Below, in pieces: positions 1-64,000 of a stretch of DNA of 64,000 nucleotides. Numbering within the stretch: position 1 is the first letter of the stretch; the number at the start of each line of letters is the position of its first letter. The notes beneath the pieces were generated by a model. It made no database searches. It was not told where the DNA came from and was given only the letters and a program-made list of their open reading frames with translations. The stretch is from Olleya sp. Hel_I_94 (lineage in GTDB: Bacteria; Bacteroidota; Bacteroidia; Flavobacteriales; Flavobacteriaceae). Both the position numbers and the translations under genes were made by a program. The DNA is taken from contig NZ_VISI01000002.1 of the NCBI RefSeq assembly GCF_007827365.1, positions 315,001 through 379,000 of the forward strand, written 5' to 3'.

Positions 1-1
1 G

Positions 2-511
2 TTAGTCGCTGTGTATTTTGGAGAAGAAGAAATTGCTTGGGGAAACTCTGATGCTAAAACACAAGGATTAATAGTTAGTATTTTAGTAATACAATTGGTA
101 GCTATATTAGGTGCTTTTTTAACGTCAAAAGCATCCGAAAAATTCGGTAATATTAAAACGCTTATAATCGTTAATTTTATATGGATGGCGTTATGTTTTT
201 ACGCTTATTTTATGGTTACACCTTTTCAATTTTACATAGCAGCTGGTTGTGTAGGATTGGTAATGGGAGGCGTACAAAGTTTAGCACGATCTACATACTC
301 TAAATTTTTACCAGAAACAGAGGATACTACATCGTATTTTAGTTTTTTTGATGTTGCAGAAAAAATTGGTATTGTTATAGGAATGGTAATTTTTGCAACT
401 ATAGATCAATTAACAGGTAGTATGCGAAATGCTATATTGTTTTTGTTTGTATTCTTTTTAGTAGGTATCTTTTTGCTGTTTAGAGTGCCAAAACAAGGTG
501 AGTTAAATTAA
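2..511 (+). CDS. MFS transporter, UMF1 type, C-terminal fragment
   Basis: The reading frame is open to the left window edge, so only the last 170 or so residues are visible and the start lies outside. The visible part holds about four hydrophobic membrane segments (for example around VSILVIQLVAILGAFL and ILFLFVFFLVGIFLLF) and the cytoplasmic-loop motif GGVQSLARSTYSKFLP, which is typical of UMF1/Atg22-like major facilitator proteins. It is an inner-membrane transporter with unknown substrate. The family call rests on this motif and the helix pattern. The next gene begins 32 bases downstream in the same direction. Confidence 0.75.
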   Translation, partial: LVAVYFGEEEIAWGNSDAKTQGLIVSILVIQLVAILGAFLTSKASEKFGNIKTLIIVNFIWMALCFYAYFMVTPFQFYIAAGCVGLVMGGVQSLARSTYSKFLPETEDTTSYFSFFDVAEKIGIVIGMVIFATIDQLTGSMRNAILFLFVFFLVGIFLLFRVPKQGELN

Positions 512-543
512 TTTTATTATGTTTATAATCTAAAATATTAAAA

Positions 544-1374
544 ATGAAAAAAATATTACTACCATTATTATCTTTAGCTTTTGTCTTTTTAAGTTGTGAA
601 AACGAACCATTAGAGGGTTTTGAATTAGATGCTGCAGGTGGTAGCACAGGAGGCGGAAGTGTTGGAGGAGGTGAAGTTATTATAGGAGAACCTGGAGGAG
701 AGACTACAGGCGACTATTGGCCTATGGCAGAAGGTAACAAATGGACTTACGACTACAGTGTGGATGGTGTTGCTGAAGAAGATTCTGTAATGGAAATTTC
801 TAATCAAGAGGACTATTTAGGTTTTCCTTCATATTTATATAGCTCATTTTTTCAAAATTCTACAAGTACAGATGGATCAACAACTGGAGATGTAGAGTTA
901 AACTCATATTCTAGTAAAAATGGTGGAGATTATCACTTTAGTGTAGCAAGTACTAATATTAATGTTGGTGGTTTTATTGAGATTTCTCAGTCAGCTTATG
1001 GATTTATAATGTTAAAAGACTATTTAAATGTAGGCGAAAGTTGGACTAATACATATACAATTACAACATCTACTGAAGTTTTGATTGAAGATTTACCTGA
1101 AGTGCCTACTACTAATTTAAACGTAATTTATACTAGCCAAATCATGGAAAAAGATAGTACTGTTGAGGTTAATGGTACAAGTTATAGTCCAGTAATTAAA
1201 GTTAAAGCGACAACTACCTACCAATTAGCAGGAACTCCTGATAGCTCTGCTGAGTATTTTTACTACTTTGCTAAAGATGTTGGGTTAATCAAATATGAAG
1301 GAAGTGTTTATGATGCAGACGATAATATTACCTCAAATGTTTTAGGAGAATTAAACGATGTTATTTTAAACTAA
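544..1374 (+). CDS. Exported lipoprotein of unknown function
   Basis: The N-terminus MKKILLPLLSLAFVFLSC is a lipoprotein signal peptide with Cys18 as the acylated residue, so the 276-residue product should sit in the outer membrane or periplasm. A Gly/Ser-rich flexible linker (about residues 30-55) is followed by a beta-rich domain starting near DYWPMAEGNKWTYDYSVDG. That opening is common in Bacteroidota lipoproteins of unknown role. No catalytic motif is visible. It follows the transporter gene closely and ends in a strong terminator at 1391, so it may be co-transcribed with the transporter. Confidence 0.8.
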   Translation: MKKILLPLLSLAFVFLSCENEPLEGFELDAAGGSTGGGSVGGGEVIIGEPGGETTGDYWPMAEGNKWTYDYSVDGVAEEDSVMEISNQEDYLGFPSYLYSSFFQNSTSTDGSTTGDVELNSYSSKNGGDYHFSVASTNINVGGFIEISQSAYGFIMLKDYLNVGESWTNTYTITTSTEVLIEDLPEVPTTNLNVIYTSQIMEKDSTVEVNGTSYSPVIKVKATTTYQLAGTPDSSAEYFYYFAKDVGLIKYEGSVYDADDNITSNVLGELNDVILN

Positions 1375-1390
1375 GATTTTTATTTAAATA

Positions 1391-1430
1391 AAAAAAGCCA
1401 CAATTCTAAAACTAGAATTGTGGCTTTTTT
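1391..1430. terminator. Bidirectional intrinsic terminator
   Basis: A perfect 12-bp stem, GCCACAATTCTA with TAGAATTGTGGC, is flanked by an A-run on the left and a T-run on the right. It lies between the convergent genes ending at 1374 (+) and 1448 (-) and can serve both. Confidence 0.92.
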
Positions 1431-1447
1431 AATAGCTAAGTTTTGTA

Positions 1448-2182
1448 TTAATTACTAATATCTCCAGATCCAGTAACTTTTTTGTCTACTTTACTTGGAC
1501 TACCTTTATATTCAATATCTCCAGAGCCTGTTACTCTTGCTTTGATAGCTTCTTTAGCATAAACAACAACATCACCAGATCCAGTTACTTTAGCTTCTGT
1601 AAAGTCAGCCATTAAGCGTCCACCATGAAAATCTCCAGAGCCTGTCACACTTGCATTTAAATTAGTTGTTTGACCAGTTAATGTCAAATCTCCAGAACCT
1701 GTTACATTTGCATCAACGTTAGTTGATTGTATATCTAAAGTAATATCTCCAGAACCTGATACTTTAGCTTCAAAATTTTTAGAAACTATGGTTGCATTAG
1801 ACGTAACATCACCTGAGCCTGAAAGTGATACTTTGTCAATATCTTTAAACGGAATGGTGATCTTGATAGTTTTATTTCCGCTAGGTTTTAAATTAATATT
1901 ATTTTCTGTTTTAACTATTAACCCGTTGCCTTCAACTTCGGTTAAAATATAATCTAAAAGGTTTTCTTCACCTTCAATAGTAATTGTACCTTCTTCACCT
2001 TCAACTAATTCAAATTCCATCCAACCTGCAAGTCTAATTGCATCATAATCTGATGTAGTTCTAGTTATTGTAGTAAGGTTTCCGTTTCCTTTAATTGTTT
2101 TTCCTTTTCCCCATTGCGCATTACAAGATGTAAATACTAAAAGTGTTAAGGTTAATGCTAATGTTTGTTTAAATGTTTTCAT
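1448..2182 (-). CDS. Head GIN domain (DUF2807) lipoprotein with GSGD ladder
   Basis: This is a predicted surface or periplasmic lipoprotein of the DUF2807 'head GIN domain' type, which folds as a right-handed beta-helix. I take the start at the ATG at 2182 (MKTFKQTLAL), because an upstream start at 2218 would overlap the preceding gene and lengthen the signal peptide. The lipobox is LLVFTSC. The motif GSGD occurs seven times at roughly 20-residue spacing through the C-terminal two thirds, and each copy likely forms one turn of a helix rung. It is the last gene of the leftward sigma/anti-sigma operon and lies 22 bases after the ladder protein upstream. Its function is unknown; adhesion or envelope sensing is possible. 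Confidence 0.82.
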   Translation of the reverse strand: MKTFKQTLALTLTLLVFTSCNAQWGKGKTIKGNGNLTTITRTTSDYDAIRLAGWMEFELVEGEEGTITIEGEENLLDYILTEVEGNGLIVKTENNINLKPSGNKTIKITIPFKDIDKVSLSGSGDVTSNATIVSKNFEAKVSGSGDITLDIQSTNVDANVTGSGDLTLTGQTTNLNASVTGSGDFHGGRLMADFTEAKVTGSGDVVVYAKEAIKARVTGSGDIEYKGSPSKVDKKVTGSGDISN

Positions 2183-2204
2183 GATGATTGATTTTGTTAA
2201 ATTA

Positions 2205-3287
2205 TTATTTTTTATCAAAGGTTACGCTTCCGTACTCTGAGTTTATTTTTATTAGGTTCCCTGAATTACTCTTATTGTGATATCCAGAATAGTATTTATC
2301 AGAATGCTTGATACTTTTGGTGTTAATCTCAAAGTCATCTTCGCCAGTCAAACTTCCGTATTCTAATTTTATATCAAAATCAAAAGCGTATTCTGGATCA
2401 ATACCTATTTTTATACCAACATAATCAGATTCAATATTTATATCTCCAGCATTTTTTGTCATTTTTCCAATTTTAATAGAACCGTAATCTGCATTTAAAG
2501 TCACGTTTTTATACACGTCACCTAATACTACTGTAAGGTAGTCTCCATTACCAGAAATGCTATTTAGTTTATTAACACGTAAGCTTCCGTAATCACAGTT
2601 ATAATTTACGTTTTCGGCTATTTCTATTAACGACTTTGTATAGTCCGCAACAATGGTTAAGTCTTTAGTTTTTGCAACTGTAAATCCACTATAGTCAGCA
2701 TTAATTTTTCCACTTTTGATATATTCAAAGTAACTATTGTTGGTGTAATCAAAATTGATAACATTATTATCTGCTAACAACTCTTTGGTTGTAATTTTAC
2801 CATAATCACAACTTATTTCTGCACGACCTTCAAGTGTTCCTAAAGTTATATTACCATAATCGTTACTTAAGTCTACATGGTTTGTAATGGGCATTTTAAC
2901 AACGTAATTTATTTTCATATTAACATCGTTGTTATTAGACCAATTCCACCAAGAGCTTTTCTTCTTTTTGCCAATTAAAGTCTCAGCAGAAACGTAATTG
3001 GATGTACCAGAAAATTCGACATCAATTTCATCTAATCTAGATTGTACTTCATCCAAGTCATTACCGTTGGTAGTTATTTTGACTTCTATAGCAATAGTAT
3101 TACCTGTCCAAGTTACAATATCCAAGTTACCATATTTATTATCTATTTTCAAGGTTGCGTTTTTGGTAACAGTATATTCTTTTTTCAGAGTTTTTTGCTT
3201 AGTATGCTTACCATCTAAATCACCATTATTAGATAGGGAAACTATAGGTATTAAAAGGCAAAGGGATAATTTATATAGTAGTTTCAT
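2205..3287 (-). CDS. Exported ladder-repeat protein (DUF4097-like)
   Basis: This 360-residue protein has an N-terminal signal peptide (MKLLYKLSLCLLIPIVSLS). About a dozen short rungs carry a D-Y-G type motif (NKYGNL, NDYGNI, CDYGKI, CDYGSL, ADYGSI, LEYGSL, SEYGSV), spaced about 18-25 residues. This pattern fits a beta-solenoid of the DUF4097/DUF2807 kind with a stacked Tyr-Gly ladder. A basic and Trp-rich stretch (KKKKSSWWNW) interrupts the region near residues 108-117. The start ATG overlaps the end of the anti-sigma-like gene by 17 bases, indicating translational coupling. Function unknown; the family call is by pattern. Confidence 0.72.
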   Translation of the reverse strand: MKLLYKLSLCLLIPIVSLSNNGDLDGKHTKQKTLKKEYTVTKNATLKIDNKYGNLDIVTWTGNTIAIEVKITTNGNDLDEVQSRLDEIDVEFSGTSNYVSAETLIGKKKKSSWWNWSNNNDVNMKINYVVKMPITNHVDLSNDYGNITLGTLEGRAEISCDYGKITTKELLADNNVINFDYTNNSYFEYIKSGKINADYSGFTVAKTKDLTIVADYTKSLIEIAENVNYNCDYGSLRVNKLNSISGNGDYLTVVLGDVYKNVTLNADYGSIKIGKMTKNAGDINIESDYVGIKIGIDPEYAFDFDIKLEYGSLTGEDDFEINTKSIKHSDKYYSGYHNKSNSGNLIKINSEYGSVTFDKK

Positions 3288-3816
3288 AATTGTTTTGTTT
3301 TAATGTTTTAAGCGCTTCAATTTGTAAAAGTGTGCTTTGTAACACGTCTATTCTGTTTTGAAAGTTGGTAATCATCGCATAAATGACACGTTGGTCCTCG
3401 CCACTTTCTGTTAGGTTTAATTTTAAGTTTTTGTATTCTAATTCAAGCCTATCTAACCTTAATAAAGCATCATTTACTAGTTTTTGTGTCTCAGGGCTTT
3501 TTTCTATTTTAAGTTTGTTTAACTCAAAAGCAATAGTATTAGAAAAAAAGTTTTGCGTTTCTGCTAATTCTGGAGAGATACTGGCTAAATCCTTTTGGGT
3601 AGTATCTGGTTTAATATTAAGTACAATACTTAAAATTAACACAACAGATGCTGCTACTGCCAATAAAGGCTTCCAATAATTAGTTTTATGACTAGCTACT
3701 TTAGTTTCTGTTTTATTTAGTTTGACAATAAAACGCTGTTGATGTCCTAAATTAGGGACTTCAATATCAAATTGACTATCTAAATTTTCAAATAATTGTT
3801 CTATATTATCTTTCAT
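3271..3816 (-). CDS. Anti-sigma-factor-like membrane protein
   Basis: The product has about 180 residues: a cytoplasmic N-terminal part of some 45 residues, one membrane helix (about residues 48-66, LLAVAASVVLILSIVL) and a C-terminal outer part rich in charged heptads that is probably a coiled coil. It lies directly after an ECF sigma gene, with a gap of 5 bases. That placement is why I infer it holds or senses for that sigma factor; no zinc anti-sigma HxxxCxxC motif is present. A GTG at 3819 precedes the ATG at 3816 that I prefer. Confidence 0.65.
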   Translation of the reverse strand: MKDNIEQLFENLDSQFDIEVPNLGHQQRFIVKLNKTETKVASHKTNYWKPLLAVAASVVLILSIVLNIKPDTTQKDLASISPELAETQNFFSNTIAFELNKLKIEKSPETQKLVNDALLRLDRLELEYKNLKLNLTESGEDQRVIYAMITNFQNRIDVLQSTLLQIEALKTLKQNNYETTI

Positions 3817-3821
3817 CACAA

Positions 3822-4376
3822 TTAATTTAATTGTTCTAATTTTTTTCTTAAACTCTCTTTTGCTCTAGAGACTGTTGTTCTGCAATTAGCATAACTAATT
3901 TGCATGACTTCACTAATTTCTTCGTAATCATAACCCTCAATAAGATTTAAGGTTAATGCAATTCTGTAATTAGATTTTAGAGTATTTAAAGTGTCTAAAA
4001 TTTGTTTTGCTTTAACAGAAGTAAACTCGATTGTTGTATCAACGCCTTGATGGTCTTCAATTTTATATAATACATCGTCCAGAGCTACGTCTTCATTTTT
4101 TTTATTTTTATTAAAAGCATGTATGCTATTATTAACAACAATACGTTTTAACCAAGCACTAAATGTGCTTATTTCTTTAAGTGTATTCAGCTTAGTAAAT
4201 GCAGTCAAAAATGATTCTTGCATAATGTCTTCAGCTTCAAAACTATTATTCACAATTCTAAATGACGTATTATACATTGCCTTGTAATACCTGTTGTAAA
4301 TCTCCAATTGTGCTAATTGGTTACCAGATAGGCAAAGCATTATAAGCGCTTCAATATTGTGTTTGGTTAGTGTCAA
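3822..4376 (-). CDS. RNA polymerase sigma factor, ECF family
   Basis: This 184-residue sigma-70 family protein has region 2 at about residues 25-90 (YNRYYKAMYNTSFRIV, then DIMQESFLTAF, then STFSAWLKRIVVNN). Region 4 follows at about 125-180 (LTLNLIEGYDYEEISEVM, then SYANCRTTVSRAKESLRKKL). It should direct RNA polymerase to a small regulon, probably including its own operon. The only in-frame start that keeps the usual N-terminus is TTG at 4376; a stop lies just upstream and the next ATG at 4340 would remove 12 residues. The downstream genes are an anti-sigma-like protein and two exported ladder proteins, so the regulon likely concerns the cell surface. Confidence 0.9.
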   Translation of the reverse strand: MTLTKHNIEALIMLCLSGNQLAQLEIYNRYYKAMYNTSFRIVNNSFEAEDIMQESFLTAFTKLNTLKEISTFSAWLKRIVVNNSIHAFNKNKKNEDVALDDVLYKIEDHQGVDTTIEFTSVKAKQILDTLNTLKSNYRIALTLNLIEGYDYEEISEVMQISYANCRTTVSRAKESLRKKLEQLN

Positions 4377-4669
4377 AAAATGGTTTGTTTTATATAAAGA
4401 GGAAAGTTAAAACACTTTGTTACAATTTTTTAAAAAAAAATATTTTTATTTTTTATTATTGATTATAACAAGATAGTATTAAACTTTTTGCGATTTAGAG
4501 TAGCATCTTAAAGTATGGCACATTAATTGAAATTTTATAATTGAAAATATGCTGTTACTTATTGTTAACTATAAGTTTATCAGTGTAATAGTAAAAATTT
4601 AATTTGTAATTTTAAAACACAATAGCTTAAATGAAACGATTACAGTGACATTTTGGCTTACATATATCT
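4377..4669. other. Divergent intergenic region, sigma operon and lon
   Basis: This 293-base AT-rich gap separates two divergent transcription units and must hold both promoters. I see long A and T runs around 4430-4460 but no full TTTG/TAnnTTTG promoter on either strand. The lon promoter could be heat-shock-like or otherwise non-housekeeping, and the sigma operon may be autoregulated through an ECF promoter I cannot recognise. Confidence 0.5.
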
Positions 4670-7117
4670 ATGAAAAAATCTAACTTTATATCGCTTGACA
4701 GTTTGTCATTACAAGATTTTGATGAAAATTCAGAATTAATCCCTTTAATGACGCCAGAAGATGAAGAAAAAATAGCAAAAGAGGAATTGCCAGAAACACT
4801 TCCAATTTTGTCATTACGTAACACAGTATTGTTTCCAGGTGTTGTAATACCTATTACTGCAGGACGCGATAAATCTATTAAATTAATTAACGACGCTAAT
4901 AAAGGCGGTAAGGTCATTGGTGTTGTTTCTCAAATAGATGAAGATGTAGAAGACCCTAAGGCAGAGGATTTACATCAAATTGGTACTGTAGCTAGAATTT
5001 TAAAAGTTTTAAAAATGCCTGATGGTAACACAACAGTTATTATACAAGGTAAAAAACGATTTGAGATTGATACTGTTATAACAGAAGAGCCTTACATTAA
5101 AGCAACTGTTAAGGAGGTACCACAAGCAAAACCTGCAGCAAAAAACAAAGAGTTTGCAGCAATAATTGAATCTATTAAAGAGTTAGCTGTACAAATCATC
5201 AAGGATAGTCCAAATATACCAACAGAGGCGACGTTTGCTATTAAAAATATAGAAAGTGATTCGTTTTTAATCAATTTTGTATCGTCTAACATGAATTTGG
5301 ATGTAGATGAAAAACAGGCGCTTCTAGAAATGAATCACCTGAAGGATCGTGCTCTAGAAACATTACGTTATATGAACGTCGAGTTTCAAAAGCTAGAACT
5401 TAAAAATGACATCCAATCTAAAGTACAAAGTGATTTAAATCAACAACAACGTGAATACTTTTTAAATCAGCAACTAAAAACGATTCAAGAAGAGCTTGGT
5501 GGTGGTAATGCTGAGGAGATTGAAGACATGAAAAAGCGTGCTAAATCTAAAAAATGGGATGAAAAAGTCGGAAAACATTTTGATAAAGAGTTAGCAAAAA
5601 TGCAACGTATGAATCCTCAGGTTGCAGAGTATTCTATACAACGCAATTATTTGGACCTATTTTTAGATTTACCATGGAGTAAGTTTAGTAAAGATAAATT
5701 TGATTTAAAGCGTGCCGAAAAAATATTAAATCGTGATCATTATGGTTTAGATGATGTCAAACAACGTATCATCGAGCACTTAGCAGTGTTAAAATTACGT
5801 AATGACATGAAGTCGCCAATCTTATGTTTATATGGACCTCCAGGAGTTGGTAAAACATCATTGGGTAAATCTGTAGCAGAAGCACTCGGTCGCGAATATG
5901 TGCGTATGAGTTTAGGTGGTTTGCGTGACGAAGCAGAAATACGTGGACATCGTAAGACTTATATTGGAGCTATGCCAGGACGAATTTTGCAAAGTCTTAA
6001 AAAAGCAGGTACCTCTAATCCAGTTTTTGTACTAGACGAAATTGATAAATTATCCAACTCTCATCAAGGAGATCCGTCTTCTGCATTATTAGAAGTTTTA
6101 GATCCAGAACAAAATGCCGAGTTCCATGATAACTTCTTAGAGATGGGTTACGACTTATCTAAAGTTATGTTTATAGCAACTACTAATAGTTTAAATACTA
6201 TTCAGCCTGCTTTAAGAGACCGTATGGAAATTATCAATGTTACAGGTTATACAATTGAGGAAAAGGTAGAAATTGCTAAAAGACACCTATTACCAAAACA
6301 ATTAAAGGAACACGGTTTAGAAGATAATCACATTAAAATAGGTAAACCGCAACTAGAAAAAATAGTAGAAGGTTATACTAGAGAATCTGGTGTACGTGGT
6401 TTAGAAAAGCAAATTGCAAAAATGGTGCGTTATGCAGCTAAAAATATTGCAATGGAAGAAGAATATAATATCAAGATTTCTAACGATGATATAGTAGAAA
6501 TATTAGGTGGTCCAAAATTAGAACGTGATAAATACGAAAACAATAATGTTGCTGGTGTTGTCACAGGTTTAGCTTGGACAAGAGTAGGTGGAGATATTTT
6601 ATTTATTGAATCTATTTTATCTAAAGGAAAAGGTGCATTAAATATTACCGGAAACTTAGGTAAGGTAATGAAGGAATCGTCTACCATTGCTATGGAGTTT
6701 ATCAAGGCTCACGCTGAAGAGTTAAATATTAACCCTGAGGTATTTGAAAAATATAATGTGCACATTCACGTACCAGAAGGAGCAACACCTAAAGATGGAC
6801 CAAGCGCAGGAGTTACCATGCTAACGTCATTAGTCTCTTTATTTACACAACGTAAAGTAAAGAAAAGCTTAGCAATGACAGGTGAGATTACATTGCGTGG
6901 TAAAGTATTACCAGTTGGAGGTATTAAAGAAAAAATACTAGCTGCTAAGCGTGCAAGAATAAAAGAGATTTTATTATGTGAAGACAATAGAAGAGATATA
7001 GAAGAAATTAAACCAGAATATTTAAAAGGTCTAACGTTTCACTATGTGTCAGATATGTTGGATGTTATTAAAATTGCAGTGACAAATCAAAAGGTAAGTA
7101 ATGCTAAAAAATTATAA
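4670..7117 (+). CDS. lon: ATP-dependent protease Lon
   Basis: Lon is a cytoplasmic AAA+ serine protease that degrades misfolded and some regulatory proteins. The 815-residue length fits the family. In order there is a substrate-binding N-domain (about residues 40-240, opening [14 protein letters not shown]), a coiled linker, and the AAA+ module with Walker [10 protein letters not shown] (about 388) and Walker [11 protein letters not shown] (about 450). The protease domain has the catalytic serine in DGPSAGVTM (about 711) and the catalytic lysine in [12 protein letters not shown] (about 754). The last 17 bases overlap the next gene, a LysM protein, which suggests coupling. Confidence 0.97.
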
Positions 7118-7622
7118 GACATCAAGTCTTTTTAAAAGGTTGTTCTTTATTGTAGTTATACTAAATTCAGCAATAGCTTCAGCTCAAGATCAAAACTTGG
7201 TTAATGTTATACTGGATGGTAAACCTGCAGTTTTAAACACCAAAACGGGAATTACCCAATTTGTTGATGATAATTCAGACAATAATCAAGAGGTAGTAAA
7301 TGGTGATACGGATTTAGTAACAACCCATATTGTAGAACAAGGAGATACACTATACGCCATATCTAATAAATATGGCGTAAGTATTTCACATATTAAAGCA
7401 ATTAATAACTTAAGTGCTAACCTGATATCAATAAATCAAAGGTTAAAAATAGGTTATGCTAATTCAGCTAAAGTAAAAGTTAGTAATGTGTGGATTGTAA
7501 AAAAAGGCGATACATTGTATAGTATTTCTAAAAAAACAGGAGTGCCAATTTCAAAAATTCAAAGCCTTAATAATATAAAGGATAATATAATAATTGTAGG
7601 AAAAACACTATTTTTAAGATAG
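7101..7622 (+). CDS. Secreted protein with two LysM domains
   Basis: This 173-residue protein has a signal peptide (about residues 10-28, ending ASAQ) and two LysM domains for binding peptidoglycan glycan chains: [17 protein letters not shown] (about 78-120) and [17 protein letters not shown] (about 132-173). There is no catalytic domain. The ATG lies inside lon's last codons, so it is probably translated by coupling. A second LysM protein with a similar N-terminal region follows 44 bases later, which suggests duplication. The likely role is cell-wall attachment or maintenance near the T9SS protein PorQ; this is inferred from context. Confidence 0.85.
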
Positions 7623-7637
7623 TTTGAATCAATAGTT

Positions 7638-7645
7638 TATATTTG
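7638..7645 (+). promoter_or_regulatory. Possible -7 box for the second LysM gene
   Basis: TATATTTG matches the Bacteroidota -7 consensus TAnnTTTG and sits 22 bases before the ATG at 7667. No -33 TTG at the expected distance is visible. Confidence 0.4.
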
Positions 7646-7666
7646 TTAAAATTAATTTAATTTATA

Positions 7667-8644
7667 ATGAAAAAATTACTATTTATTCTAACCTTATTAA
7701 CTGTTACTATTGGTTTTTCTCAAGACATTGAAGAAGAGTTTTTACCTATAGAAGTAGAAGGTAAGGAAGCCTTTATGTCTACTAAGACAGGTGAGTATGT
7801 GTTTAGATCACATGCAGACACAAATCCTGAAGAATTGACAACGACTTCAAGTGGTGTTGTTTATAACGATATATCCTATCATACAGTTGTAAAAGGAGAG
7901 ACATTATCTGCAATTTCTAAAAAGCACAATTTAAGTGTAGATCAAATTGTAAATGATAATAAGTTAGCAAATAATGCATTAAGCTTAGGACAAAAGGTTA
8001 AAATTGTAAAACGTATTTTAGTACCATCCAGTAGTCCTGTAATAAGTTATGTAGGCGAAGAGCGAATAATAGCTAGATTGCCAGTAGGAGAATCTCCTGC
8101 AACATTACCACCACCTCCAGTACCAACACAAACCAATAAAGTAGCAATGCCTGCTCCAAAAAACACCAGCTATTCTAAGCCTAACATAGTGCCTTTAGTT
8201 GTGGAAGAAGATGAGATAATACAAGAAGAAGATTCTGCAGAAGTAATTGCAGCAAAAAAACAATTAGAAGAAGCTAAAAAACAATTAGAGTTAGCTAGAC
8301 AAAAAGCTATTTTAAAAGAAGAAGCTAACGTTAAATTAGAAGAAACTAAATCGGTTTTTAAAGATGAAGAGCTCGTTACTGAAAATGAAAACACTAAACT
8401 TGAAACAGAGGAAGTTGTTTTGGAAGATAAAGTAGAGGCAACCATTGATACCGAAGTGTTAGATAATAATACTTTAAATACTACTGAAGAAGCTGATAAA
8501 AGACCTGAATATCATGTTGTTGTAAAAGGAGATAACTTGTATAATTTATCTAAAAGGTATAATACAACGGTTGAAAACTTAAGTAAGTTAAACGATATTC
8601 AATTCAACAATTTAAAGATTGGACAAAGGTTAAAATTGAAGTAA
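7667..8644 (+). CDS. Secreted protein, two LysM domains joined by a coiled coil
   Basis: This 325-residue protein has a signal peptide (MKKLLFILTLLTVTIGFSQ). A first LysM domain lies at about 65-112 (VVKGETLSAISKKHNLS), followed by a Pro-rich linker. An acidic, Glu/Lys-rich segment at about 185-265 is predicted to be helical or coiled coil. A C-terminal LysM domain lies at about 278-325 (VVKGDNLYNLSKRYNTT). It should bind peptidoglycan at two separated points. The N-terminal 50 residues resemble those of the preceding LysM protein (VEGKEAFMSTKTGEYVF against [17 protein letters not shown]). Function beyond wall binding is unknown. Confidence 0.85.
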   Translation: MKKLLFILTLLTVTIGFSQDIEEEFLPIEVEGKEAFMSTKTGEYVFRSHADTNPEELTTTSSGVVYNDISYHTVVKGETLSAISKKHNLSVDQIVNDNKLANNALSLGQKVKIVKRILVPSSSPVISYVGEERIIARLPVGESPATLPPPPVPTQTNKVAMPAPKNTSYSKPNIVPLVVEEDEIIQEEDSAEVIAAKKQLEEAKKQLELARQKAILKEEANVKLEETKSVFKDEELVTENENTKLETEEVVLEDKVEATIDTEVLDNNTLNTTEEADKRPEYHVVVKGDNLYNLSKRYNTTVENLSKLNDIQFNNLKIGQRLKLK

Positions 8645-8646
8645 AA

Positions 8647-8687
8647 AAATAAATCTACAATAACTACGTTTTAATGTAGATTTATTT
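8647..8687 (+). terminator. Hairpin between LysM gene and porQ
   Basis: AAATAAATCTACA pairs with TGTAGATTTATTT over 13 bp around a 15-base loop, three bases after the LysM stop codon. There is no clean T-run after it. It may be a weak terminator or an mRNA processing/stability element just ahead of porQ. Confidence 0.45.
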
Positions 8688-8699
8688 ACTTTGCAAACT

Positions 8700-9722
8700 A
8701 TGTTTAAGAAAAAGATTGTCCCACTTTTAATTTTATTTTCTAGTACTATTTGCTTTGCGCAATTAGGTGGACAATCAACATATCAATTTTTAAATTTAGT
8801 CTCATCACCACGTCAAGCAGCATTAGGAGGAAAGGTCTTAACTAATATAGATTACGACGTCACTCAAGGTTTGTACAATCCAAGTGCAATAAATCCAGAA
8901 ATGGATAATCAATTTTCTTTAAATTTTAGTAACTATTTGGGTGGTATTACTTATGGTACTGCTGCTTATGCTTACACTTGGGACAGACGAACACAAACAT
9001 TACATGCTGGAATGACCTATATTAATTATGGTGATTTTGATGGTTATGATGAAAATGGAGTTGCAACAGGTACATTTACTGGTACAGAAGCAGCTTTGTC
9101 GTTAGGATACGCTTTACAAATAGGGTATTCAGATTTTTATTTTGGCGGAAATATAAAATTTATCACATCAAGTTTAGAACAATACAGCTCTTTTGGTATA
9201 GCTACAGATTTAGGTTTAATGTATGTTGACGAAAAATTAGAGTTTCAAGCAGCATTAGTAGTCAGAAACTTAGGTACACAAATCACAACTTACGCAGGAC
9301 AACGCGAAAGTTTGCCATTAGATATTACATTAGGATTGTCTCAGACGTTAGAAAATGTCCCATTGCGTTGGCACTTAACTTTTGAAAACTTACAACAGTG
9401 GCCAATTGGAGAAGCTAATCCTGCTAGAGTTACTACAGATTTAGAAGGTAATCAAACACAAGAAAAAGTAGGGTTTATTAATAATGTCATGCGTCACACT
9501 ATTATAGGAGCCGAGTTATTTCCTGATAAAGGCTTTAATATAAGATTAGGTTATAATTTTAGACGTGCAGAAGAACTTAGAATTGTAGACCAACGTAATT
9601 TTTCTGGATTGTCTGCAGGTTTTGGTCTTAAAATTAATAAGTTACGTTTTAGTTATACACATGCTAAATATACAGCAGCAAGTAACGCAAATTTCTTTGG
9701 GTTAAATATAGATTTACAGTAA
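8700..9722 (+). CDS. porQ: Type IX secretion system protein PorQ
   Basis: PorQ is an outer-membrane beta-barrel of the type IX secretion system that works with the sortase-like attachment complex (PorU, PorV, PorZ in Porphyromonas). I start at the ATG at 8700; the TTG at 8691 is unneeded. Signal peptide MFKKKIVPLLILFSSTICFA, then a mature barrel opening QLGGQSTYQFLNLVSSPRQA, typical of the family, with alternating beta-strands to the C-terminus. About 340 residues is normal length. The neighbours lon upstream and cmk downstream match the usual flavobacterial arrangement. It fits with T9SS cargo genes elsewhere in this window. Confidence 0.9.
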   Translation: MFKKKIVPLLILFSSTICFAQLGGQSTYQFLNLVSSPRQAALGGKVLTNIDYDVTQGLYNPSAINPEMDNQFSLNFSNYLGGITYGTAAYAYTWDRRTQTLHAGMTYINYGDFDGYDENGVATGTFTGTEAALSLGYALQIGYSDFYFGGNIKFITSSLEQYSSFGIATDLGLMYVDEKLEFQAALVVRNLGTQITTYAGQRESLPLDITLGLSQTLENVPLRWHLTFENLQQWPIGEANPARVTTDLEGNQTQEKVGFINNVMRHTIIGAELFPDKGFNIRLGYNFRRAEELRIVDQRNFSGLSAGFGLKINKLRFSYTHAKYTAASNANFFGLNIDLQ

Positions 9723-9800
9723 GTCTAAATAATAAGTTTTTCTAGGCTGTAACTATAAATCATTACTTTAATCATCTTTAAATGTTCAAAAATTAATGTT

Positions 9801-9808
9801 TATTTTTG
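9801..9808 (+). promoter_or_regulatory. Possible -7 box for cmk
   Basis: TATTTTTG fits TAnnTTTG and lies 20 bases before the cmk GTG. A -33 element is not evident. Confidence 0.45.
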
Positions 9809-9828
9809 AATTCTAAAAATAAAAATAA

Positions 9829-10524
9829 GTGCAAAAAATCACCATAGCAATAGACGGTTTTTCATCAACTGGTAAAAGTACAGTAGCTAAGCAATTGGCC
9901 AAACATTTAGGATATGTGTATGTAGATACAGGAGCTATGTATAGAGCAGTAACTTTATTTACCATGCAAAATGGATGGATTGATAAAAATCATTTTGACG
10001 TCTTAAGTCTAGTTTCTAATTTGGATAAAGTAACTATAAGTTTTAAGTTTAATTCAGAATTAGGTTTTGCAGAGGTGTATTTAAATGGTGTAAATATTGA
10101 GCGCGAAATTAGAACATTAGAAGTTTCCAGTTTTGTTAGTCAAGTATCTACTATTCCAGAAGTAAGATATCAGTTAGTGAAGCAGCAACAAAAAATGGGT
10201 AAGGATAAAGGTGTTGTTATGGATGGTCGCGATATTGGTACAGTTGTGTTTCCGTATGCAGAGTTAAAATTATTTATGACAGCATCTGCGGACAAACGTG
10301 CAACAAGACGTTATAACGAGTTAATTAATAGAGGAGACGATGTACAATATAACGACGTGTTACGTAATGTGCAAGAGCGTGATTATATAGACTCTAATAG
10401 AGAGGATTCACCTTTAGTTAAAGCAGATGATGCTATAGAAATTGACAACTCTGATCTATCGTTAACAGAGCAATTTGACACGATATTAAATTTAGTTACG
10501 CAAACACTAGATAAGCTAAAATAG
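9829..10524 (+). CDS. cmk: Cytidylate kinase
   Basis: It phosphorylates CMP and dCMP using ATP in pyrimidine nucleotide salvage and supply. The 231-residue protein has the P-loop GFSSTGKST at residues 8-16, the acceptor motif YVDTGAMYRAVT (about 31-42), MDGRDIGTVVFP (about 130-141) and the lid region RATRRYNEL. The start codon is GTG. It follows porQ by 106 bases with a separate -7 box, so it may be an independent unit. Confidence 0.95.
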   Translation: MQKITIAIDGFSSTGKSTVAKQLAKHLGYVYVDTGAMYRAVTLFTMQNGWIDKNHFDVLSLVSNLDKVTISFKFNSELGFAEVYLNGVNIEREIRTLEVSSFVSQVSTIPEVRYQLVKQQQKMGKDKGVVMDGRDIGTVVFPYAELKLFMTASADKRATRRYNELINRGDDVQYNDVLRNVQERDYIDSNREDSPLVKADDAIEIDNSDLSLTEQFDTILNLVTQTLDKLK

Positions 10525-10546
10525 AATCTTAAATTTTAATCATAAA

Positions 10547-10586
10547 AAAAGCGAATTGTTAGCTTTCGCTGAAACAATTCGCTTAC
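10547..10586 (-). terminator. Terminator of the BON/LysM gene
   Basis: A 12-bp stem, AAGCGAATTGTT with AACAATTCGCTT (10549-10560 and 10573-10584), is followed on the minus strand by a T-run. On the plus strand no T-run follows, so it mainly serves the leftward gene. Confidence 0.8.
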
Positions 10587-10605
10587 ATAGTTTGCTATTA
10601 AACTC

Positions 10606-10986
10606 CTACAAATTTGGAATTTTTAACTCTTGATCTGGGTGGATTACATCAGGATTATTTAATATATCCTTGTTAGCTTCAAAAATAGCAGTATACTTTC
10701 CTGCATTACCATAATAATGTTTAGCAATTTTTCCTAAAGTATCACCACCTTTTACAGTGTGTCTTGCGTAAACAGACTCGTCAGCAACTTCGATATTTGC
10801 TAAAATGTCAGTAGGACTATCTCCACCAGCAGCTTTAATAGCGTCCCACATTAGATTTTTTTCATATTGTGTAGCAGCAGTTCCTTTAACTTTTAATACA
10901 CCATTCTCCTCAGTAACGTTTCCGTTAGCGATGTTTAATTTTTCTCCTAAATCAAGTACACTTTGATATTTTGCTTTTACAGCCAT
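10606..10986 (-). CDS. BON and LysM domain protein (Kbp/YgaU-like)
   Basis: This 126-residue protein has no signal peptide. Its N-terminal half resembles a BON domain (about 15-60, NGNVTEENGVLKVKGTAATQ) and its C-terminal half is a LysM domain (about 75-126, VKGGDTLGKIAKHYYGNAG). This architecture equals the E. coli potassium-binding protein Kbp (YgaU), a cytoplasmic K+ sensor. By analogy this could bind K+, but that is inference. It is a single-gene unit with its own terminator. Confidence 0.82.
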   Translation of the reverse strand: MAVKAKYQSVLDLGEKLNIANGNVTEENGVLKVKGTAATQYEKNLMWDAIKAAGGDSPTDILANIEVADESVYARHTVKGGDTLGKIAKHYYGNAGKYTAIFEANKDILNNPDVIHPDQELKIPNL

Positions 10987-11175
10987 AATTAATTTGTTTT
11001 TAAATGTTATTCTTTCTTAAAGATAGTAATTATATTAAGACATTTCTTAAGGAAAATAGTATTTCAAATATTCTTAGTTAAAGTGTATTAAATATCCGAT
11101 AAAGTGAAATTTTTGATAAAAAATTATAATTTATAGAGTACTGATAGTCAGCTAATTATTATTTTTATAATAGTA

Positions 11176-11207
11176 TTTGGCAATATTGTCAAAAAGTAGT
11201 ATTTTTG
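11176..11207 (+). promoter_or_regulatory. Housekeeping promoter of rpsA
   Basis: TTTG at 11176-11179 and TATTTTTG at 11200-11207, separated by 20 bases, match the Bacteroidota consensus (TTTG, about 19 bases, TAnnTTTG) very well. The transcript should begin near 11213, giving a leader of about 157 bases. Confidence 0.8.
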
Positions 11208-11213
11208 CACACC

Positions 11214-11370
11214 TTTTTAGCGCACTCAAGAAAGATGAAAAGGAATCAAACAATTTTATTTATAACACTTCTGTGTGTTAGCGCCTAAATCTTCTAAACA
11301 TAACAGAATACAAAACATAGTGTATTTATATTTCAGCGAAAGCGAAACGTACACTATTAAAATTTTTTAA
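11214..11370 (+). promoter_or_regulatory. Structured rpsA leader
   Basis: The predicted 5' untranslated region holds a hairpin at 11263-11280 and a second stem near the start codon: ATAGTGTA (11317-11324) with TACACTAT (11350-11357). The second encloses the sequence TCAGCGAAAGCGAAACG. The second stem ends 13 bases before the ATG, a place suited to controlling initiation. S1 leaders are autoregulated in other bacteria; here this is inference. Confidence 0.5.
11235..11288 (+). CDS. Possible 17-codon leader ORF before rpsA
   Basis: A short open frame in the rpsA leader encodes MKRNQTILFITLLCVSA and stops at 11288. It is preceded by AAGAAAG and is hydrophobic. A small hairpin (TAACAC with GTGTTA, 11263-11280) lies over its 3' half. 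It could be a regulatory leader peptide or chance. No homolog is known to me. Confidence 0.3.
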   Translation: MKRNQTILFITLLCVSA

Positions 11371-13203
11371 ATGGCTGAAAAAGCAAAACAAGCGGAAGTA
11401 GAAGCTCAAGTAGCAGACACAAAAAATGCTCCAGTAGTATCTGAAGCACAAGCAAACCCTGAAAAATTCTTAGCAGAATTTAACTGGCACAACTACCAAG
11501 AAGGTATTGATGAGGTTGAAGATTCTCAATTAAAAGAATTTGAAAAATTAGTATCAGAAAATTTCGTAGATACTTTAGATGATGAGGTTGTTGAAGGAAC
11601 AGTAGTACACATGACAGATCGTGATGCTATTATTGACATCAACGCTAAGTCTGAAGGAGTTATTTCTTTAAACGAATTTAGATACAATCCAGACTTAAAA
11701 GTAGGAGACAAAGTAGAAGTATTAATTGATGTACGTGAAGACGCAACAGGACAATTAGTATTATCTCACAGAAAAGCTCGTGTAATTAAGGCTTGGGACA
11801 GAGTAATCAAAGCTAACGAAACTGGAGAAATCGTTAACGGTTTTGTTAAATGTCGTACTAAAGGTGGTATGATTGTAGATGTTTTTGGTATCGAAGCATT
11901 CTTACCAGGATCTCAAATTGACGTTAAGCCAATTAGAGATTACGATCAGTACGTAAACAAAACTATGGAATTTAAAGTTGTTAAAATCAACCACGAATTT
12001 AAAAACGTAGTAGTGTCTCATAAAGCTTTAATTGAAGCTGATATTGAAGAGCAGAAGAAAGAAATCATTGGTCAACTAGAAAAAGGACAAGTATTAGAAG
12101 GTGTTGTTAAAAACATTACTTCTTATGGTGTGTTTATTGATCTTGGTGGTGTTGATGGTTTAGTTCACATTACAGATTTATCTTGGTCTCGTATCAACCA
12201 TCCAAATGAGATTGTTGAGTTAGATCAAAAATTAAATGTTGTAATCTTAGACTTTGATGAAGATAAGTCTAGAATCCAATTAGGTCTTAAGCAATTATCT
12301 AAACACCCATGGGATGCTTTAGGAGAAAATGTTGCTGTAGGTGATAAAGTTAAAGGTAAAGTTGTTGTAATCGCTGATTATGGTGCATTTATCGAAGTTG
12401 CAGAAGGTGTTGAAGGTTTAGTACACGTGTCAGAAATGTCATGGTCTACTCACTTGCGTTCTGCTAACGACTTTGTAAAAGTTGGAGACGAAATTGATGC
12501 GGTTATCTTAACTTTAGATAGAGAAGATCGTAAAATGTCATTAGGTATCAAGCAATTATCTGCAGATCCTTGGACTGACATTACAACTAAATACCCAGTA
12601 GGTTCTAAGCACACAGGTATTGTACGTAACTTTACTAACTTTGGAGTTTTTGTTGAATTAGAAGAAGGTATTGATGGATTAATTTACATCTCTGACTTAT
12701 CTTGGACTAAGAAAATCAAACACCCATCTGAGTTCTGTAACGTAGGAGACAAATTAGATGTAGTAGTATTAGAGTTAGATGTTGAAGGACGTAAATTATC
12801 TTTAGGTCATAAACAAACAACTGAGAATCCTTGGGATAAATATGAAACTGAATTTGCTTTAGATACAACTCATACTGCAGAAATTGCTGATGTTGTAGAT
12901 AAAGGAGCTACAATTGAATTTAACGAAGATATAGTTGCTTTTGTACCATCTCGTCACCTTGAAAAAGAAGACGGTAAGATGTTGAAAAAAGGTGATACTG
13001 CTGAATTTAAAATCATTGAATTTAATAAAGAATTCAAACGTGTTGTAGCATCTCATACTGCTATCTTTAAAGCTGAAGAAATGGCTAACGTAAAAGCTGC
13101 TGTTAAGAAAGCTGCTGATCAAGCTGCCGAGTCTAAACCAACTTTAGGTGATGCAAACGAAGCTTTACAAGCATTAAAAGATAAAATGGACGGGAAAAAA
13201 TAA
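11371..13203 (+). CDS. rpsA: 30S ribosomal protein S1
   Basis: S1 binds mRNA and helps it onto the 30S subunit. The 610-residue protein carries consecutive S1 (OB-fold) repeats, clearest at about 235-310 (GVVKNITSYGVFIDLGGVDG), 325-395 (GKVVVIADYGAFIEVAEGVE) and 410-480 (GIVRNFTNFGVFVELEEGID). More divergent ones lie before and after these, for about six in total. The acidic, Ala-rich N-terminus and helical C-terminal tail are usual for Bacteroidota S1. Bacteroidota mRNAs mostly lack Shine-Dalgarno sites, so S1 is expected to matter much here. The gene is monocistronic with a strong promoter and terminator. Confidence 0.96.
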   Translation: MAEKAKQAEVEAQVADTKNAPVVSEAQANPEKFLAEFNWHNYQEGIDEVEDSQLKEFEKLVSENFVDTLDDEVVEGTVVHMTDRDAIIDINAKSEGVISLNEFRYNPDLKVGDKVEVLIDVREDATGQLVLSHRKARVIKAWDRVIKANETGEIVNGFVKCRTKGGMIVDVFGIEAFLPGSQIDVKPIRDYDQYVNKTMEFKVVKINHEFKNVVVSHKALIEADIEEQKKEIIGQLEKGQVLEGVVKNITSYGVFIDLGGVDGLVHITDLSWSRINHPNEIVELDQKLNVVILDFDEDKSRIQLGLKQLSKHPWDALGENVAVGDKVKGKVVVIADYGAFIEVAEGVEGLVHVSEMSWSTHLRSANDFVKVGDEIDAVILTLDREDRKMSLGIKQLSADPWTDITTKYPVGSKHTGIVRNFTNFGVFVELEEGIDGLIYISDLSWTKKIKHPSEFCNVGDKLDVVVLELDVEGRKLSLGHKQTTENPWDKYETEFALDTTHTAEIADVVDKGATIEFNEDIVAFVPSRHLEKEDGKMLKKGDTAEFKIIEFNKEFKRVVASHTAIFKAEEMANVKAAVKKAADQAAESKPTLGDANEALQALKDKMDGKK

Positions 13204-13227
13204 TTTCCTCTTTTTATTATAAATTTA

Positions 13228-13257
13228 AAAGCCTCTCAGAAATGAGAGGCTTTTTTT
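13228..13257 (+). terminator. rpsA terminator
   Basis: GCCTCTCA with TGAGAGGC (13231-13250) closes a GAAA tetraloop and is followed by seven T residues. Confidence 0.95.
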
Positions 13258-13604
13258 ATTGTATCAATCCCTAGCAATTTATACTGCTAATTACGAGGTT
13301 TTAATTAGTTATAGCCTTATTAACTAGTTGCATCTATTATATATAAGTTGAGTAATATAATTTCCTTTTTCATTTAAAATCAGCAATTTATACTGTAAGA
13401 ATATTATGTCAGAAATTATCATATTATGGCTATAGTTGTTAAAATTACGGTCATTTCATCGATAACATTTTGATAAACAGCATAATATATTTAATTTAAT
13501 GTTGAATCAAATTTTTCGTATTGCAATACATTGATTTATTTTTTAAGTGTTTTTAGTTTCCCTAAACTGATTGTTAGCTTAATATTAATTTAAATCTTTT
13601 TATT
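13258..13604 (+). other. Intergenic region with short repeats
   Basis: The gap before the T9SS cargo gene contains a 14-base direct repeat AGCAATTTATACTG (13273-13286 and 13382-13395). It also has a perfect 12-bp palindrome GTATTGCAATAC at 13518-13529 and the sequence TTTCATCGATAACATTT at 13454-13470, which recurs in similar form before the gene at 18207. No clear housekeeping promoter was found. Confidence 0.45.
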
Positions 13605-14357
13605 ATGAAAAAATTATTACTATTAGTGTTAGTAGTAGGATTTATTACTGCACATGCGCAAACAGGAAATACTGTGGCTGAAGCCATTCCTGTGAACGGT
13701 TCAAATCTAAGTGTTAATCTTATTAACTTTACTTCAGCAACAGCATCATCAGTACCTTATAGTTGTTCTGGACCTTTTAATGAGGACGTTTTTTATAAGC
13801 ATCCCATTAATTCAGGTGCTAATAAGTTAACAATAGGTATGTTTAGTTTGGGGTTAAGTGTTTTATCTCAATTTGATTACCAAATACTATTAGCTCCAGG
13901 AGGAGATACGTCTAATTTACAAGAAGTAGTTTGTAGCAATTACAATGTTTTAATACTTGCTAACGGAAGTTTTACTTTTGTAATTGATAATTTTGATCCA
14001 AACGATGTGTATTACCTAAGGGTCAACACACCTCAAGGTCTTTTAGCACCTTTATTATCAAGTTTATTATCTACAACCACAGTAACGATGTATAGCGAAT
14101 ATGATGCTACTTTAAGTATAGCTACAGAAGAGGTTAAAGAGTATAAAATTATTAATAAACCAAACCATTTACAGATAGTAACAGATAAACATTTTGAATC
14201 TTATCAAATATACAGTTTAGATGGTAAGCAGGTAAAAACAGTTAATAGTCTAGATCAACTAGATACAATAGATATTTCTAAATTAAATACAGGAGTATAT
14301 GTTTTACTGTTGGAGGATAATACTTTAAAATATCACCACAAATTTATAAAAAGTTAG
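13605..14357 (+). CDS. Secreted protein with type A T9SS sorting domain
   Basis: This 250-residue exported protein has a signal peptide (MKKLLLLVLVVGFITAHAQ) and a beta-rich central part resembling a Pro/Gly-containing Ig-like or jelly-roll domain. The C-terminal region of about 70 residues (YQIYSLDGKQVKTV, then LNTGVYVLLL, ending KFIKS) matches the type A sorting signal read by the type IX system. It is therefore likely delivered to the cell surface through PorQ-containing machinery and attached or released. The function of the central part is unknown. Confidence 0.85.
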   Translation: MKKLLLLVLVVGFITAHAQTGNTVAEAIPVNGSNLSVNLINFTSATASSVPYSCSGPFNEDVFYKHPINSGANKLTIGMFSLGLSVLSQFDYQILLAPGGDTSNLQEVVCSNYNVLILANGSFTFVIDNFDPNDVYYLRVNTPQGLLAPLLSSLLSTTTVTMYSEYDATLSIATEEVKEYKIINKPNHLQIVTDKHFESYQIYSLDGKQVKTVNSLDQLDTIDISKLNTGVYVLLLEDNTLKYHHKFIKS

Positions 14358-14379
14358 AGGCTATATATTTTAAATTTAT

Positions 14380-14411
14380 AAAAGGAGTTTTAGAAATAAG
14401 ACTCCTTTTTT
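14380..14411 (+). terminator. Terminator after T9SS cargo gene
   Basis: AAAAGGAGT (14380-14388) pairs with ACTCCTTTT (14401-14409) and runs into T residues. Confidence 0.8.
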
Positions 14412-14435
14412 ATGCTAAAACAAAAAACAACTTTC

Positions 14436-14462
14436 TTGTTATCATAATTTACTTTACATTTG
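14436..14462 (+). promoter_or_regulatory. Promoter of the pyrR-pyrB operon
   Basis: TACATTTG at 14455-14462 is a full -7 match; a TTG at 14436-14438 lies 16 bases upstream, slightly close. It places the transcript start near 14468, downstream of the TTG at 14460, and so supports the ATG at 14487 as the real pyrR start. Confidence 0.6.
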
Positions 14463-14486
14463 TTTACCAAACCCGTTTGGAACACT

Positions 14487-15026
14487 ATGAGTCAAAAAGT
14501 GCTACTTAATGCAACAGAAGTCAACATCATCTTACATAGATTGGCTTGCCAACTCATTGAAAAACATAACGATTTTTCTAATACTGTATTAATAGGTATT
14601 CAGCCTAGAGGTAAATATCTTGCAAATAGGATAGCTTCTTTATTAAAAGAAGAATATAAAATCAATAATCTGCAATTAGGTCATTTGGATATTACATTTT
14701 ATAGAGATGATTTTAGAAGAAGTGATAAACCTTTGGAAGCAAGTACCACAGAAATTAATGTACAAGTAGAAGATAAAAAAATTGTGTTTATTGATGATGT
14801 ATTATACACAGGTCGTAGTATTAGATCAGCTTTAACAGCAATACAATCGTTTGGTAGACCTAAAGAGATTGAATTGCTAACACTTATTGATAGACGTTTT
14901 AGCAGACACTTACCAATACAACCAGATTACAGAGGTAGACAGGTAGATGCCATTAATAATGAAAAAGTCAAAGTTAATTGGGTTGAAAATGAAGGAGAAG
15001 ACACAGTATATCTAATAAATAATTAA
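14487..15026 (+). CDS. pyrR: PyrR-type uracil phosphoribosyltransferase/regulator
   Basis: PyrR makes UMP from uracil and PRPP and in many bacteria also binds pyr mRNA as an attenuator. From the ATG at 14487 the protein has 179 residues, the normal length. The PRPP-binding loop is VFIDDVLYTGRSIRSAL (about 95-111), and the IGIQPRGKYLANRI and DITFYRDDF motifs are family-typical. I see no classical PyrR-binding attenuator before it, so an RNA-binding role here is uncertain. pyrB begins 4 bases after its stop codon, so the two are one operon. Confidence 0.93.
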   Translation: MSQKVLLNATEVNIILHRLACQLIEKHNDFSNTVLIGIQPRGKYLANRIASLLKEEYKINNLQLGHLDITFYRDDFRRSDKPLEASTTEINVQVEDKKIVFIDDVLYTGRSIRSALTAIQSFGRPKEIELLTLIDRRFSRHLPIQPDYRGRQVDAINNEKVKVNWVENEGEDTVYLINN

Positions 15027-15030
15027 AGTT

Positions 15031-15960
15031 ATGAGCGAATTAAGTGTCAATCACTTATTAGGAATTAAATATCTTAACAAACAAGATATTGAGCTTATTT
15101 TTAAAACAGCAGACCACTTTAAAGAAGTGATTAATCGTCCGATTAAAAAAGTACCTTCGCTTCGTGATATTACAATAGCCAATTTATTTTTTGAAAATTC
15201 TACAAGAACTAAATTGTCTTTTGAGTTAGCTGAAAAACGTTTATCTGCAGATGTGATAAATTTTTCAGCCTCGCAATCATCAGTCAAAAAAGGAGAAACA
15301 TTAATAGATACTGTAAACAACATATTATCCATGAAAGTGGATATGGTAGTTATGCGTCATCCTAATCCAGGAGCAGGCGTTTTTTTATCTAAACACGTTA
15401 ATGCAAGTATCATAAATGCAGGAGATGGAGCGCATGAGCATCCTACACAAGCCTTATTAGATAGTTATTCTATTAGAGAGCGATTGGGTAGTGTAAAAGG
15501 TAAAAACGTCGTTATAGTTGGTGACATATTACACAGTCGTGTGGCATTATCTAATATTTACGCTTTAAAACTGCAAGGTGCCAATGTAATGGTGTGTGGT
15601 CCTAAAACATTACTACCAAAGCATATTGATAAATTAGGCGTAAAAGTAGAGACAGATTTACGCAAAGCTCTTAATTGGTGTGATGTAGCCAATATGTTAC
15701 GTGTGCAAAACGAAAGAATGGATATTAGTTATTTTCCATCTACTAGAGAGTATACACAACAATTTGGTGTCAAAAAAGCATTATTGGATAGCTTAGATAA
15801 AGAGATAACTATTATGCATCCTGGACCAATAAATCGAGGAGTGGAGATTACCAGCGACGTCGCAGACTCAAAACAAGCCATAATTTTAGATCAAGTGCAA
15901 AACGGAGTTGCTGTTAGAATGGCAGTAATATACCTTTTAGCATCCAAAATAAAACAATAG
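15031..15960 (+). CDS. pyrB: Aspartate carbamoyltransferase catalytic subunit
   Basis: It joins carbamoyl phosphate and aspartate in the committed step of UMP synthesis. The 309-residue protein has the carbamoyl-phosphate motif NSTRTKLSFELAEKRL (about 55-70), the HPTQALLD motif (about 132-139) and HPGPINRGVEI (about 268-278). No pyrI regulatory gene is adjacent. A dihydroorotase-like pseudoenzyme is encoded at 58962-60212, which is relevant because such proteins partner this enzyme in some bacteria. Confidence 0.96.
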   Translation: MSELSVNHLLGIKYLNKQDIELIFKTADHFKEVINRPIKKVPSLRDITIANLFFENSTRTKLSFELAEKRLSADVINFSASQSSVKKGETLIDTVNNILSMKVDMVVMRHPNPGAGVFLSKHVNASIINAGDGAHEHPTQALLDSYSIRERLGSVKGKNVVIVGDILHSRVALSNIYALKLQGANVMVCGPKTLLPKHIDKLGVKVETDLRKALNWCDVANMLRVQNERMDISYFPSTREYTQQFGVKKALLDSLDKEITIMHPGPINRGVEITSDVADSKQAIILDQVQNGVAVRMAVIYLLASKIKQ

Positions 15961-15962
15961 TT

Positions 15963-16295
15963 ATGATTATAGATCAAAATGAAAATTTAACTATTATAAC
16001 CCAAGAAAATGCTTCGGTTATTGAATTAGTAAAAAAAATAGAAACCCTTTATCCAAAATTTAAAAACAATAATTTAATTATTAATTTAAATACTATCAAA
16101 CCAATTTCTTTAGAAGAAATTATCGAGTTTTTAAGATTATCCAATCAACATCGCGCTGCAAAACATTCTTTTGTAATCGTAAACGAAGGAATCAATACTG
16201 ACAAAACTCCAGAAGAAATTGTCATTGTTCCTACATTGCAAGAAGCTAAAGATATTATTGAAATGGAAGATATGGAACGCGATTTAGGGTTCTAA
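15963..16295 (+). CDS. Small STAS-like protein upstream of rnz
   Basis: A 110-residue soluble protein begins 2 bases after pyrB and lies 57 bases before rnz. The alternation of beta and alpha segments (ENLTIITQENASVIELVKKI, then NNLIINLNTI, then SFVIVNEGI and IVIVPTLQEAKDII) suggests a STAS-like fold. A STAS fold could serve protein-protein control. It ends in an acidic tail (MEDMERDLGF). In related genomes it may carry the annotation of its neighbour, but it has no metal site of its own. Function unknown. Confidence 0.7.
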   Translation: MIIDQNENLTIITQENASVIELVKKIETLYPKFKNNNLIINLNTIKPISLEEIIEFLRLSNQHRAAKHSFVIVNEGINTDKTPEEIVIVPTLQEAKDIIEMEDMERDLGF

Positions 16296-16352
16296 TACGT
16301 GTGTTTTTCACTTTACTAAAAGTAATAAACTACCAATCAATAATTAAACATA

Positions 16353-17258
16353 ATGAAATTAAATATCTTAGGTTGCTATAGTGCAACACCACGTACTTTT
16401 ACCAATCCAACCGCTCAAGTTTTAGAAATAAACAATCATCTTTTTATGATAGATTGCGGAGAAGGTACACAAGTGCAGTTACGTAGGCATAAGATTAAAT
16501 TTAATAGGATTAAGCATATTTTTATTTCGCATTTACATGGCGATCATTTTTTTGGTTTGATTGGATTAATTTCAACCTTTAGACTTTTAGGACGCGAAGC
16601 AGACTTGCACATACACGCACCAAAAGGCTTAAAGGAAGTTATTACACTTCAAATGAAATTAGCCAACTCATGGACTAATTACAATCTTTATTTTCATGAA
16701 TTAAATAGCAAGTCGTCTGAGTTAATTTTTGAAGATGATAAGGTCGAAGTTCATACAATTCCGTTAGATCATCGTGTTTATACTAATGGATTTCTTTTTA
16801 AAGAAAAAGTAGGAGATCGTAAATTAGATATGAATGCAGTATTAAATAATAATATTGATGTTGCCTATTACAGAAAGTTAAAGCAAGGCTTTGATGTTGT
16901 TAACGAAGATGGACATTTAATTAAAAACGATACCGTTACACTACCACCAAATAAAGCTAAAAGTTACGCATTTTGTAGTGATACAGCCTACAACGAAGCA
17001 ATTATACCTATAATTGATAAGGTGGATGTGTTATACCACGAGTCCACTTTTTTAGATCAACATTTAAAGTTAGCTAAACCTACTAAGCACAGCACAGCAA
17101 AACAAGCAGCTAGTATCGCTAAACAAGCTAATGTTGGTCAATTAATACTAGGACATTACTCGACCAGGTACGAGGACTTAAATCAATTTAAAATAGAAGC
17201 TCAAACCATCTTTGATAATGTCATGTTAGGAGATGATGGTAAAGTTTTTGACTTTTAA
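16353..17258 (+). CDS. rnz: Ribonuclease Z
   Basis: tRNase Z removes the 3' trailer of tRNA precursors. The 301-residue metallo-beta-lactamase fold protein has the zinc motif SHLHGDHFFGL (about residues 60-70), a histidine in IPLDHRVYTNGF (about 139-150), an aspartate in CSDTAY and a histidine in LILGHYSTRY near the C-terminus. These match the short bacterial RNase Z type. It is probably the last gene of the pyrR-pyrB transcript or is driven from within the 57-base gap. Confidence 0.95.
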   Translation: MKLNILGCYSATPRTFTNPTAQVLEINNHLFMIDCGEGTQVQLRRHKIKFNRIKHIFISHLHGDHFFGLIGLISTFRLLGREADLHIHAPKGLKEVITLQMKLANSWTNYNLYFHELNSKSSELIFEDDKVEVHTIPLDHRVYTNGFLFKEKVGDRKLDMNAVLNNNIDVAYYRKLKQGFDVVNEDGHLIKNDTVTLPPNKAKSYAFCSDTAYNEAIIPIIDKVDVLYHESTFLDQHLKLAKPTKHSTAKQAASIAKQANVGQLILGHYSTRYEDLNQFKIEAQTIFDNVMLGDDGKVFDF

Positions 17259-17398
17259 AATTGGCTTTACTACTTTGTTTTAACCATCTAAACTTGTACT
17301 TAATTTTTAAATGTTTTGACATATTAAAAAATAAGTTGATGTCTTTACAGGCTAAAAAAAATAATTTAATCTCTTAAATTTACAGTAAAAATTCAGTT

Positions 17399-18046
17399 AT
17401 GGAAAAAGACTTAAGTAATTATAGAAAATCTTACGAAAAAGGAGCACTATTATTAGAAGATACTCCGGAAAATCCGATTGAGCTTTTTAGATCTTGGTTT
17501 AATGAAGTCGATAATTTTTTTCCACAAGATGAAACTAATGCCATGACTATATCTACTATTGGTACAGACGGTTTTCCTAAAAGTAGAGTAGTGTTACTTA
17601 AAAAATTCACTTATGAAGGTTTTATATTTTATACAAACTATGAGAGTGAAAAAGGTAAAGCTATCCAACATAACCCTAATGTTTGTCTTTCATTTTTTTG
17701 GCATGGAGCAGAACGTCAAATTATAATTAAAGGACAAACAGAAAAAATTGCTGCAAATTTAAGCGATGGTTATTTTGAGTCACGACCAAGAGGTAGTCAA
17801 TTAGGAGCAATAGTATCTAAACAAAGTAGTGTAGTGGCTAGTAGGCAAGTGTTAGAGGATGATTTAAGAAGATTAGAGGAAGAATATCAAAATAAAGACA
17901 TACAACGACCTGAATATTGGGGAGGTTATATAGTTAAGCCTGTGTCAATGGAGTTTTGGCAAGGTAGACCTAATAGATTGCATGATCGCGTAGTTTACAC
18001 CTTAGATTTGGATTTTAATTGGGTAAAAAATCGTTTATGTCCATAA
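17399..18046 (+). CDS. pdxH: Pyridoxamine 5'-phosphate oxidase
   Basis: It oxidises pyridoxine or pyridoxamine phosphate to pyridoxal phosphate with FMN. The 215-residue protein shows SRVVLLKKFTYEGFIFYTNY (about 61-80), FFWHGAERQIIIKG (about 97-110), the SRPRGSQLGAIVSKQSS segment (about 126-142) and the C-terminal EFWQGRPNRLHDR motif that binds FMN and substrate. It is a single gene, 140 bases after rnz. Confidence 0.96.
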   Translation: MEKDLSNYRKSYEKGALLLEDTPENPIELFRSWFNEVDNFFPQDETNAMTISTIGTDGFPKSRVVLLKKFTYEGFIFYTNYESEKGKAIQHNPNVCLSFFWHGAERQIIIKGQTEKIAANLSDGYFESRPRGSQLGAIVSKQSSVVASRQVLEDDLRRLEEEYQNKDIQRPEYWGGYIVKPVSMEFWQGRPNRLHDRVVYTLDLDFNWVKNRLCP

Positions 18047-18055
18047 AATAATCGC

Positions 18056-18082
18056 TGAAATACATGTAAATTATGTATTTCA
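18056..18082 (+). terminator. Hairpin after pdxH
   Basis: TGAAATACAT pairs with ATGTATTTCA (10 bp) around a 7-base loop, ten bases after the pdxH stop. No T-run follows, so termination would be weak or factor-dependent. Confidence 0.35.
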
Positions 18083-18168
18083 TCGACAAAACGCATAGTA
18101 CTTCGTTAAAAAGCATGTTTTTCATCGATTTTAACATTTCTTTAACAGTTTAATAGACTAAGCTATTA

Positions 18169-18176
18169 TATTTTTG
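18169..18176 (+). promoter_or_regulatory. -7 box of the CAP lipoprotein gene
   Basis: TATTTTTG matches TAnnTTTG, 30 bases before the ATG. The copy of TTTCATCGAT at 18120-18129 lies just above the -33 position; no clear TTG at -33. Confidence 0.5.
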
Positions 18177-18206
18177 GAGTCCCAGATAACCTTAACTCCT
18201 TAAAAA

Positions 18207-18698
18207 ATGAGAAAAATTACTAGCCTACTTATTGTTTTTTGCATTGCAATTTCTTTAACATCCTGTTCTACAGATACAATGGATGAAACTTTTGAAGACT
18301 CTAGCGTTTTAGTTATTCCTGATGCTAAACCTATTGAAATTGAAATTTTAGAATTAATTAATCAACACAGGATTAGTCTTGGTTTAAATACTTTAGACAA
18401 TCTTAATATTATTAAGGGTCAAGCATTTTCTCATACTGATTATATGGTTAATATTAATGAAGTAAACCACGATAATTTTTATAGCAGAAAAAACTATTTA
18501 GTAAATAATGCAAACGCTTTAAAAGTTTCAGAAAACGTTGCTTATGGTTTTTCAAGTGCAAGTTCAGTAGTAAACGCATGGTTGAATAGTGATGGTCATA
18601 AAAGGACTATTGAAGGTGATTTTACAGATTTTGATATATCTGCAGAGTTAGATGAAAACAACAAATGGTACTTTACAAATATTTTTGTAAAGAAATAA
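18207..18698 (+). CDS. CAP-domain (SCP/PR1-like) lipoprotein
   Basis: This 163-residue protein has a lipoprotein signal (MRKITSLLIVFCIAISLTSC) and one CAP domain from about residue 45. The first helix region is ILELINQHRISLGLNTL; the two CAP signatures are represented by KVSENVAYGF and NAWLNSDGHKRTI. Histidines in SHTDYMV and SDGHK match the shallow CAP metal site. The family includes extracellular proteins with varied, often unknown, binding roles. It stands alone between a -7 box and a terminator. Confidence 0.88.
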   Translation: MRKITSLLIVFCIAISLTSCSTDTMDETFEDSSVLVIPDAKPIEIEILELINQHRISLGLNTLDNLNIIKGQAFSHTDYMVNINEVNHDNFYSRKNYLVNNANALKVSENVAYGFSSASSVVNAWLNSDGHKRTIEGDFTDFDISAELDENNKWYFTNIFVKK

Positions 18699-18715
18699 AA
18701 ACTAGTAAACATATA

Positions 18716-18752
18716 TAAAAAGGCCTTTCTAAATTAGAAAGGCTTTTTTTTT
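18716..18752. terminator. Bidirectional terminator
   Basis: GCCTTTCTA (18723-18731) pairs with TAGAAAGGC (18735-18743), with A-rich sequence before and nine T residues after. It separates the CAP gene from the leftward giant-protein operon. Confidence 0.93.
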
Positions 18753-20697
18753 ATTTATACTGATTGGTAATTATAAACTTAGATCGTCTATTAAACTCAT
18801 GTTCTTCATCAGAGCATTTAACTCCGTTGGTACATTTGTTAAGTATTTGTGACTCTCCATAACCAATAGCACTTTGTATACGATCGTTTTCAATACCTCT
18901 AGAGTACAAGTAATCTCTTGTTGATTTAGCACGTCTATCTGATAGCTTAAGGTTATAAGCATCACGACCACGACTGTCTGCATGAGACTCTATTTTAATA
19001 ATCATCCTTGGATGCTCTCTCATTACTGCAACAATATTTTCTAATTCGTATGCAGCATCAGATCTTATAAATGACTTATCATAATCAAAGTAAATAGGAT
19101 TGATTACAATTTCATTATCGATAATTAATGGTTTTAAATATAAATCAATTTCAGTATTTTCTCCGTTAACTGGAGTTGTAGTAAATTCTTTGGTATCAGG
19201 TCTATACACAACACGTTCTGCCATAACAGTAAATGTTTTATCACAATCTACTTCTTTAAATTCATACTTACCATCGTTTTCTGTAAAATAAGTATCTAGG
19301 ACTTTACCATTAGCATCCAATATCACAACTCTAACTTTATCTAAAGGTTCTTTAGTTAAATCGTCATAAGCAATTCCAGAAACAGTTTGATTACATTGGT
19401 ATTTACCAAAAGCATAAATATCATCTCCACCTTGACCACCTTCTCGATTAGAAGACAAGTAACCTGTTTGAGTTTCGTTGTCAATAAAAAAACAGAAGTC
19501 ATCGTATGGACTATTAAATGGTGCACCTAAGTTTTTAATGTAAACTTGAGTGGTATCATTTTTTTTAATTTTTAATAAGTTACTTTCAAAAATATCAAGT
19601 AAACCAAGGTTTAAGTTTGCATCACTAGAAAAATACAGTGTAGAATCCTTGGCTACAAATGGAAACTTTTCATTCCCTTCAGTATTTATTTCAGGACCTA
19701 AATTAACAGGTGTACCATAGCTACCATCATTTTTAATTGCTACTTTATACAAATCAGTTTGTCCAAATCCACCACCCATATCAGAAACAAAATATAGTGT
19801 TTTGTTATCAGGACTCAGCGCAGGAGCTCCACATGAATACGAATCTTTATTAAAAGGTAATTCGGTTACATTAGTCCAGGTACTTCCAGATAATGTTGCT
19901 TTGTATATTTTTAAAAAAGAAGTCCCTTCTTTAGAGTACTTTCTTTTTTCTTTTTTATTTACATTGTTTCTAGTAAAGTACATAGTTTTACCATCGTTAG
20001 TAATAGTTACTAACCCTTCATGGTCATCTTTTGTATTTACCGTAGCGTTTAGTTTTTTTGAATCGTTAAAAGATTTAATAGCATTTTCAATTTTTATATC
20101 AGCTTCAAAAATATTTAAGAAAGGTTCGTTATTCCAATCGTATAATTCATTTTCATCTGTGATAGAATCTTTAACCCAAGTAGAGTAGTAGTATAACTTA
20201 TCTTTAAACTCATAACCTCCAAAATCTGAATATCTGGTATTAATAGGAAGGTTTTCAAGTTCGACATATACCTTCTCTGTATTAGTTAATTGATTGTAGT
20301 TTTCAATATTAAAGTTGTCAATATTTTTAATACGATTATCCTTTTTGTTTTTATTATTAAACGTTCTTAAATAGTCGTTTGCTAATTCGTATTTTTTTTG
20401 ACTTCTTAAAGTTTGTACATATTTATATATGTATTCAGTATCGATAGAAGGATATTTGTTTATGGCTTTATTATACCAAAATTCTGCTTTTTCAAGCTTA
20501 CTAATATTGAAATAGCAGTCACCAATTCTTTTCAATATATGTTCTGTACTATCTTCTTTTTTGATTGCTTCCTTATACAGCTCTGCAGCTTTTTCATAAG
20601 AAAAATCTCTAAAAAAGTTATCTGCAACTTTAGTTTGTGCAACAGCTTGTTGTACAAATAAAAATAAAATAAGATATGCGGTTATTTTCATTTTCAT
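18751..20697 (-). CDS. OmpA-family protein with TPR, beta-propeller and regulatory domains (PorE-like)
   Basis: The ATG at 20697 gives a signal peptide (MKMKITAYLILFLFVQQAVAQ) ending in AQ, with no lipobox. The order is TPR helices (about 25-130), then PD40/WD40-like blades with DHEGLVTITNDGKTMYFT, GAPALSPDNKTLYFVSD and KDSTLYFSSD (about 170-430). A carboxypeptidase-regulatory-like Ig domain follows (about 435-520). The OmpA peptidoglycan-binding domain (about 530-648) has YFDYDKSFIRSDAAYEL and IKIESHADSRGRDAYN. This is the domain order described for the T9SS component PorE; flavobacteria carry several paralogs. It is encoded right after the PorP/SprF gene, so it probably anchors or supports that secretion unit. 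Confidence 0.85.
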   Translation of the reverse strand: MKMKITAYLILFLFVQQAVAQTKVADNFFRDFSYEKAAELYKEAIKKEDSTEHILKRIGDCYFNISKLEKAEFWYNKAINKYPSIDTEYIYKYVQTLRSQKKYELANDYLRTFNNKNKKDNRIKNIDNFNIENYNQLTNTEKVYVELENLPINTRYSDFGGYEFKDKLYYYSTWVKDSITDENELYDWNNEPFLNIFEADIKIENAIKSFNDSKKLNATVNTKDDHEGLVTITNDGKTMYFTRNNVNKKEKRKYSKEGTSFLKIYKATLSGSTWTNVTELPFNKDSYSCGAPALSPDNKTLYFVSDMGGGFGQTDLYKVAIKNDGSYGTPVNLGPEINTEGNEKFPFVAKDSTLYFSSDANLNLGLLDIFESNLLKIKKNDTTQVYIKNLGAPFNSPYDDFCFFIDNETQTGYLSSNREGGQGGDDIYAFGKYQCNQTVSGIAYDDLTKEPLDKVRVVILDANGKVLDTYFTENDGKYEFKEVDCDKTFTVMAERVVYRPDTKEFTTTPVNGENTEIDLYLKPLIIDNEIVINPIYFDYDKSFIRSDAAYELENIVAVMREHPRMIIKIESHADSRGRDAYNLKLSDRRAKSTRDYLYSRGIENDRIQSAIGYGESQILNKCTNGVKCSDEEHEFNRRSKFIITNQYK

Positions 20698-20698
20698 T

Positions 20699-21646
20699 TT
20701 AAAAATATCTTGGTGATTTAACACGTTTTGTAGGTTTAAAGACTTCAAACATTAATAATATTTCATGCGTTCCTCCAGTGTACGGTCTTAGATCTGTTAT
20801 ATAATGCTCATAGGCATAACCAATTCTCATTTGAGGTGATACCTGAAAATCTGCCAACGCACCAATAGTTGATGTATCTCTATTATATCTATAACTTCCA
20901 CCAATCCAAAACTTTTCGTCAAATAGTAAATGTGCACTTAGGTCAAATGATACAGGAGCACCATTAGTTAATTTAACTAATGCAGATGGTTTAAGTTTAG
21001 TAGATTCATTTAATTCAAATACATAACCAGCAGTTAAATAATACCCAACACGCTCTAAAGCGATGTAGTCTACTTCTGGATCTAAAGCACTTTCGTTATA
21101 ATCTGTATTCAATATTCTTGGAGCAGATAAACCAACGTACCATTTGTTTTGATGTAAATAAGCACCAACACCAACATTTGGGTTCCATCTATTTGTAAAA
21201 TTACTAAAGAAAGGGTCTATCGCTACTGTTGGATCATCTAGAAAACCTTCTTGGTCTAGGTTATAATGAGTAAATCCAGCTTTTAAACCAAATGCCAATT
21301 TTGTTTTTTCAGAAAGCTCAATAGTGTAAGAAAAATCACCATAGGCATAAACAAAATTTTCGTAACCTAATTCGTCATTAATAATAGATAGTCCTAAACC
21401 TATTTTCTCATTTTTTAATGGCGCATGTATAGAAACCGTTGATGTTGTTGGAGCACCAGCTAATCCAACCCATTGACTTCTATGTAGACCTACCACACTA
21501 ATAGTTTCTCTACTTCCAGCATATGCTGGATTTATTGAAATAGTATTAAACATGTATTGCGAAAATTGGGGCAACTGTTGTGCTAATAGTTGTGCTGAAC
21601 TACATATAAACACTAGAGCAATACTGAATATATTTATTTTTTTCAT
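20699..21646 (-). CDS. PorP/SprF-family outer-membrane protein
   Basis: This 315-residue protein has a signal peptide (MKKINIFSIALVFICSSAQ, then LLAQ). The family opening QLPQFSQYMFNTISINPAYA runs into GSRETISVVGLHRSQWVGL, followed by amphipathic strands of an outer-membrane barrel. Members such as SprF are needed for secretion of a specific partner bearing a type B sorting domain, and their gene usually lies directly downstream of the cargo gene. Here the giant protein gene ends 9 bases upstream, so this is very likely its dedicated secretion partner. Its stop codon lies next to the start of the OmpA-family gene. Confidence 0.93.
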   Translation of the reverse strand: MKKINIFSIALVFICSSAQLLAQQLPQFSQYMFNTISINPAYAGSRETISVVGLHRSQWVGLAGAPTTSTVSIHAPLKNEKIGLGLSIINDELGYENFVYAYGDFSYTIELSEKTKLAFGLKAGFTHYNLDQEGFLDDPTVAIDPFFSNFTNRWNPNVGVGAYLHQNKWYVGLSAPRILNTDYNESALDPEVDYIALERVGYYLTAGYVFELNESTKLKPSALVKLTNGAPVSFDLSAHLLFDEKFWIGGSYRYNRDTSTIGALADFQVSPQMRIGYAYEHYITDLRPYTGGTHEILLMFEVFKPTKRVKSPRYF

Positions 21647-21655
21647 TTATAATCG

Positions 21656-24600
21656 TTATTTAGTTCCTAAATAAAGAGGACCAGCTAATGGTTTAATACC
21701 ACTATCTTTTATATCTATTACGTAATAATATGTTCCGTTTGGTAACCTTCCTGCAGATCCTACTGAACCGCTTGGGCTTTGACCATTCCAATTGTTTTGG
21801 TAATCTCTAGATTCGTAAACAATATCTCCAAATCGGTTAAAGATTTTTATGTCGATAATAAATCCACATTCTTCAACACCACCTACAGTGAAAAATTCGT
21901 TATAAGCATCACCATTTGGTGTTACAGCTTTAGAAATTTTTAAATCATCTTCACCACATGGTAAAACGGTACAATCATCATGAATAGTTATTGTTAATTC
22001 GAAAGTATTTAAACAACCGTTATTTAAAGTAGTGTAAGTGAATACATAATCACCAAGCTCAACTTCTAATGGGTCAAAAATACCATCTATTATTGTAACA
22101 CCTTCAGTAACTGCAACCCATTCTATAGTGTTATCCGAAACTTCTGGTAAATAATCATATAAATCAATTAAACCATCTTCGATACATTTTTCACCTTCTA
22201 AAGGTGTTGTAAAGTTTTCTGTTATCACATTAATTGTATGAGTAATCACATTTTCATTTCCACAATCATCGGTAGCAGTCCATGTCCAAATGATATCATA
22301 AATCTCTTCTTCACCAGTAAATGTAGTTGTTTCGTTAAATTCAACTGTGACTGGGTTTAAAGAACAAGTGTCTTCAAAGTCTAATTGTGGTACCTCTGGT
22401 ACATTAGAACATATTACACTACTTGGTAAATCTAATGTACTTAATAATGCTGGACCAGTTGTGTCTTCTAGAGTAAGTGTAGCAGTTAACTGAGAAGTGT
22501 TACCACAATCATCAGCTACAGTATAAGTAACAGTAATAGTACCACTAGTACCACAAGTTGACACTAAGTTAGCAAAGTCGTAATCAGACGTTACAGTATT
22601 AGTTGGATCAACATCACAAGTATCAGTACCACAAGATTGAAGCGCAGTCATGTTTTCTGTATTCCAAGCATCAGCAATTGTTTGGTTATCTGTTCCACCA
22701 CATTCGATAGTTTCATCAATCACAGTACAAGCAGTTAAGTCAGGACCAGTTGTGTCTTCTAGAGTAAGAGTAGCAGTTAACTGAGAAGTGTTACCACAAT
22801 CATCAGCTACAGTATAAGTAACAGTAATTGTACCACTAGCACCACACGTTGATACTAAGTTAGCAAAGTCGTAATCAGACGTTACAGTATTAGTTGGATC
22901 AACATCACAAGTATCAGTACCACAAGATTGAAGCGCAGTCATGTTTTCTGCATTCCAAGCATCAGCAATTGTTTGGTTATCTGTTCCACCACATTCGATA
23001 GTTTCATCAATCACAGTACAAGCAGTTAAGTCAGGACCAGTTGTGTCTTCTAGAGTAAGTGTAGCAGTTAACTGAGAAGTGTTACCACAATCATCAGCTA
23101 CAGTATAAGTAACAGTAATTGTACCACTAGCACCACAAGTTGACACTAAGTTAGCAAAGTCGTAATCAGACGTTACAGTATTAGTTGGATCAACATCACA
23201 AGTATCAGTACCACAAGATTGAAGCGCAGTCATGTTTTCTGCATTCCAAGCATCAGCAATTGTTTGGTTATCTGTTCCACCACATTCGATAGTTTCATCA
23301 ATCACAGTACAAGCAGTTAAGTCAGGACCAGTTGTGTCTTCTAGAGTAAGTGTAGCAGTTAACTGAGAAGTGTTACCACAATCATCAGCTACAGTATAAG
23401 TAACAGTAATTGTACCACTAGCACCACAAGTTGATACTAAGTTAGCAAAGTCGTAATCAGACGTTACAGTATTAGTTGGATCAACATCACAAGTATCAGT
23501 ACCACAAGATTGAAGCGCAGTCATGTTTTCTGCATTCCAAGCATCAGCAATTGTTTGGTTATCTGTTCCACCACATTCGATAGTTTCATCAATCACAGTA
23601 CAAGCAGTTAAGTCAGGACCAGTTGTGTCTTCTATTGTGATTGTAGCAGTATAAATACTAAAGTTTCCAGTAGCATCCGTAAGAGTATAAGTTACTAGGA
23701 TTGTTCCACTATTTCCACATGTAGATATTAGATTATTATAATCGAAATCAGATGTAACTTCTATATTATCATCACAAGCATCAGTAGCACAATTCTCTAA
23801 AGCTAATATGTTAGCATTATCCCAATTTGTTGCTAGTTCTAAGTTATTATCTCCATTACATTCGATAGTCTCATCTAGTATTTCACAAGTAGAGGTATCA
23901 GGAGGAGTAATATCTTCTATTAATTCAGTTGTTATTTGATCAGTATTAGTCACTATTTCACCATTAACAATTATAACAGCATTTACTGTTGCTATATTAG
24001 TTACTTCTGTAGCATCTATATCTATTTGAGTAACTAAATATGTCGCAGTATAGATCCAAGTTTCAGTTGGCTCTAAGATATTATTGTTGTTTAAGTCTCC
24101 AGATATTAATGAAATAGTTACCGCAGGAATAGCATTATCTAATAATGAATCCGTTATAATAATGTTACCTAATGAAACATTACCAGTGTTTGTAACAGTG
24201 AAAGTATAAGATATAGTTTCATCAATTTCAGTACATTCATTGTCATTATCATTATTGAAAACACCAGTTTTAACAATATTTATTGAGCCTGTTGGAGGAC
24301 AGAACATTACGTCTGTATTATTTTCATCAATCACGTAAGTATCATTAGCAGAAACTTCAGTGTTATTAAGAATCTCATTACTAGTTACTGTTACGGTGTT
24401 AGTAATTACACCAGCATCAATATCCGCTTGAGTTACGGTGTAGTTAGGAGCAGTAAAGATCCAAGTTTCCGTAGGTTCTAATACACCATTAGTGTTAGTA
24501 TCACCAGACAGGGTTACATCCGCAGTAATATCACCACCTAATAATGTATCGTTAATAGTTACTGTATTAATAGACACAGTACCAGTATTAGTCACAGTGA

Positions 24601-27600
24601 AAGTATATGTTACTTCACTATCTAAAGCAAGACACGCATCACCATTAGCAATAGCAGCCGACTTCACGATATTTAAACCAGATGTTGGATCACAGAAGGT
24701 AACGTCTGTATTATTTTCATCAATCACGTAAGTATCATTAGCAGAAACTTCAGTGTTATTAAGAATCTCATTACCAGTTACTGTTACGGTGTTAGTAATT
24801 ACACCAGCATCAATATCCGCTTGAGTTACGGTGTAGTTAGGAGCAGTAAAGATCCAAGTTTCCGTAGGTTCTAATACACCATTAGTGTTAGTATCACCAG
24901 ACAGGGTTACATCCGCAGTAATATCACCACCTAATAACGTATCGTTAATAGTTACTGTATTAATAGACACAGTACCAGTATTAGTCACAGTGAAAGTATA
25001 TGTTACTTCACTATCTAAAGCAAGACACGCATCACCATTAGCAATAGTTGCTGACTTCACGATATTTAAACCAGATGTTGGATCACAGAAGGTAACGTCT
25101 GTATTATTTTCATCAATCACGTAAGTATCATTAGCAGAAACTTCAGTGTTATTAAGAATCTCATTACCAGTTACTGTTACGGTGTTAGTAATTACACCAG
25201 CATCAATATCCGCTTGAGTTACGGTGTAGTTAGGAGCAGTAAAGATCCAAGTTTCCGTAGGTTCTAATACACCATTAGTGTTAGTATCACCAGACAGGGT
25301 TACATCCGCAGTAATATCACCACCTAATAACGTATCGTTAATAGTTACTGTATTAATAGACACAGTACCAGTATTAGTCACAGTGAAAGTATACGTTACT
25401 TCACTATCTAAAGCAAGACACGCATCACCATTAGCAATAGCAGCCGACTTCACGATATTTAAACCAGATGTTGGATCACAGAAGGTAACTTCTGTATTAT
25501 TTTCATCAATCACGTAAGTATCATTAGCAGAAACTTCAGTGTTATTAAGAATCTCATTACCAGTTACTGTTACGGTGTTAGTAATTACACCAGCATCAAT
25601 ATCCGCTTGAGTTACGGTGTAGTTAGGAGCAGTAAAGATCCAAGTTTCCGTAGGTTCTAATACACCATTAGTGTTAGTATCACCAGACAGGGTTACATCC
25701 GCAGTAATATCACCACCTAATAATGTATCGTTAATAGTTACTGTATTAATAGACACAGTACCAGTATTAGTCACAGTGAAAGTATATGTTACTTCACTAT
25801 CTAAAGCAAGACACGCATCACCATTAGCAATAGCAGCCGACTTCACGATATTTAAACCAGATGTTGGATCACAGAAGGTAACGTCTGTATTATTTTCATC
25901 AATCACGTAAGTATCATTAGCAGAAACTTCAGTGTTATTAAGAATCTCATTACCAGTTACTGTTACGGTGTTAGTAATTACACCAGCATCAATATCCGCT
26001 TGAGTTACGGTGTAGTTAGGAGCAGTAAAGATCCAAGTTTCCGTAGGTTCTAATACACCATTAGTGTTAGTATCACCAGACAGGGTTACATCCGCAGTAA
26101 TATCACCACCTAATAACGTATCGTTAATAGTTACTGTATTAATAGACACAGTACCAGTATTAGTCACAGTGAAAGTATATGTTACTTCACTATCTAAAGC
26201 AAGACACGCATCACCATTAGCAATAGTTGCTGACTTCACGATATTTAAACCAGATGTTGGATCACAGAAGGTAACGTCTGTATTATTTTCATCAATCACG
26301 TAAGTATCATTAGCAGAAACTTCAGTGTTATTAAGAATCTCATTACCAGTTACTGTTACGGTGTTAGTAATTACACCAGCATCAATATCCGCTTGAGTTA
26401 CGGTGTAGTTAGGAGCAGTAAAGATCCAAGTTTCCGTAGGTTCTAATACACCATTAGTGTTAGTATCACCAGACAGGGTTACATCCGCAGTAATATCACC
26501 ACCTAATAACGTATCGTTAATAGTTACTGTATTAATAGACACAGTACCAGTATTAGTCACAGTGAAAGTATACGTTACTTCACTATCTAAAGCAAGACAC
26601 GCATCACCATTAGCAATAGCAGCCGACTTCACGATATTTAAACCAGATGTTGGATCACAGAAGGTAACTTCTGTATTATTTTCATCAATCACGTAAGTAT
26701 CATTAGCAGAAACTTCAGTGTTATTAAGAATCTCATTACCAGTTACTGTTACGGTGTTAGTAATTACACCAGCATCAATATCCGCTTGAGTTACGGTGTA
26801 GTTAGGAGCAGTAAAGATCCAAGTTTCCGTAGGTTCTAATACACCATTAGTGTTAGTATCACCAGACAGGGTTACATCCGCAGTAATATCACCACCTAAT
26901 AACGTATCGTTAATAGTTACTGTATTAATAGACACAGTACCAGTATTAGTCACAGTGAAAGTATACGTTACTTCACTATCTAAAGCAAGACACGCATCAC
27001 CATTAGCAATAGCAGCCGACTTCACGATATTTAAACCAGATGTTGGATCACAGAAGGTAACTTCTGTATTATTTTCATCAATCACGTAAGTATCATTAGC
27101 AGAAACTTCAGTGTTATTAAGAATCTCATTACCAGTTACTGTTACGGTGTTAGTAATTACACCAGCATCAATATCCGCTTGAGTTACGGTGTAGTTAGGA
27201 GCAGTAAAGATCCAAGTTTCCGTAGGTTCTAATACACCATTAGTGTTAGTATCACCAGACAGGGTTACATCCGCAGTAATATCACCACCTAATAACGTAT
27301 CGTTAATAGTTACTGTATTAATAGACACAGTACCAGTATTAGTCACAGTGAAAGTATATGTTACTTCACTATCTAAAGCAAGACACGCATCACCATTAGC
27401 AATAGTTGCTGACTTCACGATATTTAAACCAGATGTTGGATCACAGAAGGTAACGTCTGTATTATTTTCATCAATCACGTAAGTATCATTAGCAGAAACT
27501 TCAGTGTTATTAAGAATCTCATTACCAGTTACTGTTACGGTGTTAGTAATTACACCAGCATCAATATCCGCTTGAGTTACGGTGTAGTTAGGAGCAGTAA

Positions 27601-30600
27601 AGATCCAAGTTTCCGTAGGTTCTAATACACCATTAGTGTTAGTATCACCAGACAGGGTTACATCCGCAGTAATATCACCACCTAATAACGTATCGTTAAT
27701 AGTTACTGTATTAATAGACACAGTACCAGTATTAGTCACAGTGAAAGTATATGTTACTTCACTATCTAAAGCAAGACACGCATCACCATTAGCAATAGTT
27801 GCTGACTTCACGATATTTAAACCAGATGTTGGATCACAGAAGGTAACGTCTGTATTATTTTCATCAATCACGTAAGTATCATTAGCAGAAACTTCAGTGT
27901 TATTAAGAATCTCATTACCAGTTACTGTTACGGTGTTAGTAATTACACCAGCATCAATATCCGCTTGAGTTACGGTGTAGTTAGGAGCAGTAAAGATCCA
28001 AGTTTCCGTAGGTTCTAATACACCATTAGTGTTAGTATCACCAGATAGGGTTACATCCGCAGTAATATCACCACCTAATAACGTATCGTTAATAGTTACT
28101 GTATTAATAGACACAGTACCAGTATTAGTCACAGTGAAAGTATATGTTACTTCACTATCTAAAGCAAGACAGGCATCACCATTAGCAATAGCAGCCGACT
28201 TCACGATATTTAAACCAGATGTTGGATCACAGAAGGTAACGTCTGTATTATTTTCATCAATCACGTAAGTATCATTAGCAGAAACTTCAGTGTTATTAAG
28301 AATCTCATTACCAGTTACTGTTACTGTGTTAGTAATTACACCAGCATCAATATCCGCTTGAGTCACGGTGTAGTTAGGAGCAGTAAAGATCCAAGTTTCC
28401 GTAGGTTCTAATACACCATTAGTGTTAGTATCACCAGACAGGGTTACATCCGCAGTAATATCACCACCTAATAACGTATCGTTAATAGTTACTGTATTAA
28501 TAGACACAGTACCAGTATTAGTCACAGTGAAAGTATATGTTACTTCACTATCTAAAGAAAGACAGGCATCACCATTAGCAATAGCAGCTGACTTCACGAT
28601 ATTTAAACCAGATGTTGGATCACAGAAGGTAACGTCTGTATTATTTTCATCAATCACGTAAGTATCATTAGCAGAAACTTCAGTGTTATTAAGAATCTCA
28701 TTACCAGTTACTGTTACTGTGTTAGTAATTACACCAGCATCAATATCCGCTTGAGTCACGGTGTAGTTAGGAGCAGTAAAGATCCAAGTTTCCGTAGGTT
28801 CTAATACACCATTAGTGTTAGTATCACCAGACAGGGTTACATCCGCAGTAATATCACCACCTAATAACGTATCGTTAATAGTTACTGTATTAATAGACAC
28901 AGTACCAGTATTAGTCACAGTGAAAGTATATGTTACTTCACTATCTAAAGCAAGACACGCATCACCATTAGCAATAGTTGCTGACTTCACGATATTTAAA
29001 CCAGATGTTGGATCACAGAAGGTAACGTCTGTATTATTTTCATCAATCACGTAAGTATCATTAGCAGAAACTTCAGTGTTATTAAGAATCTCATTACCAG
29101 TTACTGTTACTGTGTTAGTAATTACACCAGCATCAATATCCGCTTGAGTCACGGTGTAGTTAGGAGCAGTAAAGATCCAAGTTTCTGTAGGTTCTAATAC
29201 ACCATTAGTGTTAGTATCACCAGACAGGGTTACATCCGCAGTAATATCACCACCTAATAACGTATCGTTAATAGTTACTGTATTAATAGACACAGTACCA
29301 GTATTAGTCACAGTGAAAGTATATGTTACTTCACTATCTAAAGCAAGACAGGCATCACCATTAGCAATAGTTGCTGACTTCACGATATTTAAACCAGATG
29401 TTGGATCACAGAAGGTAACGTCTGTATTATTTTCATCAATCACGTAAGTATCATTAGCAGAAACTTCAGTGTTATTAAGAATCTCATTACCAGTTACTGT
29501 TACTGTGTTAGTAATTACACCAGCATCAATATCCGCTTGAGTCACGGTGTAGTTAGGAGCAGTAAAGATCCAAGTTTCTGTAGGTTCTAATACACCATTA
29601 GTGTTAGTATCACCAGATAGGGTTACATCCGCAGTAATATCACCACCTAATAACGTATCGTTAATAGTTACTGTATTAATAGACACAGTACCAGTATTAG
29701 TCACAGTGAAAGTATATGTTACTTCACTATCTAAAGCAAGACAGGCATCACCATTAGCAATAGTTGCTGACTTCACGATATTTAAACCAGATGTTGGATC
29801 ACAGAAGGTAACGTCTGTATTATTTTCATCAATCACGTAAGTATCATTAGCAGAAACTTCAGTGTTATTAAGAATCTCATTACCAGTTACTGTTACTGTG
29901 TTAGTAATTACACCAGCATCAATATCCGCTTGAGTCACGGTGTAGTTAGGAGCAGTAAAGATCCAAGTTTCTGTAGGTTCTAATACACCATTAGTGTTAG
30001 TATCACCAGATAGGGTTACATCCGCAGTAATATCACCACCTAATAACGTATCGTTAATAGTTACTGTATTAATAGACACAGTACCAGTATTAGTCACAGT
30101 GAAAGTATATGTTACTTCACTATCTAAAGCAAGACAGGCATCACCATTAGCAATAGCAGCCGACTTCACGATATTTAAACCGTTGGTAGGAGTACAGAAT
30201 GAAATTTCAGTATTATTTTCATCAATTACAAAAGTATCATTTGCAGAAACCGTTGTAATTCCATCAGGTTCTAGACCGACAATTGAAACTGAGTTAGTTA
30301 TCAAACCAGAATCAATATCAGCTTGAGTTACAATATAATTAGGAGCTGTAAAAATCCAAGTTTCAGTTGGAGCAAGGAAACCGTCTCCATTAGTATCTCC
30401 TGAAAGTGTTACATCAGCAGTAATATCACCACCTAATAACGTATCGTTAATAGTTACTGTATTAATAGACACAGTACCAGTATTAGTCACAGTGAAAGTA
30501 TATGTTACTTCACTATCTAAAGCAAGACACGCATCACCATTAGCAATAGTTGCTGACTTCACGATATTTAAACCAGATGTTGGATCACAGAAGGTAACGT

Positions 30601-33600
30601 CTGTATTATTTTCATCAATCACGTAAGTATCATTAGCAGAAACTTCAGTGTTATTAAGAATCTCATTACCAGTTACTGTTACTGTGTTAGTAATTACACC
30701 AGCATCAATATCCGCTTGAGTCACGGTGTAGTTAGGAGCAGTAAAGATCCAAGTTTCCGTAGGTTCTAATACACCATTAGTGTTAGTATCTCCTGAAAGT
30801 GTTACATCAGCAGTAATATCACCACCTAATAACGTATCGTTAATAGTTACTGTATTAATAGACACAGTACCAGTATTAGTCACAGTGAAAGTATATGTTA
30901 CTTCACTATCTAAAGCAAGACACGCATCACCATTAGCAATAGTTGCTGACTTCACGATATTTAAACCAGATGTTGGATCACAGAAGGTAACGTCTGTATT
31001 ATTTTCATCAATCACGTAAGTATCATTAGCAGAAACTTCAGTGTTATTAAGAATCTCATTACCAGTTACTGTTACTGTGTTAGTAATTACACCAGCATCA
31101 ATATCCGCTTGAGTCACGGTGTAGTTAGGAGCAGTAAAGATCCAAGTTTCTGTAGGTTCTAATACACCATTAGTGTTAGTATCACCAGACAGGGTTACAT
31201 CCGCAGTAATATCACCACCTAATAACGTATCGTTAATAGTTACTGTATTAATAGACACAGTACCAGTATTAGTCACAGTGAAAGTATATGTTACTTCACT
31301 ATCTAAAGCAAGACACGCATCACCATTAGCAATAGTTGCTGACTTCACGATATTTAAACCAGATGTTGGATCACAGAAGGTAACGTCTGTATTATTTTCA
31401 TCAATCACGTAAGTATCATTAGCAGAAACTTCAGTGTTATTAAGAATCTCATTACCAGTTACTGTTACTGTGTTAGTAATTACACCAGCATCAATATCCG
31501 CTTGAGTCACGGTGTAGTTAGGAGCAGTAAAGATCCAAGTTTCTGTAGGTTCTAATACACCATTAGTGTTAGTATCACCAGATAGGGTTACATCCGCAGT
31601 AATATCACCACCTAATAACGTATCGTTAATAGTTACTGTATTAATAGACACAGTACCAGTATTAGTCACAGTGAAAGTATATGTTACTTCACTATCTAAA
31701 GCAAGACACGCATCACCATTAGCAATAGTTGCTGACTTCACGATATTTAAACCAGATGTTGGATCACAGAAGGTAACGTCTGTATTATTTTCATCAATCA
31801 CGTAAGTATCATTAGCAGAAACTTCAGTGTTATTAAGAATCTCATTACCAGTTACTGTTACTGTGTTAGTAATTACACCAGCATCAATATCCGCTTGAGT
31901 CACGGTGTAGTTAGGAGCAGTAAAGATCCAAGTTTCTGTAGGTTCTAATACACCATTAGTGTTAGTATCACCAGATAGGGTTACATCCGCAGTAATATCA
32001 CCACCTAATAACGTATCGTTAATAGTTACTGTATTAATAGACACAGTACCAGTATTAGTCACAGTGAAAGTATATGTTACTTCACTATCTAAAGCAAGAC
32101 AGGCATCACCATTAGCAATAGCAGCCGACTTCACGATATTTAAACCGTTGGTAGGAGTACAGAATGAAATTTCAGTATTATTTTCATCAATTACAAAAGT
32201 ATCATTTGCAGAAACCGTTGTAATTCCATCAGGTTCTAGACCGACAATTGAAACTGAGTTAGTTATCAAACCAGAATCAATATCAGCTTGAGTTACAATA
32301 TAATTAGGAGCTGTAAAAATCCAAGTTTCAGTTGGAGCAAGGAAACCGTCTCCATTAGTATCTCCTGAAAGTGTTACATCAGCAGTAATATTACCACCTA
32401 ACAAGGTATCAGTAATAGTGAATGAATTTATTAATAAATCACCAGGGTTCGTAACGGTGAAAGTAAAAACTAATATATCTTCAGCGACAATACAAAAATT
32501 ACCATTAGCATTATATGCTGATTTTACAACATTAAGTCCAGCAACACCATCAACTGTAAGGTATACAGTAGCTTGATCACAAGCTTGAGGCGTTCCGTTA
32601 TCACAGATAGTGTATACAAAAGAATCCGTTCCTACATAACCAGCATTAGGTGTATAAGTAAAGACACCAGTATTAGCATCGATAGTTACTGTTACACCTT
32701 GAGCAGTAGTAACTGTAGTTGTAGTTACTGTTTGAGTGTTACCTTCGATATCATTATCATTTTCTAAAACATTACCAGTTAAAGGTGTTGTTGGTGTTGT
32801 ATTGTAAGCGTCATCATTCGCATTAGTTGTATTAGGTGTTCCATCTGGCTGCACAGTAACAGTTACAGTTGCAGTGTCACAAAGCGCAGGCGAAGCGTTA
32901 TCACAAATAGTATATTCAAAAGTATCTTCACCAATAAACCCATCATTAGGTGTATAGGTAATAGTCCCATCAGTATTAACAGTAACGGTTCCGTTATCAG
33001 GCGTTGTATTATTAGTAATAATAATAGGATCAGCATCTGGATCAAAGTCGTTAGCTAAGACCACAATATCTACAGGAGTACCTTCAGGTGTGGTTGCAGT
33101 ATCAGCATTAGCAATAGGTGCTTCGTTTTCAGGACCACTTTCAGGTAAAACTTCGATGTATACAGTTGCAGTATCACAAGCTTGAGGATTACCATCATCA
33201 CAGATTGTGTAAGTAAAAGTATCTTCGCCAGTAAAACCAGCATTAGGCGTATAGGTATAATTACCAGCATCATCAATAGTTACCGAACCATTAGTTGGAT
33301 TAGTATTAGCAGTTACTGTTTGAATATCACCTTCAAAATCTTCATCGTTAGTTAATACATTACCAGAGACCGCTTGTCCAACAAATGTATTGTTGATATC
33401 AGCGATAGCGTCAGTAGTATTAGCAATACCACCAACTGTAAGGTATACAGTAGCTTGATCACAAGCTTGAGGCGTTCCGTTATCACAGATAGTGTATACA
33501 AAAGAATCCGTTCCTACATAACCAGCATTAGGTGTATAAGTAAAGACACCAGTATTAGCATCGATAGTTACTGTTACCCCTTGAGCAGTAGTAACTGTAG

Positions 33601-36600
33601 TTGTAGTAACAATTTGAGTGTTACCTTCGATATCATTATCATTTTCTAAAACATTACCAGTTAAAGGTGTTGTTGGTGTCGTATTGTAAGCATCGTCATT
33701 CGCATTAGTTGTGTTAGGTGTTCCATCTGGCTGCACAGTAACAGTTACAGTTGCAGTGTCACAAAGCGCAGGCGAAGCGTTATCACAAATAGTATATTCA
33801 AAAGTATCTTCACCAATAAACCCATCATTAGGTGTATAGGTAATAGTCCCATCAGTATTAACAGTAACGGTTCCGTTATCAGGCGTTGTATTATTAGTAA
33901 TAATAATAGTATCAGCATCTGGATCAAAGTCGTTAGCTAAGACCACAATATCCACAGGAGTACCTTCAGGCGTTGTTGCAGTATCAGCATTAGCAATAGG
34001 TGCTTCGTTTTCAGGACCACTTTCAGGTAAAACTTCGATGTATACAGTTGCGGTATCACAAGCTTGAGGATTACCATCATCACAGATTGTGTAAGTAAAA
34101 GTATCTTCGCCAGTAAAACCAGCATTAGGCGTATAGGTATAATTACCAGCAGCATCAATAGTTACCGAACCATTAGTTGGATTAGTATTAGCAGTTACTG
34201 TTTGAATATCACCTTCAAAATCTTCATCGTTAGTTAATACATTACCAGAGACCGCTTGTCCAACAAATGTATTGTTGATATCAGCGATAGCATCAGTAGT
34301 ATTAGCAATACCACCAACTGTAAGGTATACAGTAGCTTGATCACAAGCTTGAGGCGTTCCGTTATCACAGATAGTATATACAAAAGAATCCGTTCCTACA
34401 TAACCAGCATTAGGTGTATAAGTAAAGACACCAGTATTAGCATCGATAGTTACTGTTACCCCTTGAGCAGTAGTAACTGTAGTTGTAGTAACAATTTGAG
34501 TGTTACCTTCGATATCATTATCATTTTCTAAAACATTACCAGTTAAAGGTGTTGTTGGTGTCGTATTGTAAGCATCGTCATTCGCATTAGTTGTGTTAGG
34601 TGTTCCATCTGGCTGCACAGTAACAGTTACAGTTGCAGTGTCACAAAGCGCAGGCGAAGCGTTATCACAAATAGTATATTCAAAAGTATCTTCACCAATA
34701 AACCCATCATTAGGTGTATAGGTAATAGTCCCATCAGTATTAACAGTAACGGTTCCGTTATCAGGCGTTGTATTATTAGTAATAATAATAGTATCAGCAT
34801 CTGGATCAAAGTCGTTAGCTAAGACCACAATATCCACAGGAGTACCTTCAGGCGTTGTTGCAGTATCAGCATTAGCAATAGGTGCTTCGTTTTCAGGACC
34901 ACTTTCAGGTAAAACTTCGATGTATACAGTTGCGGTATCACAAGCTTGAGGATTACCATCATCACAGATTGTGTAAGTAAAAGTATCTTCGCCAGTAAAA
35001 CCAGCATTAGGCGTATAGGTATAATTACCAGCAGCATCAATAGTTACCGAACCATTAGTTGGATTAGTATTAGCAGTTACTGTTTGAATATCACCTTCAA
35101 AATCTTCATCGTTAGTTAATACATTACCAGAGACCGCTTGTCCAACAAATGTATTGTTGATATCAGCGATAGCATCAGTAGTATTAGCAATACCACCAAC
35201 TGTAAGGTATACAGTAGCTTGATCACAAGCTTGAGGCGTTCCGTTATCACAGATAGTATATACAAAAGAATCCGTTCCTACATAACCAGCATTAGGTGTA
35301 TAAGTAAAGACACCAGTATTAGCATCGATAGTTACTGTTACCCCTTGAGCAGTAGTAACTGTAGTTGTAGTTACTGTTTGAGTGTTACCTTCGATATCAT
35401 TATCATTTTCTAAAACATTACCAGTTAAAGGTGTTGTTGGTGTTGTATTGTAAGCGTCATCATTCGCATTAGTTGTGTTAGGTGTTCCATCTGGCTGCAC
35501 AGTAACAGTTACAGTTGCAGTGTCACAAAGCGCAGGCGAAGCGTTATCACAAATAGTATATTCAAAAGTATCTTCACCAATAAACCCATCATTAGGTGTA
35601 TAGGTAATAGTCCCATCAGTATTAACAGTAACGGTTCCGTTATCAGGCGTTGTATTATTAGTAATAATAATAGGATCAGCATCTGGATCAAAGTCGTTAG
35701 CTAAGACCACAATATCCACAGGAGTACCTTCAGGCGTTGTTGCAGTATCAGCATTAGCAATAGGTGCTTCGTTTTCAGGACCACTTTCAGGTAAAACTTC
35801 GATGTATACAGTTGCGGTATCACAAGCTTGAGGATTACCATCATCACAGATTGTGTAAGTAAAAGTATCTTCGCCAGTAAAACCAGCATTAGGCGTATAG
35901 GTATAATTACCAGCAGCATCAATAGTTACCGAACCATTAGTTGGATTAGTATTAGCAGTTACTGTTTGAATATCACCTTCAAAATCTTCATCGTTAGTTA
36001 ATACATTACCAAAGACCGCTTGTCCAACAAATGTATTGTTGATATCAGCGATAGCGTCAGTACAGTTAGAAAGAATTTCTGCAGATAAAGTAGTAGAACA
36101 TTCATTAGCGTCTAATACTATAATAGAATAATTACCAGCTGCTAAATCATTTATCGTAGCGTTTGATGTATATGTTGTACCACCATCAATGGAGTATGTA
36201 TAAGGTAAAGAACCTCCAGAAACAGCAATATTTATAGTACCTGTGGCTTCTGTTGAACATAAAATATTAGTTACAGAATCAATTGATGCAGTTAAGACAG
36301 GTTGGTTTACAGTGATAACTTGAGTATGAGATGTTGTCAAGTCACAAGCATCTGTAGCAATCCATTCTCTTGTTATTGTTTGGTTACCAGTACAAATGTC
36401 TCCAACAATTTCTTCATTAAATGTAACTATGGCATCACCACAATTATCAGTCGCTGTTAAAATAGGAGCATCAGGAATATTATCTCCATCTACTGTTGTA
36501 TTAGTTGGTAAAGTCTCGACAAAAGTTGGAGGAGTAGTATCTTGAACATTTATTGTTAATGTTCTGATAGTTTCATTTCCACAATCATCAGTTGCTGTCC

Positions 36601-39559
36601 AAGTTCTTTCTAAAGTGTAAGTGTTTGGACAATCACCATCAGTTCTTATTTCGTTAAAAGTTACTGTTGCATTACTACAACTATCAGTAGCAGTAAGTAC
36701 TTCAGGATCTTCTAAATCACTACATTCCAGCGTTATTTCATCAGTTATTGTACTTGGGTTAGTGTAATTTGAAATACAAGCAAACTCTATATTATGTTGT
36801 CTTAAATTACCTGAAACATTAGCTTTTCTGGCTACAATTCCTACTCTAAATCTAAATGAGGTTGTATTTGTGTTTCTAGTAGTAATATTAGCTTGCGGAT
36901 ATATATTAGTTACACCTGTATATTCAGTTGTTCCTGCTGTTGCCACAATCCAAGGACCTTCTTCAGTAATAGTTAAATCTGTTGGATCATTTACGGTATA
37001 ACTATTTGTAAATTGTGTCCAGTTTACTTCTCCAAAATTTGCATTTCCATCAATATCACTAAAAGTCGTATAAAATTCTGGTAAAGGTGTTGGTTGATTA
37101 TTTGTATTATCAATAAAATCTATTTGATATTCAGTGTAAGCTCTATCACCAATATTAGTTAAATTAAATGCTGTTTGAGGTCTAAAAGAGTCTACACTAC
37201 CATTACCATTATCATCCAATAAAGGTACTGTTGTATTTATAGTAGCAAGTATTGTTACTACAGCATCCACACCTGGAGATACATTAGTAAACCTAAATTT
37301 TTCACCTTGTAAAAAGGTGTTATTATTACCATCTCCTAAAACTTCTGTATAATTTGCAAAACTTAAAACCGGAACATCAATGCAAGAAGGTTGATCGTTA
37401 TTAGTATCATTAGGAAATCCGTCAAAAGTTGGACCAACAGTATCTTCTATTGTGAAAGTAGCTGTCGTTGAAGATGAATTTCCACAAACGTCAGAAGCAG
37501 TAAAAGTAACTGTAGTAGATCCTGTTACACCACAATCATTGCTTAAGTTACTATAATTATTTGACCATGTTACAGCACTACAATTATCTGTAGCAGTAGC
37601 ACTACCATTGGTAGCTAACCAATTATTAAATGCAGCTTGACTATTTTGATCACATTGTACTGTAAAGTCAAAAGCATTTGTATCTATAACTGGAGCTGTA
37701 GTATCTTTAACTGTAATTATTTGAACATAATTATCAATTGTACGTCCACAAGAATCAGTAAAATTCCAAGTGTTTGTGTAAGTACCTAAAGTTGGACAAT
37801 TATTAGAAGGAACAAAAGTACCCGAAGTTTTGATTGGTGTTAAACCAGGACACGAGGATACAGGTGCTAAAGCTTGCGCATTGCTTAATGCTGTTGGATT
37901 GTTACATTCTATTTCTCTATCTAAAGCAGATGTAGCTGTTACCCATGTTGCTGGTGCAGGTGCATTGATGGTTACAAGTGTATTTAAAGTATTACCAACA
38001 CCACATCCATTAATTCCGTTGTGACTGCCACTAGAAATATTTTTAGGATTTATTTGTCCGATATAAGTGGCTACTAAATTAGAATCAAATGTACCAGAAC
38101 AATTATTTTGTAAATAATAACAATTATCGTTAACAGACAAATTATAACTTAAACTTATAGATTGACTTGCTTCCAAAACACCATTTGGAACCATAAAAGT
38201 TAAAGTTCTAGTGGTATTATTGTAAGTGTAAGTTATACCAGATGATAAACCAGTTATTGGAAGATTAAGTTCAGCTCCATTAGGTATAACTGTGGTTAAT
38301 GATACACCATTAGCATTATCATTTCCAACATTAGTTACATTTGCTGTGTAGGTGATTGTTTGTGGACTATTTGTTGGTGTAATTAAAGTTGGTGTTGCTG
38401 TAAAAATTGTCTGTAATTCTGGTTGATATATTTCAACAGAAAAACCTAAAACAAATAAGCCATAGGTTTCTTGATTAGACGTTAATCTAAGTGTAGTAGA
38501 GGTTTGGTTATTAGTTAATAACGAATTACCAGGGTTATTTAAAGGGAAAACAGCAGCGTCAAAACCTAAAGTATTTGTGCTCGCTGGATTTCTGTCAGTA
38601 AAATTATTTGCTCCATTACTTGGTCCTACAGTAATCCTACTATTAAAAAAGTTGTTAGCGTCTCTTAATGGTGCAGATATATCAACAAATGTATTTGATG
38701 AATTTAATATTTGTAATCGGTCTCCTGTCAAAGATCTATCTCCTTCAAGTGCTCCAATAACAATGTCAGATTGTACAATTCCATTTGGTACTGTTTGAAA
38801 ACCAGAAATATTAATATCAAAATTGTTTTGAGTACTAGTAACATTAGCGTAACCATCAAAAAGCGTTATGTTTCTAGCTTTTAATTTATCACTTTTATAG
38901 ACCATTATTACCTGCCATCCACCAGATGTACCAGTGTTGGTGTTTTCATGTGATACTAAAAATCCAGTTTTAGCCTCTACATTGGCAACCTGATATTTAC
39001 CAAAAGGGTTTCCTAAATTTTTAACACTATTAGTTATGTCCTTAACGCATACATAAGGATCATTATTTAAATGTGGATTTTGATTTTTACCTCTATATAT
39101 TACCTCGTCTGCATTTATAGTAGTATATGTGGTTTGACCTGGAAGCATCAATTTTACATTGTTATAATTCCAGTTAGGTTGATTTTCGGTTTCTATTCCA
39201 GCAACGTCAATACCTTTATCTGCTGCTGCCCAATACAATAGAACTTTGTCAATTACTAAACAACTGTCGTTTGGATATGGATTGGTTAAATTGGCACTAC
39301 TAGAATTAAAAGTACTAGCATCACTATCAATGTCAACATAAACGTTGTCCACAAAATCATGATTGTCCTGCTCTCCATTATAACTTCCTGTGGTCGTTCT
39401 AGACAACATGTTGTTTCCTACCATTTTTACATCTCCATTAATAGAGGCACTGTAACGAGGTGTAAAGACTTTTTTTACTTGAGCTTGCAGACTAAAGCTA
39501 ATTAAAAGGACTCCTAAAATTAGTAACCTTTTTGTGTAATTTGTTTTCAATATATTCAA
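21656..39559 (-). CDS. Giant repetitive T9SS surface protein, gliding-motility (type B) C-terminal domain
   Basis: This protein of about 5967 residues is predicted to be exported and surface-displayed. After a signal peptide (LLILGVLLISFSLQAQ) comes a unique N-terminal domain (about 28-385), a DUF11-like domain and HYR/Ig-like domains to about 1165. Then come four 294-residue units of three Ig/cadherin-like domains each (about 1167-2342), twenty-two 131-residue DUF11-like units (about 2343-5224) and five Cys-rich 88-97-residue HYR-like units (about 5225-5700). After a spacer, the C-terminal about 100 residues (ISKAVTPNGDAYNEFF, KIFNRFGDIVYES, LPNGTYYYVIDI) form the gliding-motility-associated sorting domain. 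The start must be TTG (39559, or TTG at 39550), as a stop lies two codons upstream. The locus resembles that of the SprB adhesin but is not an evident ortholog. Confidence 0.93.
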   Translation of the reverse strand: MNILKTNYTKRLLILGVLLISFSLQAQVKKVFTPRYSASINGDVKMVGNNMLSRTTTGSYNGEQDNHDFVDNVYVDIDSDASTFNSSSANLTNPYPNDSCLVIDKVLLYWAAADKGIDVAGIETENQPNWNYNNVKLMLPGQTTYTTINADEVIYRGKNQNPHLNNDPYVCVKDITNSVKNLGNPFGKYQVANVEAKTGFLVSHENTNTGTSGGWQVIMVYKSDKLKARNITLFDGYANVTSTQNNFDINISGFQTVPNGIVQSDIVIGALEGDRSLTGDRLQILNSSNTFVDISAPLRDANNFFNSRITVGPSNGANNFTDRNPASTNTLGFDAAVFPLNNPGNSLLTNNQTSTTLRLTSNQETYGLFVLGFSVEIYQPELQTIFTATPTLITPTNSPQTITYTANVTNVGNDNANGVSLTTVIPNGAELNLPITGLSSGITYTYNNTTRTLTFMVPNGVLEASQSISLSYNLSVNDNCYYLQNNCSGTFDSNLVATYIGQINPKNISSGSHNGINGCGVGNTLNTLVTINAPAPATWVTATSALDREIECNNPTALSNAQALAPVSSCPGLTPIKTSGTFVPSNNCPTLGTYTNTWNFTDSCGRTIDNYVQIITVKDTTAPVIDTNAFDFTVQCDQNSQAAFNNWLATNGSATATDNCSAVTWSNNYSNLSNDCGVTGSTTVTFTASDVCGNSSSTTATFTIEDTVGPTFDGFPNDTNNDQPSCIDVPVLSFANYTEVLGDGNNNTFLQGEKFRFTNVSPGVDAVVTILATINTTVPLLDDNGNGSVDSFRPQTAFNLTNIGDRAYTEYQIDFIDNTNNQPTPLPEFYTTFSDIDGNANFGEVNWTQFTNSYTVNDPTDLTITEEGPWIVATAGTTEYTGVTNIYPQANITTRNTNTTSFRFRVGIVARKANVSGNLRQHNIEFACISNYTNPSTITDEITLECSDLEDPEVLTATDSCSNATVTFNEIRTDGDCPNTYTLERTWTATDDCGNETIRTLTINVQDTTPPTFVETLPTNTTVDGDNIPDAPILTATDNCGDAIVTFNEEIVGDICTGNQTITREWIATDACDLTTSHTQVITVNQPVLTASIDSVTNILCSTEATGTINIAVSGGSLPYTYSIDGGTTYTSNATINDLAAGNYSIIVLDANECSTTLSAEILSNCTDAIADINNTFVGQAVFGNVLTNDEDFEGDIQTVTANTNPTNGSVTIDAAGNYTYTPNAGFTGEDTFTYTICDDGNPQACDTATVYIEVLPESGPENEAPIANADTATTPEGTPVDIVVLANDFDPDADPIIITNNTTPDNGTVTVNTDGTITYTPNDGFIGEDTFEYTICDNASPALCDTATVTVTVQPDGTPNTTNANDDAYNTTPTTPLTGNVLENDNDIEGNTQTVTTTTVTTAQGVTVTIDANTGVFTYTPNAGYVGTDSFVYTICDNGTPQACDQATVYLTVGGIANTTDAIADINNTFVGQAVSGNVLTNDEDFEGDIQTVTANTNPTNGSVTIDAAGNYTYTPNAGFTGEDTFTYTICDDGNPQACDTATVYIEVLPESGPENEAPIANADTATTPEGTPVDIVVLANDFDPDADTIIITNNTTPDNGTVTVNTDGTITYTPNDGFIGEDTFEYTICDNASPALCDTATVTVTVQPDGTPNTTNANDDAYNTTPTTPLTGNVLENDNDIEGNTQIVTTTTVTTAQGVTVTIDANTGVFTYTPNAGYVGTDSFVYTICDNGTPQACDQATVYLTVGGIANTTDAIADINNTFVGQAVSGNVLTNDEDFEGDIQTVTANTNPTNGSVTIDAAGNYTYTPNAGFTGEDTFTYTICDDGNPQACDTATVYIEVLPESGPENEAPIANADTATTPEGTPVDIVVLANDFDPDADTIIITNNTTPDNGTVTVNTDGTITYTPNDGFIGEDTFEYTICDNASPALCDTATVTVTVQPDGTPNTTNANDDAYNTTPTTPLTGNVLENDNDIEGNTQIVTTTTVTTAQGVTVTIDANTGVFTYTPNAGYVGTDSFVYTICDNGTPQACDQATVYLTVGGIANTTDAIADINNTFVGQAVSGNVLTNDEDFEGDIQTVTANTNPTNGSVTIDDAGNYTYTPNAGFTGEDTFTYTICDDGNPQACDTATVYIEVLPESGPENEAPIANADTATTPEGTPVDIVVLANDFDPDADPIIITNNTTPDNGTVTVNTDGTITYTPNDGFIGEDTFEYTICDNASPALCDTATVTVTVQPDGTPNTTNANDDAYNTTPTTPLTGNVLENDNDIEGNTQTVTTTTVTTAQGVTVTIDANTGVFTYTPNAGYVGTDSFVYTICDNGTPQACDQATVYLTVDGVAGLNVVKSAYNANGNFCIVAEDILVFTFTVTNPGDLLINSFTITDTLLGGNITADVTLSGDTNGDGFLAPTETWIFTAPNYIVTQADIDSGLITNSVSIVGLEPDGITTVSANDTFVIDENNTEISFCTPTNGLNIVKSAAIANGDACLALDSEVTYTFTVTNTGTVSINTVTINDTLLGGDITADVTLSGDTNTNGVLEPTETWIFTAPNYTVTQADIDAGVITNTVTVTGNEILNNTEVSANDTYVIDENNTDVTFCDPTSGLNIVKSATIANGDACLALDSEVTYTFTVTNTGTVSINTVTINDTLLGGDITADVTLSGDTNTNGVLEPTETWIFTAPNYTVTQADIDAGVITNTVTVTGNEILNNTEVSANDTYVIDENNTDVTFCDPTSGLNIVKSATIANGDACLALDSEVTYTFTVTNTGTVSINTVTINDTLLGGDITADVTLSGDTNTNGVLEPTETWIFTAPNYTVTQADIDAGVITNTVTVTGNEILNNTEVSANDTYVIDENNTDVTFCDPTSGLNIVKSATIANGDACLALDSEVTYTFTVTNTGTVSINTVTINDTLLGGDITADVTLSGDTNTNGVLEPTETWIFTAPNYTVTQADIDAGVITNTVTVTGNEILNNTEVSANDTYVIDENNTDVTFCDPTSGLNIVKSATIANGDACLALDSEVTYTFTVTNTGTVSINTVTINDTLLGGDITADVTLSGDTNGDGFLAPTETWIFTAPNYIVTQADIDSGLITNSVSIVGLEPDGITTVSANDTFVIDENNTEISFCTPTNGLNIVKSAAIANGDACLALDSEVTYTFTVTNTGTVSINTVTINDTLLGGDITADVTLSGDTNTNGVLEPTETWIFTAPNYTVTQADIDAGVITNTVTVTGNEILNNTEVSANDTYVIDENNTDVTFCDPTSGLNIVKSATIANGDACLALDSEVTYTFTVTNTGTVSINTVTINDTLLGGDITADVTLSGDTNTNGVLEPTETWIFTAPNYTVTQADIDAGVITNTVTVTGNEILNNTEVSANDTYVIDENNTDVTFCDPTSGLNIVKSATIANGDACLALDSEVTYTFTVTNTGTVSINTVTINDTLLGGDITADVTLSGDTNTNGVLEPTETWIFTAPNYTVTQADIDAGVITNTVTVTGNEILNNTEVSANDTYVIDENNTDVTFCDPTSGLNIVKSATIANGDACLALDSEVTYTFTVTNTGTVSINTVTINDTLLGGDITADVTLSGDTNTNGVLEPTETWIFTAPNYTVTQADIDAGVITNTVTVTGNEILNNTEVSANDTYVIDENNTDVTFCDPTSGLNIVKSAAIANGDACLSLDSEVTYTFTVTNTGTVSINTVTINDTLLGGDITADVTLSGDTNTNGVLEPTETWIFTAPNYTVTQADIDAGVITNTVTVTGNEILNNTEVSANDTYVIDENNTDVTFCDPTSGLNIVKSAAIANGDACLALDSEVTYTFTVTNTGTVSINTVTINDTLLGGDITADVTLSGDTNTNGVLEPTETWIFTAPNYTVTQADIDAGVITNTVTVTGNEILNNTEVSANDTYVIDENNTDVTFCDPTSGLNIVKSATIANGDACLALDSEVTYTFTVTNTGTVSINTVTINDTLLGGDITADVTLSGDTNTNGVLEPTETWIFTAPNYTVTQADIDAGVITNTVTVTGNEILNNTEVSANDTYVIDENNTDVTFCDPTSGLNIVKSATIANGDACLALDSEVTYTFTVTNTGTVSINTVTINDTLLGGDITADVTLSGDTNTNGVLEPTETWIFTAPNYTVTQADIDAGVITNTVTVTGNEILNNTEVSANDTYVIDENNTEVTFCDPTSGLNIVKSAAIANGDACLALDSEVTYTFTVTNTGTVSINTVTINDTLLGGDITADVTLSGDTNTNGVLEPTETWIFTAPNYTVTQADIDAGVITNTVTVTGNEILNNTEVSANDTYVIDENNTEVTFCDPTSGLNIVKSAAIANGDACLALDSEVTYTFTVTNTGTVSINTVTINDTLLGGDITADVTLSGDTNTNGVLEPTETWIFTAPNYTVTQADIDAGVITNTVTVTGNEILNNTEVSANDTYVIDENNTDVTFCDPTSGLNIVKSATIANGDACLALDSEVTYTFTVTNTGTVSINTVTINDTLLGGDITADVTLSGDTNTNGVLEPTETWIFTAPNYTVTQADIDAGVITNTVTVTGNEILNNTEVSANDTYVIDENNTDVTFCDPTSGLNIVKSAAIANGDACLALDSEVTYTFTVTNTGTVSINTVTINDTLLGGDITADVTLSGDTNTNGVLEPTETWIFTAPNYTVTQADIDAGVITNTVTVTGNEILNNTEVSANDTYVIDENNTEVTFCDPTSGLNIVKSAAIANGDACLALDSEVTYTFTVTNTGTVSINTVTINDTLLGGDITADVTLSGDTNTNGVLEPTETWIFTAPNYTVTQADIDAGVITNTVTVTGNEILNNTEVSANDTYVIDENNTDVTFCDPTSGLNIVKSATIANGDACLALDSEVTYTFTVTNTGTVSINTVTINDTLLGGDITADVTLSGDTNTNGVLEPTETWIFTAPNYTVTQADIDAGVITNTVTVTGNEILNNTEVSANDTYVIDENNTDVTFCDPTSGLNIVKSAAIANGDACLALDSEVTYTFTVTNTGTVSINTVTINDTLLGGDITADVTLSGDTNTNGVLEPTETWIFTAPNYTVTQADIDAGVITNTVTVTSNEILNNTEVSANDTYVIDENNTDVMFCPPTGSINIVKTGVFNNDNDNECTEIDETISYTFTVTNTGNVSLGNIIITDSLLDNAIPAVTISLISGDLNNNNILEPTETWIYTATYLVTQIDIDATEVTNIATVNAVIIVNGEIVTNTDQITTELIEDITPPDTSTCEILDETIECNGDNNLELATNWDNANILALENCATDACDDNIEVTSDFDYNNLISTCGNSGTILVTYTLTDATGNFSIYTATITIEDTTGPDLTACTVIDETIECGGTDNQTIADAWNAENMTALQSCGTDTCDVDPTNTVTSDYDFANLVSTCGASGTITVTYTVADDCGNTSQLTATLTLEDTTGPDLTACTVIDETIECGGTDNQTIADAWNAENMTALQSCGTDTCDVDPTNTVTSDYDFANLVSTCGASGTITVTYTVADDCGNTSQLTATLTLEDTTGPDLTACTVIDETIECGGTDNQTIADAWNAENMTALQSCGTDTCDVDPTNTVTSDYDFANLVSTCGASGTITVTYTVADDCGNTSQLTATLTLEDTTGPDLTACTVIDETIECGGTDNQTIADAWNTENMTALQSCGTDTCDVDPTNTVTSDYDFANLVSTCGTSGTITVTYTVADDCGNTSQLTATLTLEDTTGPALLSTLDLPSSVICSNVPEVPQLDFEDTCSLNPVTVEFNETTTFTGEEEIYDIIWTWTATDDCGNENVITHTINVITENFTTPLEGEKCIEDGLIDLYDYLPEVSDNTIEWVAVTEGVTIIDGIFDPLEVELGDYVFTYTTLNNGCLNTFELTITIHDDCTVLPCGEDDLKISKAVTPNGDAYNEFFTVGGVEECGFIIDIKIFNRFGDIVYESRDYQNNWNGQSPSGSVGSAGRLPNGTYYYVIDIKDSGIKPLAGPLYLGTK
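22461..23889 (-). repeat. Tandem repeat, 291 bp, four copies plus one divergent
   Basis: The sequence GTGTCTTCTA on the plus strand recurs at 22461, 22752, 23043, 23334 and 23625, exactly 291 bases apart. Each unit encodes 97 residues of a Cys-rich HYR-like domain (ETIECGGTDNQTIADAWN, then TYTVADDCGNTSQL). The four are nearly identical; the fifth (toward 23889) is clearly diverged. Confidence 0.95.
23889..32534 (-). repeat. Tandem repeat, 393 bp, 22 copies of a DUF11-like domain
   Basis: Twenty central copies recur with a strict 393-base period (for example the plus-strand start points 24492, 24885, 25278 up to 31959) and differ at only a few codons. One divergent copy lies at each end. Each 131-residue unit opens GLNIVKSA, contains VTYTFTVTNTGTVSINTVTI and the loop DTNTNGVLEPTE, and has two cysteines. 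Local variants mark sub-families and past recombination. Confidence 0.96.
30178..32391 (-). repeat. Five-unit (1965 bp) block duplication within the DUF11 array
   Basis: A diverged stretch beginning CCGTTGGTAGGAGTACAGAA occurs at 30180 and at 32145, exactly 1965 bases (5 x 393) apart. Identity continues to 30426/32391 and breaks at the next base. The copy near 30387 is a chimera: canonical unit on one side, terminal-type unit on the other. This marks an unequal crossover that copied five units. Confidence 0.85.
32535..36060 (-). repeat. Tandem repeat, 882 bp, four copies of an Ig-like triplet
   Basis: The 10-mer TATCAGCGAT recurs at 33397, 34279, 35161 and 36043, exactly 882 bases apart. Each unit encodes three Ig/cadherin-like domains with paired cysteines (YTICDDGNPQACDTATV and variants). 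The two inner copies share variants (FDPDADT, NTQI) absent from the outer two (FDPDADP, NTQT). Confidence 0.95.
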
Positions 39560-39614
39560 AACTTAATAGTTTAATACTCTATTTTTAATATAAATTTATT
39601 GCAAGAAAATAGTG

Positions 39615-39634
39615 GCCAATAGCTTACTATTGGC
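39615..39634 (-). promoter_or_regulatory. Hairpin in the leader of the giant gene
   Basis: GCCAATAG and CTATTGGC form a perfect 8-bp stem around a 4-base loop, about 55-75 bases before the TTG start. If the near-consensus -7 box at 39637-39645 is real, the hairpin would be at the very 5' end of the mRNA. It could equally be an operator. Confidence 0.45.
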
Positions 39635-39729
39635 GCAAAGGTTAAATAGAGAATCTTTTGTTCTCATAGTATAAACTTATTTTACTGCGTTAAATTTTAT
39701 ATTTTTAACTATTCATAAAAGCTAAAAAA

Positions 39730-39858
39730 ATGCTACAGTTTAAGGGAGGTTTATCAAAAATGATAATTGTAGGTTTTTTTTATTTACTCTATATTCAGGG
39801 ATCAAAATTAATTAATAGCATAACAAAAGAAGCACGATTTACACATCAAATCAAATAA
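39730..39858 (+). CDS. Possible 42-residue small membrane protein
   Basis: A short open frame encodes a basic N-terminus followed by the hydrophobic stretch MIIVGFFYLLYI and a charged tail. It sits in the gap upstream of sixA, in the same direction. There is no supporting promoter or homolog known to me, so it may be chance in AT-rich DNA. Confidence 0.22.
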   Translation: MLQFKGGLSKMIIVGFFYLLYIQGSKLINSITKEARFTHQIK

Positions 39859-39938
39859 ATATGTTATAGCACCTATAAAACCGATAAATGGTATTTTAAA
39901 AAACAATAAACGAATATTAAAGCACTTAAACGATAGTC

Positions 39939-40427
39939 ATGAGTAAAATTATACAATTTATTAGACATGCCAAATCTTCTTGGAAATTTAATGTGTCAGA
40001 TCACGATAGGCCATTAAAAAAAAGAGGTGTTAAAGATGCTAATTTGGTTGCTAATCACTTAAAAACTAATTTCATAAAGCCTAACTTAATTTTAAGTAGC
40101 ACAGCAAACAGAGCAAAATTAACAGCATTGCTTTTCGTCGATGTTTTGGATTTAAAAAACATACAATTTCAGCAAAAAAATGCACTTTATGATTTTTCTG
40201 GAGACTCAGTTTTAGAGGTCATAACTAACTGTAATGATAACGTTAATGTTTTGATGATTTTTGGGCATAATCATGCCTTGACAAATTTATGTAATTCTCT
40301 AGGTAATACAAGTATTGACAACGTTACAACCTCAGGTTTTGTGCAAATAGAATTTGATCAAAATTCATGGAAAAACATAAAAAATGGTAACACTACAAAA
40401 ATTGTCTTCCCAAAACATTTAAAATAG
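39939..40427 (+). CDS. sixA: SixA-type histidine phosphatase
   Basis: This 162-residue member of the histidine phosphatase superfamily has the catalytic RHAKSSW motif at residues 9-15 and a second histidine in IFGHNHALTNL (about 108-118). SixA removes phosphate from phosphohistidine proteins in E. coli; the true substrate here is not known. It directly precedes polyphosphate kinase and exopolyphosphatase genes, so a link to phosphate or polyphosphate metabolism is plausible. The gap to ppk is 40 bases and holds a -7-like box. Confidence 0.85.
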   Translation: MSKIIQFIRHAKSSWKFNVSDHDRPLKKRGVKDANLVANHLKTNFIKPNLILSSTANRAKLTALLFVDVLDLKNIQFQQKNALYDFSGDSVLEVITNCNDNVNVLMIFGHNHALTNLCNSLGNTSIDNVTTSGFVQIEFDQNSWKNIKNGNTTKIVFPKHLK

Positions 40428-40441
40428 ACAATCTAATTAGA

Positions 40442-40449
40442 TATATTTG
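40442..40449 (+). promoter_or_regulatory. Possible -7 box before ppk
   Basis: TATATTTG matches TAnnTTTG 18 bases before the ppk ATG. There is no clear -33 element, and read-through from sixA is also possible. Confidence 0.4.
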
Positions 40450-40467
40450 TAGTAAATTTTGCTGTAA

Positions 40468-42528
40468 ATGACTAACCATATTATTGATAATAAATACATA
40501 AACAGAGAGTTAAGTTGGCTACAATTTAACCATCGTGTTTTACAAGAAGCTGCTGACGAGTCTGTACCTTTGATTGAAAGACTTCGTTTTTTAGGAATTT
40601 TTTCTAATAATCTAGACGAATTTTTCAAGGTTAGATACGCAACCGTTAAACGTATCGATTACGCTGGTAGAGCTGGTAAAAGCCAGCTTGGTGGAATAAA
40701 AGCTTCTGAGTTGTTGGAGATTATTACCAACATAGTTATAAAGCATCAAACCGAAAGTTTAAAGATTTTAAGTGATATTCAAAAAAAGTTAGAAGCAGAG
40801 AATATTTTCATTTTAAGAGAATCTAAAATCACAAAAGCTCAAAAGCAATATCTTAGAAAGTACTTTTTAGAAAAAGTTAGCCCAGCTCTTGTTACCATTG
40901 TTTTAAATACCGAAATCAAGTTACCTAATCTTAAAGATAGTGCAGCTTATCTAGCGGTAAATATGCATTTAAAAGATGGAGAAAATCAATACGCTTTAAT
41001 AGAAATATCTAAAAATATGGATCGATTTATCGTGTTGCCAAAAGTTGGCGATACTGATAATATAATCATGTTAGATGATTTACTTAGACTATTTTTAAAC
41101 GATATTTTTAACATCTTCGAGTATAACAAAATTACTGCTCATATGATTAAAATCACTAGAGATGCCGAATTAGATTTGGATAGTGATTTAACTAAAAGTT
41201 ATATGGAAAAAATCAGTGATGGTGTAAAAGAAAGACAAGAAGGTGAGCCAGTACGATTTGTCTACGATAAAACCATTGATAAAAAAACTTTAGACTTTTT
41301 AATGGACAAAATGGGTATTGATAATACAGATAGTATTATTCCAGGAGGTCGTTACCATAATCGTAGAGATTATATGGACTTTCCTAGCTTAGGACGTACC
41401 AACTTATTGTACGATAAAATAGTCCCATTACCAGTAAAAGGTTTAAGTCTAGAAGGTAGTATTTTTGAAACGATTGCTAAAAAAGACTATTTACAATACG
41501 CACCTTATCATACGTTTTCATACGTAGTAAAATTTTTAAGAGAAGCAGCTTTAGATCCTCAGGTTAAAGCTATTAAGATTACTATTTACAGATTAGCTCA
41601 AATTTCTCATGTAGCCAGTTCCTTAATAAATGCTGCCAAAAACGGTAAAAAAGTAATGGTCTCTATGGAGATTCAAGCACGTTTTGACGAAGAAGCTAAT
41701 ATCGCTTACGCGGAACAAATGCAGCGTGAAGGTGTACAATTAATATTTGGAGTACAAGGTCTTAAAGTGCATAGTAAAATGTGTATTATTGAAAGGGAAG
41801 AGGACAAAAAAATAAAGCGATATGGTTTTATAAGCACTGGTAACTTTAACGAGTCTACAGCCAAAATATATACAGACTATACTTTATTTACTGCTAACCA
41901 AAGAATACTTAAAGACGTCAATAAAGTGTTTAACTTTTTTGAAGTTAATTATAAAATTTACAGATTTAAACATATAATTACATCACCTCATTACACAAAA
42001 AATAAGTTTTTTAATCTTATAGATAGAGAGATTAATAATGTTAAAGAAGGTAAACCTGGTTATATAAAACTTAAAATGAATAGTATATCTAACTATCCAA
42101 TGATAGATAAACTATACGAAGCAAGTCAAGCAGGAGTTAAAATACAAATGATAGTTCGTGGAATTTGTTGTTTAGTGCCAGGCGTAAAAGGTATAAGTGA
42201 AAACATAGAAGTAATAAGTATAGTCGATAAATTTTTAGAGCACACAAGACTTTACGTTTTTTGCAATAATAACAACCCTTTGGTTTATATCTCTTCTGCA
42301 GATTTTATGACCAGAAATATCGAGAACAGGGTAGAAGTAAGCTGTCCTATTTATGATAAAGATATAAAAGAAGAATTGATTGATACGTTTCATATTTGTT
42401 GGAATGATAATGTTAAAGCTCGGATATTAAATAAAGCACAAAACAATACCTACAAGCGTAACGATAAACCACAGTACAGAAGTCAATTTGAAGCTTACAA
42501 TTATTTAAAAAATAAATTAGATGCTTAA
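40468..42528 (+). CDS. ppk1: Polyphosphate kinase 1
   Basis: It reversibly polymerises the terminal phosphate of ATP into polyphosphate. The 686-residue protein shows the N-domain opening YINRELSWLQFNHRVLQEA, the FFKVRYATVKR segment, and two phospholipase-D-like domains. KITIYRLAQISHVASSLINA and VQGLKVHSKMCII carry the autophosphorylated histidine, and STGNFNESTAKIYTDYTLFT follows. A second conserved histidine lies in FLEHTRLYVFCN. The length is typical. The stop overlaps the start of ppx by 8 bases, so the synthetic and degradative enzymes are translationally coupled. Confidence 0.97.
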   Translation: MTNHIIDNKYINRELSWLQFNHRVLQEAADESVPLIERLRFLGIFSNNLDEFFKVRYATVKRIDYAGRAGKSQLGGIKASELLEIITNIVIKHQTESLKILSDIQKKLEAENIFILRESKITKAQKQYLRKYFLEKVSPALVTIVLNTEIKLPNLKDSAAYLAVNMHLKDGENQYALIEISKNMDRFIVLPKVGDTDNIIMLDDLLRLFLNDIFNIFEYNKITAHMIKITRDAELDLDSDLTKSYMEKISDGVKERQEGEPVRFVYDKTIDKKTLDFLMDKMGIDNTDSIIPGGRYHNRRDYMDFPSLGRTNLLYDKIVPLPVKGLSLEGSIFETIAKKDYLQYAPYHTFSYVVKFLREAALDPQVKAIKITIYRLAQISHVASSLINAAKNGKKVMVSMEIQARFDEEANIAYAEQMQREGVQLIFGVQGLKVHSKMCIIEREEDKKIKRYGFISTGNFNESTAKIYTDYTLFTANQRILKDVNKVFNFFEVNYKIYRFKHIITSPHYTKNKFFNLIDREINNVKEGKPGYIKLKMNSISNYPMIDKLYEASQAGVKIQMIVRGICCLVPGVKGISENIEVISIVDKFLEHTRLYVFCNNNNPLVYISSADFMTRNIENRVEVSCPIYDKDIKEELIDTFHICWNDNVKARILNKAQNNTYKRNDKPQYRSQFEAYNYLKNKLDA

Positions 42529-43432
42529 AATCCAAAAATACGCAGCTATAGACATTGGATCCAATGCTGTTAGATTATTAATATCTAATATTGTTGAAGA
42601 AAAAGGTAGTGATACAAGATTTAAAAAAAGTTCGTTAGTAAGGGTTCCAGTGCGTTTAGGTGCAGATGTTTTTATAAATGAAGAAATATCGGAAAACAAT
42701 GTACATCGTATGCTACAAACCATGCAAGCTTTTAAATTACTTATGGAAACCCATGGTGTAGTAAAATATAAAGCGTGTGCAACTTCTGCAATGCGTGAAG
42801 CAAATAATGGTAAAGATGTTGCAAAATTAATTAAGAAAAAAACAGGAATTCAGATTGATATTATTGAAGGTGAAGAAGAAGCAGCTATTATAGCAGCTAC
42901 AGATTTACAATCGTATATTGATGTAAATAAAAACTATTTATATGTAGATGTAGGAGGTGGTAGCACTGAATTTTCTGTGATTGTCAAAGGTGAAAAAATA
43001 GCCTCTAAATCATTTAAGATAGGTACTGTTAGACTACTTAATGATATGGTTAAAAAGGAAGCTTGGATTGAGTTAGAACAATGGATAAAGCAACAAACCA
43101 CAACTTATGATAAAATTGAGGTTATTGGTTCTGGTGGTAACATTAATAAAATATTTAAAGTGTCTGGAAAAGCTATGGGCAAACCGTTGTCTTACTTTTA
43201 TTTGACGTCTTACTACAATATGTTACAAACGTATTCATATGAAGAGCGTATCTCTATATTAGATTTAAATCAAGATAGAGCAGACGTTATTATTCCTGCT
43301 ACACGTATATATTTGTCTGCCATGAAGTGGAGTGGAGCAAAAGATATTTATGTACCAAAAATAGGTTTGGCAGACGGAATCATAAAAAGTATGTATAATG
43401 ATACCGTTTCTAGCCATACAAAGTTAAAATAA
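42521..43432 (+). CDS. ppx: Exopolyphosphatase, Ppx/GppA family
   Basis: This 303-residue short-form Ppx/GppA protein hydrolyses polyphosphate or pppGpp. The actin-like ATPase fold is evident from the phosphate-1 loop AAIDIGSNAVRLLI (about 8-21), the ACATSAMREANN segment, EGEEEAAIIAATD, and the phosphate-2 loop LYVDVGGGSTEFSV (about 140-153). The catalytic glutamate is within the EGEEEA stretch. The C-terminal HD domain of long forms is absent, as is usual here. The overlap with ppk1 supports one operon sixA-ppk1-ppx. Confidence 0.93.
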   Translation: MLKIQKYAAIDIGSNAVRLLISNIVEEKGSDTRFKKSSLVRVPVRLGADVFINEEISENNVHRMLQTMQAFKLLMETHGVVKYKACATSAMREANNGKDVAKLIKKKTGIQIDIIEGEEEAAIIAATDLQSYIDVNKNYLYVDVGGGSTEFSVIVKGEKIASKSFKIGTVRLLNDMVKKEAWIELEQWIKQQTTTYDKIEVIGSGGNINKIFKVSGKAMGKPLSYFYLTSYYNMLQTYSYEERISILDLNQDRADVIIPATRIYLSAMKWSGAKDIYVPKIGLADGIIKSMYNDTVSSHTKLK

Positions 43433-43529
43433 TACACTTTATCTATTTATTACTTTCTATTACTTAAAAAAAAATTATATTTACTTTTACAAAACTTAAC
43501 TCAAAAAAACCAACTAAATTTTTCAAAAT

Positions 43530-44066
43530 ATGAAAAAAACTATTTTACTATTAACGTTTGTATTAGCTTCTTTTTACGGATTTTCTCAAGACGCTTTGTA
43601 TGGTGTAAGAGCTGGATACAATATTTCTAATTTAGATTTTGATCCTGAAGTACCAACAGGTGTAGAAAATGCACATAGAAATGGATTTTTTATCGGATTT
43701 TTTGGAGAGTATAGTCTTTCTGACTCTTTTTCTTTTGCACCAGAAATTCAGTTTTCTGCCGAAGGAGCAAAAGATCAAGAATTACGTATTAACTACATTC
43801 AAGTACCATTATTTTTTAAATATAAGATAGGTAATAAATTAGCAATAGGTGTAGGTCCTCAAGCTAGTTTAAAAGGTCATTCTTATGAGGATGGATTACA
43901 AAATTTAGGTTTTTCTGCTTTAGGAGGATTAGAGTATATGATTTCTGACGAGTTTTTTATTGACTTCAGATATTCTTATGGATTAACAAATGTTATTGAT
44001 GATAACGTTATTGATTTAGAAGCAAAAAATACAAATATTCAAATAGGTTTAGGAGTAAAATTCTAA
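43530..44066 (+). CDS. Outer-membrane beta-barrel protein
   Basis: This 178-residue protein has a signal peptide (MKKTILLLTFVLASFYGFSQ) and an eight-strand barrel pattern of the 'outer membrane protein beta-barrel' (porin-like) family: YGVRAGYNISNLDF, GFFIGFFGEYSL, FAPEIQFSAEGAK, IQVPLFFKYKIG and a final strand IQIGLGVKF ending in Phe. Function unknown. It is 97 bases after ppx and may be a separate unit; a strong terminator follows. Confidence 0.85.
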   Translation: MKKTILLLTFVLASFYGFSQDALYGVRAGYNISNLDFDPEVPTGVENAHRNGFFIGFFGEYSLSDSFSFAPEIQFSAEGAKDQELRINYIQVPLFFKYKIGNKLAIGVGPQASLKGHSYEDGLQNLGFSALGGLEYMISDEFFIDFRYSYGLTNVIDDNVIDLEAKNTNIQIGLGVKF

Positions 44067-44082
44067 AAACTATATTTACTAT

Positions 44083-44120
44083 AAAAAAAAAGCCAATTCT
44101 ATTAGAATTGGCTTTTTTTT
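44083..44120. terminator. Bidirectional terminator
   Basis: GCCAATTCT (44092-44100) pairs with AGAATTGGC (44104-44112), with an A-run before and an eight-T run after, between convergent genes. Confidence 0.94.
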
Positions 44121-44131
44121 ATAGCTCTAGT

Positions 44132-44713
44132 TTAACCATGTATGGTTTCTTTTTTACTTAAATTAACCATGATTTCAGCTTCATATTCTAGTAAATCATT
44201 CCACTTTTTATCGACTTCTTTGCGGTCTCCATATTGTCTCGCAAAACCTAAAAACATAGTATAGTGATTAGCTTCACTTACCATTAATTTTCGGTAAAAT
44301 TCTGCTAAAGTTTTATCTTCCAATTCTTCAGATAACAATCTAAAGCGTTCACAACTTCTGGCTTCTATTAAAGCAGCATAAAGTAACCTGTGGACTAATT
44401 GTGTTGTTCTACTTCCTCCTTTAGGAAAAAAGGTTATCAGTTGTAAAACATAGTCATCTTTGCGGTCACGACCTAAAACCCATCCGTTTTTAAGTATTAA
44501 ATCATGGACCATTTTAAAATGGCTAATCTCTTCTTTAACTAAAGCTACCATTTCTTGTACTAATTCTGTATATTCCGGAAAACTAACAATTAATGAGATA
44601 GCAGTACTCGTTGCTTTTTGTTCGCAATATGCATGATCCGTTAAAATGTCTTCAATGTTTTTTTCTACTATATTAACCCATCTTGGATCGGTTGGTAATT
44701 TTAGTCCTAGCAT
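44132..44713 (-). CDS. miaE: tRNA-(ms2io6A)-hydroxylase MiaE
   Basis: It is a diiron monooxygenase that hydroxylates the isopentenyl group of ms2i6A37 in tRNA. The 193-residue ferritin-like helical protein has iron-ligand motifs VKEEISHFKMVH (about 78-89), ALIEARSCERFRLL (about 127-140) and VSEANHYTMF (about 158-167), plus an early glutamate in CEQKATSTA. It is the last gene of the leftward group dnaX, lipoprotein, miaE and ends at a shared terminator. Confidence 0.93.
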   Translation of the reverse strand: MLGLKLPTDPRWVNIVEKNIEDILTDHAYCEQKATSTAISLIVSFPEYTELVQEMVALVKEEISHFKMVHDLILKNGWVLGRDRKDDYVLQLITFFPKGGSRTTQLVHRLLYAALIEARSCERFRLLSEELEDKTLAEFYRKLMVSEANHYTMFLGFARQYGDRKEVDKKWNDLLEYEAEIMVNLSKKETIHG

Positions 44714-44727
44714 AATTTTGTTAGTTG

Positions 44728-45264
44728 TTAACTCTTTCTTTCTATGGTATAATCGCCAAGTGTATTAATTGCTATGCTGTAAGTATTACAATCCTTAGTG
44801 TTTGGTATGCATTGGGAAGCAATTAAATGTAAAGTGTTAGTTTGTAAAGATTTTAATTGGTCAACATAAATTTCAGTATTAACGTAGCCCATACTATTTT
44901 CTAATAAAAATTGTTCATTAATATTATTTTTGAAAATAATTTTATCATTTTTAAAAACTTCAATTTCTGAAATTACTTCTCTGAAATAGTGTTTAGACTT
45001 TATGACGTTTTCTGAGGTATAACCCAATACAGAATGATCCATATCTGTATAATTTTTAATTTTAACCCTAAAGCCATTACTTAAAATGGTATCAGTGGTG
45101 GATTCTGTATACGCTTCTGGGAAAAAAGTTGCTTGTGTCTTAAAAGATTGTAGCATGTTACTTTCAGTAAGTAATTGTGTCTTAGATTTTTTAACACGAT
45201 CACGTCCATCACAACTTAAAAATGCGACAATTACAACAAGTAATATTACTGCTAATTTATTCAT
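44728..45264 (-). CDS. Lipoprotein of unknown function
   Basis: This 178-residue protein has a lipoprotein signal (MNKLAVILLVVIVAFLSC) followed by a charged region and a beta-rich domain with two cysteines near the C-terminus (SQCIPNTKDCNTY). No motif allows a function call; it may belong to the DUF4738 type of Bacteroidota lipoproteins, but I cannot confirm that. It begins 2 bases after the dnaX stop and lies 14 bases before miaE, so it is co-transcribed with both. Confidence 0.75.
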   Translation of the reverse strand: MNKLAVILLVVIVAFLSCDGRDRVKKSKTQLLTESNMLQSFKTQATFFPEAYTESTTDTILSNGFRVKIKNYTDMDHSVLGYTSENVIKSKHYFREVISEIEVFKNDKIIFKNNINEQFLLENSMGYVNTEIYVDQLKSLQTNTLHLIASQCIPNTKDCNTYSIAINTLGDYTIERKS

Positions 45265-45266
45265 GA

Positions 45267-46997
45267 TTAAACATCTAAGTCAAAAGTTGTACGTAGCAGC
45301 TCTAAGTTAGGGTTTTTTTCTTTAAGCTTTTCATATTTTTCAATAGGTGTATAAGCGTATTTAGTATCCAACTCTTCATTAACGGTTATATCCAAAGCAA
45401 TGTCGTAGTTTTTTAAGTTTTTTCTTAAATAGGACATCAAGTCAAAGGATTGTCTTTCGACTTCAACTTTATTTGTAGCGTTTGGAAACGTCAATTTAAT
45501 TGAAAATCCGTCTTCTGCCAACGTTGGTTTATCAATGGATAGGATAGAGGCTAAATTAAATTTACCTTCTTTTTCTATTTGATGTACAAAAGCATTCCAA
45601 ACTTCAGTTAATTCATCTTGATTAAAAGGTTCTCTTGGTAAATTTTCCTCATCAACTACAACATCTAATTGTTTTATTTGATGTTCTTTTTTAGCTCTAA
45701 TACTTTTTAAGGATAAACCTGAAGTTCTTTTTTTACTAGAAGCAATACCATTTTCCAAGACAATTTTAGGTTTGGTTGGTTCTGCTTGCTTTTGTAATTC
45801 AGGATTAACTTTTGTATTGTTTTGTTGAGATACAGATGTATTTTCAACATGAACCGGTTTTACAACCTTAATAGGTTTAATTCCTATTTTTTTAAAGTAT
45901 GAAGGTGGTATTATGAACCGACTGCTATTTTTTTTTTCTCCATCAAAAGTGATAGAGGCAAGTTGCATTAGTGTTAGTTCAACCAACAGTCGTTGGTTTT
46001 TACTGCTTTTATATTTTAAGTCGCAGTCATTAGCTAGATTAATACCTTTTATTAAAAAGTCTTGTTCTGCTTTTTTAGATTGCTCTAAATATTTATTTTT
46101 AGTATCATCTCCAACTTCAAGTAACTCAATAGTTGTTGGGTTTTTGCAAACTAGTAAATCTCTAAAGTGAGAGGCTAAACCTGCTATGTAGTGATGTCCA
46201 TCAAAACCTTTTGCCAGCGTTTTATTAAATTGGATTAATAGTTCTGGAATTTTGTTTTCTAAGATGTAATCTGTACTTTCAAAATAGGTTTCGTAGTCTA
46301 AAACATTTAAATTTTCTGTAACCGATTGTCGTGTCAGGTCTTTACCAGAAAAACTTACAACTCTATCAAAAATAGATAAAGCATCACGCATAGCTCCATC
46401 CGCTTTTTGAGCGATAATATGTAAAGCATCATCTTCAGCATTTATACCTTGCTCTTCAGCGATGTATTTTAAATAATTTTTAGCATCCTTAACAGTTATA
46501 CGTTTGAAATCAAAAATTTGACAACGAGATAGTATCGTTGGTATAATTTTATGTTTTTCTGTAGTTGCTAAAATAAAAATACAATGTTTTGGTGGCTCTT
46601 CTAATGTTTTTAAAAAAGCATTAAAAGCAGCTTGAGATAACATGTGGACCTCGTCAATAATATAGACTTTATATTTTCCAACTTGTGGCGGAATCCTAAC
46701 TTGGTCTGTTAAGTTTCTGATATCGTCTACCGAGTTGTTTGAGGCAGCATCTAATTCAAAAATATTAAATGCATAGTCTTCTTCACCTGTTTCGTTACCA
46801 TCACTATTAATCATTTTAGCCAAAATACGTGCACAACTTGTTTTTCCAACACCTCTTGGTCCTGTAAAAAGTAGCGCTTGTGCTAAATGATTATTTTCAA
46901 TAGCATTAAGTAAAGTATTAGTAATAGCAGTTTGACCTACAACATCCTTAAAGGTTTGTGGTCTGTATTTTCTTGCTGATACTACAAAATGCTCCAT
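45267..46997 (-). CDS. dnaX: DNA polymerase III subunit gamma/tau
   Basis: This is the clamp-loader ATPase that loads the sliding clamp and binds polymerase in the replisome. The 576-residue protein has RPQTFKDVVGQ at the N-terminus, Walker A GPRGVGKTS (about 46-54), Walker B YIIDEVHMLS, sensor FILATTEKHKIIPTILSRCQ and the domain III collar. A Lys-rich linker and a tau-type C-terminal domain follow. The four-cysteine zinc module that E. coli DnaX has after Walker A is absent; here ILAKMINSDGNETGEED runs straight into FELDAASNN. No internal frameshift site (A-run) was evident for making gamma. Confidence 0.95.
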   Translation of the reverse strand: MEHFVVSARKYRPQTFKDVVGQTAITNTLLNAIENNHLAQALLFTGPRGVGKTSCARILAKMINSDGNETGEEDYAFNIFELDAASNNSVDDIRNLTDQVRIPPQVGKYKVYIIDEVHMLSQAAFNAFLKTLEEPPKHCIFILATTEKHKIIPTILSRCQIFDFKRITVKDAKNYLKYIAEEQGINAEDDALHIIAQKADGAMRDALSIFDRVVSFSGKDLTRQSVTENLNVLDYETYFESTDYILENKIPELLIQFNKTLAKGFDGHHYIAGLASHFRDLLVCKNPTTIELLEVGDDTKNKYLEQSKKAEQDFLIKGINLANDCDLKYKSSKNQRLLVELTLMQLASITFDGEKKNSSRFIIPPSYFKKIGIKPIKVVKPVHVENTSVSQQNNTKVNPELQKQAEPTKPKIVLENGIASSKKRTSGLSLKSIRAKKEHQIKQLDVVVDEENLPREPFNQDELTEVWNAFVHQIEKEGKFNLASILSIDKPTLAEDGFSIKLTFPNATNKVEVERQSFDLMSYLRKNLKNYDIALDITVNEELDTKYAYTPIEKYEKLKEKNPNLELLRTTFDLDV

Positions 46998-47014
46998 GAC
47001 TAATTATTGAACAA

Positions 47015-47022
47015 CAAATTTA
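47015..47022 (-). promoter_or_regulatory. Possible -7 box of the dnaX operon
   Basis: On the minus strand TAAATTTG matches TAnnTTTG, 18 bases before the dnaX ATG. No -33 TTG at the right distance. Confidence 0.4.
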
Positions 47023-47146
47023 AAAAATAGCAGGTTAATTAGGAAGTCTTAGCCTTGATTTTATTTATAGTTATCAACAAATTTAAAATACAGGTAATGG
47101 TTAAAAGTATTTGAAGTTTCTAGCTTTAAAAATGTTTAGTTTGTTG

Positions 47147-47154
47147 TAATTTTG
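47147..47154 (+). promoter_or_regulatory. -7 box of rnpB
   Basis: TAATTTTG matches TAnnTTTG and ends 4 bases before the predicted RNA 5' end at 47159, which is the expected position. Confidence 0.7.
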
Positions 47155-47158
47155 CAGC

Positions 47159-47458
47159 AGTAAATCGCCTTATCGCTTTAAATTTATTTTAAAGAGGAAA
47201 GTCCGGACACCATAGTGTAATCATAGTGGCTAACAGCCATCCATCGAAAGGTGAGGAAAAGTGCAACAGAAAGTATGTACAGGTCATGCTGTAGTGAAAC
47301 CAGGTAAACTCTATGAGGTGCAATACCATGTATACTAACGTTTGAGCGTGCACGCGCGATTGTTAGAGGGTAGGTAGCTAAAGCGTGTTGGTAACAACAA
47401 GCTCAGATAAATGATAAGGGCTCTTTAGGGAGTACAAAATCCGGCTTATAGATTTACT
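47159..47458 (+). ncRNA. rnpB: RNase P RNA (class A)
   Basis: This is the catalytic RNA that cuts the 5' leader from tRNA precursors. The ends pair as helix P1 (AGTAAATC at 47159-47166 with GATTTACT at 47451-47458). Conserved blocks are in order: GAGGAAAGTCCGGACACC (CR-I), CAACAGAAAGT, GTGAAACCAGGTAAACTC (CR-IV), CAGATAAATGATAAGGGC, and near the 3' end AATCCGGCTTATAG. About 300 bases is a normal size for Bacteroidota. It has its own -7 box and is followed by a terminator at 47465. Confidence 0.96.
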
Positions 47459-47464
47459 TATTTA

Positions 47465-47499
47465 TAAAAAAAAACCATCTATTATAGATGGTTTTTTTG
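47465..47499. terminator. Terminator of rnpB, shared with rsmD operon
   Basis: AACCATCTA (47473-47481) pairs with TAGATGGTT (47485-47493), with an A-run before and T-run after. Confidence 0.93.
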
Positions 47500-47500
47500 T

Positions 47501-48058
47501 TTATTCTTCTTCGTCTGACGCTTCATTCTCAAAAAAGCTAAATACATTTCCGCCATAACTTTTGGAACGTACAAACTGCTTTAAGTTTGATAAGTCTGTA
47601 TGCTTGGAATGCTCTATTATTAATAATCCTTCAGACTCTAAAAGGTTATTTTCAAATACAAGCTCTGGTATTTTAGAAAAGGCTTCTTCTGTAAAGTCGT
47701 ATGGTGGATCTGCAAAAATGATTGTATGTTGCTGTTTTGTTTTTTCTAAAAACTTAAAAACATCGCTTTTAATGGTTTGTATATCCATTTCAAAACTTTC
47801 AGCAGTTTCATTAATAAATTTTATACAGCCATAATCTTGATCTACACACAAAATTTCTTGTGTACCTCTAGAAGCAAACTCATAACTTATGTTACCTGTT
47901 CCTGCAAATAAGTCTAATACAGAAACATCATCAAAATAAAATTGATTATTAAGTATATTAAACAAAGCTTCCTTAGCCATATCTGTTGTAGGCCTTACAG
48001 GTAGCTTTTTAGGTGCTGTAATTCTTCGTCCTTTAAATTGTCCTGATACAATGCGCAT
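47501..48058 (-). CDS. rsmD: 16S rRNA (guanine966-N2)-methyltransferase RsmD
   Basis: This 185-residue SAM-dependent methyltransferase opens MRIVSGQFKGRRITAPKKLP and has the SAM-binding motif VLDLFAGTGNISYEFASRG (about 45-63) and the catalytic motif IIFADPPYDF (about 115-124). It modifies G966 of 16S rRNA during 30S assembly. Its start overlaps the last base of the preceding DUF3822 gene. That arrangement is common in flavobacteria. Confidence 0.95.
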   Translation of the reverse strand: MRIVSGQFKGRRITAPKKLPVRPTTDMAKEALFNILNNQFYFDDVSVLDLFAGTGNISYEFASRGTQEILCVDQDYGCIKFINETAESFEMDIQTIKSDVFKFLEKTKQQHTIIFADPPYDFTEEAFSKIPELVFENNLLESEGLLIIEHSKHTDLSNLKQFVRSKSYGGNVFSFFENEASDEEE

Positions 48059-48879
48059 TATAAGCTTTTTAGTAAGGTGAAATATGAGTAATTTGTTGTT
48101 GGTGTCTTTGTAAAATTATAGGTATCCATTCTGTTTCCAAAAGATACGTTTCGGATGTATTTATAAGTGATGTTATATACATCATCTTCTTTATTAATTA
48201 ATCCTAGTAAAACTAATTGTAGCGTTTCTGGATTAAGCTGTAATTGTTCTAAAGTAAATAAAAGGTAATAAATGTAATCTTCTTTTGTATGATATTCAAA
48301 GGTGTTATAAAGTAGTAATCCACCTTCTTTAATAGCTATTATTTCAAAGTTATTAGTATCTATATTTACGTAAACTTTAGTGTCGCTAGAATGCTTTTCT
48401 TTAACTAATAATTGTTCTATTAGTATAGTAGAGAAGTGCTTGTATGTAAAACTACCATATTTATCAAATATATAGTTGTTTATATTAGTAAACGGAACAT
48501 AAATATTAATACTTTCATTGGTAATAATCTCGTCAAAAGTAATAAAGTCAGTTTTTAAAATCTTGGTATTAAATTTTAAATAATCTGCTAAATAATCTTC
48601 TTTAAACAATGCTTTTGGTACTAAGGTGGACCAATCATTAACATGGATTATGTTAATAGAGGAGAAGTTTTGATTTAAAATTTCTTCTGTATTAAAAAGG
48701 TGTATTACTGCGTCTAGAAGTTCTGTTGGTGTTTTTTTTATACTAAAGACCTGAGATTTTAACTCGATAATGGTTTTAGTATCTGGGTTTAAAACACAAA
48801 AAGAAAGTCCACTCAAACTAATTTGAATGGACAGTTCTAGGTTGGTTAAATGATTATATTCCTTATTCGTTTGAGCCAT
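48058..48879 (-). CDS. DUF3822 family protein
   Basis: From the ATG at 48879 the protein has 273 residues (a TTG at 48900 is a longer alternative). It resembles the DUF3822 family, which has an actin/ASKHA-like fold and no established function. The N-terminal strands (LELSIQISLSGLSFCVLNPD) and the segment VYVNIDTNNFEIIAIKEGGL are family-like. It starts within the last 17 bases of the upstream membrane-protein gene and abuts rsmD. That conserved pairing hints at a link with rRNA modification or ribosome assembly; this is inference. Confidence 0.8.
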   Translation of the reverse strand: MAQTNKEYNHLTNLELSIQISLSGLSFCVLNPDTKTIIELKSQVFSIKKTPTELLDAVIHLFNTEEILNQNFSSINIIHVNDWSTLVPKALFKEDYLADYLKFNTKILKTDFITFDEIITNESINIYVPFTNINNYIFDKYGSFTYKHFSTILIEQLLVKEKHSSDTKVYVNIDTNNFEIIAIKEGGLLLYNTFEYHTKEDYIYYLLFTLEQLQLNPETLQLVLLGLINKEDDVYNITYKYIRNVSFGNRMDTYNFTKTPTTNYSYFTLLKSL

Positions 48880-49603
48880 AAGTTTTAGGCCAGTTTCCAA
48901 TTGTTTTAGCAGAACTCATAGATCCTACACGTAAAGCATCACCATTAACACCTTCAACAGATATTACTTGGTTTTCTTTAAGAACTAAATTTTTATCTTG
49001 ATCAAAAAGGATATCGTCTTTTTTAACAAATGCTTCAAAAACAGGAATTTTATTACCATTTTCATCTTCAATTTCTCCAGCATCCATAGTAAACTTAGTA
49101 CCATCTTTACCTACAGGAACATTCATCATTTGTTTATATCTGTCTGATCCTTTAAATAATCTTTCTTTAACAGATTCAAATCCAATAGTATCAGTGATAA
49201 CAATATCTTTATAAGATGTTACACCACCATAAGCTTTAGTTCTTTCTTCATCAACAACACTTGAGTCTCTTCTTTCTATAATAGTAAATTTACCATTTTC
49301 GATAAATTTAATTAAAGAGTCGTAACTTTTAGTAAACTTACCAGTTACAGTTCTGTGTGCTAATTGAGAATCTCTAATATCAATTAAACGGTTAATAGCT
49401 GAAGCGTATCTTTTTTCTTTTAATTGATTAAATTTTATCTCACCATAAACAGAGTTAAAAGTTAAATATCCTAAAAAGATAATAAGGCCCCAAAGCGCAA
49501 TAGTAATAAAAGGTTTTGCTTTTGTTGGAACAAATTTATCAATAAGCCAAACAATTAAAATGGTTAATAGGATTGCTCCAATTATAATAAGTGCTAATTT
49601 CAT
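48863..49603 (-). CDS. Conserved membrane protein of unknown function
   Basis: This 246-residue protein has two N-terminal membrane helices (LALIIIGAILLTILIVWLI and ITIALWGLIIFLGYLTF) and then a large soluble domain. The domain includes a basic region with YASAINRLIDIRDSQLAHR and a beta-rich end (FEAFVKKDDILFDQDKNLV). I do not recognise a known domain. It is the first gene of the leftward group with DUF3822 and rsmD, and begins 122 bases from the divergent helicase gene. Confidence 0.75.
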   Translation of the reverse strand: MKLALIIIGAILLTILIVWLIDKFVPTKAKPFITIALWGLIIFLGYLTFNSVYGEIKFNQLKEKRYASAINRLIDIRDSQLAHRTVTGKFTKSYDSLIKFIENGKFTIIERRDSSVVDEERTKAYGGVTSYKDIVITDTIGFESVKERLFKGSDRYKQMMNVPVGKDGTKFTMDAGEIEDENGNKIPVFEAFVKKDDILFDQDKNLVLKENQVISVEGVNGDALRVGSMSSAKTIGNWPKTYGSNE

Positions 49604-49635
49604 AGTGATTTATTAAATTTAATTAAGGTCTGTGA

Positions 49636-49643
49636 CAAATCTA
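49636..49643 (-). promoter_or_regulatory. Possible -7 box, leftward membrane-protein operon
   Basis: On the minus strand TAGATTTG matches TAnnTTTG, 32 bases before the ATG at 49603. The -33 element is not clear. Confidence 0.4.
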
Positions 49644-49669
49644 CAATTTTTTTTTATTCGTAAAAACCA

Positions 49670-49697
49670 TTGTTGGTAAAAATGATTTATATATTTG
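49670..49697 (+). promoter_or_regulatory. Promoter of the RecD-like helicase gene
   Basis: TTG (49670-49672), 17-base spacer, TATATTTG (49690-49697): a good Bacteroidota promoter. The transcript would start about 20 bases before the ATG. Confidence 0.6.
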
Positions 49698-49725
49698 ATA
49701 AAAAGTTTTCAATCCACACTATTTA

Positions 49726-51156
49726 ATGACCAGTTCGCAATTTTATTCCCTTATAAAACAGCATTTTCCGTTTAATCCGACGTCAAAACAAGATATTTTA
49801 CTTTTACAACTTTCTGAGTTTATTTTAAATGAAAGAGAAAATGGCGTGTTTTTGCTAAAAGGATACGCAGGTACAGGTAAAACCACCATTATTGGTACGA
49901 TTGTAGCCAATTTGTGGCAAGCAAAAAAAAGTGCTGTGTTAATGGCTCCAACAGGTCGTGCAGCAAAAGTTATCTCTAATTATTCTAAAAAAGAAGCGTT
50001 TACCATCCATAAAAAAATATATTTTCCTAAAAAGGAAAAAGGTGGTGGCGTAAAATTTGTTTTACAACCAAATAAGCATAAAGACACCATTTTTATTGTT
50101 GATGAAGCGTCAATGATACCAGATTCGCCTAGCGATTCTAAACTTTTTGAAAACGGATCACTTCTGGACGACTTAATGCAGTATGTTTATCAAGGACATA
50201 GGTGTAAATTGTTACTTATTGGTGATACAGCCCAATTACCACCTGTAAAATTAGATTTAAGTCCAGCGTTAGATGAAAACACGTTGAGCTTAAACTATAA
50301 TAAGTCAGTTACCAAAATGGAACTAGATGAAGTAGTACGACAAGGCGAGGATTCGGGAATATTAGAAAACGCTACGTTATTAAGAGAGACCATTGCAGGA
50401 AGTTTTTACGATAGTTTTAAATTTAACTTAAAATCCTTTAAAGATATTGTTAGGTTAGTGGATGGATATGAGATTATGGATGCTATAAATGACTCCTATA
50501 GTAATCTAGGGTACGAAGAAACTAGTATAATAGTTAGAAGCAACAAGCGTGCTAATTTGTACAATCAACAAATACGCAGTCGTATTTTATTTAGTGAAAA
50601 CGAGTTGTCTGCAGGAGATTTTTTAATGGCAGTTAAGAATAATTATTTTTGGATAAAACCAACCTCTGAGGCAGGATTTATTGCAAATGGTGATATTATT
50701 GAAGTGCTTGAAATTTTTAGCATAAAAGAATTGTATGGCTTTAGATTTGCAGAAGTAAAAGTTAGAATGGTAGATTATCCTAAAATGATACCTTTTGAAA
50801 CCGTTTTGATGTTAGATACCATAGAAGCAGAAACACCATCTTTACCCTATGAAGACTCTAATAGATTGTATCAAGAAGTCCAAAAAGACTATGAAGATGA
50901 AAGTAGTAACTATAAAAAATTTATGAAAATTAAAGGCAATAAGTACTTTAACGCACTTCAAGTTAAATTCTCTTATGCAATTACATGCCATAAATCGCAA
51001 GGTGGACAATGGAATACTGTTTTTGTAGAACAACCCTATTTGCCTAATGGAATAGATAAAGATTATTTAAGATGGTTGTATACAGCAATTACTAGAGCAA
51101 AAGAAAAATTGTATTTAATAGGTTTTAAAGACGATTTTTTTGAAGAAGACCATTAA
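49726..51156 (+). CDS. RecD-like ATP-dependent DNA helicase
   Basis: This 476-residue superfamily 1 helicase has the N-terminal ENGVFLLKGYAGTGKTTIIG region (Walker A GYAGTGKTT, about 46-54), motif Ia with LMAPTGRAAKVIS, Walker B IFIVDEAS, motif III LLIGDTAQLPPV, and a C-terminal UvrD_C_2 region ITCHKSQGGQWNTVFVE with YTAITRAKEKLYLIG. No RecB or RecC partner gene is nearby, so it belongs to the stand-alone RecD2/Dda-like group. Its cellular role is probably DNA repair or replication, by family. Confidence 0.9.
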   Translation: MTSSQFYSLIKQHFPFNPTSKQDILLLQLSEFILNERENGVFLLKGYAGTGKTTIIGTIVANLWQAKKSAVLMAPTGRAAKVISNYSKKEAFTIHKKIYFPKKEKGGGVKFVLQPNKHKDTIFIVDEASMIPDSPSDSKLFENGSLLDDLMQYVYQGHRCKLLLIGDTAQLPPVKLDLSPALDENTLSLNYNKSVTKMELDEVVRQGEDSGILENATLLRETIAGSFYDSFKFNLKSFKDIVRLVDGYEIMDAINDSYSNLGYEETSIIVRSNKRANLYNQQIRSRILFSENELSAGDFLMAVKNNYFWIKPTSEAGFIANGDIIEVLEIFSIKELYGFRFAEVKVRMVDYPKMIPFETVLMLDTIEAETPSLPYEDSNRLYQEVQKDYEDESSNYKKFMKIKGNKYFNALQVKFSYAITCHKSQGGQWNTVFVEQPYLPNGIDKDYLRWLYTAITRAKEKLYLIGFKDDFFEEDH

Positions 51157-51191
51157 ATTATTATATTTTTATACTCCAATTTAATTCTTAG

Positions 51192-51920
51192 ATGAAAATA
51201 ATAGCAATGATTCCTGCACGATATAGTGCGTCGCGTTTTCCAGGTAAATTAATGAAAGATTTAAACGGAAAACCTGTAATAACGCGTACCTATGAAGCTA
51301 CAGTAAACACAAATTTGTTTGATGACGTTATCGTAGTGACTGATAGTGATATCATTTATGACGAAATTTCTAAAATTGGTGGTCATGTCATGATGAGTCA
51401 AAAAGAGCACGAGTGTGGTAGTGATCGCATTGCAGAAGCTGTAGCGGATTTAGATATTGATATTGTTATTAATGTGCAAGGCGACGAGCCTTTTACTGAA
51501 GTTGAATCGCTTAAAAAATTAATTCAAGTTTTTAAAGAAGACAAAGAACAGCAAGTTGATTTAGCATCATTAATGGTACATATTACCGATTGGGACGAAA
51601 TTAAAAACCCAAATACAGTAAAAGTAATTGTGGATCAAAATAATTTTGCATTATACTTTTCTAGAAGTCCAATACCTTATCCAAGGGACGAGACTGTATC
51701 TGTTAACTATTACAAACATAAAGGCGTATATGCTTTTAGAAAACAAGCCATATTAGATTTTTATAATTTACCAATGTTAAGCCTTGAAGCTTCAGAGAAA
51801 ATTGAATGTATTAGATATTTAGAATACGGAAAACGTATTAAAATGGTCGAAACTAATGTGCAAGGTGTGGAGATTGATACTCCAGAAGATTTAGAAAGAG
51901 CTAAAAAACTATGGAAATAG
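51192..51920 (+). CDS. kdsB: CMP-Kdo synthetase (3-deoxy-manno-octulosonate cytidylyltransferase)
   Basis: It activates Kdo (or 8-amino-Kdo) with CTP for lipopolysaccharide core synthesis. The 242-residue protein has the nucleotidyl motif [16 protein letters not shown] (residues 5-20), the DVIVVTDSD and [15 protein letters not shown] segments, INVQGDEPF (about 94-102) and [12 protein letters not shown]. It overlaps the following HAD gene by 10 bases. A KdnB-like oxidase encoded nearby raises the possibility that the true substrate is 8-amino-Kdo. Confidence 0.95.
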
Positions 51921-52615
51921 ATTACAGTCAAATAAAGGTCATTGGTTTTGATGCTGATGATACTTTGTGGATTAACGAAACCTATTTTAGAGATGCAGAG
52001 TTAGAGTTTGCTAAATTACTAAGCCCATTTGAAACTGCTAATAAAATAGACCAAGAGCTATTTAAAATGGAGATGAAAAATCTTCCAGTTTATGGCTATG
52101 GTGTTAAAGGCTTTGTGTTATCAATGGTCGAAATGGCTTTGGAGTTATCCAATAACACAGTCTCAAATCAAACCATATCTAATATTTTAGACATTGGTAA
52201 AACAATGATTAATAAAGAAGTAGAACTTTTAGAAGGTGTGGAGCAAGTATTACAACAACTGTCCAAAAAGTATAAATTAATAGTCGCTACAAAAGGCGAT
52301 TTACTGGATCAAGAACGTAAACTTGAAAAGTCAGGTTTGTTAGATTATTTTCACCACATTGAAGTATTAAGTGATAAAAAAGAAGCAAACTATTCCAAGC
52401 TATTAAACCATTTAGATATAAAACCTTCAGAGTTTTTAATGATAGGTAATTCTTTAAAATCAGACATACTACCATTAATTAATATTAAAGCAAGCGCTAT
52501 ACATGTACCGTTTCATACCACATGGTTGCATGAGCAGGTAGACGTAAATGTTAATCAGTCAAAGCAATATAAAACAATTAAAAGTCTGTTAGACTTACCA
52601 AAACTATTACAATAA
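51911..52615 (+). CDS. HAD-superfamily hydrolase
   Basis: This 234-residue phosphatase-like protein has motif [13 protein letters not shown] (about 12-23; nucleophile and acid Asp in DADDT), a helical cap, motif II in LIVATKGD, and a motif III/IV region [16 protein letters not shown]. It belongs to the DUF- or YjjG-like HAD group; the substrate cannot be told. It is translationally coupled to kdsB, so Kdo 8-phosphate phosphatase activity might be suspected. KdsC-type enzymes are shorter and lack a cap, however, so that is unlikely. Confidence 0.85.
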
Positions 52616-52618
52616 TTA

Positions 52619-53236
52619 GTGAAGACTTTAGATATAAATACTTGGAACAGAAAAGAACATTTTCAACACTTTTCAAAGCTAAAAGATCCCTATTTTGGAG
52701 TCACTATACCTTTTGAAGTAGATAACGCTTACCAGTATGCAAAAGATAATAACGTCAGTTTTTTTGGTGTTTATCTTCATGCTTGTATGCAAGCTATAAA
52801 TGCTGTAGACAATTTAAAATATAGAGTAGTGGAGGATACTATTCAAGTGTACGATACTATACATGCATCTGCAACAATTATGCGAAGTGATAAAACTTTT
52901 GGATTTTCATTTATAAATTTCACCGAAGATTTAGATGGGTTTTTAACTAACTTATCTAACGAAGTAGATAGAATCGAAAACAGTCCATCTCTTTTTCCTC
53001 CAGTTAATGGTTTAAATTGCGTACACTGTTCAGCAATACCTTGGCTTAATTTTTCAGGTCATAAAGAGCCTGTTTCAGTTGAAATGGACTCAGTGCCTAA
53101 GCTAGCATTTAGTAAAGCTGTAAAACAAGATAATAAGTTAATAATGAATGTTGCTATTAATGTAAATCATGCCTTAGTTGATGGATATCATTTAGCATTA
53201 TTTTCAGAAATGTTTCAGAAAAACTTAAATAAGTAA
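52619..53236 (+). CDS. Chloramphenicol-acetyltransferase-like protein
   Basis: This 205-residue protein has the CAT fold (opens NTWNRKEHFQHFSKLKDPYF) and the HxxxDG catalytic motif in NVNHALVDGYHLALF (about 179-193); the residue preceding the catalytic histidine is Asn rather than the usual His. The start codon is GTG, 3 bases after the HAD stop. Such chromosomal CAT-like genes usually are not resistance genes; the acceptor here is unknown. Its location between LPS-precursor genes suggests a small-molecule or sugar acetylation role. Confidence 0.85.
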   Translation: MKTLDINTWNRKEHFQHFSKLKDPYFGVTIPFEVDNAYQYAKDNNVSFFGVYLHACMQAINAVDNLKYRVVEDTIQVYDTIHASATIMRSDKTFGFSFINFTEDLDGFLTNLSNEVDRIENSPSLFPPVNGLNCVHCSAIPWLNFSGHKEPVSVEMDSVPKLAFSKAVKQDNKLIMNVAINVNHALVDGYHLALFSEMFQKNLNK

Positions 53237-53264
53237 TAAATTTACAAACTAAGACGACAAGTCA

Positions 53265-54347
53265 ATGAGTTATAAAAATTTTCCAATGGTGTCCAAAGTT
53301 ATTTTTGGACGAGGTAGTTTTAATCAATTAAGCGATATTATAGAGCCTAAGCGGTTAAATACTAGTGCGCCATTTATATTTTTTGTAGACGATATTTTTA
53401 AAGGAGATGCGTGGTTAACCTCCAGAATACCTCTGTCATATTTAGACAAAGTGGTTTATGTTTCAACATTGGAAGAACCAAAGACAGAGCAGGTTGATCA
53501 ATATGTGGAGGATATTATTTTAAACTTTAAAGAACGACCATCTGGCATCATAGGTATTGGTGGAGGTTCTATATTAGATATTGCAAAAGCAGTTGCCATT
53601 ATGTTAAATAATGATGGTGAAAGTAAAGATTATCAAGGTTGGGATTTAGTTAAAAATTCAGCTGTATTTCACGTAGGTATACCTACAATATCAGGTACAG
53701 GAGCAGAAGTTTCTAGAACAACTATTTTAACAGGACCAGAACGTAAATTGGGTATTAATAGTGACTTTACTCCATTTGATCAAGTGCTTTTAGATCCAGA
53801 ATTAACTAAAGATGTTCCTAAAGATCAATGGTTTTATACAGGTATGGATTGTTACGTACATTGCATAGAATCGCTAAGTGGAACATATCTAAATGCTTTT
53901 AGCCAATCTTATGGAGAAAAAGCTTTAGAGTTATGTCAAGAAATATTTTTAAGTGATGATTTATCAGAGCAAGAGTCTCAAGATAAATTAATGATGGCTA
54001 GTTGGCATGGAGGCATGAGTATTGCTTATTCTCAAGTAGGTGTTGCACATGCTATGAGTTATGGTTTAGGATATCTTCTAGGAGTTAAACATGGTATTGG
54101 TAATTGTATTGTTTTTGATCATTTAGAAGCGTATTATCCTGAAGGTGTTGCTGAATTTAAAAAAATGAAAGCCAAACATAATATAGTTTTACCTCAAGGT
54201 ATTTGTGCCGATTTATCAGATAAGGACTTTGATGTTATGATTAATGTAGCTTTAAGTTTAGAGCCACTTTGGGAAAATGCAATTGGTAAAAACTGGAAAA
54301 AAACTATTACTCATGATACGTTAAAAGCGTTATATCAAAAAATGTAA
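53265..54347 (+). CDS. Iron-containing alcohol dehydrogenase, KdnB-like
   Basis: This 360-residue group III iron alcohol dehydrogenase has the NAD-binding GIGGGSILDIAKAVAIML (about 96-113), GIPTISGTGAEVSRTT (about 138-153), and the metal region YTGMDCYVHCIESLSG (about 188-203) with further histidines in VGVAHAMSYGLG and GVKHGIGN. The N-terminus (KVIFGRGSFNQLSDI) resembles KdnB, the Kdo 8-oxidase that starts 8-amino-Kdo synthesis in Shewanella. kdsB lies four genes upstream in the same run. The partner aminotransferase KdnA is not in this window. Confidence 0.82.
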   Translation: MSYKNFPMVSKVIFGRGSFNQLSDIIEPKRLNTSAPFIFFVDDIFKGDAWLTSRIPLSYLDKVVYVSTLEEPKTEQVDQYVEDIILNFKERPSGIIGIGGGSILDIAKAVAIMLNNDGESKDYQGWDLVKNSAVFHVGIPTISGTGAEVSRTTILTGPERKLGINSDFTPFDQVLLDPELTKDVPKDQWFYTGMDCYVHCIESLSGTYLNAFSQSYGEKALELCQEIFLSDDLSEQESQDKLMMASWHGGMSIAYSQVGVAHAMSYGLGYLLGVKHGIGNCIVFDHLEAYYPEGVAEFKKMKAKHNIVLPQGICADLSDKDFDVMINVALSLEPLWENAIGKNWKKTITHDTLKALYQKM

Positions 54348-54348
54348 T

Positions 54349-54897
54349 ATGTACTGGTTAGCTAAACTTATATATTTTAAGTTAATAGGATGGAAGGTTG
54401 TTGGTAATACTAACTTTTCAAAAGATACTATTAAAAAAGCAGTTATTATATCTGCTCCTCATACTAGTAATTTTGATTTTATTATCGGAATTTTATTAAG
54501 AAAAGTGACACAGGTCAAAACTAACTTTATTGGTAAACAAGAATTATTTACTTGGCCATTTGGTTACTATTTTAGAGCAGTTGGAGGAGTACCAGTGGAC
54601 AGAAAAAATAAAGAGAATAAAGTACAAACTATAGCTAAATTGTTTGAAAACAAAGAAGAATTTAGATTAACATTAGCACCAGAAGGTACTAGAAGTAAGG
54701 TTGACGAATGGCGTACTGGATTTTACTATATCGCTAAACAAGCTAATGTGCCTATTATTATGTTTACGTTAGATTTTGGTAATAAGCAAAATACTGTTTC
54801 AGAGCCTTTTTACCCTACAGATAATATGGAAGCGGATTTTAAATTTATGAAAGCTTTTTTTAAAGACGTAAAAGGTAAGATTGAAAAAAATATATAG
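54349..54897 (+). CDS. 1-acyl-glycerol-phosphate acyltransferase-like protein
   Basis: This 182-residue PlsC-like acyltransferase has the HX4D motif in SAPHTSNFDFIIGI (about 34-47), a GGVPVDR substrate motif (about 80-86), the APEGTRSKVDEWRTGF motif (about 103-118) and VPIIMF. There is one hydrophobic N-terminal stretch. It begins 1 base after the dehydrogenase stop. The acceptor is not certain: lysophosphatidate or another lipid. Confidence 0.85.
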   Translation: MYWLAKLIYFKLIGWKVVGNTNFSKDTIKKAVIISAPHTSNFDFIIGILLRKVTQVKTNFIGKQELFTWPFGYYFRAVGGVPVDRKNKENKVQTIAKLFENKEEFRLTLAPEGTRSKVDEWRTGFYYIAKQANVPIIMFTLDFGNKQNTVSEPFYPTDNMEADFKFMKAFFKDVKGKIEKNI

Positions 54898-54903
54898 TTG
54901 TTA

Positions 54904-54920
54904 TTTTTTTTTTTTTTTTT
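54904..54920 (+). repeat. Poly-T tract of 17
   Basis: A homopolymer run of 17 T residues lies 7 bases after the acyltransferase stop codon. It could aid termination or be a sequencing-sensitive tract. Confidence 0.6.
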
Positions 54921-55023
54921 AAATTAATTTTTGGTACGACATTTGATTTTACTAGTATGTAGTCTAAAATGAAACATAAAGTAAACTATACGTCCCTAAA
55001 AAGAAACATTGATCACTACAAAC

Positions 55024-55058
55024 AAAAGCGACTTTAATAAGTAATTAAAGTCGCTTTT
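55024..55058. terminator. Bidirectional terminator
   Basis: AAAAGCGACTTTAAT (55024-55038) and ATTAAAGTCGCTTTT (55044-55058) form a 15-bp stem with a 5-base loop, between convergent genes. Confidence 0.92.
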
Positions 55059-55079
55059 ATTTATTTAAAATTATAGTAA

Positions 55080-56534
55080 TTAGTTTTTATTTTGAATTTC
55101 TTCAATTTCGCAACCAAATAAGCTTTGTTGCATAATTAATTTAGAAACCCCTTCTGGCAGCATACTTTGCCAACCTTCTTCACCATCACAAATCATTTTT
55201 AATACTGTTCTAGAAAATACATTTAAAGTGTTAGGATCATAATCGGTAATGTCTACAACCTTACCATTATATTTAAAGAATTTGTATAATTCTTTCATTC
55301 TAGGATGTACTTTTAAGTTATCACTTGTTGTTAATGAACCATCCTCATCACGCATTGGATAAAGGTATACGCGTAGATCTTTAAAAAATAACTTTCCAAA
55401 AGCTTCTAATATACCACCACTTAAATGTCTGTAATATTTCTCGTCAAATATATCTACTAAGTTATTAACTCCCATAGCTAATCCCATTCTACTCTTAGAG
55501 TATTGAGAGAAGTATTCTACTAACTTATAATATTCCTGGAAGTTAGAAATTAAAACGGTATGACCTAAAGAGCATAAAAGTCTAGCACGATCCATAAAAT
55601 CTTGCTCATCAATCTCGCCTTCAGCTCTTAGATTAGATAAAGTAATTTCAAAAATTACTTGAGTATTATCCTCATCTACTTTATTTTCTTTAATAAACAT
55701 ATCCAATGACTTTTCGTACATGTCAATGTTTACTTTGGTTACTGGTCTAAAACTACCACGTAACGCTAATATATTTTTCTTGTAAAGGACTCTAGCAGGT
55801 AACACGTTATTTCCGTCAGGAGCAAACATGACAGCATCTGTCATTCCGTTTTTAACTAGTTGTAAACTCATTAAACGGTTATCTACATCCTTAAATACAG
55901 GACCAGAAAAATTAATAGTATCAATTTCTATTTGGTCTTTATCTAAATGGTCATATAAATAACGCAATAATTTTCTAGGTTCATTATACTTATAAAAAGC
56001 ACCATATATAAGGTTTGTCCCTAAAATACCTAAAGTCTCTTGTTGCAATCTTGCATCATTTTCTTTAAATCGAAGGTGTAATACAATCTCATTATACTCT
56101 TCTTCAGCTGGATCTATTTGATATTTAATTCCAACCCATCCATGACCTTTGTATTTTTTTGCAAAATCAATTGTAGCCACAGTATTTGCAAAACTGAAAA
56201 ACATCTTATTTGGATTTTTTTCACGATCAATACGCTCTTCAATAAGTTTTATTTCATGAGAGACCATTTTACGTAAACGCGCTTCGGTTACATAACGTCT
56301 ATCGTTTTCAATTCCGTAAATGGCATCACTAAAATCTTTGTCGTAAGCAGACATAGCTTTTGCAATAGTCCCAGAGGCACCTCCAGCTCTAAAAAAGTGG
56401 CGTACAGTTTCTTGTCCTGCACCTATTTCGGCAAACGTACCGTAAATATTTTCGTTTAAATTAATACGAAGTGCTTTATCTTTTAAAGAGGGAATATTTT
56501 CAAATTCTTTATCTCCTTTTAGCCTAATTTCCAT
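55080..56534 (-). CDS. Conserved cytoplasmic protein of unknown function
   Basis: This 484-residue protein has no signal peptide or membrane segment. Conserved-looking parts include NENIYGTFAEIGAGQETVRH, FFRAGGASGTIAKAMSAYDK, AIYGIENDRRYVTEARLRKM and RMGLAMGVNNLVDIFDEKYY. I do not recognise a standard enzyme motif, and database names for similar proteins may be inconsistent. It is a monocistronic leftward gene with a strong consensus promoter, which suggests a basal role. The predicted fold is unknown. Confidence 0.75.
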   Translation of the reverse strand: MEIRLKGDKEFENIPSLKDKALRINLNENIYGTFAEIGAGQETVRHFFRAGGASGTIAKAMSAYDKDFSDAIYGIENDRRYVTEARLRKMVSHEIKLIEERIDREKNPNKMFFSFANTVATIDFAKKYKGHGWVGIKYQIDPAEEEYNEIVLHLRFKENDARLQQETLGILGTNLIYGAFYKYNEPRKLLRYLYDHLDKDQIEIDTINFSGPVFKDVDNRLMSLQLVKNGMTDAVMFAPDGNNVLPARVLYKKNILALRGSFRPVTKVNIDMYEKSLDMFIKENKVDEDNTQVIFEITLSNLRAEGEIDEQDFMDRARLLCSLGHTVLISNFQEYYKLVEYFSQYSKSRMGLAMGVNNLVDIFDEKYYRHLSGGILEAFGKLFFKDLRVYLYPMRDEDGSLTTSDNLKVHPRMKELYKFFKYNGKVVDITDYDPNTLNVFSRTVLKMICDGEEGWQSMLPEGVSKLIMQQSLFGCEIEEIQNKN

Positions 56535-56562
56535 ATAAAAATCCCTATGATGTTAAGTTTTA

Positions 56563-56592
56563 CAAAGGTATCAAATAACTATATCAAACAAA
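56563..56592 (-). promoter_or_regulatory. Strong promoter for the unknown protein
   Basis: On the minus strand, TTTG (56589-56592), an 18-base spacer and TACCTTTG (56563-56570) fit the Bacteroidota consensus closely. Transcription would start about 23 bases before the ATG at 56534. Confidence 0.75.
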
Positions 56593-56602
56593 AAAAATAA
56601 CT

Positions 56603-56610
56603 TATTTTTG
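56603..56610 (+). promoter_or_regulatory. -7 box of the MBL hydrolase gene
   Basis: TATTTTTG matches TAnnTTTG, 17 bases before the GTG start. Confidence 0.5.
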
Positions 56611-56627
56611 TGAGAAATATTCATTAA

Positions 56628-57389
56628 GTGAAAATAACATTTTTAGGCACAGGAACATCACAAGGAATTCCAGTAATTGGAAGCACACATCCTGTATGTT
56701 TAAGTAAAAATCCTAAAGACAAACGTTTACGTGTTTCTGTTATGATAGAATGGGAGGATAGTACGTTTGTAATAGATTGTGGTCCTGATTTTAGACAGCA
56801 AATGTTATATGCTAATCCGGAAAAAATTGATGCCCTTTTATTTACGCATGAACATGCAGACCATACAGCTGGTTTAGATGATATAAGACCATTTTGTTTT
56901 AAACAAGGCGAATTGCCAATTTATGCGCATAAACGTGTTATTGAGCAACTTAAAATAAGGTTTGAATATGTTTTTGCCACAACAAACAGATATCCTGGTG
57001 CACCAACTGTAGCAGTCAATACCATTACAAATAAACCATTTACAATTAACAATTTGCCAATAATCCCTATTGATGGCTTACATTATACATTGCAGGTTTT
57101 TGGTTTTAGATTTGACAAGTTTGCTTATCTAACAGATATTAAAACCATTTCTAGTTCTGAATTAGATAAACTTAAAAATTTGGATGTTTTGGTTATAAAT
57201 GCGTTAAGAGAAAAAGAACATATTTCACATTTAAATTTAGAACAAGCGTTAGAGATTATTAACATCATCAAACCTAAAAAGGCCTATTTAACACATATTA
57301 GTCACTTATTAGGATTTCATGATGAAGTACAACAAAAGCTGCCAGAAAATGTGTTTTTGGCTTACGACAAACTAGAAATCACTATTTAA
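56628..57389 (+). CDS. MBL-fold metallohydrolase (PhnP-like)
   Basis: This 253-residue protein starts with GTG and opens KITFLGTGTSQGIPVIG, followed by CGPDFRQQML, the metal motif FTHEHADHTAGLDD (about 74-87; HxHxDH), an IDGLHYTLQVFGFRF histidine region (about 145-159), YLTDIKTI and HISHL. This pattern matches PhnP-like cyclic phosphodiesterases. The reaction here is unproven. There is a 14-base gap to the next gene. Confidence 0.9.
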   Translation: MKITFLGTGTSQGIPVIGSTHPVCLSKNPKDKRLRVSVMIEWEDSTFVIDCGPDFRQQMLYANPEKIDALLFTHEHADHTAGLDDIRPFCFKQGELPIYAHKRVIEQLKIRFEYVFATTNRYPGAPTVAVNTITNKPFTINNLPIIPIDGLHYTLQVFGFRFDKFAYLTDIKTISSSELDKLKNLDVLVINALREKEHISHLNLEQALEIINIIKPKKAYLTHISHLLGFHDEVQQKLPENVFLAYDKLEITI

Positions 57390-57403
57390 ACTATTTATAT
57401 AAA

Positions 57404-57901
57404 ATGAAGAACAAAATCTTTATGTACCTGTTTATTTTTACATCACTAATTGTGGTGTTTCAATATGTAAATTCTAAAAAAATATTGGATGACAGTGCAA
57501 AACGAATGGAAAAACTTAAGGAGAGATCAGGTATATTACAAGACTCTTTAAATCTTCAAAACGAAGAATTATCTGATTTGACATTATTTGATTTAAGATA
57601 TAGTCAAGAAGCTAAAGATTATTTTTATAATAAAAAATTGGATAGCGATGTTATGATTCCTTATATCAAAAACGAATTATACAAATTAAATGAAGCTGAA
57701 GGTGACCATCCTTTAATACCCTTTGCAGCTTCAGAAGGAAGAAAAATGCAGTTTAATACTATTAAAATGCTAAATCATAGATGGATTATTGCAGATTTTT
57801 CTGATGGTAGTTATTGGGGAGAATTACTAATTAAGTACTTTGTAACAACTGATAAAAAAATAGAATTTGAAGTTTTAGACTATTTACTTTATACTAGATA
57901 G
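57404..57901 (+). CDS. Membrane-anchored protein of unknown function
   Basis: This 165-residue protein has an uncleaved-looking N-terminal hydrophobic helix (MYLFIFTSLIVVFQYV, about 6-21), then a coiled-coil stretch (ILDDSAKRMEKLKERSGIL) and a soluble domain with aromatic residues near the C-terminus (NHRWIIADFSDGSYWGELL). Probably inner-membrane anchored with a periplasmic domain. It follows the MBL gene by 14 bases and likely shares its transcript. No family recognised. Confidence 0.75.
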   Translation: MKNKIFMYLFIFTSLIVVFQYVNSKKILDDSAKRMEKLKERSGILQDSLNLQNEELSDLTLFDLRYSQEAKDYFYNKKLDSDVMIPYIKNELYKLNEAEGDHPLIPFAASEGRKMQFNTIKMLNHRWIIADFSDGSYWGELLIKYFVTTDKKIEFEVLDYLLYTR

Positions 57902-57921
57902 AAATTAAGTTGTTTAAACAG

Positions 57922-57963
57922 AAAAGCCCAAATTAAATTATAAGTTTAATTTGGGCTTTTTAT
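57922..57963. terminator. Bidirectional terminator
   Basis: AAAAGCCCAAATTAAA (57922-57937) pairs with TTTAATTTGGGCTTTT (57945-57960), a 16-bp stem, between convergent genes. Confidence 0.94.
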
Positions 57964-57977
57964 TTTTTGATAAAATT

Positions 57978-58625
57978 TTATATTAAGTGTTGCAACCAAT
58001 CTTTAAACTCGTAAAAATTTTGAGGTGCTACACCATGTCCCACAGGAAACTCGCTAAATTGGTTTTTGATGTTTAAAGCCGATAAAAATTTAGGTGCTTT
58101 TCTAGCCCAATCCACAGGAATTACTTGATCAACAGTACCATGAGAACAATAGAAATTTAAATGGTTATAGGCAGAAGCCTCTTTAACTTCAAATATATCT
58201 TCATTTATATATCCACTTAAAGCTACGATATTGTTTACTTTTTCTGGATAGGTTAAGGCAACAGCATAGCTTAAAATACAGCCTTGACTAAATCCAAGTA
58301 AGGATACATTATTTTTATTTACTGGATAATTAGCTGTAGCCTGATCTATAAAATTAGCTATTAAATCTCTAGATTGTTTTGCTTGCTCATTATCACTCCA
58401 TTTTCCCTGATCTGCATCAAAATTAATTGCATACCAAGCATTACCATAAGGTTGCATTGGATAAGGCGCTCTCACAGATATTATAAAAAGCTCTTCTGGT
58501 AATTCTGCAGCAAAACTAAATAAGTCATTTTCGTCACTACCATAGCCATGAAATAGGATTAGTAGTGGAGCATTGTCTTTTAATGACGATGGTCTAGTTA
58601 TGTGATGTAGGTTAAAGTTTTCCAT
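57978..58625 (-). CDS. Phospholipase/carboxylesterase-type alpha/beta hydrolase
   Basis: This 215-residue hydrolase of the short esterase type has the oxyanion-hole region ILFHGYGSDENDL, the nucleophile elbow GFSQGCILS (GxSxG, about 112-120), an aspartate in GTVDQVIPVDW and a histidine in FPVGHGVAPQ (about 195-204). It shares 1 base with the preceding DUF4870 gene and ends the leftward operon from 62137. The substrate is unknown. Confidence 0.9.
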   Translation of the reverse strand: MENFNLHHITRPSSLKDNAPLLILFHGYGSDENDLFSFAAELPEELFIISVRAPYPMQPYGNAWYAINFDADQGKWSDNEQAKQSRDLIANFIDQATANYPVNKNNVSLLGFSQGCILSYAVALTYPEKVNNIVALSGYINEDIFEVKEASAYNHLNFYCSHGTVDQVIPVDWARKAPKFLSALNIKNQFSEFPVGHGVAPQNFYEFKDWLQHLI

Positions 58626-58957
58626 TAGTTACCAAGTCCTTTAAATAGTTTTTGAAAAATTGGTCCAACAAAAGGAATAGGTTTCATTGTTCCATTAATA
58701 GCAGTCATTACTCCTAAAAATAAAAGTGCTCCCATGCTTACCCAAAAAGCAATTGAGATTTGCATATTATCAAATTGACTAACAAAATAGCCAATAATCA
58801 TCCATAAAAGACATAAGCCTAAACCTTGTCTGTTATGAAAACTTGTAAAGTCATTTTTCTTTTCGCCATTCATTATTATTGCTATGACGCTACCAATTAT
58901 GGTTAGGTAGCTTAAAACAGCTAATGATTTGCCTTCTTCAATTGTTTGTTGGTTCAT
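58625..58957 (-). CDS. DUF4870-type small membrane protein
   Basis: This 110-residue protein has about three hydrophobic segments (LAVLSYLTIIGSVIAII, LGLCLLWMIIGYFV and IAFWVSMGALLFLGVMTAI) and the motif FTSFHNRQGLGLCLL, typical of the DUF4870/Tic20-like group. Function unknown. It lies 4 bases after the dihydroorotase-like gene and overlaps the esterase gene by 1 base. Confidence 0.82.
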   Translation of the reverse strand: MNQQTIEEGKSLAVLSYLTIIGSVIAIIMNGEKKNDFTSFHNRQGLGLCLLWMIIGYFVSQFDNMQISIAFWVSMGALLFLGVMTAINGTMKPIPFVGPIFQKLFKGLGN

Positions 58958-58961
58958 TGTA

Positions 58962-60212
58962 TTATAATACTATTTTGTTATTTGCAATTATTCCGTATGC
59001 TTTTCCTTTTAATTCTTGTCCTAAAAAAGCACTGTTTTTTGACTTTGAAACAATATCAGTTTCCGCGAAAGCGTATTTAATATCTGGATTAAATAGCGTT
59101 ATATTAGCTATTTGACCTTCTTCAATAGTGTTGTTATTTTGACCAAATCTTGCTTTACCTTTTGTAAGTAATTGAATGGTTTTTTTTGTAGAAAATAAGG
59201 TGTTTAATGCGCCAAATGCACTTTCTAGTCCTATGGTACCAAAGGAAGCATGATCAAATTCTACTTTTTTATCTTCTATGGTCATTGGATTATGATCACT
59301 TGTAACCATATCTATCGTGCCATCTTTTAAACCTTCAATTAAAGCATCAATATCTTTTTGTATTCTTAACGGTGGATTAACTTTGAAATTAGTGTCAAAC
59401 TCTTCCAAAACAGTATCTGTTAAACATAGATTATGGATGGCTACACTGCAGGTAACGTCTAGCTTTTTTTGTTTAGCTTCTCTTATTAATGCAACACTTT
59501 CTGCTGTTGAAATTGTTGGTATGTGTAGCTTTCCGCCTGCATACTCTAACAAAAACAAATCTCTAGCAACTTGCATTGCTTCAGCTAAATTAGGACTACC
59601 TTTTAAGCCTAATGAAGTACTAGTTAATTCTTCGTTGACAATACCTTTACCAGAAATTCTTGTTTCTAAAGGAAAAGAGCATACTAATCCGTCAAAATTA
59701 CTGGCATATTGTAATGCGATTTTTAACAAATTAGGGTTAGTTATTGGCTTTTTGTAATCGGAAAACGCGACAGCTCCTGCGTTTTTCATATCAAAAAGTT
59801 CGGCTAAATCTACACTGTCGCTATTTTTAGTTAAAGCACCAATTGGTAACAAGGTTACTGCTTGATTTTGCGCTTTGGAAAGTACAAAAGCCACATTGGC
59901 ATTAGTATCTATAATTGGAAAAGTATTGGCCTGTAAAGCAATAGTTGTAAAGCCTGACTTAGCTGCAGTTTTTAGACCATTATCAATTGTTTCGCGATCT
60001 TCAAAACCTGGTTCTCCAAAACAAATACTACTATCAAACCAGCCTTGAGATAGGTGTAAGTTGTCTAAACTTATGGTTTTATAATTGTTAGTATTTTCTA
60101 TGCTTGTAGCAATTTTACTAATCTTTCCTTTTTGAATTAATACGTCACAAACCTGATTATGAAAAGGGCTTGAAGAATCAATTATTGTTGCTGTTTTTAT
60201 TAAGACGTTCAT
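58962..60212 (-). CDS. Dihydroorotase-family protein lacking metal ligands
   Basis: This 416-residue protein has the class I dihydroorotase length and fold pattern. At the position of the conserved DxHxHxREPG the sequence reads GWFDSSICFGEPGFEDRETI: both metal-binding histidines and the substrate-binding arginine are replaced. The HxxxST region reads IPTISTAES, and the later histidine pair reads AIHNLCLTD. The DHNP motif (TSDHNPMTIEDK) keeps its aspartate. It is therefore probably catalytically inactive; in some bacteria such a pseudoenzyme (PyrC') pairs with aspartate carbamoyltransferase. It starts within the last 4 bases of the vWA gene. Confidence 0.88.
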   Translation of the reverse strand: MNVLIKTATIIDSSSPFHNQVCDVLIQKGKISKIATSIENTNNYKTISLDNLHLSQGWFDSSICFGEPGFEDRETIDNGLKTAAKSGFTTIALQANTFPIIDTNANVAFVLSKAQNQAVTLLPIGALTKNSDSVDLAELFDMKNAGAVAFSDYKKPITNPNLLKIALQYASNFDGLVCSFPLETRISGKGIVNEELTSTSLGLKGSPNLAEAMQVARDLFLLEYAGGKLHIPTISTAESVALIREAKQKKLDVTCSVAIHNLCLTDTVLEEFDTNFKVNPPLRIQKDIDALIEGLKDGTIDMVTSDHNPMTIEDKKVEFDHASFGTIGLESAFGALNTLFSTKKTIQLLTKGKARFGQNNNTIEEGQIANITLFNPDIKYAFAETDIVSKSKNSAFLGQELKGKAYGIIANNKIVL

Positions 60213-62137
60213 TTAAAATATTTTAAGATGAGCATTTCTAAAATTAATAAAGCTAATGCCAAAATTACAAACCATTTCCATAATTGGTTAACTTTACTAT
60301 CGTTATTTATTGAATCAAAAATATTAGCTATTGAGTCGCTAACAGTGATGTTTTTGTAATTATCCAAGTTAATATAGGTTAAATCACTTTCTGACCTATC
60401 GTAATTATAACTTACATTTTGGATGATTTCGGTTTTATTTTTTAAATCGTAAACACCAGCTTGTTCTGGTAAATCATTGGTTTTAATAACCACTTTATTA
60501 TTAAAATAATTTTGCTCTGGGATGATTTTGTTTTCTCCTTTTACTAATGTTAGCACTGCGTCTTGTTGTAAATTAATTGCAACATCGTAATTATTATCTT
60601 GTCCAATAGTATAATATAACGTACCTGTATTTAAACTTTGTTTGGCAATGTTATAAAACGTAGGTACAATTAAATTTATATTTTTAAAATTAGAATTGGT
60701 ATCGTTTATTGGAGCTGAAAATAAATACAAATTTCCGTTTTGAGACAAAAAGGATTTACCGTCTTCAAATTGTAAAACGTTAGTTGCTTTAACATTATTT
60801 TGCGGATAGTAACGTTCTACTTTTGGATATTGAAAATTATCAACGCGTTTTTCAAACACACCATTTGTGTATAATGGATGACTATAATTTATGGTAGTAA
60901 TACGTTTTTGTGTAGTTAATAAATCTCCAAAAGGAGTGGTGTTAAAACGTTGCAAGAAGGTATTATAATCCTTAAGATTACCTTTATCTGAAGGAATCAA
61001 AACAACATAACCTCCATTGTCCGTAAATACTTTTAATGCAGTAGTTAGGCTTTCTGGTATCGTTTCAATTTCATCTAAAATCACTAAATTTTGAGTATCA
61101 AATAAACTATAATCTAATACATTGGATTGTATTGAAGTGAATTTAAATTCGTCTTCCGTAAAAATTCTACTTAAATAATTGCTACTAGAGTTACTAATCG
61201 CTAATATGTTTGTTTTAGTAGGTTTATTAATATTAAAAAATAAGGTATTATCAAATTGTAATTGTGTGTCATCAATGGTAATTTTTCCTTTAATAATTTG
61301 ATTATTAGGAATAGAAAACACTGTAGTACCTTGCCCATTTACTTCAACTGAAGCCTTAGATAGTAAATTATCATTATTGTATAATGAAACGGGAATATTA
61401 CTAGTTGCTGTATCATTGTTTTTTAAAACTACCGTTAATTCTAAATTATTAGCATCTTGAGTAGATACATATACACTATCAATGGTTGTATTGGCTTTAT
61501 TTACAGGTTTTAAATTAACTAAATTTAAAGTAGATGTTGAGTCTGACTCAATATTAAAGTCTGTATTTTTTTGCTGGAAATCTGATATAAATATCACATT
61601 TTTAAGCGTGTTATCCTGATTAGAAAACGATTGCTTTGCTTTTAATAAAGCTGCATTGTAAGCTAGTTGATTAGAGGAGTAATCCAATTGCAACAACTCG
61701 TTTTTTAGTGCTTTTATAGTGGTATTTTTGTAGCTATCTGTGTTGGTTATAAGCGACAAGGTTTCGGTTTCAGGAATGGTTTCAATTAAATCTTGGATAG
61801 CGCGTTTAAGTAATTCGCCTTTGTTTCCTTTGGCTTGCATACTAAAGGAGTTATCTAGATAAATAACCATCTCTTTTTTAGTATTAAACGTATCTGTTTT
61901 TGAAGTAAAAGGTTGCGCAAAAGCTATAATTATAGCAGCTAAAAGCAATAGTCTAGTAAGCAGTGTTAACCATTTTTTTATGACTGCACTTTTTCTAGTT
62001 TGTAATTGGATTTTTTTTAAAACAGCAACATTTGTAAAATACTCTTTTTGGAATTTTCTAAGCTGAAATAAATGAACAATAATGGGAATAAGCAGTAAGA
62101 AAAGCGCGTAAAGAAGTTCGGGATATTTAAACTGCAT
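60209..62137 (-). CDS. BatA-like membrane protein with von Willebrand A domain
   Basis: This 642-residue protein has two N-terminal membrane helices (LLYALFLLLIPIIVHLF and LLTRLLLLAAIIIAFAQP). A vWA domain with the MIDAS motif DNSFSM follows (about 94-99), then a large beta-rich periplasmic part and a C-terminal helix (WFVILALALLILEMLIL). The N-terminus is the aerotolerance-regulator (BatA) type common in Bacteroidota. Its function is unknown; family members act in envelope stress or motility-related complexes. It is the first gene of the leftward group that ends at the esterase. Confidence 0.86.
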   Translation of the reverse strand: MQFKYPELLYALFLLLIPIIVHLFQLRKFQKEYFTNVAVLKKIQLQTRKSAVIKKWLTLLTRLLLLAAIIIAFAQPFTSKTDTFNTKKEMVIYLDNSFSMQAKGNKGELLKRAIQDLIETIPETETLSLITNTDSYKNTTIKALKNELLQLDYSSNQLAYNAALLKAKQSFSNQDNTLKNVIFISDFQQKNTDFNIESDSTSTLNLVNLKPVNKANTTIDSVYVSTQDANNLELTVVLKNNDTATSNIPVSLYNNDNLLSKASVEVNGQGTTVFSIPNNQIIKGKITIDDTQLQFDNTLFFNINKPTKTNILAISNSSSNYLSRIFTEDEFKFTSIQSNVLDYSLFDTQNLVILDEIETIPESLTTALKVFTDNGGYVVLIPSDKGNLKDYNTFLQRFNTTPFGDLLTTQKRITTINYSHPLYTNGVFEKRVDNFQYPKVERYYPQNNVKATNVLQFEDGKSFLSQNGNLYLFSAPINDTNSNFKNINLIVPTFYNIAKQSLNTGTLYYTIGQDNNYDVAINLQQDAVLTLVKGENKIIPEQNYFNNKVVIKTNDLPEQAGVYDLKNKTEIIQNVSYNYDRSESDLTYINLDNYKNITVSDSIANIFDSINNDSKVNQLWKWFVILALALLILEMLILKYFK

Positions 62138-62153
62138 TAATTTTAAAGTTTGT

Positions 62154-62161
62154 CAAAGATA
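62154..62161 (-). promoter_or_regulatory. -7 box of the vWA operon
   Basis: TATCTTTG on the minus strand matches TAnnTTTG, 17 bases before the ATG; no -33 element at the right distance. Confidence 0.45.
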
Positions 62162-62239
62162 ATAATTGCATTTATATAAAGCCTATTTCAAAATTAACAA
62201 TTTAACAAAAACTTAGTGTCAAGATTGTGTAACAAATTT

Positions 62240-62247
62240 TATTTTTG
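62240..62247 (+). promoter_or_regulatory. -7 box of the M61 peptidase gene
   Basis: TATTTTTG matches TAnnTTTG, 42 bases before the ATG. Confidence 0.45.
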
Positions 62248-62288
62248 AGCGTCTTCTAAACAAGACCATTAACAAATAAACATAAAAA

Positions 62289-64000
62289 ATGAAAAAACTT
62301 TTAGTAACAACTATTGCAACAGGACTATTATTGGTTGGATGTAATAGCACAAAAACATCAGACAAATTAGCGTCTCAGTCGCCAATTGTAACCTCTATTG
62401 ATTTGTCTAAAGTACTTAATGACAAAGCACCTGTAACAATTAATCCAGGACGTTTTACAGAGCAAACAGTAACGTATAGACTACCTCGAGTTGTGCAAGG
62501 GACTTACTCTGTAAGTGATTTTGGAAAATATGTAGAGGACTTTAAAGCGTTTGATTATAAGGGTACTGAGTTGCCAACAGTTAAAGTAGACACTAATACT
62601 TGGACTATTGCTAATGCTACTCAATTAGATTATATTACTTACAATGCTAATGATACTTTTGATCAAGAAGTAACAGGTGGAATAGGTGGAGAGGCTCCTT
62701 TTTCTCCAGCAGGAACAAATATAGAGCCTACTAACTACGTGTTAAACTTACATGGTTTTATAGGTTATTTTGACAACCTAAAAGACAGCCAATATAGTTT
62801 AGATGTTACTGCACCTGCAGATTTTAAACGTACGTCTGCTTTACAAGAAACTGGAAAAACAGTAAGTAAAGATGGTAAATTAGCAACATCAAGTTATTTT
62901 GCACCACGTTATTTTGATATTACAGATAATCCAATGTTTTATGGTGATTTAGATGTCGAAGAATTTCAGGTTGGAGATATCAAAATTGTTTTAAGTGTAT
63001 ATTCTCCAAACAAAGTGCATAGTGCTGCAAGCATCAAAGAAGTAATGCAAAAAATGATGCAAGCACAAAAAACATATTTAGGAGATGTTAATAGTACACC
63101 TCGTTACGATATCTATTTATATTTATCTGAAGGTAAGCCAGAATCACCAAAAGGTTTTGGAGCTTTAGAGCACCACACATCTACTGTAGTAGTTTTAGAA
63201 GAAGATATGCCTTTTGAAGCTTTAGCAGAAAGTATGATTGATGTAGTATCTCATGAGTTTTTTCATATTGTTACACCATTAAGTGTACATTCTGAAGATG
63301 TACATTATTTTGATTATAACCAACCAACATTTTCTAAGCATTTATGGATGTATGAAGGTGTAACAGAATATTTTGCAACACTATTCCAAGTGGATCAAGG
63401 TTTAATTGACTCGGAGGAGTTTTATGGAGATATACTAGGTAAAATTCAAACTTCAGCTAACTTAGATGATAGCATGAGTTTTACGGTAATGAGTGAAAAC
63501 GTTTTAGACGAACCTTACGCACCACAGTACTATAATGTATACATGAAAGGTGCCTTAATTGGTATGTGTATTGACATCATCTTACGCGAAGAAAGTAATG
63601 GTAACAGAGGTATTTTATCATTAATGAAAGAATTATCTAACAAATACGGAAAAAACAAACCTTTTGAAGATGATAAGTTAATAGAAGAAATTACTGCAAT
63701 GACTTATCCTAGTGTTGGCGAATTTTTAAACACGCATGTTGTTGGTGGTACACCAATAGATTATTCTGTTTACTTTAAAAAAGTAGGATTAAGTTTAGAT
63801 ACAGGAAAAGTTAAAACTAACTACATCCAAAACGACGGAACTTTAATTTTTGCTCCAGATAGAGTAACAATGACTATTCCTTTTAGCGAAGCTGTTAAGG
63901 ATAATAGTTTTTGGAATGACAATGGTGTTTTACCAGGAGATGTTTTAAAATCAGTTGATGGTAAAGAATTAACTTTAGCTACAGCACAACAAATTTTAAC
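62289..64000 (+). CDS. M61-family metallopeptidase lipoprotein, truncated by window end
   Basis: Open from the ATG at 62289 to the window edge (570 codons); the end is outside. A lipoprotein signal (MKKLLVTTIATGLLLVGC) precedes an N-terminal beta domain. The gluzincin motif HEFFH is at residues 322-326 and the third zinc ligand is in EGVTEYF (356-362). These are typical of M61 peptidases (glycyl aminopeptidase type). A PDZ domain begins near residue 540 (GVLPGDVLKSVDGKEL). It likely acts in periplasmic peptide breakdown. Confidence 0.92.
   Translation, partial: MKKLLVTTIATGLLLVGCNSTKTSDKLASQSPIVTSIDLSKVLNDKAPVTINPGRFTEQTVTYRLPRVVQGTYSVSDFGKYVEDFKAFDYKGTELPTVKVDTNTWTIANATQLDYITYNANDTFDQEVTGGIGGEAPFSPAGTNIEPTNYVLNLHGFIGYFDNLKDSQYSLDVTAPADFKRTSALQETGKTVSKDGKLATSSYFAPRYFDITDNPMFYGDLDVEEFQVGDIKIVLSVYSPNKVHSAASIKEVMQKMMQAQKTYLGDVNSTPRYDIYLYLSEGKPESPKGFGALEHHTSTVVVLEEDMPFEALAESMIDVVSHEFFHIVTPLSVHSEDVHYFDYNQPTFSKHLWMYEGVTEYFATLFQVDQGLIDSEEFYGDILGKIQTSANLDDSMSFTVMSENVLDEPYAPQYYNVYMKGALIGMCIDIILREESNGNRGILSLMKELSNKYGKNKPFEDDKLIEEITAMTYPSVGEFLNTHVVGGTPIDYSVYFKKVGLSLDTGKVKTNYIQNDGTLIFAPDRVTMTIPFSEAVKDNSFWNDNGVLPGDVLKSVDGKELTLATAQQIL

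Follow-up and report, generated by a model that had tools for sequence, protein, structure and literature searches.

Three leftward genes in the window analysed here, a stretch of 64,000 nucleotides from Olleya sp. Hel_I_94, probably make and mount a single static, wall-anchored fibrillar adhesin, a reading that comes from sequence comparison and to which we assign a probability of roughly 70%. The first gene (21656-39559, minus strand) is one unbroken frame with a TTG start and encodes a type B T9SS cargo of 5967 amino acids, a giant fibrillar adhesin. It is followed by the gene for a PorP/SprF-family shuttle of 315 amino acids (20699-21646, minus strand) and then by the gene for a PorE-like protein (18751-20697, minus strand), described from domain matches and an alignment of relatives, with a TPR-propeller-CRD-OmpA layout and no lipobox. 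In our reading of the sequence, 9 nt separate the cargo stop from the PorP ATG and 1 nt separates the PorP stop from the ATG of the PorE-like gene; this ATG, at 20697, is the likely start, and a TTG at 20748 merely lengthens the frame. The first-pass annotation had described three leftward genes at these positions, with a cargo of roughly 6000 residues and a barrel gene 9 bases beyond it, and all of this was confirmed. The locus is not a chance array of frames, because an ortholog of the shuttle is found at 80-100% identity in 10 of the 10 genomes of the genus, its own included. On the downstream side, a gene for a CAP-domain protein (PF00188; 18207-18698, plus strand) converges on the PorE-like gene, which it also adjoins in genomes G007, G008, and G009. 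Near the start of the window lies a gene for a DUF2807 "auto-transporter adhesin head GIN" protein (1448-2218, minus strand), with a 57-bp tandem repeat of 2.6 copies at 1628-1777.

The cargo opens with a signal peptide of about 27 residues (39479-39559, minus strand), read by eye in the translation, with a TTG start that is uncertain by a few codons. An N-terminal head (residues 27-390; 38390-39481) comes next and is common to giant cargos that end in GHFTLYR. Pfam matches and repeat comparison distinguish four 294-aa units of Big_9/cadherin-like domains (32534-36061; 12 Big_9 stretches), the DNA of which is 98.2-99.9% alike over 864 bp, and 22 DUF7507 units (23888-32539), each with one lysine and one EF-hand-like loop; repeat analysis adds four 97-aa units (22457-23620). 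Together these three blocks make up about three quarters of the cargo. The protein had been described as built mostly of DUF11 repeats; the NCBIfam model TIGR01451 ("DUF11 type") does match the same units that Pfam calls DUF7507, but they account for only about half of the protein. Pfam matches on the repeats to, for example, Terminase_2, VIT, and SPASM were attributed to composition and disregarded as artefacts. The final ~270 residues (21656-22468), delimited by an alignment of 46 sequences, form a conserved region that is 72-75% identical to the corresponding part of the cargos of G005, G006, and G008. Profile matches place the predicted type B C-terminal domain (CTD) within it (21680-21940; TIGR04131, 41.0 bits against a cut-off of 35; CHU_C, 71.2 against 27), and the protein ends in GPLYLGTK, not GHFTLYR.

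The three-gene plan is conserved beyond this genome. A PorP frame and a PorE-like frame follow the cargo end in nine out of nine other genomes of the genus. Single-contig assemblies of three of these (G005, G006, and G008) contain whole cargo frames of 3720, 4117, and 7337 residues, with 11, 11, and 38 DUF7507-type units at the same site; the cargos of the other six are cut short by the contig end. The upstream genes are also shared by G005, G006, and G008, where, as in the window (39939-43432, plus strand; copies confirmed with Pfam), divergent genes for a SixA-like histidine phosphatase, a polyphosphate kinase, and Ppx/GppA stand in the same place. Among 80 named loci (L087-L166), a PorE-like frame follows PorP in all 80 and a cargo with a CTD precedes it in 76. 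These loci are not a random sample, as they were the best relatives of an alignment with three of its four rows PorE-linked, and the HMMs in the scripts used for CTD, PorE, and PorP were built from 7, 3, and 4 sequences. Two of the four exceptions (L115 and L143) lie at contig ends, and the other two (L154 and L162) have no CTD frame in 10 kb. The cargo is highly acidic and repetitive (808 D+E against 79 K+R) and rich in threonine (19%), as matrix proteins can be, so one could imagine it released as matrix or filament material that is anchored only temporarily. That CTD region, shuttle, and putative wall-binding partner are kept together in 76 of the 80 loci, and that published members remain on the cell, makes such release very unlikely.

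Contig ends were unevenly distributed around these loci. Within 10 kb of PorP, a contig ends upstream in 50 of the 80 loci and downstream in 14, ten of these being broken on both sides (sign test on the 44 discordant loci, p = 1.7e-8); of the 50 loci broken upstream, 43 have a cargo frame that runs open to the end of the contig. Draft genomes thus lose giant adhesin genes, and giant flavobacterial adhesins are probably under-recorded. The same breaks, along with the near-identity of the repeats, could be taken to mean that the great length of the cargo is an assembly error in the repeat array. We give this very little credence, since the cargo is one unbroken frame and since G005, G006, and G008, each in a single contig, also carry long arrays there; the copy number here is that of the assembly.

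The shuttle matches the PorP/SprF model TIGR03519 over residues 6-301 with 273.1 bits, against a cut-off of 90.55, and the nearest named record, from Mesoflavibacter zeaxanthinifaciens, is 81% identical. A sequence search among solved structures returned no useful relative, and the matches listed look like chance. Its sole cysteine, residue 15, lies in the signal peptide, and the mature protein therefore has neither a cysteine nor a Cys-x-Cys tail. PMC12635249 reports that the Cys-x-Cys tail of SprF is bonded to GldK and that SprF is held to the moving track in this way. The distribution of tail cysteines was accordingly compared with that of PorE-like neighbours. No tail cysteine occurs in either of two sets of PorE-linked shuttles (0 of 43 and 0 of 80, with up to three records possibly common to both). 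Twelve further shuttles, from the collection that gave the 43, have no PorE neighbour; eight of them have a tail cysteine, which in five is part of a Cys-x-Cys motif. The four others are two from Tenacibaculum that stand beside a cargo (L179 and L181) and two long fused frames for which the tail test means little (L187 and L189). In assembling this collection, L073 was dropped because its central position has no shuttle, while L045, L060, and L066 were omitted as repeats of L018, L019, and L020. A search of 60 family genomes yielded 30 loci with SprF-type shuttles, nine of which are also among the head-bearing loci described below. All 30 shuttles have the Cys-x-Cys tail, none has a PorE-like gene within 1.5 kb, and the frame upstream ends in FTLxR in 29. 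In a tree of 55 shuttles, which carries a long-branch warning, the window shuttle falls among the PorE-linked sequences and eight of the 12 others form one clade. Given the missing mature cysteine and the tail counts for PorE-linked shuttles, the cargo is most likely static.

The genome encodes SprA (2720 bits) and GldM (456 bits), along with further export units. TIGR04131 matches the assembly 16 times at E 0.001 or better, 13 times above the cut-off. There are five PorP/SprF genes, and of 17 matches to the PorE model four are full-length PorE-like genes. Each of these four follows a PorP that in turn follows a cargo with a type B-like C-terminus; in two cases (L023 and L024) the CTD scores 33.5 bits, just below the cut-off of 35. 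The L023 and L024 units are 99.0% alike over 3479 bp (L023 5289-8766, L024 5959-9436), covering PorE, PorP, and the last ~180 cargo residues, and share another 3114 bp at 95.6% within the cargo, the first 500 residues of which are 64-66% alike. The likeness is that of recent copying of the export and anchor module, or of gene conversion. The fifth PorP (G000 contig 2, 1691707-1692657; L021 and L025) has a Cys-Asn-Cys tail, no PorE, and no adjacent cargo, the nearest cargo on the same strand lying ~1.5 kb upstream beyond a gene on the opposite strand (L025). By analogy with Fjoh_1677, which serves orphan type B cargos in F. johnsoniae (PMC12618676, in part), this PorP may serve such cargos here.

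The first-pass annotation had read the third gene as an OmpA/TPR/propeller protein matching the PorE domain order, and that order is found in the sequence: TPR_2 (residues 56-85), PD40 (best match 291-318), CarboxypepD_reg (439-520), and OmpA (537-627), with the TPR_2 and CarboxypepD_reg matches just under the Pfam cut-offs. Among OmpA-type matches in a profile search, the best solved relative of the OmpA domain is 6top (E 1e-27), which we take to be the C-terminal domain of PorE. PorE-like matches at E 1e-60 or better were found in at least 53 of 60 family genomes. It falls short of the cut-off of the NCBIfam PorE model NF052230 (327 against 600 bits), and among the matches listed none of the 60 family genomes reaches that cut-off, which may thus be set for other lineages. 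No match above the cut-off was seen elsewhere in this genome that would indicate a canonical PorE. A lipobox pattern was found in none of 28 aligned PorE-like proteins, the window protein included. The proposal that the unit brings its own anchor therefore holds insofar as a PorE-like protein is present, but this protein has no lipid-attachment cysteine and stays below the PorE family cut-off. With such scores and no lipid anchor, its binding to PorP is assumed by homology.

The PorE-like protein might instead act apart from the fibre, for example in outer-membrane integrity, with PorP alone holding the cargo. Along with the missing lipobox, one may cite for this the nearest NCBIfam model, NF053607 (CHU_0125 OmpA family), which matches over the full length and outscores the PorE model (422 against 327 bits), although at 421.8 bits it too is below its cut-off, 620. 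In P. gingivalis, moreover, PorP and cargo still form a complex without PorE, as reported in the available part of PMC9143113, so that PorE may not be needed for export. We nevertheless regard this alternative as unlikely, as the four paralogs of the genome each stand directly after a different PorP and as PorP and PorE co-vary, which points to pairing. Distances among CTD, PorP, and PorE co-vary over 43 triplets (Mantel r 0.928, 0.932, and 0.948, the last for PorP and PorE), the largest value in 999 permutations being 0.172. This co-variation partly reflects shared descent. The paralogous units of the window's genome cluster with orthologs elsewhere for PorP and PorE; the CTD clusters overlap slightly (window cluster, 0.65-1.00 within and 0.66 to others; F. 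pectinovorum trio, 0.53-0.59 within and 0.67 to others). Synteny, co-variation, and published operons of the same type thus lend good support to the idea, raised in the first-pass annotation, of a dedicated export unit for a very long surface fibre.

The N-terminal head (364 residues) has no Pfam match. Matches to it occur in 40 of 60 family genomes at 33-64% identity, and 16 head-bearing loci were fetched from among those listed, mostly for their long frames. The cargo ends in FTLYR or FTLLR at 13 of them and as in the window at two (L210 and L211), and in the remaining case it is cut by the contig end. A PorP gene is present at 13 of the 16 loci: one (L210) has a PorE neighbour and no cysteine, and 12 have no PorE, 11 of these with a Cys-x-Cys tail and one (L205) with a single tail cysteine. 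In F. pectinovorum, the head opens a frame that continues for 2297 residues, while another contig (L194) starts with a cargo end in GHFTLYR, followed by a Cys-Pro-Cys shuttle and a phosphoglycerate-kinase-like gene. From gene order, we infer that these pieces are the two ends of SprB. Two head-bearing units stand side by side in G071 (contig 1, 2179033-2198470; L211 and L219). The first has a 1067-residue frame and a Cys-Asn-Cys shuttle, with no PorE in the 8.8 kb seen downstream; the second has a longer cargo ending in GPIYVGTR, a shuttle without a tail cysteine, and a PorE-like gene. Identity of the first shuttle is 50% with the second, 46% with that of the window, and 28% with the SprF type, which suggests a PorE-linked shuttle from which PorE was lost and to which the tail was added. 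No SprF-type shuttle was found in the genome of the window, the best match being 33% identical. The genome does encode two short head proteins of 530 and 595 amino acids (L215 7554-10349 and 12960-14747). The former directly precedes a phosphoglycerate-kinase-like gene, at the place occupied in F. pectinovorum (L194) by the GHFTLYR cargo end and the SprF-type shuttle, and the two proteins may be what is left of an SprB-type locus. Mesoflavibacter (G011) likewise has a pair of short head frames, of 524 and 574 amino acids.

The homology of the head to giant cargos beside SprF-type shuttles, the presence of GldM, and the Cys-Asn-Cys tail of another shuttle in the genome (L021) would all suit a mobile gliding adhesin of the SprB kind that travels on the GldK/GldJ track and has a PorE-like neighbour only incidentally. 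This is improbable, since the window shuttle has no mature cysteine and sits among PorE-linked shuttles, none of which had a tail cysteine in the sets compared, and since the CTD ends in GPLYLGTK, not GHFTLYR. We return to a static fibre, of which the head could be the binding tip.

The predicted stalk of this static fibre consists largely of DUF7507 units. Searched in two halves, the cargo matches DUF7507 with 240.1 and 963.6 bits (against 27), in 5 and 17 stretches, and the 22 units of the array as assembled are 131-133 residues each. In all, 82 DUF7507-type units were found and 77 were used, five being omitted as incomplete or low-scoring. All 77 full units, which come from four species, have the same K6, D46, and N98 (numbered by alignment column) and the same two cysteines, with exactly one lysine per unit; the last unit of the window array, among the five omitted, is without the second cysteine. 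A sequence search among solved structures gave no useful relative for the unit, the matches listed again looking like chance. The conserved Lys/Asp/Asn set suggests that isopeptide bonds form in the units. DUF7507 is named CLIPPER_2 in the available part of PMC12617251, where Lys72-Asp112-Asn152 is predicted in the example given; matching the triad by place in the repeat, the Lys-Asp spacing is 38-40 here against 40 published and the Asp-Asn spacing ~50 against 40. The Asp-Asn interval of the window units contains an EF-hand-like loop. The pattern used, which permits Asn at the sixth position, occurs 22 times in the window cargo, 38 times in that of G008, 11 in G005, and 10 in G006, with shuffled means of at most 0.04. 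It is also found 12 times in the unrelated cargo of L022 and is absent from those of L023, L024, and L025. Isopeptide bonds and Ca2+ together are predicted to stiffen the stalk. A repeat domain contributes about 4 nm of length, and with some 38 domains counted the fibre could reach about 150 nm. A length of ~200 nm is given for SprB in the available text of PMC12635249.

DUF7507 repeats resemble those of their own genome more than those of others (94% within the window, 77% to G005), and a tree of the 77 units has five changes of genome label, against 32.8 when labels are shuffled. In the window array the first unit clusters with its counterparts at the start of the G005 and G006 arrays, a pattern that would follow if homogenisation does not reach the array ends. 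Comparison of repeat DNA further revealed a chimeric unit (residues 2996-3126; 30182-30574, minus strand) whose sequence is that of a standard unit as far as about base 156 and from there on that of the array-end unit, as left by an unequal exchange. The next four units agree at 98.7-100% with the four that follow the start of the array, which would fit a shift of five units but is weak evidence alone, as most standard units are equally similar. In G006, the first ~800 cargo residues have no DNA match to G005; their protein sequence is similar (45% over 287 residues) to that of another cargo in the genome of the window. Within the genus, then, the export and anchor end is constant and the passenger varies, in frames of 3720 to 7337 residues, by repeat exchange and one replaced front.

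A mechanism for the locus can be proposed, with the export, collection, and anchoring steps taken from published operons of the same type and the stalk, head, and exchange steps from sequence. The cargo would enter the periplasm by way of Sec and, led by its type B CTD, be exported through the SprA translocon. The cognate PorP would collect the CTD at the translocon and retain the fibre in the outer membrane. The PorE-like protein would then fix the fibre to the wall by binding PorP and also, with its OmpA domain, peptidoglycan. As the shuttle has no Cys-x-Cys tail, it should be unable to bond the GldK track, so the fibre would stay in place and not travel. A stalk of ~38 domains, including the 22 DUF7507 units with their putative Lys-Asn isopeptide bonds and Ca2+, would hold out the SprB-type head as a tip. 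Unequal exchange between near-identical repeats would alter the length of the fibre, and its front could be replaced, the export and anchor end remaining fixed.

In the shuttles checked, a Cys-x-Cys tail and a PorE neighbour were never found together, and a shuttle may have neither; as L179 and L181 have neither PorE nor tail cysteine, the rule is "never both" and not "always one". We lean, by a modest degree, towards the view that PorP/SprF shuttles set a fibre moving or fixed by two mutually exclusive anchors, a Cys-x-Cys tail that bonds GldK or a soluble PorE-like partner that holds the wall. As the same head is found on both, exchange of the anchor end could convert a gliding adhesin to a fixed one within a lineage, and the reverse. 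PMC12618676 (2025) raises the question why certain type B adhesins are mobile and others are not, and the locus and its relatives join that question with the grip of the shuttle on the track (PMC12635249). The text of PMC12635249, as far as available, does not mention PorE, and the available part of PMC12618676 does not discuss disulfides; the combined rule was not found in print in the literature searched. This testable rule goes beyond the published accounts found and, if it is true, the behaviour of a type B adhesin could be predicted from sequence, by the tail Cys-x-Cys or the PorE neighbour.

The plan of cargo, shuttle, and PorE-like gene is itself not new, as the kind is already published in F. 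johnsoniae. The available parts of the two papers describe six porP-like genes next to porE-like genes (PMC9143113) and five operons of type B cargo, SprF-like shuttle, and PorE-like gene (PMC12618676) in that species, and both propose that such units are static, unlike SprB. The closest counterpart is Fjoh_3952-Fjoh_3951-Fjoh_3950, which has cargo, shuttle, and PorE-like gene in that order in one operon and whose cargo, Fjoh_3952, was seen only as static foci (PMC12618676). PG1035-PorP-PorE of Porphyromonas gingivalis likewise combines a type B cargo, a PorP/SprF-like shuttle, and a PorE-like protein, and PorE-PorP-cargo complexes have been isolated there (PMC9143113). By description, the window unit differs from both in its 5967-residue cargo, SprB-type head, and DUF7507 stalk, and its PorE-like protein is not a lipoprotein, whereas PorE of P. 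gingivalis is (PMC9143113). The stalk resembles the CLIPPER_2 stalks of PMC12617251, in the part available, in its tandem DUF7507 domains with Lys, Asp, and Asn conserved at matching places, and isopeptide domains are reported there to co-occur with CHU_C. Its units differ in having an EF-hand-like loop in an Asp-Asn interval some 10 residues longer and a Cys pair that is fixed in every full unit, with 22 copies in the window cargo. With SprB-SprF of F. johnsoniae the locus shares a giant type B cargo and a shuttle directly downstream. The likeness to SprB that had been suggested for it stands for the N-terminal head, by way of the GHFTLYR cargos beside Cys-x-Cys shuttles whose SprB identity comes from gene order, but does not extend to the CTD ending, to the class of shuttle, which lacks the Cys-x-Cys tail, or to the PorE-like partner.
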